Origin: Hydractinia symbiolongicarpus
Lineage: Eukaryota; Cnidaria; Hydrozoa; Anthoathecata; Hydractiniidae
Length of the DNA: 64,000 bases
Reading direction: 5' to 3'
Assembly (NCBI RefSeq): GCF_029227915.1
Contig: NC_079888.1
Span: 19,384,001-19,448,000 of the forward strand
In this document: positions 1 to 64,000 of the stretch, piece after piece
Layout of the letters: every line of letters begins with the position of its first letter
Position numbering within the stretch: the first letter of the stretch is position 1
The notes under the pieces: model-generated
Database searches by the model: none
Told to the model about the DNA's origin: nothing
The model's input: the letters and a program-made list of their open reading frames with translations, nothing else
Program-made: the position numbers and the translations under genes

Positions 1-1060
1 GGGGTAACCATTTTTCTGGAAGTTGATAGGAAATATTATTATGAGCCTTTCTGTCAATACTATTTGTTGTTTCTTTTACTTTTCTTGCTGTCCAACCGGG
101 CTCTTGGCCTATTTGATTATTTTATTAATCCAGTCAATAATATGATAATTCTTCCAGCTATGATGTGTATCTGCGTTGCATACAATTCTTTTGTGCTTTT
201 GCACACATTGTTTGAACATTCCTTTCATTTCACCAACATAAACAGCATTCCATAGACAATATTACATTGTTTCTGTAGACATACATAGTTTTTAGGTAGA
301 ACACTGGCTTTATTTTATGATCTTTTAATACAAGACAATGTTAACTTGACTCTGGTATATTGGCACACACACATATAACTACTTGTTCATCTTCTGCATC
401 TTGCCGATCAATGTTCTTATCAGTTCTGTTTCTGATTTTCCTCTTTAACCTTTTTAATGGCTAAAAGGAAAATCAATTTGCAAGTAAGGTGTTGCAAGTG
501 TTGTTAATATAAGATAACTCTTTTTTAGTCATTTTTTCTAGTGACTAAATTAAACTGTACAGTGAAGTAACATAAAATGATACCACTCATCCTTGATCTG
601 TACTTTTTAGATAAATTCAGAATTCTTTGCAGTAATAATCTTTGTGTAATTACTAAGAAAGGAAGCTAGATATTTCAATAAATTAGACAAAGGAGACCCT
701 GTTTACAAAACAATTGGGGCATTGGAATTCCCGTGTATTTTAGGAAGACCGTAGAATCAAGGCGGTGGAGTGTCTGAAGGTCTAAGTTTAAAAAAACAAT
801 CTATCATAAATGCTATTATAATTATTTAAACTTAGATGTTCCTTGTGTGACGCTTGATAGCTTCTATTGGATTTTGTTTGAGGGGTGCTTATGGACCGTT
901 TTTTATGTGGTCACACCATTTATCAAGATAATCCTTCTTGACTAATTTGACTGTTGTTTGCCCTTTATTTGCTGGTAAGATCATATTATCATTATCCTTT
1001 CTTATTATAGACAGAGTAATGCATTCCTGTTTCATCATGTTGTCCTATGGGATTTTTCAT
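1..1060 (-). mobile_element. Penelope-like retroelement remnant (RT N-terminal part and GIY-YIG pieces)
   Basis: Minus-strand translation gives separate, frame-shifted pieces in the order expected for a Penelope-like element. At about 918-990 there is ILPANKGQTTVKLVKKDYL, resembling the conserved segment before the reverse transcriptase. At 711-751 there is GLPKIHGNSNAPIVL followed by TGSPLSNLLKYLA, matching the early RT motif. At about 130-250 there is AVYVGEMKG followed by KHKRIV and HHSWKNYHIIDW, matching the GIY-YIG endonuclease region. Stops and frame changes lie between the pieces and the catalytic RT centre is missing, so the copy is dead. The element may continue beyond the left edge of the window. 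Identification rests on recognised motifs, not on alignment. Confidence 0.7.
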
Positions 1061-1550
1061 TTTGTAGAGTCAGCCTAATTTTAGCATGGAAAGTGTCTGC
1101 TTCCTCCTTTTACAGTACTTCAATAGCCTGTCCGCACTTACAACAAATTCTTTAGTTGGTAAACTTGTTGTAGTTGACAATAATTCATTCCTTTTGATAG
1201 AACACTGTTCTCTTTTTCCGAAAGTTGTTTGAAAGGAAAGTTCATAACCCACTTCGATGTATCAATGGAAGTAGTTTCTCACCTCAGCCGACATAATGCT
1301 GTTTAATAAATGCTGTTAAATATTAAACTAGCTTGTTCATGACACGATAATATCGTTATTATTTAATAACAGTGACTGAACAGATAAGTGGTAATATTTT
1401 TAAAATAACGTAAGCTGTTGTTTATATCATAAATTTGTAAGAAAAATAGAGCTTCCTCTGCATTTAAAAACTTTATTAGTTAGCACCATGTAAAAAATTC
1501 TGTGGCATCTTTAAAATAAATAGTTTTCAAACCAAGATAATCCCGTGTTA
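1061..1550. other. Non-coding stretch, nothing recognised
   Basis: AT-rich sequence between the Penelope-like remnant and the inverted-repeat transposon. Short reading frames here show no domain-like composition or splice context. Confidence 0.4.
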
Positions 1551-3122
1551 GGGGTCGTCTACAAATTTCGTATGATATTTTATACGAATATATACGAATT
1601 TAATTGCTTTTAATTCGTATAAAAATCGTATACAATTCGTATAGTGTTAAATAGTTATACGATTTTTAAAAAATCTAATACGAATTTTATACGATTTTCA
1701 TACGAATTGTCATACGAATTATATTCTCTTTTATACGATTTTCATGCGAATTGTCATACGAATTATATTCTCTTTCATACGATTTTCATACGAATTGTCA
1801 TACGAATTATATTCTCTTTTATACGAATTGTCATTCGAATTATATTCTTTTATACGAATTTTCATACGAATTATATTTCGTTTTTAAACTTTTAAAATGC
1901 GATCTAAAAAAACATTTCTATCGCCGTGTTTCGTTTTTCAACTTTTGAAAATGCGATCTAAAAAAACATTTCTATCGCCGTGTTTCGTTTTTCAACTTTT
2001 GAAAATGCGATCTAAAAAAACATTTCTATCGCCGTTTTTCGTTTTTCAACTTTTGAAAATGCGATCTAAAAAAACATTTCTATCACCGTTTTTCGTTTTT
2101 CAACTTTTAACATGCGATCTAAAAAAACATTTCTATCGCCGCTTTTCGTTTTTAAACTTTTAACATGCGATCTAAAAAAACATTTCTATCGCCGTTTTTC
2201 GTTTTTAAACTTTTAAAATGCGATCTAAAAAAACATTTCTATCGCCGTTTTTCGTTTTTAAACTTTTAACATGCGATCTAAAAAAACATTTCTATCGCCG
2301 TTTTTCGTTTTTCAATTTTTGAAATGCGATCTAAAAAAACATTTCTATCGCCGTTTTTCGTTTTTAAACTTTTAACATGCGATCTAAAAAAACATTTCTA
2401 TCGCCGTTTTTCGTTTTTAAACTTTTAAAATGCGATCTAAAAAAACATTTCTATCGCCGTTTTTCGTTTTTAAACTTTTAAAATGCGATCTAAAAAAACA
2501 TTTCTATCGCCGTTTTTCGTTTTTCAACTTTTAACATGCGACCAAAAAAAACATTTCTATCGCCGTTTTTCGTTTTTTAACTTTTAACATGCGATCTAAA
2601 AAACCTTTTTATCGCCGTTTTTCGTTTTTCAACTTTTAACATGCGATCTAAAAAAACATTTCTATCGCCGTTTTTCGTTTTTCAACTTTTGAAAATGCGA
2701 TCTAAAAAAACATTTCTATCGCCGTTTTTAGTTTTTAAACTTTTAAAATGCGATCTAAAAAATATTTTATTTTGAAACTCATATACGAATTTCATACAAT
2801 GTCAAACGATTTTCTTTTTTTTAAAACCATACGCATCTAATTAAAATCTCATACGAATTTTTTGTTAATCTCGTACGAATTTAACTCATACGAATTTAAT
2901 TTAAAACTCATACGAATTTAATTTAAAACTTATACGAATTTAATTTAAAACTCATACGAATTTAATTTAAAACTCATACGAATTTAATTTAAAACTCATA
3001 CGAATTTTATACGAATTTAGAAAAATTTCATACGAATTTAATTACTGTATGGCAAAAGAAAATTCGTATAGCATATACGAATTTTTTTGATACGAATTGC
3101 TACGAATTTTGTAGATGACCCC
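1551..3122. mobile_element. Non-autonomous DNA transposon with TTA target duplication (PIF/Harbinger-like MITE)
   Basis: The left end begins GGGGTCGTCTACAAA at 1551. The right end is its inverted counterpart, finishing GTAGATGACCCC at 3122, with one mismatch within the first 15 bases. Direct TTA repeats flank both ends (1548-1550 and 3123-3125), the three-base TWA duplication typical of the PIF/Harbinger superfamily. The interior has no transposase. It holds many copies of ATACGAAT-type palindromic words on both sides of a large minisatellite, and a 22-bp repeat (CTCATACGAATTTAATTTAA...) at about 2880-3010. Superfamily assignment is an inference from the target duplication and termini. Confidence 0.75.
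1885..2760. repeat. ~53-bp minisatellite, about 16 units
   Basis: Head-to-tail units of 52-54 bp, each containing the words ATGCGATCTAAAAAAACATT and TCTATCGCCGTTTTTCGTTT, with a few substitutions between units. Four successive units are 54 bp and therefore produce a repetitive apparent reading frame on the plus strand. That frame is a by-product of the repeat, not a gene. Confidence 0.9.
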
Positions 3123-3142
3123 TTAGTGATGCAAGTGTTTAA

Positions 3143-4668
3143 AGGGGCACTCCAGTGAAAAAAAATTGAAAAAATGTTAACCAAAACATAAATATTTCAA
3201 AATAAACCTTTTACAACCGTTAAAAATCTTTATTTATACCTCAATCGGGTTGTAAACATCTTTAATTTCAAATAAATTTGCAAGGTCGCGTAAAGTTGAG
3301 AGGACTAGGCCCGCATAGATAAGCATACGTCACATCGTGCAGGAAGTTCGTGGGCTCAGCACACCTTTTAAAAGTTTTTTTACTTGCTGTTTACATTGTT
3401 CGTTGATAAGATGTCTTGTAATAATGACGAAGATTATAACTCGGAAAACTTAGAATCAGATAATTCTTTTTATGAAAAAGACTTTACAAAGCTACAGCCA
3501 TACGACTGCGAACCTCTTGTGTCTCACAATGGAGAAATTAATAATGATGCAAAGTGACGGCTCAAAGCAACGTTCTTCGCAAAATATTTTCCTTTTAAAG
3601 AATTAAAAATATATTTAATCGCCTTTTTTTACATTCTTTTCGTCAAAAAACTTTATCATTTGCTTTAGTAAAAAATCTTTAATATATTTTTATTTCACAG
3701 TTCAGCAATATCATTTCTCCATACGTGCTTTTTTGCGCCCAAATGCAAACAAATTTTATGTAACATTGAAACTTTCACCGTGATGGAGGACCATTGAAAT
3801 GCGTGATCGAAAGATCGAATAATATTTGTGTCGTGATAAGTTGGTAAAACGGGGGTATTAATATTGTATAACTAAAAATTATTCATATGGTAGGTCATAA
3901 ATGCGTTGCAGAAGCTACTTATTTATATGTGGTTGTTTTGACAAAGCTGTTTTAGAAACTGCATTTCAGCATTACATGCAGCCTTAAACAGTAACAAGGA
4001 TGGAAGAAAATGGGCACATTTACCCCCTGGCAGGTCCTTCCATCAAAAAAGCTTCTTTTTTGAAAAACAAAGAATAGAAACTTGAGCGCTATGAAAGATA
4101 CATGTGTAACTAGAAAACTTTTTTGTCAGTGTTTGTATTGGAAATTAGTATAATGTGTTTTTATTTAATATAAAAATGTACAAAACGTTATTTGCTTGTG
4201 TTCTGTGGATACAAGTACAAATAATGAAATGAGAAGAAATGAGAAAAATTGATCGCATTCATTAGTTAAAATGGCATGGTAGACGGGATTCAGGGAAAAC
4301 TGACTTCTTTACACTTCTCTGATCGATTGGTACATCGAAACGCAGAGAAACTCACCATTTTTTATAGATTTGCATGTTAATCACAGACAAAAAGCGATGT
4401 AAATGTAAGCTATAAGTCTTAACATGAACATTCTCTGCACTCGCTTAAACTTTCTGCACAATGTGATGTCATTATTTATAATCGGGTCCAGTCCTAAATG
4501 AAATCGCGCATGTCTGTTTTTTTATGAGGAAAAAATTGAATATGCGAAAGCTAGTACAACAATTTTAAATAAGAAAAACAAGTGAAGTAAGTTTTTTTTG
4601 ATTTCTTATGCTTTTCTGAGTACGTATAAAACAAAAAAGAAAAAGTTGATTTTTACTGGAGTTCCCCT
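3143..4668. mobile_element. Inverted-repeat DNA transposon flanked by TTAA
   Basis: The left terminus AGGGGCACTCCAGTG (3143 on) is the near-perfect inverse of the right terminus ACTGGAGTTCCCCT (ending 4668). TTAA lies immediately outside both ends (3139-3142 and 4669-4672). TTAA target sites are used by the piggyBac and Kolobok superfamilies; the short G-rich terminus leans towards Kolobok, but this is not proven. The 1.5-kb interior has only a 48-codon ORF near the left end, so the copy is non-autonomous. It lies 20 bp from the TTA-flanked element. Confidence 0.7.
3411..3557 (+). pseudogene. Short ORF inside the TTAA element
   Basis: A 48-codon frame starts at the ATG at 3411 and stops with TGA at 3555-3557. 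The product is acidic at first and then reads KLQPYDCEPLV. It could be the N-terminal exon of a transposon-borne or captured gene whose remaining exons were lost. I can name no family with confidence. The following sequence to 4650 contains no long frame. Confidence 0.35.
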
Positions 4669-4804
4669 TTAACTTTGTCAAAAGTTTTACTAAGATCGTT
4701 GATACAGAAATTTATGAGTTTCCAAGTAATACATCATTGGCACTGGACAACTCTTTCAAGGTTTTTTGAAGTTCCTGGATTAAATGTCAACTTAGAACAA
4801 AAAA

Positions 4805-5120
4805 CACCATGTGTAAAAGTATAATATTTTCAGAGCGTAGATCCAGGATCCATGCTAAATATTTTCCACCATGTGTAAAAGTATAATATTTTCATAGCAT
4901 AGATCCAGGATTCATGCTAAATGTTCTCCACCATGTGTAAAAGTATAATATTTTCAGAGCGTAGATCCAGGATCCATGCTAAATGTTCTCCACCATGTGT
5001 AAAAAGTATAATATTTTCAGAGCATAGATCCAGGATCCATGCTAAATGTTCTCCACCATGTGTAAAAAGTATAATATTTTCAGAGGATAGATCCAGAATC
5101 TATGCTAAATGTTCTCCATC
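4805..5120. repeat. ~62-bp tandem repeat, about five units
   Basis: Each unit contains CACCATGTGTAAAAGTATAA, TTTTCAGAGC and AGATCCAGGATCCATGCTAA. Units differ by single bases or one added A. The array ends less than 40 bp before the first recognised ZC3HC1 exon. The apparent ORF across it is a repeat artefact. Confidence 0.9.
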
Positions 5121-5157
5121 ATGCAATTTCGTACATGATATTAATTTTTATTTGTAG

Positions 5158-8100
5158 TGCTGACAATATTTCATGCAACCCACGAAGTCGAGACTCGTTC
5201 CTGGAGAGAGTGAAAACATTCACAGTAAGTAATTTTAATTAATAAGGAAAACTAAGAACAGTGGAGATACTTTTTTTATGAAAAAATAACACTTTAGTAT
5301 TGCCAATATTCTGTTTACTTCTAACCTATATAAATGCATCTCACGTAACATTATGCACCTTAGAAAATTCTATCTTTGTGTAATAATCTGTAAACATGTG
5401 ACTTTATTTTGTATGTAATTCTGTTATGCAAAACATGATGGTTACTGTAAAAACCACTAAAAAAATTTATCCATGTGATTGAGTGTGTGCTTTTTGTGTG
5501 AGTTAAATAAAAGTTACAGCTTCTAGCTTATTACAAGATGGTGTGGTGTGGAGCAGAAAATAATCCTATATTTTTATATTTTTATGGTGTAACAGAAAGG
5601 GTAGCATCTATCAGTACATTTATAACTAACTGTTTGGGTATTAAAGATTGTTTTTTAAAAATTTGTTTCCACGCAATCACCATTTTAACACAAGACTCGC
5701 ATTTAACTGGTAAAGCTTTTCCCGTGCTAGAGATAAATGGTATACTTAAAGTGGTAAAAATTCAATGAAGAGCATTTTTAGCTACGTTTTTACTGAGAGA
5801 AATCACAAGTTTAAAAAATTAAATTTTGCTGACATAATGCGGAAACAAAGAAATCGAAAACATCTTATGCAATAGTAATCAAAAAAAATTCTTAGGGGAA
5901 AGGGTTTTTGTCAACACGGCAGTTGTGTGATATACGTTACTTTGTTGTTAAATTTGAAAGGTATACTTTGTATTGCATTTAGTCAACGAATTGGGCTGCA
6001 AAACCATTTGAATTATCTCCACTGCGATGTGCACAATATGGTTGGTGCAACGACCATCCTGATCAGTTACGTTGTGTAACATGCAATGCAAAGATATATG
6101 CTGGATTTCCTGATGATTGGGATTCTTCTGCGTGTAAGTGGGTTGTTGTTTTTTAGGGCCAAATGTATAGTTAAAGTAGGTCCCAATTAAGATTTGTTGA
6201 GAAATCATTTTATGTTAAATGTTCGTGAAGAAGATATTAAATTGTTTAAAGGGGGCTTGCAATTCACTTAAAATAAACACTTCCAAAATAAATTTTCTTT
6301 GATGTGTCACTCCCTTTTTCAATAAATAATCAGCTTCAATATTTTATGAGATCATAACTTCTTGGAGCTTACCATTGGAACCATCAGAAGTTTAAAAAGG
6401 TTCAACTGTGACGATAACAATTTTAATTAAACTGAAAATTTACATGCATGCTATTATCCAGCCATTTTCAATCCACAGATACAAGAAAGCAAGGAAATCT
6501 ATTGCATACTTTTTCATTTTTCACTTTTTGTGTACAGTGCTGTAGCCTTTTGTTTAATGTAAATGGTTAATGATTAAGAACATAGAGGTACTTTTCGAAT
6601 GTTTGATGTTGACTTACAAGTTGTGCTTCAATCATTTTTCCTTAGATGCTGAAATTTGCACGAAACTGCAGAATGAACTTCAGATAGGCCATGAAAAGCT
6701 TTGTCCATGGCCCCAAAATCCTTGCCCGCCATCCTTTTTATCATTGCCTTCACATTCTGTAGAGCAATGGAAGCAAATTGTGAAAGGAGCTTTCAATAAC
6801 CTTGTTGAATTGAGGAGTTACCTACCAGAATTAAATGAAGACGAGATAGCTTCTATGGTAAGAAGAATCAAACTTCTGTTATATTCCACTTGTACCGTGT
6901 TTACTCTATTATTCCTGCTGCGGGATTGTAGTGGAAACCTTAAGCAAGTTGACTAGACAGGCGGTAATGTTAGAGAGGCGGGAATGTTTGAGAGGCGGGA
7001 ATGTTAGAGAGGTAATATTAAAGTGGCGCGATTATTTTTTTAAAGCATTGAAATTGGCTTAGTATTATTTTCAACGAAAGAATTCTGCAAGTTTTTAAAA
7101 AAGTCACATATTTATGATGCGTTAAAATCGTAAAAACACAAATTTAAGACCATCTGCTTCATAACAGATGCAAGTTGTTCTAACTATGCAATAGAGGTTG
7201 TTGTAGTAAAATGCTACTTTACATCACTATGCGGCGGAAATATTAAAGAGCGTAGATGCAGTACAGAATCAATAAAAATTATACAGCAATCCTACGTTTG
7301 GGTTTATTGCAGAGGCGGCATAATTTTTTATACCCGTGCCAAAAAAGGGCTGTGTTACTAGATAGGTAGTATTAAGGCAGTAATAAAGAGTAAAGACGGT
7401 ATGTGACTGCCTATTATTCGGAAGATTATTCACCTTTAAACACCGTATTGCGATATTGTGGCATTTGTTAGATTGAATAAAATTCTTCATATATATTTTT
7501 ACAGAGAAATATTGAAGGGAATAAATGCAATTTTTTTATGTAAAATAGCCAAGCATGTATGCTAAAATCTATATATCCTATTGTTGCACTAAAACTAAAA
7601 TGTAGACATAGTTACCTCCTTTGCTTTTGTTGAGTAAAATTATTGTGGTATAATTTCCTAATAACCTGAACGAAGCAGACACAGATGAACTAGATAAATA
7701 TACTAAAAGTTACTTATTTATTGGATTTGATTCTAGAAAGTACTTAATAACAGCTGTATTGAAGAATTGTTATCAAATATTTTTAAATATGGTGGAGATC
7801 ATGATGACGAGGCGTTGCAAGGAAAGGTGGCATGTATTTTAGCTGTTACCGGATGGACGGCGAGGTACATGGTTTTTGTTTATAAGCATGACATCAGTTT
7901 TTGTGTTGTTTTTTTTTTGTGAACAGTTTTTATTTTTATTTTTTATGTCTGAATTAACCAGTATGTAGTGATATTTAAATTGTAATTACTGATTTTCAAA
8001 ACTCAAATGCAATATGTTTCTTTCAAATAAGCATATTTTGAGCCTGATCATGTGTTTTTTATAAGCATGTTTCAATAAAACTTTTTGTAAGCATCCTTAA

Positions 8101-11100
8101 GCCTCATTTTGAAATTTAAATTGCTTTTGAAAAAAAATACATAAAACGCGGGTTGGATTGATTTTTTAATATTGCCGAAAAAACAGTTGCTTAGAAAGCG
8201 GTTTTGTATATTTTCTATTTTTTTGCTAAAACCAAATTAAAAAGGTTCGTGTACCAGCGGGGTGAAGTTTTTCTTCAATGCGGCTGCAAGAAAGAGTGGT
8301 ATAGTTCGTTTTCAGAATGATTTATCTTGAATAGAATCAATGTCATTGAATTAACATTGAACACGTGAAAGTATACAATGATTCATTAGTTATTAATCAT
8401 CCTTTTTGCTTAAGTAGCTCAAATGTATTTTGTTTTCATTGACGTGACGCATTACGTGACGTTCATGTGGACCAGCATGGTTTATTTCTTGATGAGGTGT
8501 GTTATGTATTAGTTGTCATTTCTTAGCATGCCGATCGTCGAGGATCCTTCTTTGACTTGCACCACATGTGGAATGGAAGTTGGTCTTTGGAACTACAAAT
8601 CCCTGTCACACCGATCGCAACAGAAGCGACATAAGCATGTCGCCGAAAGCATTGGTGCCATTTCACAACAATCCCTTGGCGATTACCCGGATGTTATGTC
8701 TTCTAGTGTTTCAGTAAAATCCGAGAAATCCGAAAACAGTGCACACTCTGGTAGCATGACGCATGAATTGTCGAAGCTAGCTACGAGCAGCGATTCACTC
8801 GCGCAGTCAGACTTGCTGAAGCCTGCTGGATCACAAGAATCGCTGATAAATCTCCGTGTATCTGACTCGAAAAACATGGTCGTGGACTCGATTGACAATC
8901 AAGAAGTGGACGATCTGAGTCAAGATGATAATAAACATCAAAACAAATCGTTGTTTTCAGAACCTCGATTGCCTCATGCTACTCCACCGGAGTTGATGAA
9001 AGAGTTATTATTAAGCACAGCGCCAGGAAGCGGTCGAAGTCACTCGATATACAGTGATTCCATATTTAGTGAGGTTGGTTCCGAATGTTTTGAAAAAAGA
9101 CTCGAAGACACGAATGATCGAGACATTGGTAAGTAAGATCTTGTTTGTATAAGTAAGGCCTTACCTGTCCTTTATATGCTGCATTTTGTAAGTTCAGACT
9201 GTGTTCCTATTTAGTGTAGAGACAAAAAGTAGAACTATGTTATTATTGAGACTAATCGTTATCCCGTGGTTTGTCCTTAGATTTTTTTCGTTGTACGTAT
9301 TTTCCGCATAGCTATTTCGTGCTTCCGCAGCACAAAGTGGCGATCGGCTACCATTTTGAACAAAGTACGGCTATTATAGAGATGTAAACAAGGGACGGCT
9401 ATTATAGAGATGTAAATAAGGGACAGGTATTATAGAGATGTAAACATGGGACGGCTATTATAGAGATGCAAACAAGGGACGGATATTATAGATATGTAAA
9501 TAAGGGACAGGTATTATAGAGATGTAAACAAGGGACGGCTATTATAGAGATGGAAACAAGGGACAGCTATTATAAAGATGCAAACAAGGTACTATAAATA
9601 AAGACTAAGCGTTATTTTTGGCTCGTTTTGGTTACTGTTTGTATTTTTGCTAATAAGTTTTGCGTAAAGGGGCTACGAAACAGCTGTTAGTTTTCGACTT
9701 TACACGACAGTGGAACTAATAGCGGTGTAAAGTTTATGATCACTAAGGACGAAAAAAACATCTTAAATTATCTCAAATATTATATTGGGTATCCAAATAT
9801 AACTGAAAAATAACAGAAAACTGAAGGAAAAATTTTCTTTTTTTAGAAAATAAAAGTAGAAAAATAGCAAATTTATCATAAAAAATTAATTATTTATAAA
9901 CAGGTTGTCTAGACGTCTATGTGGTTCTAAAGTGTGTATAATTTCTTACACATTGACCTTTTGAGTGGTCCGTTTATTGCACGCTATTCTTCAGAATTTG
10001 CGGGGATTGAGCTTATTGAATCGTTTTGTAGCCCCTCTAACGAAGTTAAAAGAGTTTTTAATTTTGACTTTTGAATGACACTCTACTTGTCCGGATATAT
10101 TCCACCAACTTCTTTAGGCGCCAAATAACCAAAAGAAAGAGCTATGCCTTTTTGTTTCAAAATATTTTTAAGAAGAAATACACAGGGTATAAAATAAAAA
10201 ATAATTTTTTCCTTTAATAAGTTTGTTTTTAAGAGAAAAATTTTGTGTATGATTGTGTACCACAACAAGTATGTTTCAAGGTCTAATGTAAAATAAAAAA
10301 AAACATTTTTCTGCATGGATTTTAGATATTTTACCGGTTTAGTTCTGTAAAAAAACTTATTGTTCAACATTTGTCTTTTTTTTTTGTAAAACAATTTCTT
10401 GGCGATTTTGCTTTAAAAATGTGCATTTTTGTGGAACCTAACTTAGTCACATTTCCACCATGTTTACGACTGTCTCACTAGATTTAAGGCTAGCGTAAAC
10501 ATGGTGCCAATCAGTTTTCGCGCTACTTTAAGCTACTACAAACTACTTTAAACTACTACAAACTACTTGAAACTACTACAAGCTACTACAAACTACTTGA
10601 AACTGCTACAAACTACTTGAAACTACTACAAACTACTTGAAACTGCTACAAACTACACCATGTTGTACATCCATTGTTGTTTACTACCTTTTCAATTATT
10701 AGCAGCATGATAACAATTTTTGTTTGTTTGCAAAATGTTAAAAAGATGATGGAAATAGTATCACAGTGCAACAACATACGCCTCAACATGCCCCTCGTAA
10801 TCTTATCAACTTTTTTTTGTAGAATACGATAAAGCAATTTCGGAGAATCCACCAACCAGTCACCCGAACCACGTGCAACAACAATGGATGAAAGAATTAT
10901 TGTTCATGACAGCCGAAACAAAATCACCTTCTGTTAACGAGTCGATTATCAGTGAGATCGGCTCCGTGTCTTTCGACCGTCGCCTAGACAACAGTTCTGT
11001 TATTAATTCACCACGCTCCATGACGCCTGTTCATCGCGTGGACGGTCTGGAAGATGGCGAACCAGTCAGAACAAAACGCATGCGCTTTCAGGTATGTCTC

Positions 11101-13557
11101 GTTTAATCTCGATTATGCCGATGCCCATTTCGATAATATCTTTTCAACTGCTGTGTTAGTTGACCCCAAACACTCCATAACTTACACTCCCTATCGAGAG
11201 CCAATGCTCTAATTCCTTGACGCTTGCTCTCTCCCTATGTCATTCCTGTTTCTCGAATAATCTATTTCTCGATGCTTTGCGAGATTGTACTTATGCAATA
11301 CAAAAGCTATAAGTAGGAGAGAAGGTTCCACTCTTTTATCTTCAAAACAATTTTAAAGAATTAGAGCTGGCGTCGGGAATAAGGAATTCTTTTACGTGGT
11401 TTGTTGATTTTGTTCTTTGACATGCAGTAAATTTTCCTTTTTTTAATAGGACCCTGACATATTATCCTTCAGCATACTAGAAGAACACAGACATTGGTGT
11501 CCATGGATCGCGTATGCGCGTGTGGATGACTTCGACGTGACGATCACGGACAGGAACAACTCTTCACCGAATATGCAGAAGATTATGCCGGGATGGAAAA
11601 TCGTGTTGTTTAACCTTTTACCATCAATAAGAAATGAATTAAAAAAGATTTCGGTAAGGGATTTTCCAATCTCTATTCTTCGCTATGATAATAATAGCCG
11701 TATTCTGTTTGTCTGTTTGCGAGAAAAAAGTTGTGCAACGGGCACACGAAATAGCGTGTATTTAAAGACGGATGATCCCGTGGATTTTTCCACGGGTTAA
11801 CGACTAGTCTCTTTACTAATAATCTTATTTTGTCTGTGTGTTCAAAAGGGTTACCGCGTCCCGTAACGAAAACACGAAATGTGATATATAAAGGACGGGC
11901 GACCCTGTGAATTTTTTCACGGGCTAACGACTAGTCTCTTTCATATTAGCCGTATTTTATTTGCTCTGCGCCAACCCCCGCTGAGTTAGAAAGACGTGCT
12001 ACAGAACCACGAATATCAAATGGGATATATCTTTGTCCACTTTGCTGCGACGGGTAAAGCTAAAGACGAACGACCCCGTGAATTTTTTCACGGGTTAGCG
12101 AATATGTTTTAATAGCACACATCTCTGCGCAAAATTCTACTACTGTAGTGATAGCAATGCTACGGAGACTTGAAATGGGATATATAAAGGACATGAGATT
12201 GGTTATTATATTTATGGTTATTTGTTTGTTGGTGCAATAACCTATTCTAGTAAAAACATCACCATAGTAAACTCCATCAAACATAAGTTCAGCGTCAACA
12301 AAAGTCTCAAGATGACGATAGTTAGGGGGTGATCTTAATTGACAGGGGATGAACCGATGTATTAATGTGCCTTTTCAAAAAAAAAAAAATGAAATGCGTT
12401 ATTTTGACACACCCACACTGCTGTAAGAGTAGAATCTTTGTTCTATTAATATGGTTGAATGTGGGTGCATATTACGTCTGATTAGCATTGGTGTTTCTCA
12501 TGAAGGCTGATGCCCTTGGCTACCAAATAATTTTTTGGGACAAATTTTGTCATTGAAAACTTTTAATATCATAATTCAATTATAATTCAGTTATTTTTTA
12601 ACGATTATTTAAGCTTTTTTGGCTCAAGAAGCTTTGTGTTTTTATTTTTGTATCTTCTACTGTATTTATTGGCCTTCCTGAAGATTTTTATTTTCACTTG
12701 TCCCCATCGAGTGACTTGGAATTGCATTGACATACAGACAGACGACAACAATTATATGTAATCATATTTAAGATTTTAAATAAGGGAGAAAAATTTGCGC
12801 AAGAATAGATTGTGGAATTTGCGAATTCATGGTCCAAAAAATCGTAAATTGCGGGGCTAAAGATTGTGAATTGGTGTTACAATCAAAAAATTGCAGGATA
12901 TCAAATTGCGAATTGAAGCAATGATCCATGAATCGCTTAATAAATTTCATCTTGGTCATTAAAATTTGTTACTTTGAAAATTTTTTCTTGAAACTGCGAA
13001 AGAAAAGATTAAGAATTGCTACTCCTGTATATAGCAAAACAACAACAGAAAAATCCTTCATTCTTCTTGAAAATCGAAGCAAAAAAAAATTTCTTGAAAC
13101 TGCGAAAGAAAAGATTAAGAATTGCTACTCCTGGCTAGAAATTGTGGACGAAAAGGTAACGAATTCTGCAATATTTTCTTGCGCAATATTTTTCTTGCAC
13201 AATAATTTCTTTCCTTAAGGTACAACTTTTTGGATATAACAGTTAAATGAATATTAACTAACGATTTACGAAAACGAAGCTGCTTCATCACTGGAATTAC
13301 AAAACGTATTATATAATTGATATCTCACATAAAAAAATTAGTCTTGAGCAGGGTGAGCGACAGTAAAAGTTGAAGTATTAGCTAGTATAGCTAAGTAGTA
13401 GCTGAAGTATTTAACCCTAACACCAAGTCGGATGTGATCATTTCATGGCTATGCTAATTCGTCAGATTTTTTTCTTTAGACTCCACCACCGGCAGAGGCC
13501 TGGAGAACAGTACGTAACGTTCTTGGTGATTGTGTTTCAACATCACCGTCGAAATAG
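5158..13557 (+). CDS. ZC3HC1: C3HC zinc-finger protein ZC3HC1/NIPA, 5' end missing
   Basis: Eight exons join in frame: 5158-5224, 5983-6133, 6646-6857, 7737-7864, 8527-9128, 10823-11091, 11450-11653 and 13480-13557 (TAG). All are bounded by AG and GT. They give 569 residues, and at least one upstream exon with the start codon is not found. The first exon reads RSRDSFLERVKTFT. The next has PFELSPLRCAQYGWC and RCVTC, and the third GHEKLCPW; together they supply the CxxC and HxxxC ligands of the C3HC zinc finger. A second finger is split between LTCTTCGMEVGLW (exon 5) and HRHWCPW (exon 7), as in the animal family. In vertebrates this nuclear protein is described as an SCF-type F-box-like adaptor for cyclin B1 and as a nuclear-basket component. 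The tail PGWK followed by AWRTVRNVL also fits. Exons 5 and 6 carry an internal repeat. Confidence 0.92.
9360..9597. repeat. 28-bp minisatellite, about eight units
   Basis: Repeated GGGACGGCTATTATAGAGAT followed by GTAAACAA, with minor variants, in the fifth intron of the ZC3HC1 model. Confidence 0.9.
9668..10036. mobile_element. MITE, family member 1 (AGGGGCTAC termini)
   Basis: The left end AGGGGCTACGAAACAG and the right end, whose inverse reads AGGGGCTACAAAACG, form terminal inverted repeats. The interior closely resembles the elements at 43595-43986 and 55170-55561, for example in the shared words TAAACAGGTTGTCTAG and GTCTATGTGGTTCTAA. It has no coding capacity. I could not settle a target duplication. 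Confidence 0.7.
10528..10655. repeat. Short tandem repeat of ACTAC/ACTTG words
   Basis: About 20-28-bp units built from AAACTACTACAAACTACTTG and variants, in the ZC3HC1 intron before exon 6. Confidence 0.85.
11670..12110 (+). mobile_element. Head-to-tail array of three short Helitron-like elements
   Basis: Three consecutive segments start with TCTCT followed by a TATTATA-like and CTGTCTG-rich leader. They end in a hairpin of the type CCCGTGGATTTTTCCACGGG. The first two then run on through GACTAG (11804-11807 and 11931-11934), each followed by T. A TC start, a 3' hairpin about ten bases before CTRR and insertion between A and T are Helitron hallmarks. The third copy ends with a mutated terminus near 12104. 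The array begins 16 bp after the ZC3HC1 exon-7 donor and is non-autonomous. Confidence 0.75.
12985..13132 (+). repeat. 42-bp direct repeat pair
   Basis: TTCTTGAAACTGCGAAAGAA and the following 22 bases occur at 12985-13026 and again at 13091-13132 with no difference seen. It lies in the last ZC3HC1 intron. The copies sit in a lysine-rich frame without a supporting splice context, so I do not call an exon. Confidence 0.8.
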
Positions 13558-13825
13558 CTTTGCAGGATGATGGCCTACCCTGTACGTACACCGAAATGAT
13601 GCACCTGCTGTTCACCTGTACAGAGTTGGAGTGTGCACGCCGCACTCTGTGCAAGATCCAGCTTTGTTCGCAAGAAAATATCTACATAGTTCAACATTTT
13701 TGGGATTGGTCCAAGCTTGCAAAGGATGTTAAAATTTGATTATTTATTTTTATTGCTTTATCATTATTCAAGTGATTGACTTTCGAATGCGTGTCTAAAA
13801 AATACATATATACTTGGAGTAGCAT

Positions 13826-13905
13826 ATATAAGGAGCATATATATGAAGCATATATATATATGCTTCATATATATATGAAGCATATATCTAGAGCCCATAT
13901 ATAAT
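13826..13905. repeat. AT-rich palindromic cluster
   Basis: Alternating GAAGCATATATA and TATATATGCTTC words form overlapping inverted repeats that could extrude as a cruciform. They lie just 3' of the ZC3HC1 stop codon, probably beyond or within its 3' UTR. Confidence 0.7.
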
Positions 13906-15481
13906 TCTAGTTTTGAAGCGTTCCCAAACCTAACTTTCTTGAGACATGGCGAAACTATATCAAATATAAATATTCTCTAAGTGTGAGTTTGTTCATCGTA
14001 ATTTATGGCTTACAACACAAATGTTAAATACGATGAATATTTTGATATTTCACTGCCATTTTAAGGTTGTCGTTTTATTAGTATGAAATCGAATTGACTA
14101 AAAAAAATTTTTTTGTAAGGAGTTATTTGATCAAAGCTAATATTATTTCAAGAAATCCTTAATGTCGAGCTTGGTGATGAATTTTAAAGACCGACTCTGT
14201 TATTCGTTCTGTTATAATTTACGAATTAAAAAATTTATTTTTGAAATTTCTAGTAAGTTATAGGTAGCTGCTATGTTTTCTGAAGATACGTTGTAAACAG
14301 TTGAGACTGGGTACAAAAAAACACGCAGTAAAATTTGTAACGCTTGTGTAAATGAAGTTTATTGATTGGTTTTCTTTTTTTTTTTTCGTTTTTCGTTTTA
14401 CTTCGTGAATTCTTTTGTTCACTGTACTGGTTAACATTACTTTCTTTTTTTTTTTTCATCTCTTCCGTGGTAAAAATTTATGACTCCGATGAACGTTTTT
14501 ACTACCACTAACAGACATTGTTCTCGTTCCGGTTCAAAAAGCAGTTAACCAACCTTGTTTTTTTTTGAAGTATGAAACAATTCAAGTCAGACAAAAAATA
14601 AATAAATCTATTTTTGTTTTCTACCACGATTATTTTTATCTTTTCCCTCATATTTTTGGCGCGAAAACTAAATTTCTTTTTATTGTATTATTTGTTTATT
14701 CATTTACTATAATTCAATTATTTTAACCAACTTCATGAAGAGCACAAAATTTATCTCCGAAACATACATTTTAGTTATCCTTGCTTTGCAACATGTCGAA
14801 ACTCACGGTACAGGACAAAAAATATCGGACAAATTCCAATGGAAATTTGTCAAACATTGTTACAGTACATAAAATTCCAAAATTTTTTGCAGTATTTGGT
14901 TTGTGTGCTTCACAAGAAAGTCATATTAAAGAAGAACTACTTTGTTCATACTAATATAATTCCTGGCAGTGAGCCGGATTCGATTCGCGGTTCCCAGAAC
15001 TGGGAGCCGCAGACGAACCCAATACACTACGTGCGGCAGTATGTTAGTGATAAACTCAGATAGCTTATCCGGATAGTGTGTATACATAGGTGAATATTTA
15101 TCAAAGCACATCCGTATTTCATTCTGCTTCACCCCGATCAGACCTCTGATCATAACAGGGGAGTATAATGCGTGTAAGTCATATTGAAGATAAAAGTTCT
15201 TAATCTACGTTCCTGTTTTTACATAATTCGCAAATAACGGCGCTAGCAATTGGTCGTCAAGTGGTGGTTAAGTACAGCCGCTGAAAACGAAAAAGACCTA
15301 TCGCACTAAAACTTTCTCTGCAAAAAGAGACCCGTTGCATGGAAAACGTCTATCGATTTAATTTACGCATACAATAATTACATTGAATACTTTCCGTAGA
15401 ATAAAGCTTCATATAAAAAGCTTTCGTAAACGCGTATTTGTCAACAAAACGTAATTACCTGGTAACATTCTTTTGATGCAT
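13906..15481. other. Intergenic stretch with one hairpin, otherwise nothing seen
   Basis: No credible exon. A GC-rich hairpin with 11-bp arms occupies 14987-14997 and 15000-15010 (GCGGTTCCCAG against CTGGGAGCCGC, loop AA) in otherwise AT-rich DNA. It may be part of a decayed repeat. Confidence 0.45.
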
Positions 15482-15758
15482 TTAATGGGGAACTACAGCT
15501 AATCTACTTATGTGGCCATCCGCGTCCCCAAAGTCAATTGCCTGAGAGTTGTTATCAAGCCGCCGCCAAGTTAAAGACAAAGTGCCCTGTGAACGAAAAA
15601 AAATAGAGGTTAGTAATCGAAGGACTGAGAGTTTGCGAAAAAGCCCCGCAAAAAAATTATGTGTTGACCTGAGCACTCTCCTCTGTTTCCAATAGGACAC
15701 CCTCCCCCGGCGCTATTAATTTTTCCACCCAGGTCATTTTTATTCCGACCCCAGGGAC
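15482..15758 (-). CDS. Two 3'-terminal exons of an unrecognised gene
   Basis: Exons 15669-15758 (30 codons) and 15482-15586 (34 codons plus TAA) join in phase 0. The acceptors are TTCAG and TTCACAG; the donor is CAG followed by GTCAAC, which is weak. The encoded C-terminus reads VPGVGIKMTWVEKLIAPGEG, then VLLETEESAQ, then GTLSLTWRRLDNNSQAIDFG and DADGHISRLAVVPH. The alternating pattern and the W...IDFG spacing recall the end of a beta-sandwich such as a GOLD-type domain, but this is only a guess. Upstream exons would have to lie between here and 16.67 kb or further away. I could not place them, so this may be a pseudogene fragment. Confidence 0.4.
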
Positions 15759-16668
15759 CTGAATTTTGTCAATGGCAGCCGTTTAATAAATTAGAAAAAA
15801 GACAGAAAAAATTATAGATTTAAAATCTACTAAGATAACTACCAATAATAACAGATAAATAACTAAGTATATATATGTGTTCCTAACAACTGTGTTACAG
15901 AATTTTCATGTTCGCATGATGGGGTGAAAATAAGTAGGTTTTAGATGTACTCACCAGTTGTGTGTTATAACTAACAACAGTATTTTTTCATGTTTTGAGT
16001 CTTTTTTCCACAACATGCTACAAACTTTGAACGACGAAGTTTGTTATGATTAGAAGGCGCCAAATGTGAATAAATATACAGACCGGAAACATTTAACAAA
16101 TCGAAAGCCCATCACTTGTTGTTCAACATTTTTGCTGTTTTGATCGTCAACTCTTGTCAAACTATTTTGTACGTATTGACCCGTGACCATTACAATAAGA
16201 AGAAAATATATATTTTAGCCACCCATTGGTAAATGTGTAAAATAATGAATTATAAATAATTCACCACTAGCAAGGATGTAAGAAACTGATACAACAGGCA
16301 ACAGAGGGGCAACAGGTGTTTGGAACGAGGTTAGAACAAAGCAAACCAGTAGGTCTGGTCATCAAAATCAACTCTGTTTTTGTGAACTTTTATTCAGCAT
16401 CCGTGCCGTGCGCAGTTCGCCCCTTGTTTAATTAGGTGGATAATAGAGGACTTCCGAAAGTGTAATAAAGTAACAGAACAACACATATATAGAAAAAAAA
16501 TCTCTTTCACAGCAAAACTAAACAAATAATTGAAGCAGTGATTGAAGTTAAATTTTACTGTATGAAATTTAAACTGGTGCAAACTTAAAAATACAGAACA
16601 TGCATTACAAAACTTGCAAAATCGTGTAAAATAAAGGCGTGTTCTTTACTCGTGATTTACTGGTTCCT
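15759..16668. other. Non-coding stretch 3' of the acidic-protein gene
   Basis: No exon recognised apart from a possible donor near 15950 on the minus strand. A minus-strand AATAAA (plus strand TTTATT at about 16389-16394) lies about 280 bp after the last stop of the acidic-protein gene and could be its polyadenylation signal. Confidence 0.4.
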
Positions 16669-19262
16669 TTACTTCTTTTTCTTATCATCCTCATCTTCAT
16701 CTTCATCTAGATCTTCACCCTTGCCATCAGTTTCATCTTCGTTGAAATTAAAATCGTCATCGTCCTCCTCAGTGTTATTTTTCAATTCATCCTTCTCATC
16801 GTTATCTTCTTCATCCTCTACAATTGGAACATCCTCATCTTGTTCTTCTGCAGTTGCAAATGGTGTGTTATCCTCAAATGCAGCTTTGATTTCATTTTCT
16901 AGCTTTTCATCTTTGTCTTCCTCCAGTTTTGGTTCATCATCCGATTTTTTCGGTTCCTCTTCTCCATCATCGGTGTAGAAAGAATCTAATTCTTTATCTT
17001 CTTTTTGACTTTCGTCTTTCTCCTTGGGTTCACTTTTTTACTTGGCTTCATCCTTCTTCACATCTTTTTCTATGGGGGTTACTTCACTGCTTTCACCAAC
17101 TTTAATGTCGTCGACAGAGATTTCATCTTTTCCTGATTGACCTTTCTTACTTTTATCACTTTCAACTTCGCCAACATTTGCTCCTTTTGACTCATCTCCA
17201 TAAAAATCATCTAATTCTTTGTCTGTTTGATCTTTTCCCGATTTGTCGTTTTTACCTTTATCGCTTTCAACATCGTCAACATTACCTTTTGACTGATCTC
17301 CATAAAAATCATCTAGTTCTTTGTCTTTTGATTTGTTGTCAGCATCATTGTTATCCTCGTCAAGTTCATCATCATCACCATCATCACCATCGTCTTCTTC
17401 CTCATCCTTAACATCCGTTGACTGTGCGTCGGCGTTTTCTTTCGGCTGTTAATATTCAACGAGTAAAAATTAGCTTAAATAACATTTTAAACAAACACCA
17501 ACTTTTACAATAGTTCCGTTCCAAGAACAAAATTTTTATCTACAACAATGTATACTACAAAATTCCAACTTTTCCTGGCATTCGAACATCATTCAAGATG
17601 AGAACAAAAAAAATGCAAGCAAAATTCTCACCATATCATCACTTTCATTGTCGAGATGGGATTCCTCTTCATCATCCTTATCGTCGGCGTCGTCATAGTC
17701 GTTTAACTCGTCGCCGTCATTAGATTTATTATCGTCGTCTTCATAATCATCGTCAGAGTTACTTGTCTCGTCTTCATCAAAAAACTCACCGTCTTCAGGA
17801 ACAGCATCTTCAAAATCGGTTATATCTTCATCAAGGTCATCATCTAAAGACGATCGAAAAACAAAAACTTTGTGACAAATTGTAGGAAAATTGAGAATAC
17901 ATAAAGCGAAGCAATTAAGCGCAACGTAGTTCGCAGGGCTCTTCTACACCTAGAATATTCTGACGGGAAGGCCAGAATAACATAGGCGAAGAAGAGCCCT
18001 GGAGACGAGGATGAATTGAGAGTTTTAGGTACAACAGATTAGCTTCATTAATACAGATACAGATTAAACCTTAATTAATTTCAACTTCGAGAGTAATAAC
18101 AAAAGTAATCTTTTTAATTTAAATGTATAGTTGAGGTGTTTATCTACGAAACTTTCGGTTACGCCTCCGATGTGTGCATAAAATTATTTTCATACCCAGA
18201 TAAACCTCGACAGTGGGGATATTTTAAACGTCTGGAGACGAGGAATTGTCAGCACAAATCTCCTGATTTAATTAAATTTTGATTCTTCATAATGGCAATA
18301 TAAAACTATTATTTTTTAAAAGGTGCGGGCATGGTTGCTAAAGTATTATCAACAGCAATTAGCCATCAGTAACTTCCTTCACAACGGCTATCGAAAGTAC
18401 AAAAAAGCAAATGAGATAGAACTTCCTTCCCAGAAACTTCCTCTGAAAGCAATTAATCAGACAATTAGTTTTGGATTGAAAGACTAGTTACAGTTCTCTC
18501 TGGCTATGAAAGGTTCGTAAAAACGTCGTTTTTAATTTAGGAAAATGCTGAGTCATGTGTGAGGACACGACACCAACGAAAGTGTTCTCGCTCAACCAGA
18601 CAATCGTCTTAGATAACAATCCTATTCTCGTGCTGAATGATTTTATGGTCTATGTCATATCTCGGCCGGGGTTTTAACCCAAGAACTTCCGCGCTGGGAG
18701 CGAACGCTATACCACAAGGCTACCAGTCGGTTGTGAATTATTTAAGAACATTTCATCATTTTCAATCACGAAGCTCGAATAAAAAAACTTTACTAAAAAC
18801 TGCAGAACTTTTTCAAAACATTTCAATGGGAAAAAAACGTTTTTTTTTATAACCACAATATTTAAGGATATTTCACAGCTTTTCAAGTCATTATACAAAA
18901 TAAGACTTATGGAAACAACTACGCTGTCGAAACTTGCCTTGTATAATTATACCCTTAGTTTTGTGACTGTATCCCATTCCATTTTCTAGCTTTATTTTGA
19001 ATTCTCACTTAAATCATGTACTTTGAAGGTAAAAATATTTCATGCTGTATATACTTCATTAATATTTTTTACCAAACATGGAGCACGTTCTGCGAAATAT
19101 AAATTCCTTAAAACCAAAAGTTATAAACAACGTATCTCAGTACTGTTTACCCTTCACATATAAAATAAACAAAAAAAACATTGTAGTTTTACCTTTATCG
19201 TCTCGTAGTGGCACTGCGTTGATGCAAACCAACCCAATCAAAAACAAAACCAACAACTTCAT
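16669..19262 (-). CDS. Secreted, extremely acidic Asp/Glu-rich protein with an in-frame stop
   Basis: Three exons fit in phase: 19193-19262 (ATG, hydrophobic signal peptide MKLLVLFLIGLVCINA then VPLRDDK), 17632-17843 (almost continuous D/E, such as DDDYEDDDNKSNDGDELNDY) and 16669-17445. Exon 3 has a TAA at 17038-17040, ending the protein at 229 residues. The same frame then stays open for 122 more acidic codons to a second TAA at 16669-16671. The motif DKELDDFYGD occurs twice before the stop and again after it as DKELDSFYTDD, so the downstream part was once coding. Either this allele carries a nonsense mutation or the base is an error. Signal peptide plus acidic repeats fits a secreted calcium-binding or mineral-matrix-like protein, similar in style to cnidarian acid-rich proteins, but no family is identified. 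Confidence 0.7.
18655..18735 (-). mobile_element. tRNA-derived SINE head
   Basis: The minus strand reads TAGCCTTGTGGTATAGCG (18705-18722, like a pol III A box). About 25 bases later comes GGGTTAAAACCCC (18668-18680, like a B box), then GGCCGAG. This is the layout of a tRNA-derived SINE promoter. It lies in the first intron of the acidic-protein gene on the same strand. The tail probably extends towards 18540, but its end is not clear. Confidence 0.65.
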
Positions 19263-22200
19263 TTTGTTAAATTTTGGTTTCTTTCTCGTATTATTGAACG
19301 TTCTCTGCACTTCAAAAGTTACTGACAACTGAGTTCTGTTGGGATGTGCGGACAATTAAATAATCAATTACTAACGACACTCTCCGTCACATGTGCACAA
19401 ATTTATAGCTAGTTGTTAGCCAAGAGTGATGGAGAGTGATAAGAATCTTTTCATGCGAAAGTGTTGTATTTATCTATTTGTTTATTTATTTGTCCATTCT
19501 AATTATACCCAGGTTTCTCGTGCTTCAAAACGATAGCGGAAATTTAACTTGCACTTTTCTTTTATTAAAAACGTCCCGAAATTGATTTGTAAACCCTATG
19601 TGGTGGACACAGATCATAACACTTAACAGGCTTTTTTCCAAATTGAATCAAATTTGACACACTTATTACGTCATTAAAGAAACAAAATGGCAGCAATAAA
19701 TTTTTGCTCATATCAGCAATTTCCTTGTTACGCCTCGGAAGCTTGAAATTTGTTGAAAATCCAACTATCTGATAAAATTCAATGATCTATTCCCTAGAAC
19801 GAAGTTTAAAATTCTGATTAAAAACAGCAAAATAATTTGTGAATCGTTTTTAGAATGAACTGCAAAGGCCGTTCTTTTGGAGTACTTGAAGCTTCCATTT
19901 AAGTTAAATAAATATTTGATATTTCTACTTACAACTAGACATTCAATTTTGTCCGAACTATGTGTTGAAAAATAAATAAGTTAATTATTACTTCAGGCTT
20001 TAGTAGAAAGTTAATATACAGCGATTAATTTTGAGGTGAGAAATAATTAAATTTCCGCGCCTAAAGGCGTAGGAAATTCTTTAAAACCGTTGTTTTTTTC
20101 TTTTGGAGCATTTTCTGAGAAAATATCGACCCCGGGATTTCACGTTCCTCTGAGAGGAGGATAGTATCAGTATAACTGACTAACTAACCCTGTCCCAAAT
20201 GGTCAATTGCGCTGTCACAGATTTAAACTTCGTACCCAAGCTCCCTAAGTACTGGGAAGTCATCTAAATGACGTTTCAGGCAAAAATTGGTATTTCTTTT
20301 CGACAAAATTTGGCACAGTTAACAAAAAAAGTATGCTGAACATAATGGTGACATTATAATTTTGATTAGGCCAAAATTTGGTCCGAAAATTAAAACTACT
20401 TTATTTTCAACAAAAATTGGCAAAGTTAACAAAAAAAGTATGCTGAACATAATGGTGACAACAAAATTTTGATTTTAGTCACCTAAATGTCATTTTAGGC
20501 CAAAATTGGTCCAAAAATTAAAACCACTTCATTTTCGGCCAAATTTGGTACAGTTAACAAATAAAGTATGCTGAAAAAGATGATGATACAAAAGTTTGAT
20601 TTTTTGTCACCTAAATGTCAATTCAGGCCTAAAATTGTCCAAAAATTTAAACTACTTTATTTTGGACAAAAATTAGCACAGTTAATAAAAAAGTATGCTA
20701 ATTTTGATTTTTTGTCAACTAAATGCTGTTTAAGACTATAAACGTTTCAATCGCAAGACTTTCAACCATGAATGATAGGCTGTATTTTTTGTTAGCAATT
20801 TCTTTTAAAATGTGAGTTTATTATGACACGTTTCGTTTTGTTTACGTTTGTTGTAAGATATAATGTCACTTGTGTGCTTTATCTTCAGAGCTTCATGCAT
20901 TAAACCTCTTCAAATGTTTGGCACGACAACACAACGAATTAGCAGGTCATCAATTTTTTTTTATTAGCGAACGGAAATTCTTAGAGCCCCCAGGGCTTCT
21001 TGTTCGAATTTTAAAAGGGTCAGGTTAAAGTTACTTCAAGTCACAACATTTCTTTCAAATATACAACCTATCAAGTTGCTAGAATAAATGCAAGCTTATT
21101 TCTGTAAAAAACACAACAATAAAATTTATGGTATTTGTATTCATCTTAGATGTTTTTAATTATTTATTACTTTCCATCCAATACTTTATAACGTCGCATA
21201 AATTCGTTGGTAAGAAATCTTTAACTTAAAGATTATATGAGATTATATAAGTGCAAAGTAAAAATGACTCAGCTATTTTTTTGGAAAATTTTCGCGGCTT
21301 TTATTTACTAACCAATCCGCGTTTCTCATAACAACAGGCATTCCCCTCAAGAAAACGCAAAATGGCAGACACAGACACAACAATGTGCGACGTACACTAG
21401 CTCTATTTATAAGGAAAAAATTAAATTCTGATTTGTGTAATATAATCCCAAAGAGCCCTGGGGAAGAGGATGAGGCTTGTTAAAATCGTTCTGCGTATTG
21501 CGTTGTTTCTAAATAAAGAATTGCACTTCAAATATTCACGACTGCGTCAGCAGTATAAGAGGATGGTTTGGTGTAGAATAACCTTCTTTTATTCAACAGA
21601 ATCAACGCAGTAAATAAAATTTCTTTCAAGGTTTCAATCAATTTAATCACTAAAATAAAAATATCTTTTCATTACAAACATAAACGTGAATTATTTATAG
21701 CGTTTGACGAAAATTCAGCCACATGGTTTAACATGCGAAAACGATTTTATTTCTGACTTATTTACCCTATGAAATCAACCACAAAAAACTCAACCAAACA
21801 TATTCATTTTAGACTTAATGACGTAGATTTTAAGTAAAAATTAATGAATGTTCAATATAACGGTATAAACCAAAAGCAAGACTCGATCAGGGACCCCTAC
21901 AATGGAGTATGAATTTGTTAAATAAATGGAATCCCATTGAAAAAGGAATCCTGGATAGAAGTGAATATTTTTTCATTTCTTCCGAATTTATAATAATCTA
22001 TTTCGTTTTTGACATTAATTTCAAATTCAATATTTACTAGAATATTAACTATCCATATTTACCTTTTGATCTACAAATGCTTTTTTAAGTAACATTTAAA
22101 AGAATTCTCAGTAATAGAAAATTGGCAAGCAAGATAATTAAAAATGGGGAAAATCAGTTTTTTAGCCGCTTTGGATGTAAAAAAACTTAATTTCTCGCAA

Positions 22201-22694
22201 TTTGCGTAGAGCCTGTGTGTATTTGGTTATTATAAATTCTTCTTGTAAAATTTTTCTCAAAAAGTTGTACTTGTAAAACCGTTTTTATAAAATTCTGTTC
22301 TACCTGTAAAATCGGACAGCCCCACTTCAGGAGGATTTTACTTTTGAAGGGAACTCGGTCATGTTTTACGCTTTGAACCAACTGTCAATATTTCACTTAA
22401 ATTGAAGGCAGGAGTCAATATATGTCGTGTTGAATGACAGTGAATAATTGATTCGAAACAAAGAACAGAAAAACATGCAACAAAACTCACGAAATGCCTT
22501 TACTGCATCTGCTCGGGTATCAATATGATTGGTTAGCTTCTCACACGTGATTAGAAACAACACTGCTTATTGGTTATATTTCTGGGTAACAATGGGTATT
22601 GTTTTCAAAAATTTCATCCCATATATGATTTTTCACACAAGGATCAGTAATTTTTTTGTTCAACTGTTCATTGGAGGTGTTACACACAGAAAGT
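19263..22694. other. Intergenic region between two divergent secreted-protein genes
   Basis: Shared upstream region of the acidic-protein gene (minus) and the PAN-domain gene (plus). Apart from the tandem repeat at 20258-20735 I see no coding segment. Promoters of both genes must lie here, but I cannot point to a core element. Confidence 0.5.
20258..20735. repeat. ~120-bp tandem repeat, about four diverged units
   Basis: Units share CACAGTTAACAAAAAAAGTA, TGCTGAACATAATGGTGACA, GTCACCTAAATGTCA and GGCCAAAATT in the same order, with substitutions and small deletions. Confidence 0.8.
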
Positions 22695-25600
22695 ATGGCT
22701 TTCAAAGTTTTGACTTTAATCTTATTGCTTGTTGCTATCAAATACATTCTCACAGAAGGTAAACTTTACCTCATCCACAACGTTAATGACATCAAAAATG
22801 GAAAGATCATAAAACATTCGAAAGGTTTCACAAGAACAACTTGTTTGTTAAAATGCCGAAACAATCAAGATTGTGACACGGCATATTTCAAAGCAGATCA
22901 GGGTAATAACGCAATCGGAGAGTGTTGGTTTGTCCAAGATGGAGGTGACAATGAGTTGGAGTTACCAAACATATCAGATGGTGGAAAAGTGGAGTCCTTT
23001 GAGGTAGAAAAAAATTATAAATAATTGATATAATAATTTCACCCCAATCGTGCCCAGGAATGCAATCTGGGAGGGGGAGCTAAAAAACCCTTCGCCCAAT
23101 TTTTTAATAACTTTTAAAGCGTACCTGGGGTTAAATTTGGTGTTGTTTATAAGAAGAAGTTGTATGAAAAAACAAAAGCAATTTAAAATCTGAAACATGC
23201 TTAAAAATATTTTACATAATACAAAGCTAATATAACTAACATGAAGATATATTTGTGTTTGTACTCCTTTGTTAAAAATGAGAAGATTTTGAGGCTTCTC
23301 TAAGCTCAGTGTTCTTAGAAAGAACACTGAGCTTTTACCTACATATATATTTTTTATAATTAAAATATTCTTACATCACGAAAACAACATGGCATAAAAA
23401 AGGTTGATTATTTTGATTTTTTGTCTGTTTTTTTGTCATCAACAAGGCAAACGGACCTGGGAACGAGATTGGCATTATGTTACAAAAGCTGCCATTTTTT
23501 ATTATTATAACAGAGTAGTAACATTTTCGTTTCTAGAATGTTTCTTCTTGTGGGGCTAAGAAGAAAAACACGTGCTCTAATGGTATGATTTAAATAATAT
23601 ATACTCATGGTTTATTCATGTTTATTTTAATTCATTTTAATTATACAGTTTTTATTTTGTATTCATGTTAGTCAATATGTACAATTAACTTATTCAGGTT
23701 TGGACTTGAATTTTCAATTCACAGTTTCCAATGAAAAGTTTAAAGCTTCAATTGCAACTATATACTACACAAGTAACTTTTAAGTTTTTACCTTTTGGGC
23801 GTTATAACCCCATTTCCAGTAAATAGTCTAAAAGGGAAAAACTCCCTGAGAACGAGGTTGAGATTTTCTTCGTAATGATCTTTTTTGCTTATAAATATCT
23901 TATTTTCGTGAAGAACAAAATTTTTTTGAATTTTTTTAGTTGAGAAAAGAATAATAAGCGCTTGAGTATATATGTGTTTTATAACATTCTTACATAGCTA
24001 TCACGAAAACAAAATGGCATAAAAAAAGATTTAAATTTTTTTATTTTCTGTGTTCAAATTTTGACCTTTGAAATTGTTAATTACATTAACGGTTGCCGCC
24101 AATAGCTAACAAAAGCCAACTTGGTTTGTACATATTTTGTTGATTTGCGACGTCACGCGGTGTACATTGGTCAACAGGTTTGCAAGACGCTGGATGATGA
24201 TTTAGTCACTTTTTCGTCTTCTAAAGGTGGTGATTTATCGAAAATCGAATCGTAAATCACAAATTGGACAAGTTGGCCAAATTGGATCGTGTATCATGTA
24301 ATTTAATCGAAAGGTTTTTAACCAATCAAATTGCTTAAAATCAGTACATCAAATGCGCGTTACGAAAAATGTGAGTTTCATATGAAAAATAACATTGTCT
24401 TCAAAAAAGGATAAAAAAGAAGTTAACAACTTTTTTATCAGTATATGGAAGAAGCGCTTTGGAGCGTAATACTAGAAGACATCCGAAGAAAATGAAATAA
24501 TGTTCTTCTTGCTCTAACTGGAATTCGTTTAATAACGTATCACGTACTTCCAAATAAGGTCTTTTTTGCAGTCATTTTTTTTGCTGGAATAATAACTGCA
24601 ACGGCAGTCAATTCATCTTCGTCTTTGACTTTTTAAAGACATTTTATTGAAAAAGAAGTATCAAAAATCTGTTCTCATTTATCACCTGTTAAGTTTCGAT
24701 TTTATTTTAATGCTCAATAGAACTTCGACAAATAGAATTCGAATAATTGGATCGTGCATCATCGCCTTAGGAGTGATTTAAATTTCTCGCTAGGTTCGAG
24801 CGAAGAAGACAAGCTTAATTCTAATAGAAAAACATCTCCGTAGAAAAAATATTGCATATAAAAAAGGGTGAAGTGTGCGGTGAAAAATATAACGGGCTGG
24901 CCAGATAGATTCGCGATAACACATTTGCTGATAAAAGTTTAATATCAAGGTTAAGAAAAACTTGAATGGAAATATTATTTGCCTGAAAAAACGGTGTGAT
25001 TTTCTTTAGTTAAAAAAGAACATTATGTATATAAATTCCAGTATAGTTTTAAACATTCATTATTAATTTTTATAATTTTATATTACCAAATTCTAGTAGA
25101 CGCTGTTGATAAGTTCTCACAACAGTCCAAACTTAATCAGTCCGTCCGTCCGTCCGTCCGTCCGTCCGTCCGTCCGTCCGTCCGTCCGTCCGTCCGTCCG
25201 TCCGTCCGTCCGTCCGTCCGTCCGTCCGTCCGTCCGTCCGTCCGTCCGTCCGTCCGTCCGTCCGTCCGTCCGTCCGTCCGTCCGTCCGTCCGTCCGTCCG
25301 TCCGTCCGTCCGTCCGTCCGTCCGTCCGTCCGTCCGTCCGTCCGTCCGTCCGTCCGTCCGTCCGTCCGTCCGTCCGTCCGTCCGTCCGTCCGTCCGTCCG
25401 TCCGTCCGTCCGTCCGTCCGTCCGTCCGTCCGTCCGTCCGTCCGTCCGTCCGTCCGTCCGTCCGTCCGTCCGTCCGTCCGTCCGTCCGTCCGTCCATCCG
25501 TCCGTCCGTCCGTCGGTATAAAAAGGACCGGCGAAGCCGTGGATTTTTCCACGGGCTAACGACTAGTGTATTTAAATTCCGACATAGTGTTAAATACTCA

Positions 25601-26069
25601 TTAATAATGGTTATATTTTATTCTAGCCGACGGTTGGGAATTACAAGCAACAAATGTTTGTTTTGGTGCAAAGGATGATACTTATGGTAACTTTACAATA
25701 AAGCATACTGGCACCATCACAAAGTTGAAACTTGAACATACAGGTGAAGAAGCTACGTTGAATTGCGGACCTACACCTAACCCTGGTTCTCGATGGGGAT
25801 GTAATCATGATGACAAACATGACATGATTTTTACTGCGATCACTGACAAAGAAAATACAATCATAATTCCGAATTCAAATCCGTCATATCATTACACTCT
25901 TCTTGGATATCACCATAACTCGCCATATCTTCAATTTATTGATCTGAACATACCTGGAAAATATGGAGATGAATTAAGAATATGGTACCTTGAAGATTTA
26001 AGAGATTATACTGAGCATAATAACGGGGGAAGATCATGTGCACATGTGTACGTAATGTTCAGCGAGTAA
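22695..26069 (+). CDS. Secreted PAN/apple-domain protein with a cnidarian-type C-terminal domain
   Basis: Three exons join in frame: 22695-23003, 23537-23582 and 25627-26069 (TAA), giving 265 residues. Residues 1-20 are a signal peptide (MAFKVLTLILLLVAIKYI). Residues about 22-103 look like a PAN/apple module, with TTCLLKCRNNQDCDTAYF and GECWF supplying the paired cysteines. Exon 2 is a short linker (NVSSCGAKKKNTCSN). Exon 3 is a ~147-residue domain with NVCFGAKDDTYG, SRWGCNHDD, LRIWYLEDL and CAHVYVMF, a pattern I know from many cnidarian secreted proteins, often behind PAN domains. Its function is unknown; PAN modules usually bind proteins or sugars. The exon-1 donor (GAG then GTAGAA) is weak, and without splicing the frame would stop at 23024. 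AATAAA at 26273-26278 may be the polyadenylation signal. Confidence 0.8.
23302..23334. repeat. Perfect 15-bp hairpin
   Basis: AAGCTCAGTGTTCTT, loop AGA, AAGAACACTGAGCTT. It lies in the first intron of the PAN-domain gene. No role is assigned. Confidence 0.85.
23583..25140. other. Second intron of the PAN-domain gene, left part
   Basis: No exon or RNA gene seen. A short dispersed repeat (CACGAAAACAACATGGCATA, with one mismatch in the second copy) occurs near 23377 and again near 24002. Confidence 0.45.
25141..25514. repeat. Long TCCG tetranucleotide microsatellite, about 93 units
   Basis: Uninterrupted TCCG units except for one C-to-A-type change near 25496. Repetitive apparent proteins (SVRP and DGRT repeats) in several frames are artefacts of it. 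The true length in the genome may differ, because such arrays slip and are hard to sequence. Confidence 0.97.
25515..25566 (+). mobile_element. Helitron 3' terminus
   Basis: CCGTGGATTTTTCCACGG forms the terminal hairpin and GCTAACGA leads to CTAG at 25563-25566, followed by T. The 5' part of this Helitron seems to have been the source of the neighbouring TCCG array, because other copies of the family carry CTGTCTG- or CCGTCTG-rich leaders. It ends 60 bp before exon 3 of the PAN-domain gene. Confidence 0.75.
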
Positions 26070-27805
26070 CATTTCTCTGCACAAATGTTCGCAACAAATT
26101 ATTATTTACATGCAGGTTTTTGCTTAAAGAAACTTATGTATAGGATAAAAACGTTTTTTGACATTCTAAGTTTGCGTGTATTTGTTGTAAATCTTTGAAA
26201 GTTTAGCTACGAATTATAGCGTTCATACCAACCTTATTTCCTTAATAATTTTATTTAAAGTTATGGTATTTAAATAAACATTTTAATGCATAAAATTATT
26301 AAATTTTATTATAATTCGTGTGATGGATGTATATACCCGAAGAAAAGAATCATGTTACAAAGAAAAACAAAGAAATATTGTTATTTAATTAAAGTGCTGG
26401 TTGTGCAGCTGGTGTATTAAAATGTAGAATATTTCAACTCTTTAACAGAATAGTCAACTTTACCTAAAGTATTGATTTTGTGCGAATGTTTTTCGCAAAT
26501 ATTGAGTTGATGTATGTTTTTATAAGAAGTCTTACCACTAGCGTACTTACAAAGATTTTTTAACTTTTTTAAACGTTTTAGTTCAAAACATTTCTTACAG
26601 GGTTTTCCAACCTCCAACTTTTTGGTAAGGAAAATGATTTCTCGGTCGTATCATTCAGACTTTTAAAATCTGGATAAAGAAAATTCAGGTTACGCTTGTT
26701 GCTCCATTTCAATTCAAGATAAAACTTTGAAATCAAGATTGAATTATTTTTTCTGACTCACGATACCCTCTCCTTCAGTTTCTTTTCTCTTTTTGCATAT
26801 CTCTCGTAATAAGTTTCTTATAAAAAATGTGTATTGTAAATTGTACTTCTCATTTTATTTAATTGTTTTTGTTGACGAAAAAAAAGATTTCTTGTATACT
26901 CTGATTTTTTATTGTTAGTTCATACTGCGGGTTAAGATATGAGATATTAAAACACACGTCTTCACTTAACGTTTGAAAAGGGCAAAATTGTGTATGTATG
27001 TCCTCTCAAATGCGAGAGTTTGACACAATGAGGCGCCACTTTATTACTAATTTAACGTTCTTATGAGAGTTTGACCGTTGGGAGATGAAACTATTGATCT
27101 AATTCTGGATCTGATGGCACATACTAATTTCAACGTTTTTAGTACTTGTGGAGTTACAGAATAGAACAGGCCCAAAGATGACCACGCTGAATCGTTTTAC
27201 CACCGCTTTTTAATATTTCCGTATTATGCATGATAAACTTTGATTAACAAATTCACAAGGGTACAGATGAATCGCCATGAAATGGGTGTTTTCAAGCTGA
27301 GCGGTTTTTTTTTTCGAAAAGTTGGCTTTTATTTTAAATATTTATCAATTTTCGTTGTCGTGCGTCTGTTATACCACAGCACAAATTAATTACAGTGGAC
27401 TCTGTCTATCTCGACTTCTCTCTATCTCTAACAATAGTCTCAGTTCATTGGACATTCAGATACAAACAAGGAAAACAGTAGATGCCATCCGTCAAAAAGG
27501 AAACTTGAAACAAAATTACGAAATAATGAGTGTTCCTATCCAGAATTTTTATTTATCTAATAGTAAACTATTAATTTGCCTGTTTGTTAAATTTTCTACA
27601 TTGTTCACAACATCGACTATAGTAAAACCAACATTTTGCACGAAGGCATCAGGAAATTTATCAATAAAAACTTCTTTTTAATGTGGGATTTATAATTCGA
27701 AAGGTGAGCCTTCCAAGCAACGGTGGATCCAACAGCTTGCTTACCACATAATTAACAAAAAGCAACGTTTTTAACACTCTTTGAACTGCAACTTTTCCGA
27801 TTTTA
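26070..27805. other. Intergenic stretch, nothing supported
   Basis: 3' flank of the PAN-domain gene. Short frames such as the 66-residue lysine-rich one at 26417-26617 (minus) have no start context, splice support or recognised domain. Confidence 0.4.
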
Positions 27806-28624
27806 ATGTCTCATGACTTACCAAAGTTTCCTGGCTACAAGGAACTTTTTTATCTACACAAATTTGGTATTCCCAGTATTTATTATCAAGGTCGTCGTTC
27901 TAACTATATCAACAACGTCACATCTTCATCAATATCTTCGACACTTTCTTCAACTATCGCCACTAATCCAATGTCCTCAATACCGAGATCCTTGCCTCTG
28001 CAGTTTCAATAGGCCACAGCAAACACATCTTTTTCACCGTCTCGACTAGCTGTTCTTCGAAATCAGCTGGCTGTCTCAGAACAGGAAGAGCAATCCCTTA
28101 GCCAAAACTTGCAAACAGAAAAGCAACACCTTCTGACTCAGATTGCTGCTCGACATTCCGAATTAGTTAGGCTCCGATCAGCATTTTCCAGAAATGACTG
28201 CCTGGCACAAACTTCAAGCACTTCTCCTCCGTTGCAACAATCTATTAATCAAACCAATAATCTCCGCCCTCCAGCTATTGATGTACAACCGCCTTGTTTT
28301 TGCCTTGCTGCCTTGCTTTGCTTTCCTTCTTGCACTGCAACAGTCCACCTATTTGTTGATCAATCGCACTGTCTTATTTCCACAATAACAAAACGGTTCT
28401 TATCGGATGTTTTTCGCCGGCAAGAAGGCCGTAGTTTGAAATTATTCTTGCACCCTGCACTTTCTTCCAACACTGGAGATGTTAAGCCTCATCGTAATTG
28501 TGTCCCCTCCTTCGTCCTTCGTTCGAGCAGGAGAACGTTATTTTTACCGATTCTGGTTCGCAAACTACGTTTGTGTTGGCCATTGGTAATAAGACTAGAA
28601 TTTATTTCTGTCTTGTTACTTTAA
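27806..28624 (+). pseudogene. Decayed 272-codon reading frame with one internal stop
   Basis: One frame stays open from the ATG at 27806 to 28624 except for a TAG at 28010-28012. The first part has MSHDLPKFPGYKELF and a serine-rich stretch. After the stop comes a heptad-like region (SEQEEQSLSQNLQTEKQHLL then TQIAARHSELVRLRSAF) that could form a coiled coil, then a proline- and cysteine-rich tail that looks frameshifted. It resembles the N-terminal part of a retroelement or an inactive gene. I do not recognise a family. Confidence 0.3.
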
Positions 28625-29280
28625 CCCGTTTAATGCCTTAAGTAAGAGGAATTCAGATGGGTTCCCTACACATATCTCTCAAGGCATAAACATTTGACGT
28701 AATTTTAACTGCAAAAAAGGTTGAAAGAAAACAGTTTGTAAATTCAACCACGTCTGCAACCGCAGGGTTGGTAAACAGGCTTGTGGCAAACCGCATACTG
28801 GGCTAAACCATATTTTTGAAAATTGACTACCCCCGAATTTCGCAATCCTCCTAATGTTGATAAGGACCGATGAACTGGCAAGCCGTGTTCGCTAGAACTT
28901 TGTTTTACTCTAAACAACAAAGCAAGTTTAATTTTTTCTTGCGAGAAAAGTTTACGTGAAAATTAATCGTGACATCGGGCTGAGCACTTATTACGGGTAT
29001 ACAATGTCAAACATCCGTTTAGGCGTAACATCCTTGTCCATAAAAAATTATCTCAACTTTTGTTTAAATAAAAACACAGGAAATAGCCTATGTCGTTAAC
29101 ACTAGACTGAGCGCTTAATACAGTACTTTTTATTTATTTTCTCTTTCTATAAAGTGGATATATAATATACAATAAACCATTCTAGACACATTAAAAAAAT
29201 ATAGTTTAAATTTGTTAGCCTTGGGCTAATTAAAATCGACTTTCCTAAAATAAAGTTTAAAAAAATAAGAGATTTATATC
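28625..29280. other. Non-coding stretch, nothing seen
   Basis: AT-rich, without exon-like or repeat structure that I can support. Confidence 0.4.
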
Positions 29281-29806
29281 TCTTATATTAATACGGAGCT
29301 TCTGTCTGTGACTTTTGCAAAGTGGATAAAATTTCTTTGATTAAGTCTATAAAACATCGCTTATAAATTTGTTCTGTACATTACCAAACTTTGGCGTTAA
29401 GCAATATTAACGTCAAAGGAGAGTATATCAAGATTAGTGAAGCCATTGCATTGCACTTTTAAATTTAAGGCTAAATAACTTGGAAACGGGTGGAAATAAT
29501 TGACGTCATCTCCTGCGTGGGTAACTAGGGACCACTTGGGAGCTATTTGGGTAAGTTTTCCAAACCTGGGTCCCCAAATCCGTTTCGGAATGCACGGGTT
29601 GATGACGTCATCAAAAAACCTTCAAACCCTAATATCTTTGCAACCGTTTATCAAATGTACATGATTCTATACATTTTCTTGATCAGTGCTTCAAGATCTA
29701 TACGATGAAGAAAACAGGCATACAAATTTCTGAGCAAACTTTAAATGACGGTTGTTTTTCTCTGTTATCCTGCCTAAGTGGATTTTTCCACGGGCCTTAT
29801 CGACTA
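29281..29806 (+). mobile_element. Non-autonomous Helitron, copy 1 of a tandem pair
   Basis: Starts TCTTATATTAATACGG followed by a TCTGTCTGTG leader and GACTTTTGCAAAGTGGAT. Ends with the hairpin GTGGATTTTTCCACGGG and CGACTA. The interior includes GGTAACTAGGGACCACTTGG and ATCCGTTTCGGAATGCACGG, both repeated in the next element. No coding capacity. Confidence 0.7.
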
Positions 29807-30552
29807 CCTATATAATAATACGCCAGTTCTGTCTGTCTGCCTGTCTGTGACTTTTGCAAAGTGGATTATATTCTTCACAATTTTCTTTAACAAATTCTAT
29901 AAAACATCGCCTATAAAATTGTTCTGTAATTTACCAAACTTTAACGTTAAAATAGTATTGACGTCAAAGGAAAGTTAATTAACATTTGAAGTCATTACAG
30001 TGCACTTAAAACTTTGAGGCCAAATAACTTGGAAACGAGGTGGTGACGTCAATGATTTTTCATCGCATGGGTAACTAGGGACCACCTGGTACCAATTTGG
30101 GTAAGTTTCCTAAACCTAGGTCCCCAAATCCGTTTCGGAATGGACGGGTTGATGACATCATTAAAAAAACCTTCAAAATCTAATATCTCTGCAACCGTTT
30201 GTCAAAAGTACATGATCCTATACATTTTTTTGATCAACATTTCAAGATCTATAGGATTAAGGTCACAGGTATACAAATTTCTGAAAAAAATTTTCGGGGT
30301 TTTGACGACATTTGCTGATGTCAGCAAAATTTCTAAACCCTTATATCTCATTAACCGCTCATCAAAAGCACATGATCATATACATTTTCTTAATCAGCAG
30401 TTTACGTTCTACACAATAGACGCAATGAATAAACTGAATTTCGTCAATTTTTTTTGTATATGCACTGCTGACATCAGCAAAAAGTCTAAAATAACCAATT
30501 TTTACATTGTCCTCCTGCCTAAGTGGATTTTTCCACGGGTTTTTTCGACTAG
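29807..30552 (+). mobile_element. Non-autonomous Helitron, copy 2 of a tandem pair
   Basis: Begins directly at the end of copy 1 with CTATATAATAATACGCC and the same GTCTGTCTG leader. Contains the same internal blocks and ends with the hairpin GTGGATTTTTCCACGGG and GACTAG (CTAG 30549-30552) followed by T. It is longer than copy 1 because an internal block is repeated. Confidence 0.72.
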
Positions 30553-33500
30553 TTATAATAACAAGAAGCTAGTTCGTATATCCTACGGTACAAATATATG
30601 TGGCACAGAGACGACAACTGCACTGAATAAACGGAATGGTGTTTAGCCCGTGTTCGAATAAGGACAACGAAGGGGCATTTCGGACAGGAAGTTTCTCCCA
30701 TAATTTAGACGCAATACAAGAGACGCTTAATAGGCCATACTTTGTGGTACGAATTCTGTGCCTTTCAAGAGAACTTGATGCACGGAAACTATATGCAGTT
30801 TTTTTGAATGCAAAACATCATGTAGGAGAAATTCTGTTTGCGAAGATGTAGACAACGTACATCAATACCCACATAGTCAGAATTTTATTTGTTTACAGTT
30901 TGACTCGGCAAGCGTTTTGTGATTGAGAAAGTTGGTGACGAACTTCCTTTTCGCTAGACTATCGGCAGAGTTGATCGTCACGTCCCCGTGAGTAAGTACA
31001 CAAAGGACCGACGCAAGCTAAAACAACTGCTAGTCAAAGTTGTATTACAAAACAGCCTAGCACTTGCATTCACGCAACTTTGTCCCAGGGACCCATAGGA
31101 AAGATAAAATGCGTACGCAACAGCAAAAGCAAGCATAAATAAAGTAAATAAAACGGTTGATATCAAAAGAGCTTTACATGCCCTGTGATCGAAGTTAAAA
31201 ATGGAGCGAATGCGATGAGGTTCGGGCGCACGAATCGGAAAGCAGAAGGTAGCGCGGGAAGCGAAATAGAAGTCCGTAAATTCCTGCATTGTACCAATAT
31301 AAAAGAGAAGCCCTAGGTGGAACGTAAAGCGCGCACCGAAATTTGTGCAGGACCTATACTCCAACGCAAGAACTCGGTTGACTAAGATTAAAAATTATCA
31401 CATGTTTTTTTCAACGTTGATCAAAACAGTAGTAGTTGTAAAAAGTGTTCATCTTGTATCAAAACTCGTTTTGAAAGAGTACCAACTTTATTAATGAGTC
31501 CGCGCAGCACGTTGTTTCTTAGCTGTTTACAAGGCTGAAAAAAAGAATGTTTTCTGGCGCTACTTCTATTATTCTTATGCCAAATGGTGTAGACATTTAT
31601 TAATTGTTCACATAAACTCAGTTGTAATAGTTTACTCTTTTTCTTTGGCTTTTAGTTTTCATTAATTGGATTTACGGGAGCATATGTTTAAGGGGTCTTT
31701 TTTCATTCAGCGGATGACGTCAAACTGCGTTTGAAAAAATTATCAAAAAATGGCAGCTTTCGGTAGGGCAGCATAGTAAAAACACAAGAAAATGTGGCTT
31801 TATATTTGCCTTTATATATTTATATTTCTTTATATTTGCTTTTATATTTTCGAAGTTTACTTAATAAATATTAAATTCCCAATTCTCGAAATAGTGTAAA
31901 CACAATAAGATAAACTTTTTTTGAAATCCTAAAGCCTGTGTTATATTACAGTAAAAGGTGTACCTAGCTACCTAACACTGCTTTTAGCATAAAAAAAGTT
32001 ATTTGTAATTTTTTTGCTGCTACTTTATTTGGCTACTTTCACTTTGTAGCCAGATGTAGCTAGCTAGCTAACGACAGCCACGACCACGTGTGAGTAGAAA
32101 TCAGATTGGCAAAGATAAAACAAAAATAGTGTTGTAAAGAATAAAATCTCTTACAAAAAACTGAGGAAAACCTTTACGGGCTAGCTAGCTAGCTGTCTGT
32201 CTTTAGGATGCTACCCCAAAATTCGTAGCCAAAAGCTTTTAAAAGACCAAAAGGTCAAACGGAGACCTACAAACCTAACACTGACCACGAGCACGATTTG
32301 GTTGTGTCGATCCTTTCGCTAAATTTCAGACTGCCTTTTTTGTCATTTGCCGGAGAGTTAGAAAGTTGAAAGTGCCGATGTGATAATAAACGCAGGCAAA
32401 AATAATTTAACAATTGAAAACCGCCGGCAACAAAATTTTAAGGCTTGCTGAATGGTTTTCAGCTGCCCAAATGCGCTGAAAGCGGACACATTAAATAAAT
32501 CTCCACCGTGCAGTACAAAAATAGTCCGTATTTTGGTGAGACCGTGACACGACACTTTTTTGCATTCGAACAGACAGATAACGGCTATTAATAAAGAGTT
32601 ATATTTTGTAAGTTTGTCCTATCTAAAACAATAGAACTGCACTCAACAATTGTAGGTTTTTTATGTGTGGGTTTTAGCTATAATAAAGCTGAAGTATTAT
32701 TTTCCCTTTTGGCACATTTTCAGGCTTTAATTGTGATATCCTTTTAAAACTCAGATTGATAATAAATACGCAGGGTATTAATTCTGTGTAAACCGGATCG
32801 TGAGATATCAAAATTTGTGGGGTAATTATTGTATTCGTGCCATGTCAAGAAATATGAAAATGTGTCAAGCTGAGCTTCATTACCATTTACCCTAAAATAA
32901 TGGTGCCTAACATAGTTGATTTGAAAATTTTTTAACTTTAAACAAATCATTTTGTTTAATAAATTGTAACTATTTTTTTCCTTTCTTCAGTCAATTCCAT
33001 TTTTTTTCTAAAATCTTCATCACCCTCCCTTATAATGCTTCTTAGGGTGTCAGCTAGCTAGCTAGATAGCTACATTAATTCACTTTTTTTCACAACAGTT
33101 TTTTCAGTATATGTATCTTTTTATCGTCGTAACATAACAGAACCAAAGAAACAGTACGATCATGACCAACTCTGTTTGTCAGAAACAAAAATATATTGTT
33201 CCTTTCGCTTTTTTTTTAGTTTCGCCACCACTTTTTCACTTACCAGAAATCCTAGTTTGATCTTGACGCCATGTAGCCTTTGCTTACTTAACACAGCTTA
33301 CCTTGGGTTATCAAAAGAAATCTTATCCAGATGTCAAAAAGAATAAGAAAAAATGAGCAGGAAAATGATGAGAGGAGGAGGATGATGAGCAGGTTATAAT
33401 CAAAGAAATATTTGATCCTCTTGTGGAAAAAATCACAATCTGCTTACGTTACAAGATATTGATGTCCCTTTTTGTTTAACACTTTTGAAACCTTTTCATA

Positions 33501-33798
33501 CAGAATGGCTATTCGATTGCTATAACTACATCACGACAACAGCAACAAAATATATCATTCTAAGTGGAAAGAAAATTTCCAGCATGTGATTGATGGGGTA
33601 GAGACGCTTGTCCCGTTTTACGATAATGACCTGCTCATAGGTCAAGAAATCAATTTTTAATGCTATAGTAAATCAAAGAGCAGTTTTCAAGTCGAAATTT
33701 CCGTCTGTAATAAATCTGATAGCGACTAGTGTGAATGGAAAAACAAAGACGATATTAATCTTAATCGCAACGCTTTTGACGCTTTCAACAAAAACGCA
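30553..33798. other. Non-coding stretch before the duplicated receptor locus
   Basis: No supported gene. A 128-residue frame at 30978-31364 (minus) has one hydrophobic segment but no recognised motif or splice context. Short CTAG/GCTA runs occur near 32057, 32180 and 33053. Confidence 0.4.
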
Positions 33799-34853
33799 GA
33801 TTTGTAATTAAACAAATTCATACGGCGCGGTCGGGTCCTGCTAAATTGACTTTTAGGGAAAAAATAATAATGGCGGCGCTTTTTCTTGGGTAGGTTGGTA
33901 GCTAAATTTAACTTTACCCTTTCCCTCCCCCTCCCATCACTACAATCCTCCTAAAGCAACCTCGGCAATAGTGAACTGTTCAACTTTATAAAAACAGGAA
34001 TCCATAATGGTAGACTAAGTAGGGACAAACGAACTCAAAAAATATCTATGGCTAATGGCTTTGTTAATTAATCCAACTAAAACTTAATCAAACCTTTCAA
34101 ACATTTTTGAAAAGCATTCAGCCTAAAAAAAAAGAAAATGTTTGCAAAGATTAATTTTTTTCCTTTTGCTATCACAGCGGTGTTAAAACAACAGCACTAA
34201 GTGGTTAGACTAAATTTGGGACTGGCAGAATTAGGGCCGGCGTTAATAGGACCGATAAGGTGGAGAAATGACGTGAATATCTTATATACTATAGCCATAT
34301 TGCTTGCGGAAGAACATTCCTTATGATGGTCAGAAGAAAACCAGGAGGTTAATCAACTTGTGCAGGTCACCTATCTTTACACTCTAAATACACGGACGGC
34401 TGATTCCACTAATTCCAAATTTTTAACCCTATTCCTGCTGGACTATTGGAGGCTCCTAAATGCTGCCACCCTCTCTGTAATTTTAAAAGTTGTTGCTTAA
34501 TAGACAAGGAACTTTGAAAGAGTGTTGCACAGGCCTTAAGTAGAACCTTCGATAAACAAACAGGAACTTGCTGGGCGTGAAAGGAAATATCTAAGCTCGC
34601 AAGCAAAAATTGTAAATTACCTTGCCATAAAAATGACGATGAGGATCTGCGCAACTGAAGGAGACTATAAAAGTAATTTTAAATTACATGCGCGTTTTTA
34701 TTTCAATTCATTGACAATGATAAGTCACATATACATAGTTTTAACCTTCTTAATTATTTGAACGAGAACACCCTCGGTCTTGTCTTACTCATATAAAACA
34801 GATTCGTGTGAATTCTAGTGATCATGATATATAACAATATTCATGTTACGCTG

Positions 34854-37800
34854 TTACACCTTGACCTCGTCAGTATGAACATATATTGGATTTTTTTCAT
34901 GGCAATTCTTCACGTACAGTGGATTTTGCGAAACGTCGTGGGATACGGCATACGTATATTCCGACATCGTTGGGTTTTCACTAACGTTAATCTGACAAGT
35001 CGGATATAAATATTCGTGTGATGTTACATCGCTCTTGATGTTAGGAACAGCATAGGACGATGAGTATATTGGATTTCTTGCAATTTCACTGGATTTATTT
35101 TCATGAGTGTCATAGGAAGGATTAGTGACATCTTGTTTTTTACTTTTTATCGATTGTCCGTCATCATTGGCTATAACGACATGCTTGGTTTTACCGCCAT
35201 CTTTGTTTAGTCCGCCATCTTTCGAGTGTTCGTAGTAAGGGTTGCAGGTTTCTTTAGTATTCTAACGAAAGAAAGAAAAATAAGATTAATATTATCCTAG
35301 TTTTTACCCCAGGAATTTTCTGCATCCTTCGCACAAGATTCCTTCTCTGCGCGGAATCGGACAAAAACTGCTACGTCACAATTTTGAGATGATTGATAAA
35401 TGATATCCGCCATATTGATCCTAACCGATGTAACAGATAAATGTTTCGTGTACCTCGTCTTGAAGACCAGCCATATTTGAATACGCATAATCGTACGGGG
35501 AATCGTTTCGTGATCTCATCAATGGTTGTTGTATTGTCTGGTATTGGTGAGATTTTTCTAAAGTAAAAATTTGTAGTAACACAGCTGATGTGTAGCCACA
35601 AAAGTTTTTTAAAACCGAAAAAATTCAAAATTCCTTTCTCACCTTTTTCATGTAAAAATAATGTAGCAATTGGATCTCCTGAAAAAACACAGCAAAAGAA
35701 GTGTTAATACTAACGCTATCAACAAAATTATAAACCAACAATGAGCATTTTTATTTTTTGGATAATATAATATAGATTTATAATTTGATTATCTTCAGGT
35801 CTCAAATGCAAAATGAAACAAGATTAAAAATCAATGAATAAATATGTTCTTATATCTTCTGTAGACAGGGAAACTTTTATTAAGCTGTTAACTATTTGTA
35901 GTAAAGATGTTATAATGTTGACAAACAATGGTTTACACCGCAAAATAGATGATTTAGCAATAGGCAGTCCTCTGGCGCCCATGGTAGCCAATGGCCGGTT
36001 GAGTAGTTTAATTCAACAATCCAACAAAAGAGATGATTCGTTATTGCATAGTCGATACATGGATGATATTTTACGAGAAGTTAAAAGGAATCTGATAGAT
36101 TGGTAAAAATGAATTCCTTACACCCCACATTAAAATTTACTGTAGAATGATAGAAGAATGAGTCGATCGCATTTCTTGATATGCAAAAAATTAACACTGG
36201 ATATAAGTTAATTTCCACTTGATATACAAAGTCCAATGATACGGGACTGCTAATAAACTTTCATTCACTTGCACCTTTGAAATATAAGAATTCAGTGGTT
36301 ATTGGTATGATCCACAGGATCTTCAGAAATTGCAGTTCTCAAAAAATCCTTAAGCTTACAGCGAGCAAAAACAATTCTTGAGAAAAATAGGTGTCCAAAG
36401 TCTTCTGTTTGCTCTATTATAAGAGACACTTTGAAGCAAATAATTATTTGAAAAAGAATGTGTTGAGTCTGAGGAAAGGAAGGAAGAAGAAGATAGAAAA
36501 TTTTGATTATTGAAGGGAAGATCTCAGACCAATCTAAAAAATATCTTACGAAATTAAAGCGCTATTGTCAGGTTATTTTCACTTTAAAGAAATTTTAAAT
36601 TGTTATACCCTCGTAAAATCATCTGCGGATAAATCTCTCAAAAGTGGTGTTGTTTACAAGATTCCATACCCGCGATGCAATTCGTGTTATGTCGGCCGGA
36701 TGCACTCAGTGAACCGTCTAAATGACTCTTGAAGCATTGTTACTCATTGTGTTTTTTTGCTTTTTGCATTTTCTTATGTAAGCCAATGTCTTAAAATTGA
36801 TATCAGTGATAATGGTTTCATCTACTGTTTGTACTTGCAGTAATTTATCAAATTACATAGTTCAGCTGGAACGTCGTTTTGTTTAAAACAGTCAACAATC
36901 GAATTTCTAGGACCAGCAGAGTTTGAGTCATAGCTTATATTACGTAATCTTTTAACACCTTGGTTGAACTCACCTGAATTACTTGTTGCCATTTCAACCA
37001 CTGCGTTGTCTTTCTTTCTAAAGAAGTGAATAATTTTAAAAATTAAGTTTTAAAAGAGATAGGATTGGGTTCACTACGGCAAATAAAATCGCACACTGGA
37101 CCGACCTCGGTGTATAACTATTCTCTTATGGAGTGATACTTTGAAAAAGGTATCTAAATGTAGCATGGGTACAAGCAAAGAAAAACAAATAAACAAATAA
37201 ACTTACGTCGGAATGGATTTTTCACATATTTTGCGTACAATGATGAAAAGGAACAAAACAGTGACAATCAATGCTGCGCAAGTTACACCAATAATAACTG
37301 CCATTTTTCCACTGCCAGTGTCTTCACGCTCACTTCTTACAGCAACCTATATCAATTACAATATTTAGTTATTTTTTCTATTAGGTCATACGTGTGATCA
37401 AATCAGAAATGCAACTTTCCGCGAAAAGAAATTTGCGATTTATCGACCATATTCCCGGTTTTTTTCCACAAAATGTACCAGTATCAGTCATCGCGAAAAA
37501 TAACTTTTTTAAAATTGACAGACAGGCGAACCTAAAGACCAACTTTCCGTGTCTTAACATATCCTACCTATCATTCGCTATAGTTGCATTTTATTAATTT
37601 TGATTTCTCGGCATCTGCAAAAATTAATTCACACCAAAAAATTTGTAAACACCCAATTTAAGAAAAGGTATTTTCATAAAGTGAAGATAAAAAAGTGCAA
37701 AAGAAATTCGCGGAAATTACCTCAATTACGGTTTGGGTAGTTCATTAATGCAAAATGGTCTTTCGTCAAGTACTAAAAGCTACTCAACTCCGCCCAGCTC

Positions 37801-40800
37801 TCGATTTATGTTCTTGTATTTCCAATACATGTAAGGGCTAATGTATATTTCAATCGATAACCTTATTCCATACTGACTATGGCATTATTTACAGATTTTT
37901 ATGACTACAATATTTGGTAAATTTTTGAGGGAATTAGGGAACAAGAATTTTGTTTTTTGGAAATAAAAACCTACCGAATTTAATTTTATATAGTCCTTTT
38001 AATGTTCCACAGCTTTTTTGGAAGTATTTAATACAAAATAGATAAATTATCTAACATTTGCCCTGTGTTTACCTTTTCAAGATGCTAAGGTTTTTTTTAG
38101 GACAGAAAGGGGTTTTCCTGTTTAAATATGCCTAAATTTATTAACCGAAAGACTTTATTTCATTTGCCAATTCGCAAAAGCACGCGAAAACCTCTCTGCA
38201 GTAACTTAAGGATTGCATTCTTCTTTTTACCTCCGTTTTGCTCGACGTAATCCATCCCAACGTTGTTGTGCTTTTACTAAAAGACGTTTCAGTTGTAACG
38301 GCTAACGTTTCAGTTTTAGCGGCTGACGTTTCTCTCCTGACGGATGGCGATACATTTGTTGAGATAGTCGTAGATATTGTGCGGACTAACGCTTCAGTTG
38401 TGACAGTAGTCGGTGAATTCGTAACAAAAGTACGTTCTGTTGTTGTTACTGTTTTTTGTGTCGGAAAGGTTTCTAGAAAAATGTGAGTGAGAATGATATT
38501 AACCTGAATATATAATCAAATATTCAGGTTAACAAATGTTAAAATTTAGGAATAACAAAAATAATATATAAATATAAAACAACTGGAACTTTCTGATTTC
38601 TTTTGAAGATTCATACATTTGAAAATTACGAGCATAGCTACTTCTCGTTTACTAGAATACAACATAGTAACTTTGCCGTCTCCACACCGCAGCTTGTTTA
38701 TTTCATGCCCGTTGTATAGTAATTTAATTACTTCGTGCTAAGAGGAAAACAAGGATGCAAAGAATACCGATACGGGAAATATACATGCGATAGGCGATTT
38801 CCTATGAATTTTCCACTGGCTAGTAACTACTATACCTAACTAGTATAACAACTAGTACGAACAAACGGTACCGAGGATGAATTTCCTGTCTATAAAAACT
38901 ATATGTACATTTTTTTCAATATCCTCCCAATAGAAAACATCGCATTAAATACACTGCAGGCTATATGCTGCAATAGCACAACTTTTCAAGGTGTGTAGAA
39001 CAATGAAACAATATTTAAAATCAGCTAGTTGTGTGTATTATAGCATGCAATTCTTTACTGCTTAGCTATATAGGAATTAGAATACACCCCTCTCTCGACA
39101 AATAATTTCTCAGGGATTTTTAATGGAAGTGTAGGAAAGCAGGTAGTGAAGATCTCTAAGAAGAAGCCGAAATCAGTAATAACTAACGGGCGGCCATTGT
39201 TATGAATCAACGAATTCGCTTGCCCGTCGAAACAAAATGAATAAACAGACAAAATACGACCATCATTATAGAGACTAGTCAATTACTCATTAATAAATTA
39301 CTTCCTTTGCGAGTTGCGAGGGACCTATAAAAAAGCGCTTTGAACCAACAAAATAATGGTAGTCATATATAACTTATGAAAAAATCCAAAGTTTTCCTAT
39401 CAGCAAAATCATTTACTTAGCTAGAATATCATACAAATGTAATATAAAACTTCAAATGCTTCCAGTCATCTTTACATTGCGTTAATCTTAAAAGAGATAA
39501 AAATACTAAGAAGAGAAGAGACAAAATTAGTTCTCTGTTCTACTTACTGCTATTGTCTACGTAAACTCCTTCTATTGTCATTAGAAATGGTATTGTTAGG
39601 TGCGAATTTCCATCTTTGCACTGAAGAGGTAATTTTACTAACATTCCGTATGCTTTGGCGAGATCTCTTTTCGAAGCAGTGTACTATAAAGCAATCGAAA
39701 TTAATTAATACCAGGGAGAAATGACCACGCATATGCATAAAACGCAAGATCGTGCAATAACAAAGCAACTATGTTCACACTTACTTTCAAACAAAGCGAC
39801 CTTGTTGTGTTTCTTACCAACTCAAAGTAGTCCATAAATTGGAAATCAATTCCGCCAGTTACAATGTTAATAAAATACATTCCACCCAAATTACAATCGG
39901 TGACACCATCAATGGGAAGTGAAAAGCTAACGCAAGAATTCAACGTATCCTCGCCGACTAATGGGATAATATCGTTTCGTACCGAAAATGTAACTAATTT
40001 AACTAAACAGATAAGCAGTTGAAAATCAAAAGATAAGAAATATGGATGCTTAATCAATGACTTTTTATCGGTTTAACTCTCGTACTCAAAAGTATTAGAA
40101 ACGAGGCTTACAACAGGTAAAGTAGTAAGCCCGTTTGCCAGCTGAACACAAAGACGCCAATCGTCTTAAAGTCTATTCCAGTAACCTTAAAGTTTTGTGT
40201 ATGCAGATGCTACATCCTCGATTTGGAGTTTTTAACTTGATCAAAATGTTTTAATGACGACACGCCTGTTGTCATGATTATTTACTGAATAATAGAGGTA
40301 GTTTAAAAAAACATTTAGTTAAAAAAAAATTAATTTTAGCTTCCACCACCACTCTTCCCTCAATACACACTCTATCTTGGCTTATCACAGTCCTGTTCAA
40401 AATATAAAAAGTGCAACAAGCCCTGGAAACGAGATTGAGAGTTAACAACATTTTTAATTTTGTCAGAATTAAAGTTATCGGTACAAGACTGGCAATAAGG
40501 CTTGACCTTAAGTACCACAATACAATTTATCCACTTAGGATGGAGAAAACGAATAAATGATATGTGAAGCTTTTACCTTTTAAGATTTTCTCAATTTCCA
40601 TTTTACTTTTACATCCGTGGAGGTATGAGTAAAAAACCGTCTTGGTATTGCAGCTACAATGGGTACAAGGAACTCCACCGCAGCTAGCATTTCTTAAACT
40701 GCAGAATGAAGTATCATTATACGGGTTGGTGAACTCATCAATGGATTGATATATGGATGAAGAACGTTTACGCTCTACTACTACCAGTAAATTGGCTGTA

Positions 40801-40844
40801 CTGATGCCGAGTACTGTGCACACGAAGTATTGAAGCTTGTACAT
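34854..40844 (-). CDS. Receptor A: type I membrane protein with Cys-rich ectodomain and five NPxY tail motifs
   Basis: Nine exons (transcription order): 40577-40844, 39818-40002, 39548-39683, 38231-38472, 37207-37346, 36974-37017, 35643-35678, 35454-35557, 34854-35261. Together they encode 520 residues. The start is the ATG at 40842-40844, which begins a signal peptide (MYKLQYFVCTVLGISTANLL). Cysteines 48, 55, 60, 63, 65 and 78 form C-x6-C-x4-C-x2-C-x-C-x12-C around an NAS glycosylation sequon. Exons 2-3 add a further ectodomain region, exon 4 an 80-residue Thr/Ser-rich mucin-like stalk, and exon 5 the membrane span (about 292-314). The tail has NPYY, NPSY, NPIY, NPLY and NPIY at 392, 432, 448, 498 and 509. 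NPxY motifs bind PTB domains and clathrin adaptors in known receptors. I know no named family for this ectodomain; a recognition receptor is inferred. AATAAA follows about 150 bp after the stop (34697-34702). Confidence 0.82.
35834..36760 (+). mobile_element. Penelope-like element remnant in an intron of receptor A, copy 1
   Basis: Plus-strand frames give the RT core in pieces: FIKLLTICSKDV, then HRKIDDLAIGSPLAPMVAN and RYMDDIL (the catalytic YxDD-type motif). After a frameshift come NSLHPTLKFTVE, TGLLINFHSLAPLKYKNSVV and SGVVYKIPYPRCNSCYVG, the start of a GIY-YIG endonuclease. Stops and frame changes make it inactive. It is antisense to the host gene, inside the intron between exons 6 and 7. 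Confidence 0.85.
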
Positions 40845-43800
40845 ACTAATGAAGAATAAATATAAAAAGTAAATGAATAAATAAATCAAAATAGAATATG
40901 ACATCTAAACGCTAAATGTTTAAATAAATAGCTAATTAACAAAAAACAACAACAAGGAAACGAACGAGCGAGAGAAAGCGTAACACGAAATATAAAACAA
41001 AACACATTGTTTGCTTCGAGCCTGTTACCCAGGGCCTATTACCTACAGCGATTATTGCATATCGCGCGCTTTCAATTTTTGAGCAGAATTAACGCACGAG
41101 AGTAATAAGTGCAAACTGAAAAAGAAAAGACAAAACAAAAACACATTCTGTGTTTGATACTAACTTTTCTTAGCCGCGCAAAAATTAAAGGTTGCGCAAA
41201 ATTTAACCAAGCAGCAGCAAAAATGTTTTCAAAACTTTTTCCAAATCTGACACTGTCTACAATCTCTAGGCATAAGCCAGACTGCAGTTTTGTATAGAAG
41301 ACTAGGTTTGTCATTATATTTTTAGATAAAATGCTGATTAGGCTTGATCCGGCGTATTTTTATATTCCACAACGTGGTAAGAATAGGGCAAATGTCCCGC
41401 ATTTTACACCATCGTAACTCAACCGGTGCGACTCGGTATGTATAATATATGTTACTAACAAGGCCTCTTAAAATATCACAAACAATCTGTGAATAATAAT
41501 ATAGCCTGTCAAGCATGTTGTATATACAAAACTGCCATAAATTGTAACAGCGGTGATAACAGTAAAACATCGTTCCCAGGATCCACCGACCCCTGATCCT
41601 TATAACGGAGCGGTCAACAATTTTCGCTGCTATAAGTTAATCAAAATGGCGCAGAAACGAGGGCGAATACCGGTAATTACCGGCTCCCAAAAATTTGTCA
41701 TGTATAACAACAAAACAGTTGTTTAGTAAACCTTTCTGGTTTTTTTTTACTAAACAGTGCTTTATTTTTTCTTATGCACAACAAAATTTTGTTGACACTA
41801 CCATACTGTTGTCAGAAATTAATTTGGCGTAATTACACTTTTAGTTTTCGGCGGTGTTCATGTCCTCGTTGTGAAGAAATAATTCTTCGCTCGTACAACA
41901 AATGTCTCCTGTAGGTGAAAATGATTTATCTAAAGAATTATAAAAGGAAAGCGAAGAAGGGAAAAATTTATGGGTACCGTCGTTGATTTTGAAGTGCTAC
42001 ATTGCCAACATGGCAAGCGTTTGTGGATAAAGAAAACCGTTTTTAGCCAAACTTGTGCTATTCGAAGTTACCATCTTTAGATCGCGGACAAACTGATGAG
42101 CGACGGTTGTCATTATGAATTAACGAAAATCCACCCGTATGTACTATTTTATGCATTACTTAGCACGACCCTGGACTTGCGAACACCCATACAAATTGCG
42201 GTTATTAACATTTGTCCCGTTTGGTCTAAAAATAGAGCGACTAGTCGTTAGCCTTGGAGATCTCCAAAAAGAACCTCACGAGAATTCGCCTGTTGCTATC
42301 AAAAGTACCATTTCTAGCTTACGGGAATTTGCCAGTCGAGTGGGAAAAATATATATGCTCTTTCTCCCTCGCACACAACATACAGAAAATGGGGTATTAT
42401 TAATATAGGGAAAATTGCAACACCTAAAAAGGGAAAATTGCAACACCTAAAAAAATATTTTACCTACATTATAAAAAGTTAGCCATGTCAACTATTAGCG
42501 CTTTTAAATTTTATACAATGTAGTATTACTCAACTGCATCTAGCAACCATCTTTGTACGACATTTTAACAAAATAAAAAACGATCTATTTATCCTCAGTG
42601 CGATAGGTAAACAAATGCCATAAAAACTAATATACCCAACAAATAAAAAACAACCTAGGTACTAGAGTTCTCCTGGTTTGCCTTATACGATGATACTTAT
42701 TAGCACAGAACACTGGAACCGAAGTGTGGTAACGTGAATAGTTTCCGTGACGTCACCATGTATTTTTAGTGCAGAATTTTTTTAAACCATATATGCCAAC
42801 TCCAACGTCTTGTAAGCCTAGGTAAACATAAATACGCGAACAAGTTTAAAATTCTTCGTATTTCTGTGTTGACAGGCTTTATCCTACCAAACGTGGAAAT
42901 AACTATTTGTTTAACCTATAGCAGGCGCTATTCTTCTACCCCGCCTTATTCCGTGTGTTCTTATGGTCTTAATACAAGCCGTTATCATAGGGCGGCGAAA
43001 TTCGTCTTAAAAACAAACTATTTTGAGTGCGAACTTGCTTATATCCGCCACTGATGGATGACTATGTTTATACTGCTGTAGTATTCTGACTGGACGTTTA
43101 TGTATCGCACAGGTGTCCGTCCGTTTAAGTCTTTACCCTAGATGATTAGACGCCCCCATGAATTTAAAATCTGGATTTACTGCAGTTTGTACATGTTTAC
43201 ACTATTTCAGAAAGATATTTATTTTTGCATTGCGCAATTTTTATTCAATAAAGAAGACCTAAGCTCGTCCCAGGCTCCATGTGATCTGATTAAACATAAA
43301 AAAGAAGCCGTGATAATAAAACCGATGCCGAGAAGATAATCTGGGAGATGTTTGCTGGTTGCAGTGATATAAAGCAAATGGATAACCTTTTTTATACCCC
43401 ATCGTTAGTAAAAAGTGCTGTAAATAATCGAATATATAACCCCAATAGCAGAAGCCAAACCAGCAATCTCGTTTCCAGGGTTTGGATATACACAAGACAT
43501 ATATAGACATAACTTAAATGTTTACATCACATGAAAAGTTTCATTCCGAAATTATTTTCAAAAAAGACAAAACTAGATAAGAAATACGTTCAACGGGCTA
43601 CAAAACGGCTGTTGGTTTTCGACCTTATTGACTTACACAAATTACCTTCTTAAAGCTAGTAACATAGCATTTTTAACAAATACATCTCCTCGTGCTGTCT
43701 CTGTTTCATCGTCAAAACAAACTTTTAATTTACTGATATTTAATACATTTTACAAACCGTAGCTTAATATACCGCCAATAATACTGAAGGGAAATTTTTC

Positions 43801-44666
43801 TTTTTAGAAAAAAAAGTAGCAAATTCATCAGAAAAAATTAATTGTTTATAAACAGGTTGTCTAGCCGTCTATGTGGTTCTAAGGTGTGTATAATTTCTTG
43901 CACATTGACCTTCTGAGTGGTCCGTTTATTACACGCTATTCCTTGAAAATTGCGGGAATCGAGCTTCCGAAATCGTTTCGTAGCCCTTAAAGTCCAACAC
44001 TTCATTTAATCTTTTGTGTGTGGAAAGTTGTAATGAATTGTAGGTGGAGAAACGTTTCATTATATTGAGCACTCCCTATGCGACAATAACTTTACGCAGA
44101 CTTCTACAAAAACACCTTTTGTGTATTCAATCATCTTGTACGGTTAGACACAGGAGAAACATTGAACAAGCAAGTACAACTCTTCATCACATAGAAAAAC
44201 ACGAACGCTGTGTTATGTAAGTAAAAGTTGCAACAAAAATATTTTACAGCATGTAAAAAAATATACTTCCTAATACGAAATGTAAATAAGAATATAAAAC
44301 TTCAAACATTTAAATAAAAATATAAATAAATAAATATAAATTAAGTCACCTATATAAATAATGTCATGTGAAACGTGCATGAATATTATACCTCCTGCAC
44401 CAAATATCGTTCACTGAAAAACTTTTGGGTAATCGAGTCGAAGGAGGAATTTACTAATTTACTTTTGCCTCTATGCCGCATGTACTTTTTAACACCCTAG
44501 AAGATTACCGCCCTTCTTTTAACGCCAGTGAAAATTCAAAAATATAAAAACATCACACAATGACCCAAGAGAAAAGCACTGGAGACAAAAAACAAACAAA
44601 CAAACAAACAAACAAAAGGCAAGTGACAAACAAGATTTATGCTTTTTTAACACCGATAAGGTGATG
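40845..44666. other. Intergenic region upstream of receptor A, copy 1
   Basis: Contains the 5' flank of receptor A and one MITE (43595-43986). Frames of 60-90 codons in this region, for example 42139-42408, lack recognised motifs or splice support. Confidence 0.5.
43595..43986. mobile_element. MITE, family member 2 (GGGCTAC termini)
   Basis: GGGCTACAAAACGG at the left and its inverse (CGTTTCGTAGCCC context) at the right. The interior is homologous to the element at 9668-10036, including TAAACAGGTTGTCTAGCCGT. Non-coding. Confidence 0.7.
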
Positions 44667-45221
44667 TCATTGATGAAAGATTACAGTCCCCACTTCGTCA
44701 TATTCTTTTCTTGCTGAGTCAGCACTACCATGCATTACGGATCCAACTTCGTCGTATTGATCAGACTGGAAAGCAAACGTTTTTGGTTTATCTCCACTTA
44801 AAAGAGGAGATTTGTCGTCATCAAAATCAATCCCGTTTTGGACAATTTGTTTTTCTTTGACATCGCTATACACAGATGTGTCGTAATCACTACCTGGAAT
44901 TTGATTAGCGCGTTTGTCAATTCGCTCTTCTGCGGGTGAATAGTACAGGTTTTCAGCTTGCTTGTCCTGCAATTATTTTAACATAATATATAAAACTATT
45001 ATTTTGCACATAGTGCAAAGATTTTACAAAAATCACAGACGACAGACAACGCGACAAAAATAGTAACAACAACAATGACGAAATAACGAAGACAAAAATA
45101 ATAATAATAATAATAAAACAACGACAAAAATGACAAAAATTGACAAAACAATAAATTACCTTCCCATCAACTACATCTACAGTTTCGTACTTTGGAATGT
45201 TATTTTCATCTTGACTTGTTA
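44667..45221 (-). pseudogene. Orphan 3' fragment of receptor B (last two coding exons)
   Basis: Exons 45160-45221 (62 nt) and 44667-44966 (300 nt with TGA) are identical by inspection to the last two exons of receptor B at 56735-56796 and 56242-56541. They encode TSQDENNIPKYETVDVVDGK and the 99-residue tail with YSDV and two YDEV motifs. The duplication boundary at 45373/45374 falls in the intron upstream, so seven of nine exons are absent. The acceptor and donor sites are intact. The upstream sequence is now the 3' flank of receptor A'. The fragment is either non-functional or used as extra tail exons. Confidence 0.9.
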
Positions 45222-46428
45222 CTGAAAAAAAAGAAACGTTTAAGTGGATTCACGCTAAGGAGACAATCACAAATCCTATTGCACGCTTTTTTGAATAAGA
45301 AACACCAATGTTTTGGTTCAGCCTTAATTTCATTTTTTATATATATATAAATTGAGTCTAACTTAAGTTTTTTGATTTGTAATTAAACAAATTCATACGG
45401 CGCGGTCGGGTCCTGCTAAATTGACTTTTAGGGAAAAAATAATAATGGCGGCGCTTTTTCTTGGGTAGGTTGGTAGCTAAATTTAACTTTACCCTTTCCC
45501 TCCCCCTCCCATCACTACAATCCTCCTAAAGCAACCTCGGCAATAGTGAACTGTTCAACTTTATAAAAACAGGAATCCATAATGGTAGACTAAGTAGGGA
45601 CAAACGAACTCAAAAAATATCTATGGCTAATGGCTTTGTTAATTAATCCAACTAAAACTTAATCAAACCTTTCAAACATTTTTGAAAAGCATTCAGCCTA
45701 AAAAAAAAGAAAATGTTTGCAAAGATTAATTTTTTTCCTTTTGCTATCACAGCGGTGTTAAAACAACAGCACTAAGTGGTTAGACTAAATTTGGGACTGG
45801 CAGAATTAGGGCCGGCGTTAATAGGACCGATAAGGTGGAGAAATGACGTGAATATCTTATATACTATAGCCATATTGCTTGCGGAAGAACATTCCTTATG
45901 ATGGTCAGAAGAAAACCAGGAGGTTAATCAACTTGTGCAGGTCACCTATCTTTACACTCTAAATACACGGACGGCTGATTCCACTAATTCCAAATTTTTA
46001 ACCCTATTCCTGCTGGACTATTGGAGGCTCCTAAATGCTGCCACCCTCTCTGTAATTTTAAAAGTTGTTGCTTAATAGACAAGGAACTTTGAAAGAGTGT
46101 TGCACAGGCCTTAAGTAGAACCTTCGATAAACAAACAGGAACTTGCTGGGCGTGAAAGGAAATATCTAAGCTCGCAAGCAAAAATTGTAAATTACCTTGC
46201 CATAAAAATGACGATGAGGATCTGCGCAACTGAAGGAGACTATAAAAGTAATTTTAAATTACATGCGCGTTTTTATTTCAATTCATTGACAATGATAAGT
46301 CACATATACATAGTTTTAACCTTCTTAATTATTTGAACGAGAACACCCTCGGTCTTGTCTTACTCATATAAAACAGATTCGTGTGAATTCTAGTGATCAT
46401 GATATATAACAATATTCATGTTACGCTG

Positions 46429-49400
46429 TTACACCTTGACCTCGTCAGTATGAACATATATTGGATTTTTTTCATGGCAATTCTTCACGTACAGTGGATT
46501 TTGCGAAACGTCGTGGGATACGGCATACGTATATTCCGACATCGTTGGGTTTTCACTAACGTTAATCTGACAAGTCGGATATAAATATTCGTGTGATGTT
46601 ACATCGCTCTTGATGTTAGGAACAGCATAGGACGATGAGTATATTGGATTTCTTGCAATTTCACTGGATTTATTTTCATGAGTGTCATAGGAAGGATTAG
46701 TGACATCTTGTTTTTTACTTTTTATCGATTGTCCGTCATCATTGGCTATAACGACATGCTTGGTTTTACCGCCATCTTTGTTTAGTCCGCCATCTTTCGA
46801 GTGTTCGTAGTAAGGGTTGCAGGTTTCTTTAGTATTCTAACGAAAGAAAGAAAAATAAGATTAATATTATCCTAGTTTTTACCCCAGGAATTTTCTGCAT
46901 CCTTCGCACAAGATTCCTTCTCTGCGCGGAATCGGACAAAAACTGCTACGTCACAATTTTGAGATGATTGATAAATGATATCCGCCATATTGATCCTAAC
47001 CGATGTAACAGATAAATGTTTCGTGTACCTCGTCTTGAAGACCAGCCATATTTGAATACGCATAATCGTACGGGGAATCGTTTCGTGATCTCATCAATGG
47101 TTGTTGTATTGTCTGGTATTGGTGAGATTTTTCTAAAGTAAAAATTTGTAGTAACACAGCTGATGTGTAGCCACAAAAGTTTTTTAAAACCGAAAAAATT
47201 CAAAATTCCTTTCTCACCTTTTTCATGTAAAAATAATGTAGCAATTGGATCTCCTGAAAAAACACAGCAAAAGAAGTGTTAATACTAACGCTATCAACAA
47301 AATTATAAACCAACAATGAGCATTTTTATTTTTTGGATAATATAATATAGATTTATAATTTGATTATCTTCAGGTCTCAAATGCAAAATGAAACAAGATT
47401 AAAAATCAATGAATAAATATGTTCTTATATCTTCTGTAGACAGGGAAAATTTTATTAAGCTGTTAACTATTTGTAGTAAAGATGTTATAATGTTGACAAA
47501 CAATGGTTTACACCGCAAAATAGATGATTTAGCAATAGGCAGTCCTCTGGCGCCCATGGTAGCCAATGGCCGGTTGAGTAGTTTAATTCAACAATCCAAC
47601 AAAAGAGATGATTCGTTATTGCATAGTCGATACATGGATGATATTTTACGAGAAGTTAAAAGGAATCTGATAGATTGGTAAAAATGAATTCCTTACACCC
47701 CACATTAAAATTTACTGTAGAATGATAGAAGAATGAGTCGATCGCATTTCTTGATATGCAAAAAATTAACACTGGATATAAGTTAATTTCCACTTGATAT
47801 ACAAAGTCCAATGATACGGGACTGCTAATAAACTTTCATTCACTTGCACCTTTGAAATATAAGAATTCAGTGGTTATTGGTATGATCCACAGGATCTTCA
47901 GAAATTGCAGTTCTCAAAAAATCCTTAAGCTTACAGCGAGCAAAAACAATTCTTGAGAAAAATAGGTGTCCAAAGTCTTCTGTTTGCTCTATTATAAGAG
48001 ACACTTTGAAGCAAATAATTATTTGAAAAAGAATGTGTTGAGTCTGAGGAAAGGAAGGAAGAAGAAGATAGAAAATTTTGATTATTGAAGGGAAGATCTC
48101 AGACCAATCTAAAAAATATCTTACGAAATTAAAGCGCTATTGTCAGGTTATTTTCACTTTAAAGAAATTTTAAATTGTTATACCCTCGTAAAATCATCTG
48201 CGGATAAATCTCTCAAAAGTGGTGTTGTTTACAAGATTCCATACCCGCGATGCAATTCGTGTTATGTCGGCCGGATGCACTCAGTGAACCGTCTAAATGA
48301 CTCTTGAAGCATTGTTACTCATTGTGTTTTTTTGCTTTTTGCATTTTCTTATGTAAGCCAATGTCTTAAAATTGATATCAGTGATAATGGTTTCATCTAC
48401 TGTTTGTACTTGCAGTAATTTATCAAATTACATAGTTCAGCTGGAACGTCGTTTTGTTTAAAACAGTCAACAATCGAATTTCTAGGACCAGCAGAGTTTG
48501 AGTCATAGCTTATATTACGTAATCTTTTAACACCTTGGTTGAACTCACCTGAATTACTTGTTGCCATTTCAACCACTGCGTTGTCTTTCTTTCTAAAGAA
48601 GTGAATAATTTTAAAAATTAAGTTTTAAAAGAGATAGGATTGGGTTCACTACGGCAAATAAAATCGCACACTGGACCGACCTCGGTGTATAACTATTCTC
48701 TTATGGAGTGATACTTTGAAAAAGGTATCTAAATGTAGCATGGGTACAAGCAAAGAAAAACAAATAAACAAATAAACTTACGTCGGAATGGATTTTTCAC
48801 ATATTTTGCGTACAATGATGAAAAGGAACAAAACAGTGACAATCAATGCTGCGCAAGTTACACCAATAATAACTGCCATTTTTCCACTGCCAGTGTCTTC
48901 ACGCTCACTTCTTACAGCAACCTATATCAATTACAATATTTAGTTATTTTTTCTATTAGGTCATACGTGTGATCAAATCAGAAATGCAACTTTCCGCGAA
49001 AAGAAATTTGCGATTTATCGACCATATTCCCGGTTTTTTTCCACAAAATGTACCAGTATCAGTCATCGCGAAAAATAACTTTTTTAAAATTGACAGACAG
49101 GCGAACCTAAAGACCAACTTTCCGTGTCTTAACATATCCTACCTATCATTCGCTATAGTTGCATTTTATTAATTTTGATTTCTCGGCATCTGCAAAAATT
49201 AATTCACACCAAAAAATTTGTAAACACCCAATTTAAGAAAAGGTATTTTCATAAAGTGAAGATAAAAAAGTGCAAAAGAAATTCGCGGAAATTACCTCAA
49301 TTACGGTTTGGGTAGTTCATTAATGCAAAATGGTCTTTCGTCAAGTACTAAAAGCTACTCAACTCCGCCCAGCTCTCGATTTATGTTCTTGTATTTCCAA

Positions 49401-52400
49401 TACATGTAAGGGCTAATGTATATTTCAATCGATAACCTTATTCCATACTGACTATGGCATTATTTACAGATTTTTATGACTACAATATTTGGTAAATTTT
49501 TGAGGGAATTAGGGAACAAGAATTTTGTTTTTTGGAAATAAAAACCTACCGAATTTAATTTTATATAGTCCTTTTAATGTTCCACAGCTTTTTTGGAAGT
49601 ATTTAATACAAAATAGATAAATTATCTAACATTTGCCCTGTGTTTACCTTTTCAAGATGCTAAGGTTTTTTTTAGGACAGAAAGGGGTTTTCCTGTTTAA
49701 ATATGCCTAAATTTATTAACCGAAAGACTTTATTTCATTTGCCAATTCGCAAAAGCACGCGAAAACCTCTCTGCAGTAACTTAAGGATTGCATTCTTCTT
49801 TTTACCTCCGTTTTGCTCGACGTAATCCATCCCAACGTTGTTGTGCTTTTACTAAAAGACGTTTCAGTTGTAACGGCTAACGTTTCAGTTTTAGCGGCTG
49901 ACGTTTCTCTCCTGACGGATGGCGATACATTTGTTGAGATAGTCGTAGATATTGTGCGGACTAACGCTTCAGTTGTGACAGTAGTCGGTGAATTCGTAAC
50001 AAAAGTACGTTCTGTTGTTGTTACTGTTTTTTGTGTCGGAAAGGTTTCTAGAAAAATGTGAGTGAGAATGATATTAACCTGAATATATAATCAAATATTC
50101 AGGTTAACAAATGTTAAAATTTAGGAATAACAAAAATAATATATAAATATAAAACAACTGGAACTTTCTGATTTCTTTTGAAGATTCATACATTTGAAAA
50201 TTACGAGCATAGCTACTTCTCGTTTACTAGAATACAACATAGTAACTTTGCCGTCTCCACACCGCAGCTTGTTTATTTCATGCCCGTTGTATAGTAATTT
50301 AATTACTTCGTGCTAAGAGGAAAACAAGGATGCAAAGAATACCGATACGGGAAATATACATGCGATAGGCGATTTCCTATGAATTTTCCACTGGCTAGTA
50401 ACTACTATACCTAACTAGTATAACAACTAGTACGAACAAACGGTACCGAGGATGAATTTCCTGTCTATAAAAACTATATGTACATTTTTTTCAATATCCT
50501 CCCAATAGAAAACATCGCATTAAATACACTGCAGGCTATATGCTGCAATAGCACAACTTTTCAAGGTGTGTAGAACAATGAAACAATATTTAAAATCAGC
50601 TAGTTGTGTGTATTATAGCATGCAATTCTTTACTGCTTAGCTATATAGGAATTAGAATACACCCCTCTCTCGACAAATAATTTCTCAGGGATTTTTAATG
50701 GAAGTGTAGGAAAGCAGGTAGTGAAGATCTCTAAGAAGAAGCCGAAATCAGTAATAACTAACGGGCGGCCATTGTTATGAATCAACGAATTCGCTTGCCC
50801 GTCGAAACAAAATGAATAAACAGACAAAATACGACCATCATTATAGAGACTAGTCAATTACTCATTAATAAATTACTTCCTTTGCGAGTTGCGAGGGACC
50901 TATAAAAAAGCGCTTTGAACCAACAAAATAATGGTAGTCATATATAACTTATGAAAAAATCCAAAGTTTTCCTATCAGCAAAATCATTTACTTAGCTAGA
51001 ATATCATACAAATGTAATATAAAACTTCAAATGCTTCCAGTCATCTTTACATTGCGTTAATCTTAAAAGAGATAAAAATACTAAGAAGAGAAGAGACAAA
51101 ATTAGTTCTCTGTTCTACTTACTGCTATTGTCTACGTAAACTCCTTCTATTGTCATTAGAAATGGTATTGTTAGGTGCGAATTTCCATCTTTGCACTGAA
51201 GAGGTAATTTTACTAACATTCCGTATGCTTTGGCGAGATCTCTTTTCGAAGCAGTGTACTATAAAGCAATCGAAATTAATTAATACCAGGGAGAAATGAC
51301 CACGCATATGCATAAAACGCAAGATCGTGCAATAACAAAGCAACTATGTTCACACTTACTTTCAAACAAAGCGACCTTGTTGTGTTTCTTACCAACTCAA
51401 AGTAGTCCATAAATTGGAAATCAATTCCGCCAGTTACAATGTTAATAAAATACATTCCACCCAAATTACAATCGGTGACACCATCAATGGGAAGTGAAAA
51501 GCTAACGCAAGAATTCAACGTATCCTCGCCGACTAATGGGATAATATCGTTTCGTACCGAAAATGTAACTAATTTAACTAAACAGATAAGCAGTTGAAAA
51601 TCAAAAGATAAGAAATATGGATGCTTAATCAATGACTTTTTATCGGTTTAACTCTCGTACTCAAAAGTATTAGAAACGAGGCTTACAACAGGTAAAGTAG
51701 TAAGCCCGTTTGCCAGCTGAACACAAAGACGCCAATCGTCTTAAAGTCTATTCCAGTAACCTTAAAGTTTTGTGTATGCAGATGCTACATCCTCGATTTG
51801 GAGTTTTTAACTTGATCAAAATGTTTTAATGACGACACGCCTGTTGTCATGATTATTTACTGAATAATAGAGGTAGTTTAAAAAAACATTTAGTTAAAAA
51901 AAAATTAATTTTAGCTTCCACCACCACTCTTCCCTCAATACACACTCTATCTTGGCTTATCACAGTCCTGTTCAAAATATAAAAAGTGCAACAAGCCCTG
52001 GAAACGAGATTGAGAGTTAACAACATTTTTAATTTTGTCAGAATTAAAGTTATCGGTACAAGACTGGCAATAAGGCTTGACCTTAAGTACCACAATACAA
52101 TTTATCCACTTAGGATGGAGAAAACGAATAAATGATATGTGAAGCTTTTACCTTTTAAGATTTTCTCAATTTCCATTTTACTTTTACATCCGTGGAGGTA
52201 TGAGTAAAAAACCGTCTTGGTATTGCAGCTACAATGGGTACAAGGAACTCCACCGCAGCTAGCATTTCTTAAACTGCAGAATGAAGTATCATTATACGGG
52301 TTGGTGAACTCATCAATGGATTGATATATGGATGAAGAACGTTTACGCTCTACTACTACCAGTAAATTGGCTGTACTGATGCCGAGTACTGTGCACACGA

Positions 52401-52419
52401 AGTATTGAAGCTTGTACAT
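46429..52419 (-). CDS. Receptor A', duplicate of receptor A
   Basis: Exons: 52152-52419, 51393-51577, 51123-51258, 49806-50047, 48782-48921, 48549-48592, 47218-47253, 47029-47132, 46429-46836. The 520-residue protein appears identical to receptor A: no coding difference was seen, and the one base difference noticed between the two units falls in an intronic Penelope-like remnant. All splice signals and phases are the same. The whole upstream region is also duplicated, so both copies should have equal promoters for at least 3.8 kb. Unlike copy 1, the gene downstream of A' in the direction of transcription is the orphan B fragment. Confidence 0.82.
47409..48335 (+). mobile_element. Penelope-like element remnant, copy 2
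   Basis: Same remnant as at 35834-36760, in the matching intron of receptor A'. It differs at 47449 (A instead of C), changing Thr to Asn in the dead frame. Confidence 0.85.
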
Positions 52420-55400
52420 ACTAATGAAGAATAAATATAAAAAGTAAATGAATAAATAAATCAAAATAGAATATGACATCTAAACGCTAAATGTTTAAAT
52501 AAATAGCTAATTAACAAAAAACAACAACAAGGAAACGAACGAGCGAGAGAAAGCGTAACACGAAATATAAAACAAAACACATTGTTTGCTTCGAGCCTGT
52601 TACCCAGGGCCTATTACCTACAGCGATTATTGCATATCGCGCGCTTTCAATTTTTGAGCAGAATTAACGCACGAGAGTAATAAGTGCAAACTGAAAAAGA
52701 AAAGACAAAACAAAAACACATTCTGTGTTTGATACTAACTTTTCTTAGCCGCGCAAAAATTAAAGGTTGCGCAAAATTTAACCAAGCAGCAGCAAAAATG
52801 TTTTCAAAACTTTTTCCAAATCTGACACTGTCTACAATCTCTAGGCATAAGCCAGACTGCAGTTTTGTATAGAAGACTAGGTTTGTCATTATATTTTTAG
52901 ATAAAATGCTGATTAGGCTTGATCCGGCGTATTTTTATATTCCACAACGTGGTAAGAATAGGGCAAATGTCCCGCATTTTACACCATCGTAACTCAACCG
53001 GTGCGACTCGGTATGTATAATATATGTTACTAACAAGGCCTCTTAAAATATCACAAACAATCTGTGAATAATAATATAGCCTGTCAAGCATGTTGTATAT
53101 ACAAAACTGCCATAAATTGTAACAGCGGTGATAACAGTAAAACATCGTTCCCAGGATCCACCGACCCCTGATCCTTATAACGGAGCGGTCAACAATTTTC
53201 GCTGCTATAAGTTAATCAAAATGGCGCAGAAACGAGGGCGAATACCGGTAATTACCGGCTCCCAAAAATTTGTCATGTATAACAACAAAACAGTTGTTTA
53301 GTAAACCTTTCTGGTTTTTTTTTACTAAACAGTGCTTTATTTTTTCTTATGCACAACAAAATTTTGTTGACACTACCATACTGTTGTCAGAAATTAATTT
53401 GGCGTAATTACACTTTTAGTTTTCGGCGGTGTTCATGTCCTCGTTGTGAAGAAATAATTCTTCGCTCGTACAACAAATGTCTCCTGTAGGTGAAAATGAT
53501 TTATCTAAAGAATTATAAAAGGAAAGCGAAGAAGGGAAAAATTTATGGGTACCGTCGTTGATTTTGAAGTGCTACATTGCCAACATGGCAAGCGTTTGTG
53601 GATAAAGAAAACCGTTTTTAGCCAAACTTGTGCTATTCGAAGTTACCATCTTTAGATCGCGGACAAACTGATGAGCGACGGTTGTCATTATGAATTAACG
53701 AAAATCCACCCGTATGTACTATTTTATGCATTACTTAGCACGACCCTGGACTTGCGAACACCCATACAAATTGCGGTTATTAACATTTGTCCCGTTTGGT
53801 CTAAAAATAGAGCGACTAGTCGTTAGCCTTGGAGATCTCCAAAAAGAACCTCACGAGAATTCGCCTGTTGCTATCAAAAGTACCATTTCTAGCTTACGGG
53901 AATTTGCCAGTCGAGTGGGAAAAATATATATGCTCTTTCTCCCTCGCACACAACATACAGAAAATGGGGTATTATTAATATAGGGAAAATTGCAACACCT
54001 AAAAAGGGAAAATTGCAACACCTAAAAAAATATTTTACCTACATTATAAAAAGTTAGCCATGTCAACTATTAGCGCTTTTAAATTTTATACAATGTAGTA
54101 TTACTCAACTGCATCTAGCAACCATCTTTGTACGACATTTTAACAAAATAAAAAACGATCTATTTATCCTCAGTGCGATAGGTAAACAAATGCCATAAAA
54201 ACTAATATACCCAACAAATAAAAAACAACCTAGGTACTAGAGTTCTCCTGGTTTGCCTTATACGATGATACTTATTAGCACAGAACACTGGAACCGAAGT
54301 GTGGTAACGTGAATAGTTTCCGTGACGTCACCATGTATTTTTAGTGCAGAATTTTTTTAAACCATATATGCCAACTCCAACGTCTTGTAAGCCTAGGTAA
54401 ACATAAATACGCGAACAAGTTTAAAATTCTTCGTATTTCTGTGTTGACAGGCTTTATCCTACCAAACGTGGAAATAACTATTTGTTTAACCTATAGCAGG
54501 CGCTATTCTTCTACCCCGCCTTATTCCGTGTGTTCTTATGGTCTTAATACAAGCCGTTATCATAGGGCGGCGAAATTCGTCTTAAAAACAAACTATTTTG
54601 AGTGCGAACTTGCTTATATCCGCCACTGATGGATGACTATGTTTATACTGCTGTAGTATTCTGACTGGACGTTTATGTATCGCACAGGTGTCCGTCCGTT
54701 TAAGTCTTTACCCTAGATGATTAGACGCCCCCATGAATTTAAAATCTGGATTTACTGCAGTTTGTACATGTTTACACTATTTCAGAAAGATATTTATTTT
54801 TGCATTGCGCAATTTTTATTCAATAAAGAAGACCTAAGCTCGTCCCAGGCTCCATGTGATCTGATTAAACATAAAAAAGAAGCCGTGATAATAAAACCGA
54901 TGCCGAGAAGATAATCTGGGAGATGTTTGCTGGTTGCAGTGATATAAAGCAAATGGATAACCTTTTTTATACCCCATCGTTAGTAAAAAGTGCTGTAAAT
55001 AATCGAATATATAACCCCAATAGCAGAAGCCAAACCAGCAATCTCGTTTCCAGGGTTTGGATATACACAAGACATATATAGACATAACTTAAATGTTTAC
55101 ATCACATGAAAAGTTTCATTCCGAAATTATTTTCAAAAAAGACAAAACTAGATAAGAAATACGTTCAACGGGCTACAAAACGGCTGTTGGTTTTCGACCT
55201 TATTGACTTACACAAATTACCTTCTTAAAGCTAGTAACATAGCATTTTTAACAAATACATCTCCTCGTGCTGTCTCTGTTTCATCGTCAAAACAAACTTT
55301 TAATTTACTGATATTTAATACATTTTACAAACCGTAGCTTAATATACCGCCAATAATACTGAAGGGAAATTTTTCTTTTTAGAAAAAAAAGTAGCAAATT

Positions 55401-56241
55401 CATCAGAAAAAATTAATTGTTTATAAACAGGTTGTCTAGCCGTCTATGTGGTTCTAAGGTGTGTATAATTTCTTGCACATTGACCTTCTGAGTGGTCCGT
55501 TTATTACACGCTATTCCTTGAAAATTGCGGGAATCGAGCTTCCGAAATCGTTTCGTAGCCCTTAAAGTCCAACACTTCATTTAATCTTTTGTGTGTGGAA
55601 AGTTGTAATGAATTGTAGGTGGAGAAACGTTTCATTATATTGAGCACTCCCTATGCGACAATAACTTTACGCAGACTTCTACAAAAACACCTTTTGTGTA
55701 TTCAATCATCTTGTACGGTTAGACACAGGAGAAACATTGAACAAGCAAGTACAACTCTTCATCACATAGAAAAACACGAACGCTGTGTTATGTAAGTAAA
55801 AGTTGCAACAAAAATATTTTACAGCATGTAAAAAAATATACTTCCTAATACGAAATGTAAATAAGAATATAAAACTTCAAACATTTAAATAAAAATATAA
55901 ATAAATAAATATAAATTAAGTCACCTATATAAATAATGTCATGTGAAACGTGCATGAATATTATACCTCCTGCACCAAATATCGTTCACTGAAAAACTTT
56001 TGGGTAATCGAGTCGAAGGAGGAATTTACTAATTTACTTTTGCCTCTATGCCGCATGTACTTTTTAACACCCTAGAAGATTACCGCCCTTCTTTTAACGC
56101 CAGTGAAAATTCAAAAATATAAAAACATCACACAATGACCCAAGAGAAAAGCACTGGAGACAAAAAACAAACAAACAAACAAACAAACAAAAGGCAAGTG
56201 ACAAACAAGATTTATGCTTTTTTAACACCGATAAGGTGATG
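52420..56241. other. Intergenic region upstream of receptor A', copy 2
   Basis: Exact repeat of 40845-44666. Lies between the A' start and the receptor B stop codon. No extra gene seen. Confidence 0.5.
55170..55561. mobile_element. MITE, duplicated copy of family member 2
   Basis: Identical by inspection to 43595-43986, carried along by the tandem duplication rather than inserted independently. Confidence 0.7.
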
Positions 56242-59200
56242 TCATTGATGAAAGATTACAGTCCCCACTTCGTCATATTCTTTTCTTGCTGAGTCAGCAC
56301 TACCATGCATTACGGATCCAACTTCGTCGTATTGATCAGACTGGAAAGCAAACGTTTTTGGTTTATCTCCACTTAAAAGAGGAGATTTGTCGTCATCAAA
56401 ATCAATCCCGTTTTGGACAATTTGTTTTTCTTTGACATCGCTATACACAGATGTGTCGTAATCACTACCTGGAATTTGATTAGCGCGTTTGTCAATTCGC
56501 TCTTCTGCGGGTGAATAGTACAGGTTTTCAGCTTGCTTGTCCTGCAATTATTTTAACATAATATATAAAACTATTATTTTGCACATAGTGCAAAGATTTT
56601 ACAAAAATCACAGACGACAGACAACGCGACAAAAATAGTAACAACAACAATGACGAAATAACGAAGACAAAAATAATAATAATAATAATAAAACAACGAC
56701 AAAAATGACAAAAATTGACAAAACAATAAATTACCTTCCCATCAACTACATCTACAGTTTCGTACTTTGGAATGTTATTTTCATCTTGACTTGTTACTGA
56801 AAAAAAAGAAACGTTTAAGTGGATTCACGCTAAGGAGACAATCACAAATCCTATTGCACGCTTTTTTGAATAAGAAACACCAATGTTTTGGTTCAGCCTT
56901 AATTTCATTTTTTATATATATATAAATTGAGTCTAACTTAAGTTTTTTATCTAAGCGATAATAAGAGTCTAATATCGCTAAGATAAAATACGGAGTTGAG
57001 TTTATAGAAAGATATTTTTTGAGCTGCATCGTTGATCTTCGCTTATCTTCACAACAACAACAACAACAACAATAACAACACCACCAACAACAACAACCAA
57101 TATAAACAACAACAAAAACAACAACAAGGACAACAACAACGACAACAACAACAGCAGCAAAACAAAAACAATAACTCAATTTTAAATAAGAAATCATCAG
57201 ATGCGATGAAAATTGACTTGACGTTGGATTCTAAGTTTAATAATGTTTTGCTCCTTAGTACAACAAAATCATTCCTAGTGAATGATTCAGTAATGGTGCA
57301 TAAAACCGAATATTCCTAAAACTATATTCGCTGGTTAAGATGACACAAATAATACTACTTCATACCTAAAGTAGTTTCCGCGTATACATGTTCATCTCCT
57401 AAAATAAAAATTTATTTTTCAGCTTCGGTTGGAAACACTAATAATTCTTCTTTTTCTAAAAGTCCCATTCTTACACAGAAATTATAAACCCCGCCCTCTA
57501 TTAAGCCCCCACCTAACTTAATATCCTTGAGAAATAGTCCTTCGGGTTATTTGAGAGTTGACAGTACACTGTACAACTATTATTTAAATTTGATAATTTA
57601 GTTTATAGTCGTGGAAAAACGTCGCTCGCTGCTACTCGCAGCTACTATTTTTAGCAGATAGATGGAAAGTGAAGTATTATTTAATTAATATTAGTGGAGT
57701 ATTATCTCTTTAACAATAGTCTGTCTGTCTGTGTGTCCGCGAAAGCCGTGTCCCGTAACGGAAACACGAAATTTTTAAAATGCGCATCAATACCAAATGC
57801 GATAAATGTCCACTTTGTTGCGACGGGTTAATATAAAGGACGGGTGACCCCGTGGATTTTTCCACGGGCTAACGACTTCTATATTATATACCCGTATACG
57901 TCTGTCCGTCTGTCACGCAAAATGGTAGCTTAGCTGCGCAAGTAGGGAGACGCACGCAGTACGGTATGAAAAGGACGGGCGAACCCGTGGATTTTTCCAC
58001 GGGCTAACGACTAGTTTAGTTAATATTAGTGGAGTATTATTTAGTTAATGGAATATCACCTGGTAAATCATTAAGAGGTGTTTCACGTTCTTTCTTCTTT
58101 CTAAAGAAATAAAAAATAATCATTAATTACACATTTCCACATACAGTCTGTATATTAAGAACAGTTACAGATTTATACATTGTCAGATTTATATGAATAA
58201 CACGTTAATACAAGTGACAGACTTTATGTGATTGAGAGACTTAAAAATGATTGACAAGCTATTTGATAGACAGAATTATATAATTGACAGATTTATATGA
58301 TCGACAGATTTTTATGACTGATAGGTTTCTATAATTGAAAAACTTATATGCTCGGCATATTTTTATCATGGACAAGTTTATATGATTGACAGGTTTATAT
58401 GATTGACAGGTTTATATGATTGACAGGTTTATATGATTGACAGGTTTATAAGATTGACAGGTTTATATGGTTGACAGGTTTTTAAGATTGACAGGTTTAT
58501 AAGATTGACAGGTTTATATGATTGACAGGTTTATAAGATTGACAGGTTTATATGATTGACAGGTTTATATGATTGACAGGTTTATATGATTGAATAAGAT
58601 TCATCTAAAAATGGTAACATTACTACCATTATTTAACATAGGCATTGTAATAACTTTTAAACGAACTGAATCTTTTTATAATAAATATAGTTGTTTTTTA
58701 AAGTTATTTTAAGTTTTTAATTGCCAAATAAAAACTAAACAATCTGTCAATCAAAAGGATTGACAGCTGTCAAATCAAATGGAATCCTGGTGCTTATAAT
58801 ACTAAAAATGGAAGTGTAAGACTTAATTGCTGATTGAACATATCATAAATATAACACTAAACCTCTGAGAGATAAATTTAAACGTTCTCTCACCCTTCTC
58901 CCATCTTTCTTCTCCAACATAGTACACTGGCTACAACAATGATGAATATTAGCAGTACACTGACTACAATAGCTGCAACCACTGCAGGCTTACTTTCTTT
59001 CTGTTTTTTTGTGGTAACCTGCAAAGCAGAAATAATACAGAACAACACTCAAGCTTCAACACATATGACAAACATGTATCAAGGCTTTATTAGGTGGTGT
59101 AAAGATGCTGTCAAACTTTTCCTAAATTTTTGTAAATATTACAATGTTGCTGTTTTTACTTCTTTGAAAATGGGCAAAGCAAGGCAAAGGAATACGCAAT

Positions 59201-61822
59201 CTTGGAAAAAGGTGAATACAATGGGTATTCTGAAGGAGGACGCTGCAACCCTGGATATAATATAGTGGAAAGGGATGGAACGAAAAGGAGCGGACTTAAG
59301 GATCTTAGGTTATTTCGCTAGATCCAAAATCTTAAACGGTAATAATTTCTGCTGATGTCAGCATGACTCAAACTTTTCACACGTTTTCAAACCAAGGAGC
59401 AGATTGTTCCATAACACGGACATTGTGGCAATTGCAGCTAGCGCATTTTGACATTAATAACTTAGCCATACTTCTCCCAAGTAAAAAATGTTTGCAAGCT
59501 ATTGACTGCAGAGCACTGATTAAGTGATGCTGTTAGGCCATTTCAAAAAAAGCCAAAAATCTGGCTTTTTCCAAAAATATTGTAGCTTGGGTTGAAGATG
59601 ACTTTTAAGGTCAAATTTTAGTTTTTTAAGAGGGACAGTAAATTAAAGTTTTAATGAAAAATACAGACAGCATCTAAAGGATTTCTAAATATCTATTTTC
59701 TCTACTGTTTCCGCTTTTCATGCCTAATAAATTTCATTCTAAAGACATAAACTTACTGTTGTGAGTGGTACAGAAGTACTACGTGGTAAATCTAAAACAA
59801 ACAAAATAACTATGTAAATAAATTAATAAATAAATAAAACTATCACTTTGTATAGGAGATTTTTAACTAGTTATAGCCGCCAAAACCTCCCACCTCCCCC
59901 GTCGTACATATTCCGGTCCTCAGATTATTTTTTTTTAAGAAACAACATACCTTTAATCTCTGATCCAGCCACTTTAAACATCATACACGTATGGCGATTC
60001 TCATCATGTGTAAATTGAAGATAAACCAAAGCAGCTTTAAAATCTTTTTCTACTTCACAAGACCTATTTTCACACTATTGAAAATTAAGAAATTAATAGA
60101 AAAAAAAATACATATTTTTTATGTCATTGCTGATAATATAATAATGAGAATTGACCTGGTTAGAAATCCGGTTAATCTTATAATTAATTTATACTGCTTC
60201 TTAATTTATACTGCTTCTTAATTTATACTGCTTCTTAATTTATACTGCTTCTTAATTCACACTGCTTCTTAATTTATACTGCTTCTTTATTCACACTGCT
60301 TCTTAATTTATACTGCTTCTTAATTCACACTGCTTCTTAATTTATACTGCTTCTTAATTTATACTGCTACTTTATTTATACTGCTACTTTATTTATACTG
60401 CTTCTTAATTTATACTGCTTCCTAAGTTATACTGCTTCTTATTTCACACTGCTTCTTAATTTATACTGCTTCTTAAGTTATACTGCTACTTTATTTATAT
60501 TGCTTCTTAATTTATACTGCTTCCTAATTTATACTGCTTCTTAATTCACACTGCTTCTTAATTTATACTGCTTCTTAATTTATACTGCTACTTTATTTAT
60601 ACTGCTTCTTAATTTATACTGCTTCTTTATTTAAACTGCTTCTTAATTCACACTGCTTCTTAATTTATACTGCTTCTTAATTTATACTGCTACTTTATTT
60701 ATACTGCTTCTTAATTTATACTGCTTCTTTATTTAAACTGCTTCTTAATTCACACTGCTTCTTAATTTATACTGCTTCTTAATTTATACTGCTTCTTAAT
60801 TTATACTGCTTCTTTATTTATACTGCTTCTTAATTTATACTGCTACTTTATTTATACTGCTACTTTATTTATACTGCTTCTTTATTTATACTGCTTCTTA
60901 ATTTATACTGCTTCTTAATTTATACTGCTTCTTTATTTATACTGCTTCTTAAGGGTTTTTATGTAGGAGACATAAAATTAAGACAGCTGAAGTCGGAATT
61001 CACATTTATATTTTATGCAGTTCTGGACAAAAACTCAAGAAAAAAAATTTGTATATCGTTTTTCCAAAAAAAAAAAAATTTCGCCATATTAAAAAACCTC
61101 GCGAAAATTAATTTATTACATGTGCGAGAAATTACGTCAATGGCAAAAAAAGTCGACAGATAGTACGATAAACAATAAGAAGACATACAAGAGTACTTCA
61201 TACCTCTAAACACAAGTGACCATCTGTATTATCTTGTTCACATGAAAAGTATTTTGGAGTAACATATTGCAGCATTTTTCCGCCCAAAATATCAATAACC
61301 GACACGTTATTGACGTCGTTACAATGTAAAACGGACTTTGGAACCTCGATCTTTTTGCATTTATAATAAAAATCATTCTTAATGATGACCTTTCTTAGAC
61401 CATCCTTAAACTTGAAAGCACAGGTATCGCCATCTGAAATACATTGTATACAAAGACTTATGTAAAGCACAACACTAAAAGACAATACGAACAAAAAATA
61501 GAAATGAAAATTAAACAAGTGATGTTAACAACTCACTATTTAGTATTTTCTGCACACTGTCATCATCATGGCAGCCATGTTCATAAGACAGAAATGTGGT
61601 AGAGTCATTACATTGGCACATATGACAATCATCACCAAAACATGTGGCATTTCTTTTTTGACAGAAGTCTTCTTTGCTTATTCCAAAGTTTGTGAATTTA
61701 TCAGTAGGACATGTATCGCCATCACATGCTTGACGTAACACTTTCACTTTAGAGCAGGATACGAAGATTACACATAAGATGTAGAAAATGAATATTGATA
61801 GAAAATAAATGTTTTTTGTCAT
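56242..61822 (-). CDS. Receptor B: type I membrane protein, paralogue of A, with YDEV tail
   Basis: Nine exons: 61537-61822, 61204-61433, 59951-60074, 59757-59791, 58894-59018, 58060-58100, 57366-57398, 56735-56796, 56242-56541. They encode 411 residues. Intron phases (1,0,1,0,2,1,1,0) equal those of receptor A, proving common descent. Residues 1-23 are a signal peptide (MTKNIYFLSIFIFYILCVIF). Cysteines 54, 61, 66, 69, 71 and 84 repeat the spacing of receptor A, again with a sequon (NAT). Exon 2 resembles exon 2 of A only weakly. The stalk exon has 11 codons against 80 in A. The membrane span is about 237-260, followed by WRRK. The tail has SVYSDV (ITIM-like), PLL and two YDEV motifs (383 and 401). 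It shares PLL and YDEVGS with receptor C. Phosphotyrosine signalling is inferred. Confidence 0.82.
57045..57172. repeat. CAA-rich trinucleotide repeat
   Basis: Imperfect CAA/AAC repeat in the receptor B intron between exons 7 and 8. The Asn/Gln-rich frame on the plus strand and the Val/Cys-rich frame on the minus strand are artefacts of it. Confidence 0.9.
57705..57877 (+). mobile_element. Short Helitron, first of a pair in a receptor B intron
   Basis: Starts TCTCTTTAACAATAGTCTGT and ends with the hairpin CCGTGGATTTTTCCACGG then GCTAACGACT. It shares the AAACACGAAAT and GGACGGG words with the array at 11670-12110. The final CTAG is incomplete where the next element begins. Confidence 0.65.
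57878..58014 (+). mobile_element. Short Helitron, second of a pair in a receptor B intron
   Basis: Starts TCTATATTATATACCCGTAT and ends with the hairpin CCGTGGATTTTTCCACGG and GCTAACGACTAG (CTAG 58011-58014) followed by T. No coding capacity. The pair is flanked by a 21-bp direct repeat (57684-57704 and 58020-58040). Confidence 0.7.
58370..58597. repeat. 17-bp minisatellite (GATTGACAGGTTTATAT), about 13 units
   Basis: Units of GATTGACAGGTTTATAT or TTATAAG variants. Degenerate copies start near 58235. Lies in the receptor B intron between exons 5 and 6. Confidence 0.9.
60178..60953. repeat. 17-bp minisatellite (TACTGCTTCTTAATTTA), about 45 units
   Basis: Long array with recurring variants (CACACTGCTTCTTAATT, TACTGCTACTTTATTTA) in a higher-order order. 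Lies in the receptor B intron between exons 2 and 3. Not a CRISPR array: there are no spacers. Confidence 0.95.
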
Positions 61823-62657
61823 ACTAGATAGAAAGAGAGAATGTTAGAAAGGATATTCTCAGCAAATTCTACGGTCAAGCAAACCCCAAGCAGTTGAAAA
61901 TATCAATAGCAAAAGTGTTTTTTTAAAAAACATTTTAGCAATTTTATGTAAATACTGGATTGCTACCTTACTGCCAATAGCCATTTTCATCACAAACACC
62001 AAAAAAGGGGGAAAATTCCAGTTATTCATTATTTTTACATTCACTGTCCAACCTTACACACATCTTTTTTAATTTTCAATACTTGTAGCCACTCTATTTT
62101 AAGGCAACACCTATAAACTTATTTTACTTATAACTGTCAATTAAGCCTAGCCATTTTCGAAGTGATTTCACACAATGATAAACTTAACCCGTCACGATCA
62201 CAATCAAAAAAGATTGTGTCCTATGGGAAATTTTCCCAAATCTAATAAAAAACATTATTCACTCTAAATAAAAAATGAAGAAAGTATTCGCATTAAAATA
62301 ATTATAGAGTACAAAAATTAAATATAGCTAACATATGAAAATATAGACTATAAAAAGTACAAAATATGGTTACACCTGGAAAAATAATTTTATTACTATG
62401 GTATCTGTCTGTTTCGGTCAAAAAGTTAATGCAATAAAAATGAATAAAAAGTTCATATAAAAAAACAGCTTCAACTACAAAATCATTACACAAAAATAAA
62501 TAAAAATTAAACATAAACAAAATAAAACAGTGCATTAAAAAACAACAAATAAATAACACTAAATAAAAACAACAACATTGTCGGCAAAATCAGACAGTAA
62601 AATAAGTTAACATTAATAAATAAGAAAAACATAAAAGGAACCATGCATTTACGCTTT
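61823..62657. other. Spacer between receptors B and C
   Basis: About 0.8 kb holding the receptor B promoter region and the receptor C 3' UTR. A minus-strand AATAAA near 62390 is a possible C polyadenylation signal. No other gene seen. Confidence 0.45.
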
Positions 62658-63212
62658 CTACTTTTCGTCAGAATTTATGATGGAACCAACTTCATCATAA
62701 CCTAAGCGTTTATTAGTGTCTGCCTTGCCAGCATCTTTATCAAGTAGAGGTGTTTCAATTTCATTCTTTTGATCATTTTCACAATATACAGTTGCATATT
62801 CCGATTTTTTCGCTTGATCTTGTTTCACTTGCGCAACATCGTACTGGTCATAGATGTGTTCGGGGGGCTGTTGGTCCGTAGTATATAAATTATTTTCGCT
62901 TTCTCTATTTGGCATGCCAGTAACAACGTCTGTAGAAGGCTTGTAGTAGATGCTTGTAGCTTCTTTGTTTGTGGATGCAGGCTGAAGTAATAAAAAACTA
63001 AATCGTGCAATGGAGATTTCCAGTGCTAGACGTCTACGCAATATTAAGTACTTATTTTCTGACATTTCTGATATTTTCCCTCATTCTATGAGGCATTTTG
63101 GACTTGTACAGATATTCCTAAATGTTTCCAAAGTAAAACATAAATTTAATACAAGCGTATATATAAAATTGACGAAATTCAGTCTTTGCCAATATTATTT
63201 TAAATAAAAATC

Positions 63213-63243
<31 letters not shown>

Positions 63244-63334
63244 TGCATCTTACTTACTTTACCATGATCAAGACTTGCATATGCATACACGTTCTGTTTA
63301 CTAGAAGGTACATCAGCTGGTTTTATGTTGGTTT
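62658..63334 (-). CDS. Receptor C, cytoplasmic-tail exons only (gene continues beyond the window)
   Basis: Exon 63258-63334 (77 nt, entering in the same phase as exon 8 of A and B) reads TNIKPADVPSSKQNVYAYAS then LDHGK. It splices in phase 0 to 62658-62981 (107 codons plus stop). The tail has IYDQYDV, SEYATVY and LGYDEV. SEYATV and LGYDEV both fit the ITIM pattern (S/I/V/L-x-Y-x-x-I/V/L). The end ETPLLD then GYDEVGS matches SPLLS and YDEVGS of receptor B, so C is closer to B than to A. The ectodomain and membrane exons must lie to the right of the window on the minus strand. The donor of the 77-nt exon (AAA then GTAAGTAAG) is strong. Confidence 0.78.
63213..63241. repeat. AGAC microsatellite
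   Basis: About seven CAGA/AGAC units, next to the 77-nt exon of receptor C. Confidence 0.9.
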
Positions 63335-64000
63335 CTGTAGAATAAAACAATTCATGAAGTTAAAATTATTTCTAATAAGTGAACAGTTTACAGTCGCTTT
63401 AAAGAAGAACCTCACAATCCGACAAATAAACCCCATTATTTTACCAGTTCTATATATCAAAACCTGTAATTTGTTTAAAAATCCCTACTTCTAGCCTAAC
63501 ATACATAAAGCACAACGGCACATTTGTAGATTTTTCCACAAACTACTGTCTAGTTTGTCGCAAACACACAACTTCGAAGTTATTGATGCAAGATGGGATA
63601 GGAATCTTTCTCCCAAGTAATATATCGTGCTACACGACTACGGCTAGGTCTGTCTTCTTTTTGACACTTCCTGTTACAATGCCTGGTATAGTTATGTGCA
63701 TAATTACTGTCTTGTATATTTGTAAGCAGTTGGCTTGCAACAAAACATATGGTTCTCCACATAGCAGACTGTTATAATAGTAGACTGTTATGAAATGAAA
63801 CCTCATTTCTACCTAAACATGATTTTTTCTCATGTGAAACTATTGCGCACATGTACGAAGCTACTGCGTGTGTTCAAGAGGTTATTTCGCATGTGTACAA
63901 AGAAACCTTATTTCGCTAAGTTAATAACTACCAAAAAAACCAACGCTGTTTAATACACATATTTTTTAAACACATTTTAACAAAAGTAGAATCATAAAAA
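63335..64000. other. Intron of receptor C, nothing further seen
   Basis: I looked for the small exon expected upstream (starting GA, with a donor in phase 1) and found no convincing candidate before the window ends. Confidence 0.4.

What the first reader, a model, noticed from the sequence alone, without database searches (positions are those of the whole stretch)
34854..63334. Cluster of paralogous type I receptors with a conserved nine-exon plan and an unnamed six-cysteine ectodomain motif
Receptors A and B have nine coding exons with the same intron phases (1,0,1,0,2,1,1,0). Both show C-x6-C-x4-C-x2-C-x-C-x12-C containing an N-A-S/T sequon. Outside that motif the ectodomains are highly diverged. 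C shares the tail exons. All lie on one strand. This looks like a fast-evolving, tandemly expanding receptor family. I know of no named domain for the motif. A role in allorecognition or immunity is plausible from the architecture alone.
Basis: partly seen in the sequence, partly recalled or inferred. Interest (0 to 1): 0.88.

Follow-up and report, generated by a model that had tools for sequence, protein, structure and literature searches.

The report
Hydractinia cluster of orphan surface receptors
A run of related cell-surface receptor genes with an undescribed six-cysteine domain sits on one chromosome of the colonial hydroid Hydractinia, away from its known self/non-self recognition genes, so it is a real new receptor family whose job is still unknown.

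Summary
The window is Hydractinia symbiolongicarpus, contig C14. A and B have nine coding exons with phases 1,0,1,0,2,1,1,0. A database protein that looks transcript-derived crosses all eight A joins and changes only A's exon-2 donor.

The cluster continues past the window with C, D, E and F: seven motif exons in 64 kb, one strand. Two genome searches give the same nine motif exons, all on C14, one adding a chance-level C15 match.

The cysteines are conserved; the N-A-S/T sequon is not (3 of 8 distinct genes). No known domain was recognised in the ectodomain. Tails hold 9 NPxY motifs against 0.26 expected.

Best reading: a small, perhaps lineage-restricted orphan receptor family signalling through phosphotyrosine-type tails. 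Allorecognition is not supported: the published complex is on chromosome 3, and published crosses rejected unlinked dominant modifiers. Divergence is clear between paralogues; in the one closer comparison the globular ectodomain varies no more than the tail.

The parts
34854..40904 (-). Gene A, copy 1 (RefSeq name LOC130626090 fits either identical copy): exons 40904-40577, 40002-39785, 39683-39548, 38472-38231, 37346-37207 (TM), 37017-36974, 35678-35643, 35557-35454, 35261-34854; a second Met at 40844 is the likelier start
   Evidence: Splice model; exon 2 corrected by P0002/P0003
46429..52479 (-). Gene A, copy 2: identical protein, exons 52479-52152, 51577-51360, 51258-51123, 50047-49806, 48921-48782, 48592-48549, 47253-47218, 47132-47029, 46836-46429
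40611..40703 (-). Six-cysteine motif of A copy 1 (same at 52186-52278 in copy 2)
56242..61822 (-). Gene B (LOC130625763): exons 61822-61537, 61433-61204, 60074-59951, 59791-59757, 59018-58894 (TM), 58100-58060, 57398-57366, 56796-56735, 56541-56242
   Evidence: P0001 (isoform X2) is identical from within exon 2 to the stop
61571..61663 (-). Six-cysteine motif of B
44667..45221 (-). Orphan second copy of B exons 8 (45221-45160) and 9 (44966-44667), without the rest of the gene
   Evidence: a 30-base pattern of exon 9 found at exactly 2 places in the genome
33799..45373 (.). First copy of an 11,575-bp direct tandem duplication
   Evidence: blastn self-comparison 99.991%, 1 mismatch
45374..56948 (.). 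Second copy of the tandem duplication; it lies next to B exon 7 and so holds B's own 3' end
62658..64000 (-). 3' part of gene C: exons 8 (63334-63258) and 9 (62981-62658); exon 7 at x=64145-64101, the membrane exon at x=65341-65205 and exons 1-3 at x=70960-67114 lie outside the window on the same contig
   Evidence: D, E, F follow with motif exons at x=79296, 87650, 98451

Best explanation
This is a small family of single-pass surface receptors, seen only in Hydractinia-labelled or unnamed sequences so far, made largely by tandem duplication on contig C14. Exon 1 gives a signal peptide and an undescribed six-cysteine module, probably three disulfides; exons 2-3 give a domain of about 118-128 residues, probably beta-rich; exon 4 of A and F a Thr/Ser-rich stalk; exon 5 the membrane helix; exons 6-9 a tyrosine-rich tail. 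Most likely an unknown ligand binds the two-part ectodomain, the tail tyrosines are phosphorylated, and PTB or SH2 adaptors or endocytic adaptors dock. A and F (mainly NPxY tails) and B, C, D (YAE / YDEVG tails) would report through different adaptors. Shown: gene structure, paralogy, copy number at the sensitivity used, motif enrichment, no known domain by profile. Inferred: surface display, disulfides, ligand binding, phosphorylation, and the two signalling classes.
For: Exon plan and phases and a database protein crossing all eight A joins. Paralogy: exon 1 in 15 of 15 pairs, z 12.6-24.9; six cysteines and N-A invariant in A-F and in G and H. Nine motif exons in the genome, all on C14, from two different queries. 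G and H carry exon-2-like and exon-3-like frames downstream, judged by eye. Tails of five of six cluster genes: NPxY 9 seen versus 0.26, YDEVG 4 versus 0.00, YAE[TMVS] 5 versus 0.06 in shuffles (patterns picked after reading the tails). No convincing ectodomain match in Pfam or PDB sequences.
Against: No expression site, ligand, surface localisation or phosphorylation was tested. Of seven tail patterns tried, ITIM-type (4 versus 1.76, p 0.10), Yxx[ILMV] (14 versus 9.49, p 0.08) and acidic-before-Tyr (23 versus 27.09, p 0.85) are not enriched, and YxxP only marginally (7 versus 3.25, p 0.04). E has a short tail and no accepted exon 3, so it may be decaying. RefSeq truncates A before its membrane helix (P0003), so a secreted form is possible. 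Lineage restriction rests on word-limited searches.
Confidence: 0.7

Rival explanations
1. A second allorecognition system, or an outlying Alr-type immunoglobulin receptor cluster: ectodomains bind homophilically and mark self.
For: Single-pass receptors in a tandem cluster in a species with allorecognition; Alr proteins have low overall identity and their Ig membership was confirmed with AlphaFold predictions (PMC11067881, passages); three Alr-like genes lie outside the complex (PMC11876637, passage); the low-confidence model of A resembles Ig and cadherin sandwiches.
Against: Not on chromosome 3 (PMC11876637 and PMC13119343 passages; scaffolds numbered by length, PMC10411563 section 13). Unlinked dominant modifiers rejected: 37 of 37, 10 of 10 and 10 of 10 homozygotes fused (PMC3276163 passages). 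No Pfam Ig match for A and B at E up to 1 or for exons 2-3 of C, D, F at E up to 10. Globular ectodomain of A not more variable than its tail against P0002.
Confidence: 0.07
2. Receptors or adhesion proteins for a non-immune job (cell contact, gamete or stolon biology), with divergence from relaxed constraint after duplication. This shares the receptor anatomy of the main reading and differs in the job.
For: Nothing in the sequence is specific to immunity; NPxY tails also serve adhesion and endocytic receptors (recalled); the family is small, nine motif exons.
Against: Strong divergence of exons 2-3 beside a fixed cysteine frame and recent duplication fit recognition genes better; not decisive.
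Confidence: 0.35
3. The 11,575-bp repeat is an assembly error, so A is single and the cluster has six genes.
For: Identity is 99.991% against a published heterozygosity of 1.33% (PMC11067881 passage), so the copies are almost too alike.
Against: No N in the 322 kb, and the join has no shared bases: a string-graph assembler needs a read across it (inference). Read N50 of 13.2 kb exceeds the unit (PMC10411563 section 13). An uncollapsed second haplotype should differ at about 150 sites, not one.
Confidence: 0.25

Closest known systems
Hydractinia Alr family (allorecognition complex)
   Same: Same species; single-pass receptors in clusters with diverged ectodomains and tail motifs resembling immune signalling motifs (PMC11067881, PMC11876637, PMC3276163, passages)
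   Different: C14 instead of chromosome 3; a six-cysteine module in exon 1 not mentioned for Alr in the passages read; no Ig profile match; ectodomain not shown to be hypervariable. Alr sequences themselves were not compared
Immunoglobulin superfamily receptors with ITIM/ITAM tails
   Same: Type I layout, possible beta sandwich in exons 2-3, tyrosine motifs in the tail
   Different: No Ig profile match; ITIM motifs not enriched; the tails carry NPxY and YDEVG instead
VWC-type cysteine modules (comparison recalled, from no call)
   Same: A C-x2-C-x-C core
   Different: No VWC match in Pfam for A and B at E up to 1 or for exon 1 of C, D, E, F at E up to 10

Membership tests
Alr (allorecognition complex) family | Located in the complex on chromosome 3 | tested here: not met
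   Window is C14:19384001-19448000; all nine motif exons on C14. Three Alr-like genes outside the complex are reported (PMC11876637), so position alone is not absolute
Alr (allorecognition complex) family | Immunoglobulin-like ectodomain | tested here: inconclusive
Alr (allorecognition complex) family | Hypervariable ectodomain with allele sharing controlling fusion | tested here: inconclusive
   One relative only: exons 2-3 7/118, tail 13/184 differences; source of P0002 not named; fusion not testable here
Alr (allorecognition complex) family | Direct sequence similarity to Alr1 or Alr2 | not tested
Type I single-pass receptor | Signal peptide, one membrane helix, cytoplasmic tail in one reading frame | tested here: met
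Localisation not tested
NPxY / PTB-adaptor receptors | NPxY motifs in the tail | tested here: met
   A 5, F 2, C 1, D 1, B 0; 9 versus 0.26 expected; E not given; adaptor binding not testable

The most novel reading that the evidence does not exclude
The C14 cluster is a second, so far unseen, recognition system of Hydractinia, unlinked to the allorecognition complex, built on a new six-cysteine module, with paralogues of opposite or different signalling (NPxY versus YDEVG tails) and copy number that changes between animals. It would act where the published crosses could not look: recessive or dosage effects, or recognition of microbes rather than kin.
Probability: 0.12. Interest if true: 0.85.

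Novelty: new variant of a known kind. Interest (0 to 1): 0.5.

Why it matters
Hydractinia is one of few invertebrates with genetically worked-out self recognition. A separate tandem receptor family with an undescribed ectodomain, truncated or missing among the database entries found here, gives a concrete set of nine motif exons (eight distinct genes) to test for polymorphism, copy-number change, infection response and function. It also adds a cysteine-rich module that the profile libraries searched did not recognise.
Full report
What the window is. Protein searches with B and A returned H. symbiolongicarpus RefSeq entries LOC130625763 isoform X2 (P0001) and LOC130626090 (P0003), each on a 24,932,500-b contig. 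The HSymV2.0 paper numbers its 15 scaffolds by length, with N50 33.3 Mb and L50 7 (PMC10411563, section 13), so a 24.9-Mb contig should not be chromosome 3, where the allorecognition complex is placed (PMC11876637 and PMC13119343, passages). That the papers and the assembly share one numbering is my inference.

Gene structure. B has nine exons with good splice flanks and phases 1,0,1,0,2,1,1,0; A has the same. P0002, a 431-residue reading frame on a 1,654-base contig of an unnamed source 'lgn' (I take it for assembled sequencing runs; that is my inference), runs from the end of exon 1 to the stop and crosses all eight A joins. It and P0003 lengthen A exon 2 by 33 bases to 39785. RefSeq's A reads on past the exon-4 donor and so lacks the membrane helix. 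P0004, an exon-1 relative, differs from A mostly upstream of A's second Met (40844), so that Met is the likelier start.

The missed duplication. 33799-45373 and 45374-56948 are the same 11,575 bases with one mismatch, head to tail, with no shared bases at the breakpoints. It doubles A and leaves an orphan pair of B exons 8-9 between the A copies; B itself stays whole through the right-hand copy. A 30-base pattern from B exon 9 occurs at just these two places in the genome. Published heterozygosity is 1.33% (PMC11067881, passage), so this is hardly a second haplotype. I favour a young real duplication, because a gapless blunt join needs a read across it, but no reads were available to me.

The cluster. 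I fetched 258 kb beyond the right end of the window and 30 kb beyond the left. A relaxed motif scan of 322 kb (window plus right side) gives 7 matches, all on the minus strand: A twice, B, C, D, E, F; the reversed sequence gives 1 relaxed and 0 strict. A protein-level scan of all 352 kb at E up to 0.05 finds no further copy and nothing in the left 30 kb; its sensitivity for exons 2, 3 and 9 across genes is low. Exons 1-3 were built for C, D and F, exons 1-2 for E; membrane exons were found for these four. My splice-site filter used the A/B phases, so agreement of phases in C-F is not an independent test. Not located, and not searched for systematically: exons 4 and 6 of C and D; 4 and 6-8 of E; 6 and 8 of F; F exon 4 only as candidate sites. 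For E a shortened exon-3-like frame near x=85383 was seen and not accepted.

The family in the genome. With B's exon 1, 9 of 9 scored candidates match at E up to 10, all on C14: seven in the cluster, one at 2.56 Mb (G, E 2.4e-6) and one at 8.14 Mb (H, E 3.9e-4). With E's exon 1 the same nine appear plus one on C15 (E 0.445, with a stop) that I count as chance. Within the 1.8 kb fetched for each, G and H show exon-2-like and exon-3-like frames by eye, including an exon-3 signature of a hydrophobic strand, Cys, loop, then C-[FL]-L-F-[KQ]-V-E-G. Their membrane and tail exons were not looked for.

Conservation. Exon 1 is 36-49% identical in 15 of 15 pairs of A-F (z 12.6-24.9). Exon 2 z values run from -0.2 to 15.7 (15 pairs), exon 3 from about 0 to 8.6 (10 pairs, E lacking), exon 9 from -0.6 to 7.1 (10 pairs, E left out). 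The six cysteines and N-A are invariant in the eight distinct genes; the S/T that would make a glycosylation site is in A, B and D only. Against fast ectodomain evolution: A and P0002 differ at 7 of 118 residues in exons 2-3, 10 of 74 plus a 7-residue gap in the stalk, and 13 of 184 plus a 12-residue gap in exons 6-9. The stalk gap has the length of one unit of the 21-bp repeat at 38284-38332.

Tails. For A, B, C, D and F (five of six cluster genes; C, D and F lack unlocated short exons) seven patterns were counted against 2,000 shuffles: NPxY 9 against 0.26, YDEVG 4 against 0.00, YAE[TMVS] 5 against 0.06, YxxP 7 against 3.25 (p 0.04); ITIM-type 4 against 1.76 (p 0.10), Yxx[ILMV] 14 against 9.49 (p 0.08) and acidic-before-Tyr 23 against 27.09 (p 0.85) are not enriched. 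The patterns were chosen after reading the tails and the genes share ancestry, so these are not independent tests. NPxY sits mainly in A and F, YDEVG in B, C and D. I infer two signalling classes. That NPxY binds PTB and endocytic adaptors is established knowledge, recalled.

Function. Allorecognition is the tempting reading and the evidence runs against it: another chromosome, no Ig profile match, no excess ectodomain variation in A, and crosses in which all 37, 10 and 10 homozygotes fused, rejecting unlinked dominant modifiers (PMC3276163, abstract and passages). That paper leaves recessive and dosage effects open. A search of the held open-access library for the two LOC names returned no paper; two broader searches returned none and nothing relevant among 10 listed of 4,294. 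The paper describing the Alr family (Huene et al. 2022) is not held; I know it only from passages in others.

Verdict. A real, small, perhaps lineage-restricted receptor family with a conserved exon plan and an undescribed cysteine module. It is a new family of a familiar kind: tandem single-pass receptors.

Noticed in passing
33799-56948: Head-to-tail 11,575-bp duplication with one mismatch, not mentioned in the finding; needs read-level confirmation.
   Followed up: partly
6558-11800: Plus-strand frames resembling ZC3HC1/NIPA (name recalled): zf-C3HC match 3.5e-6 at 6558-6956 and NuBaID_C 1.8e-4 at 11450-11800.
   Followed up: no
22629-23024: Small secreted-looking protein with weak PAN/MANEC similarity (E 0.0026 and 0.0046, below cut-off).
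   Followed up: no
25137-25562: 12-base minisatellite, open in all six frames, reading PSVR or DGRT repeats.
   Followed up: no
58167-58593 and 60184-60952: 17-base minisatellites inside introns of gene B (about 25 and 45 copies).
   Followed up: no
57831-58029, 11886-11955, 25514-25578: Short dispersed element with a palindromic core (CCGTGGAAAAATCCACGGG in the 57970-58029 copy).
   Followed up: no
9860-10034 and 43811-43986: 177-base dispersed repeat, 88.7% identical.
   Followed up: no
38284-38332: 21-base repeat in A's stalk exon; P0002 has a 7-residue gap there, so stalk length varies.
   Followed up: partly
16669-17943: Minus-strand frames for a very acidic D/E-rich protein.
   Followed up: no
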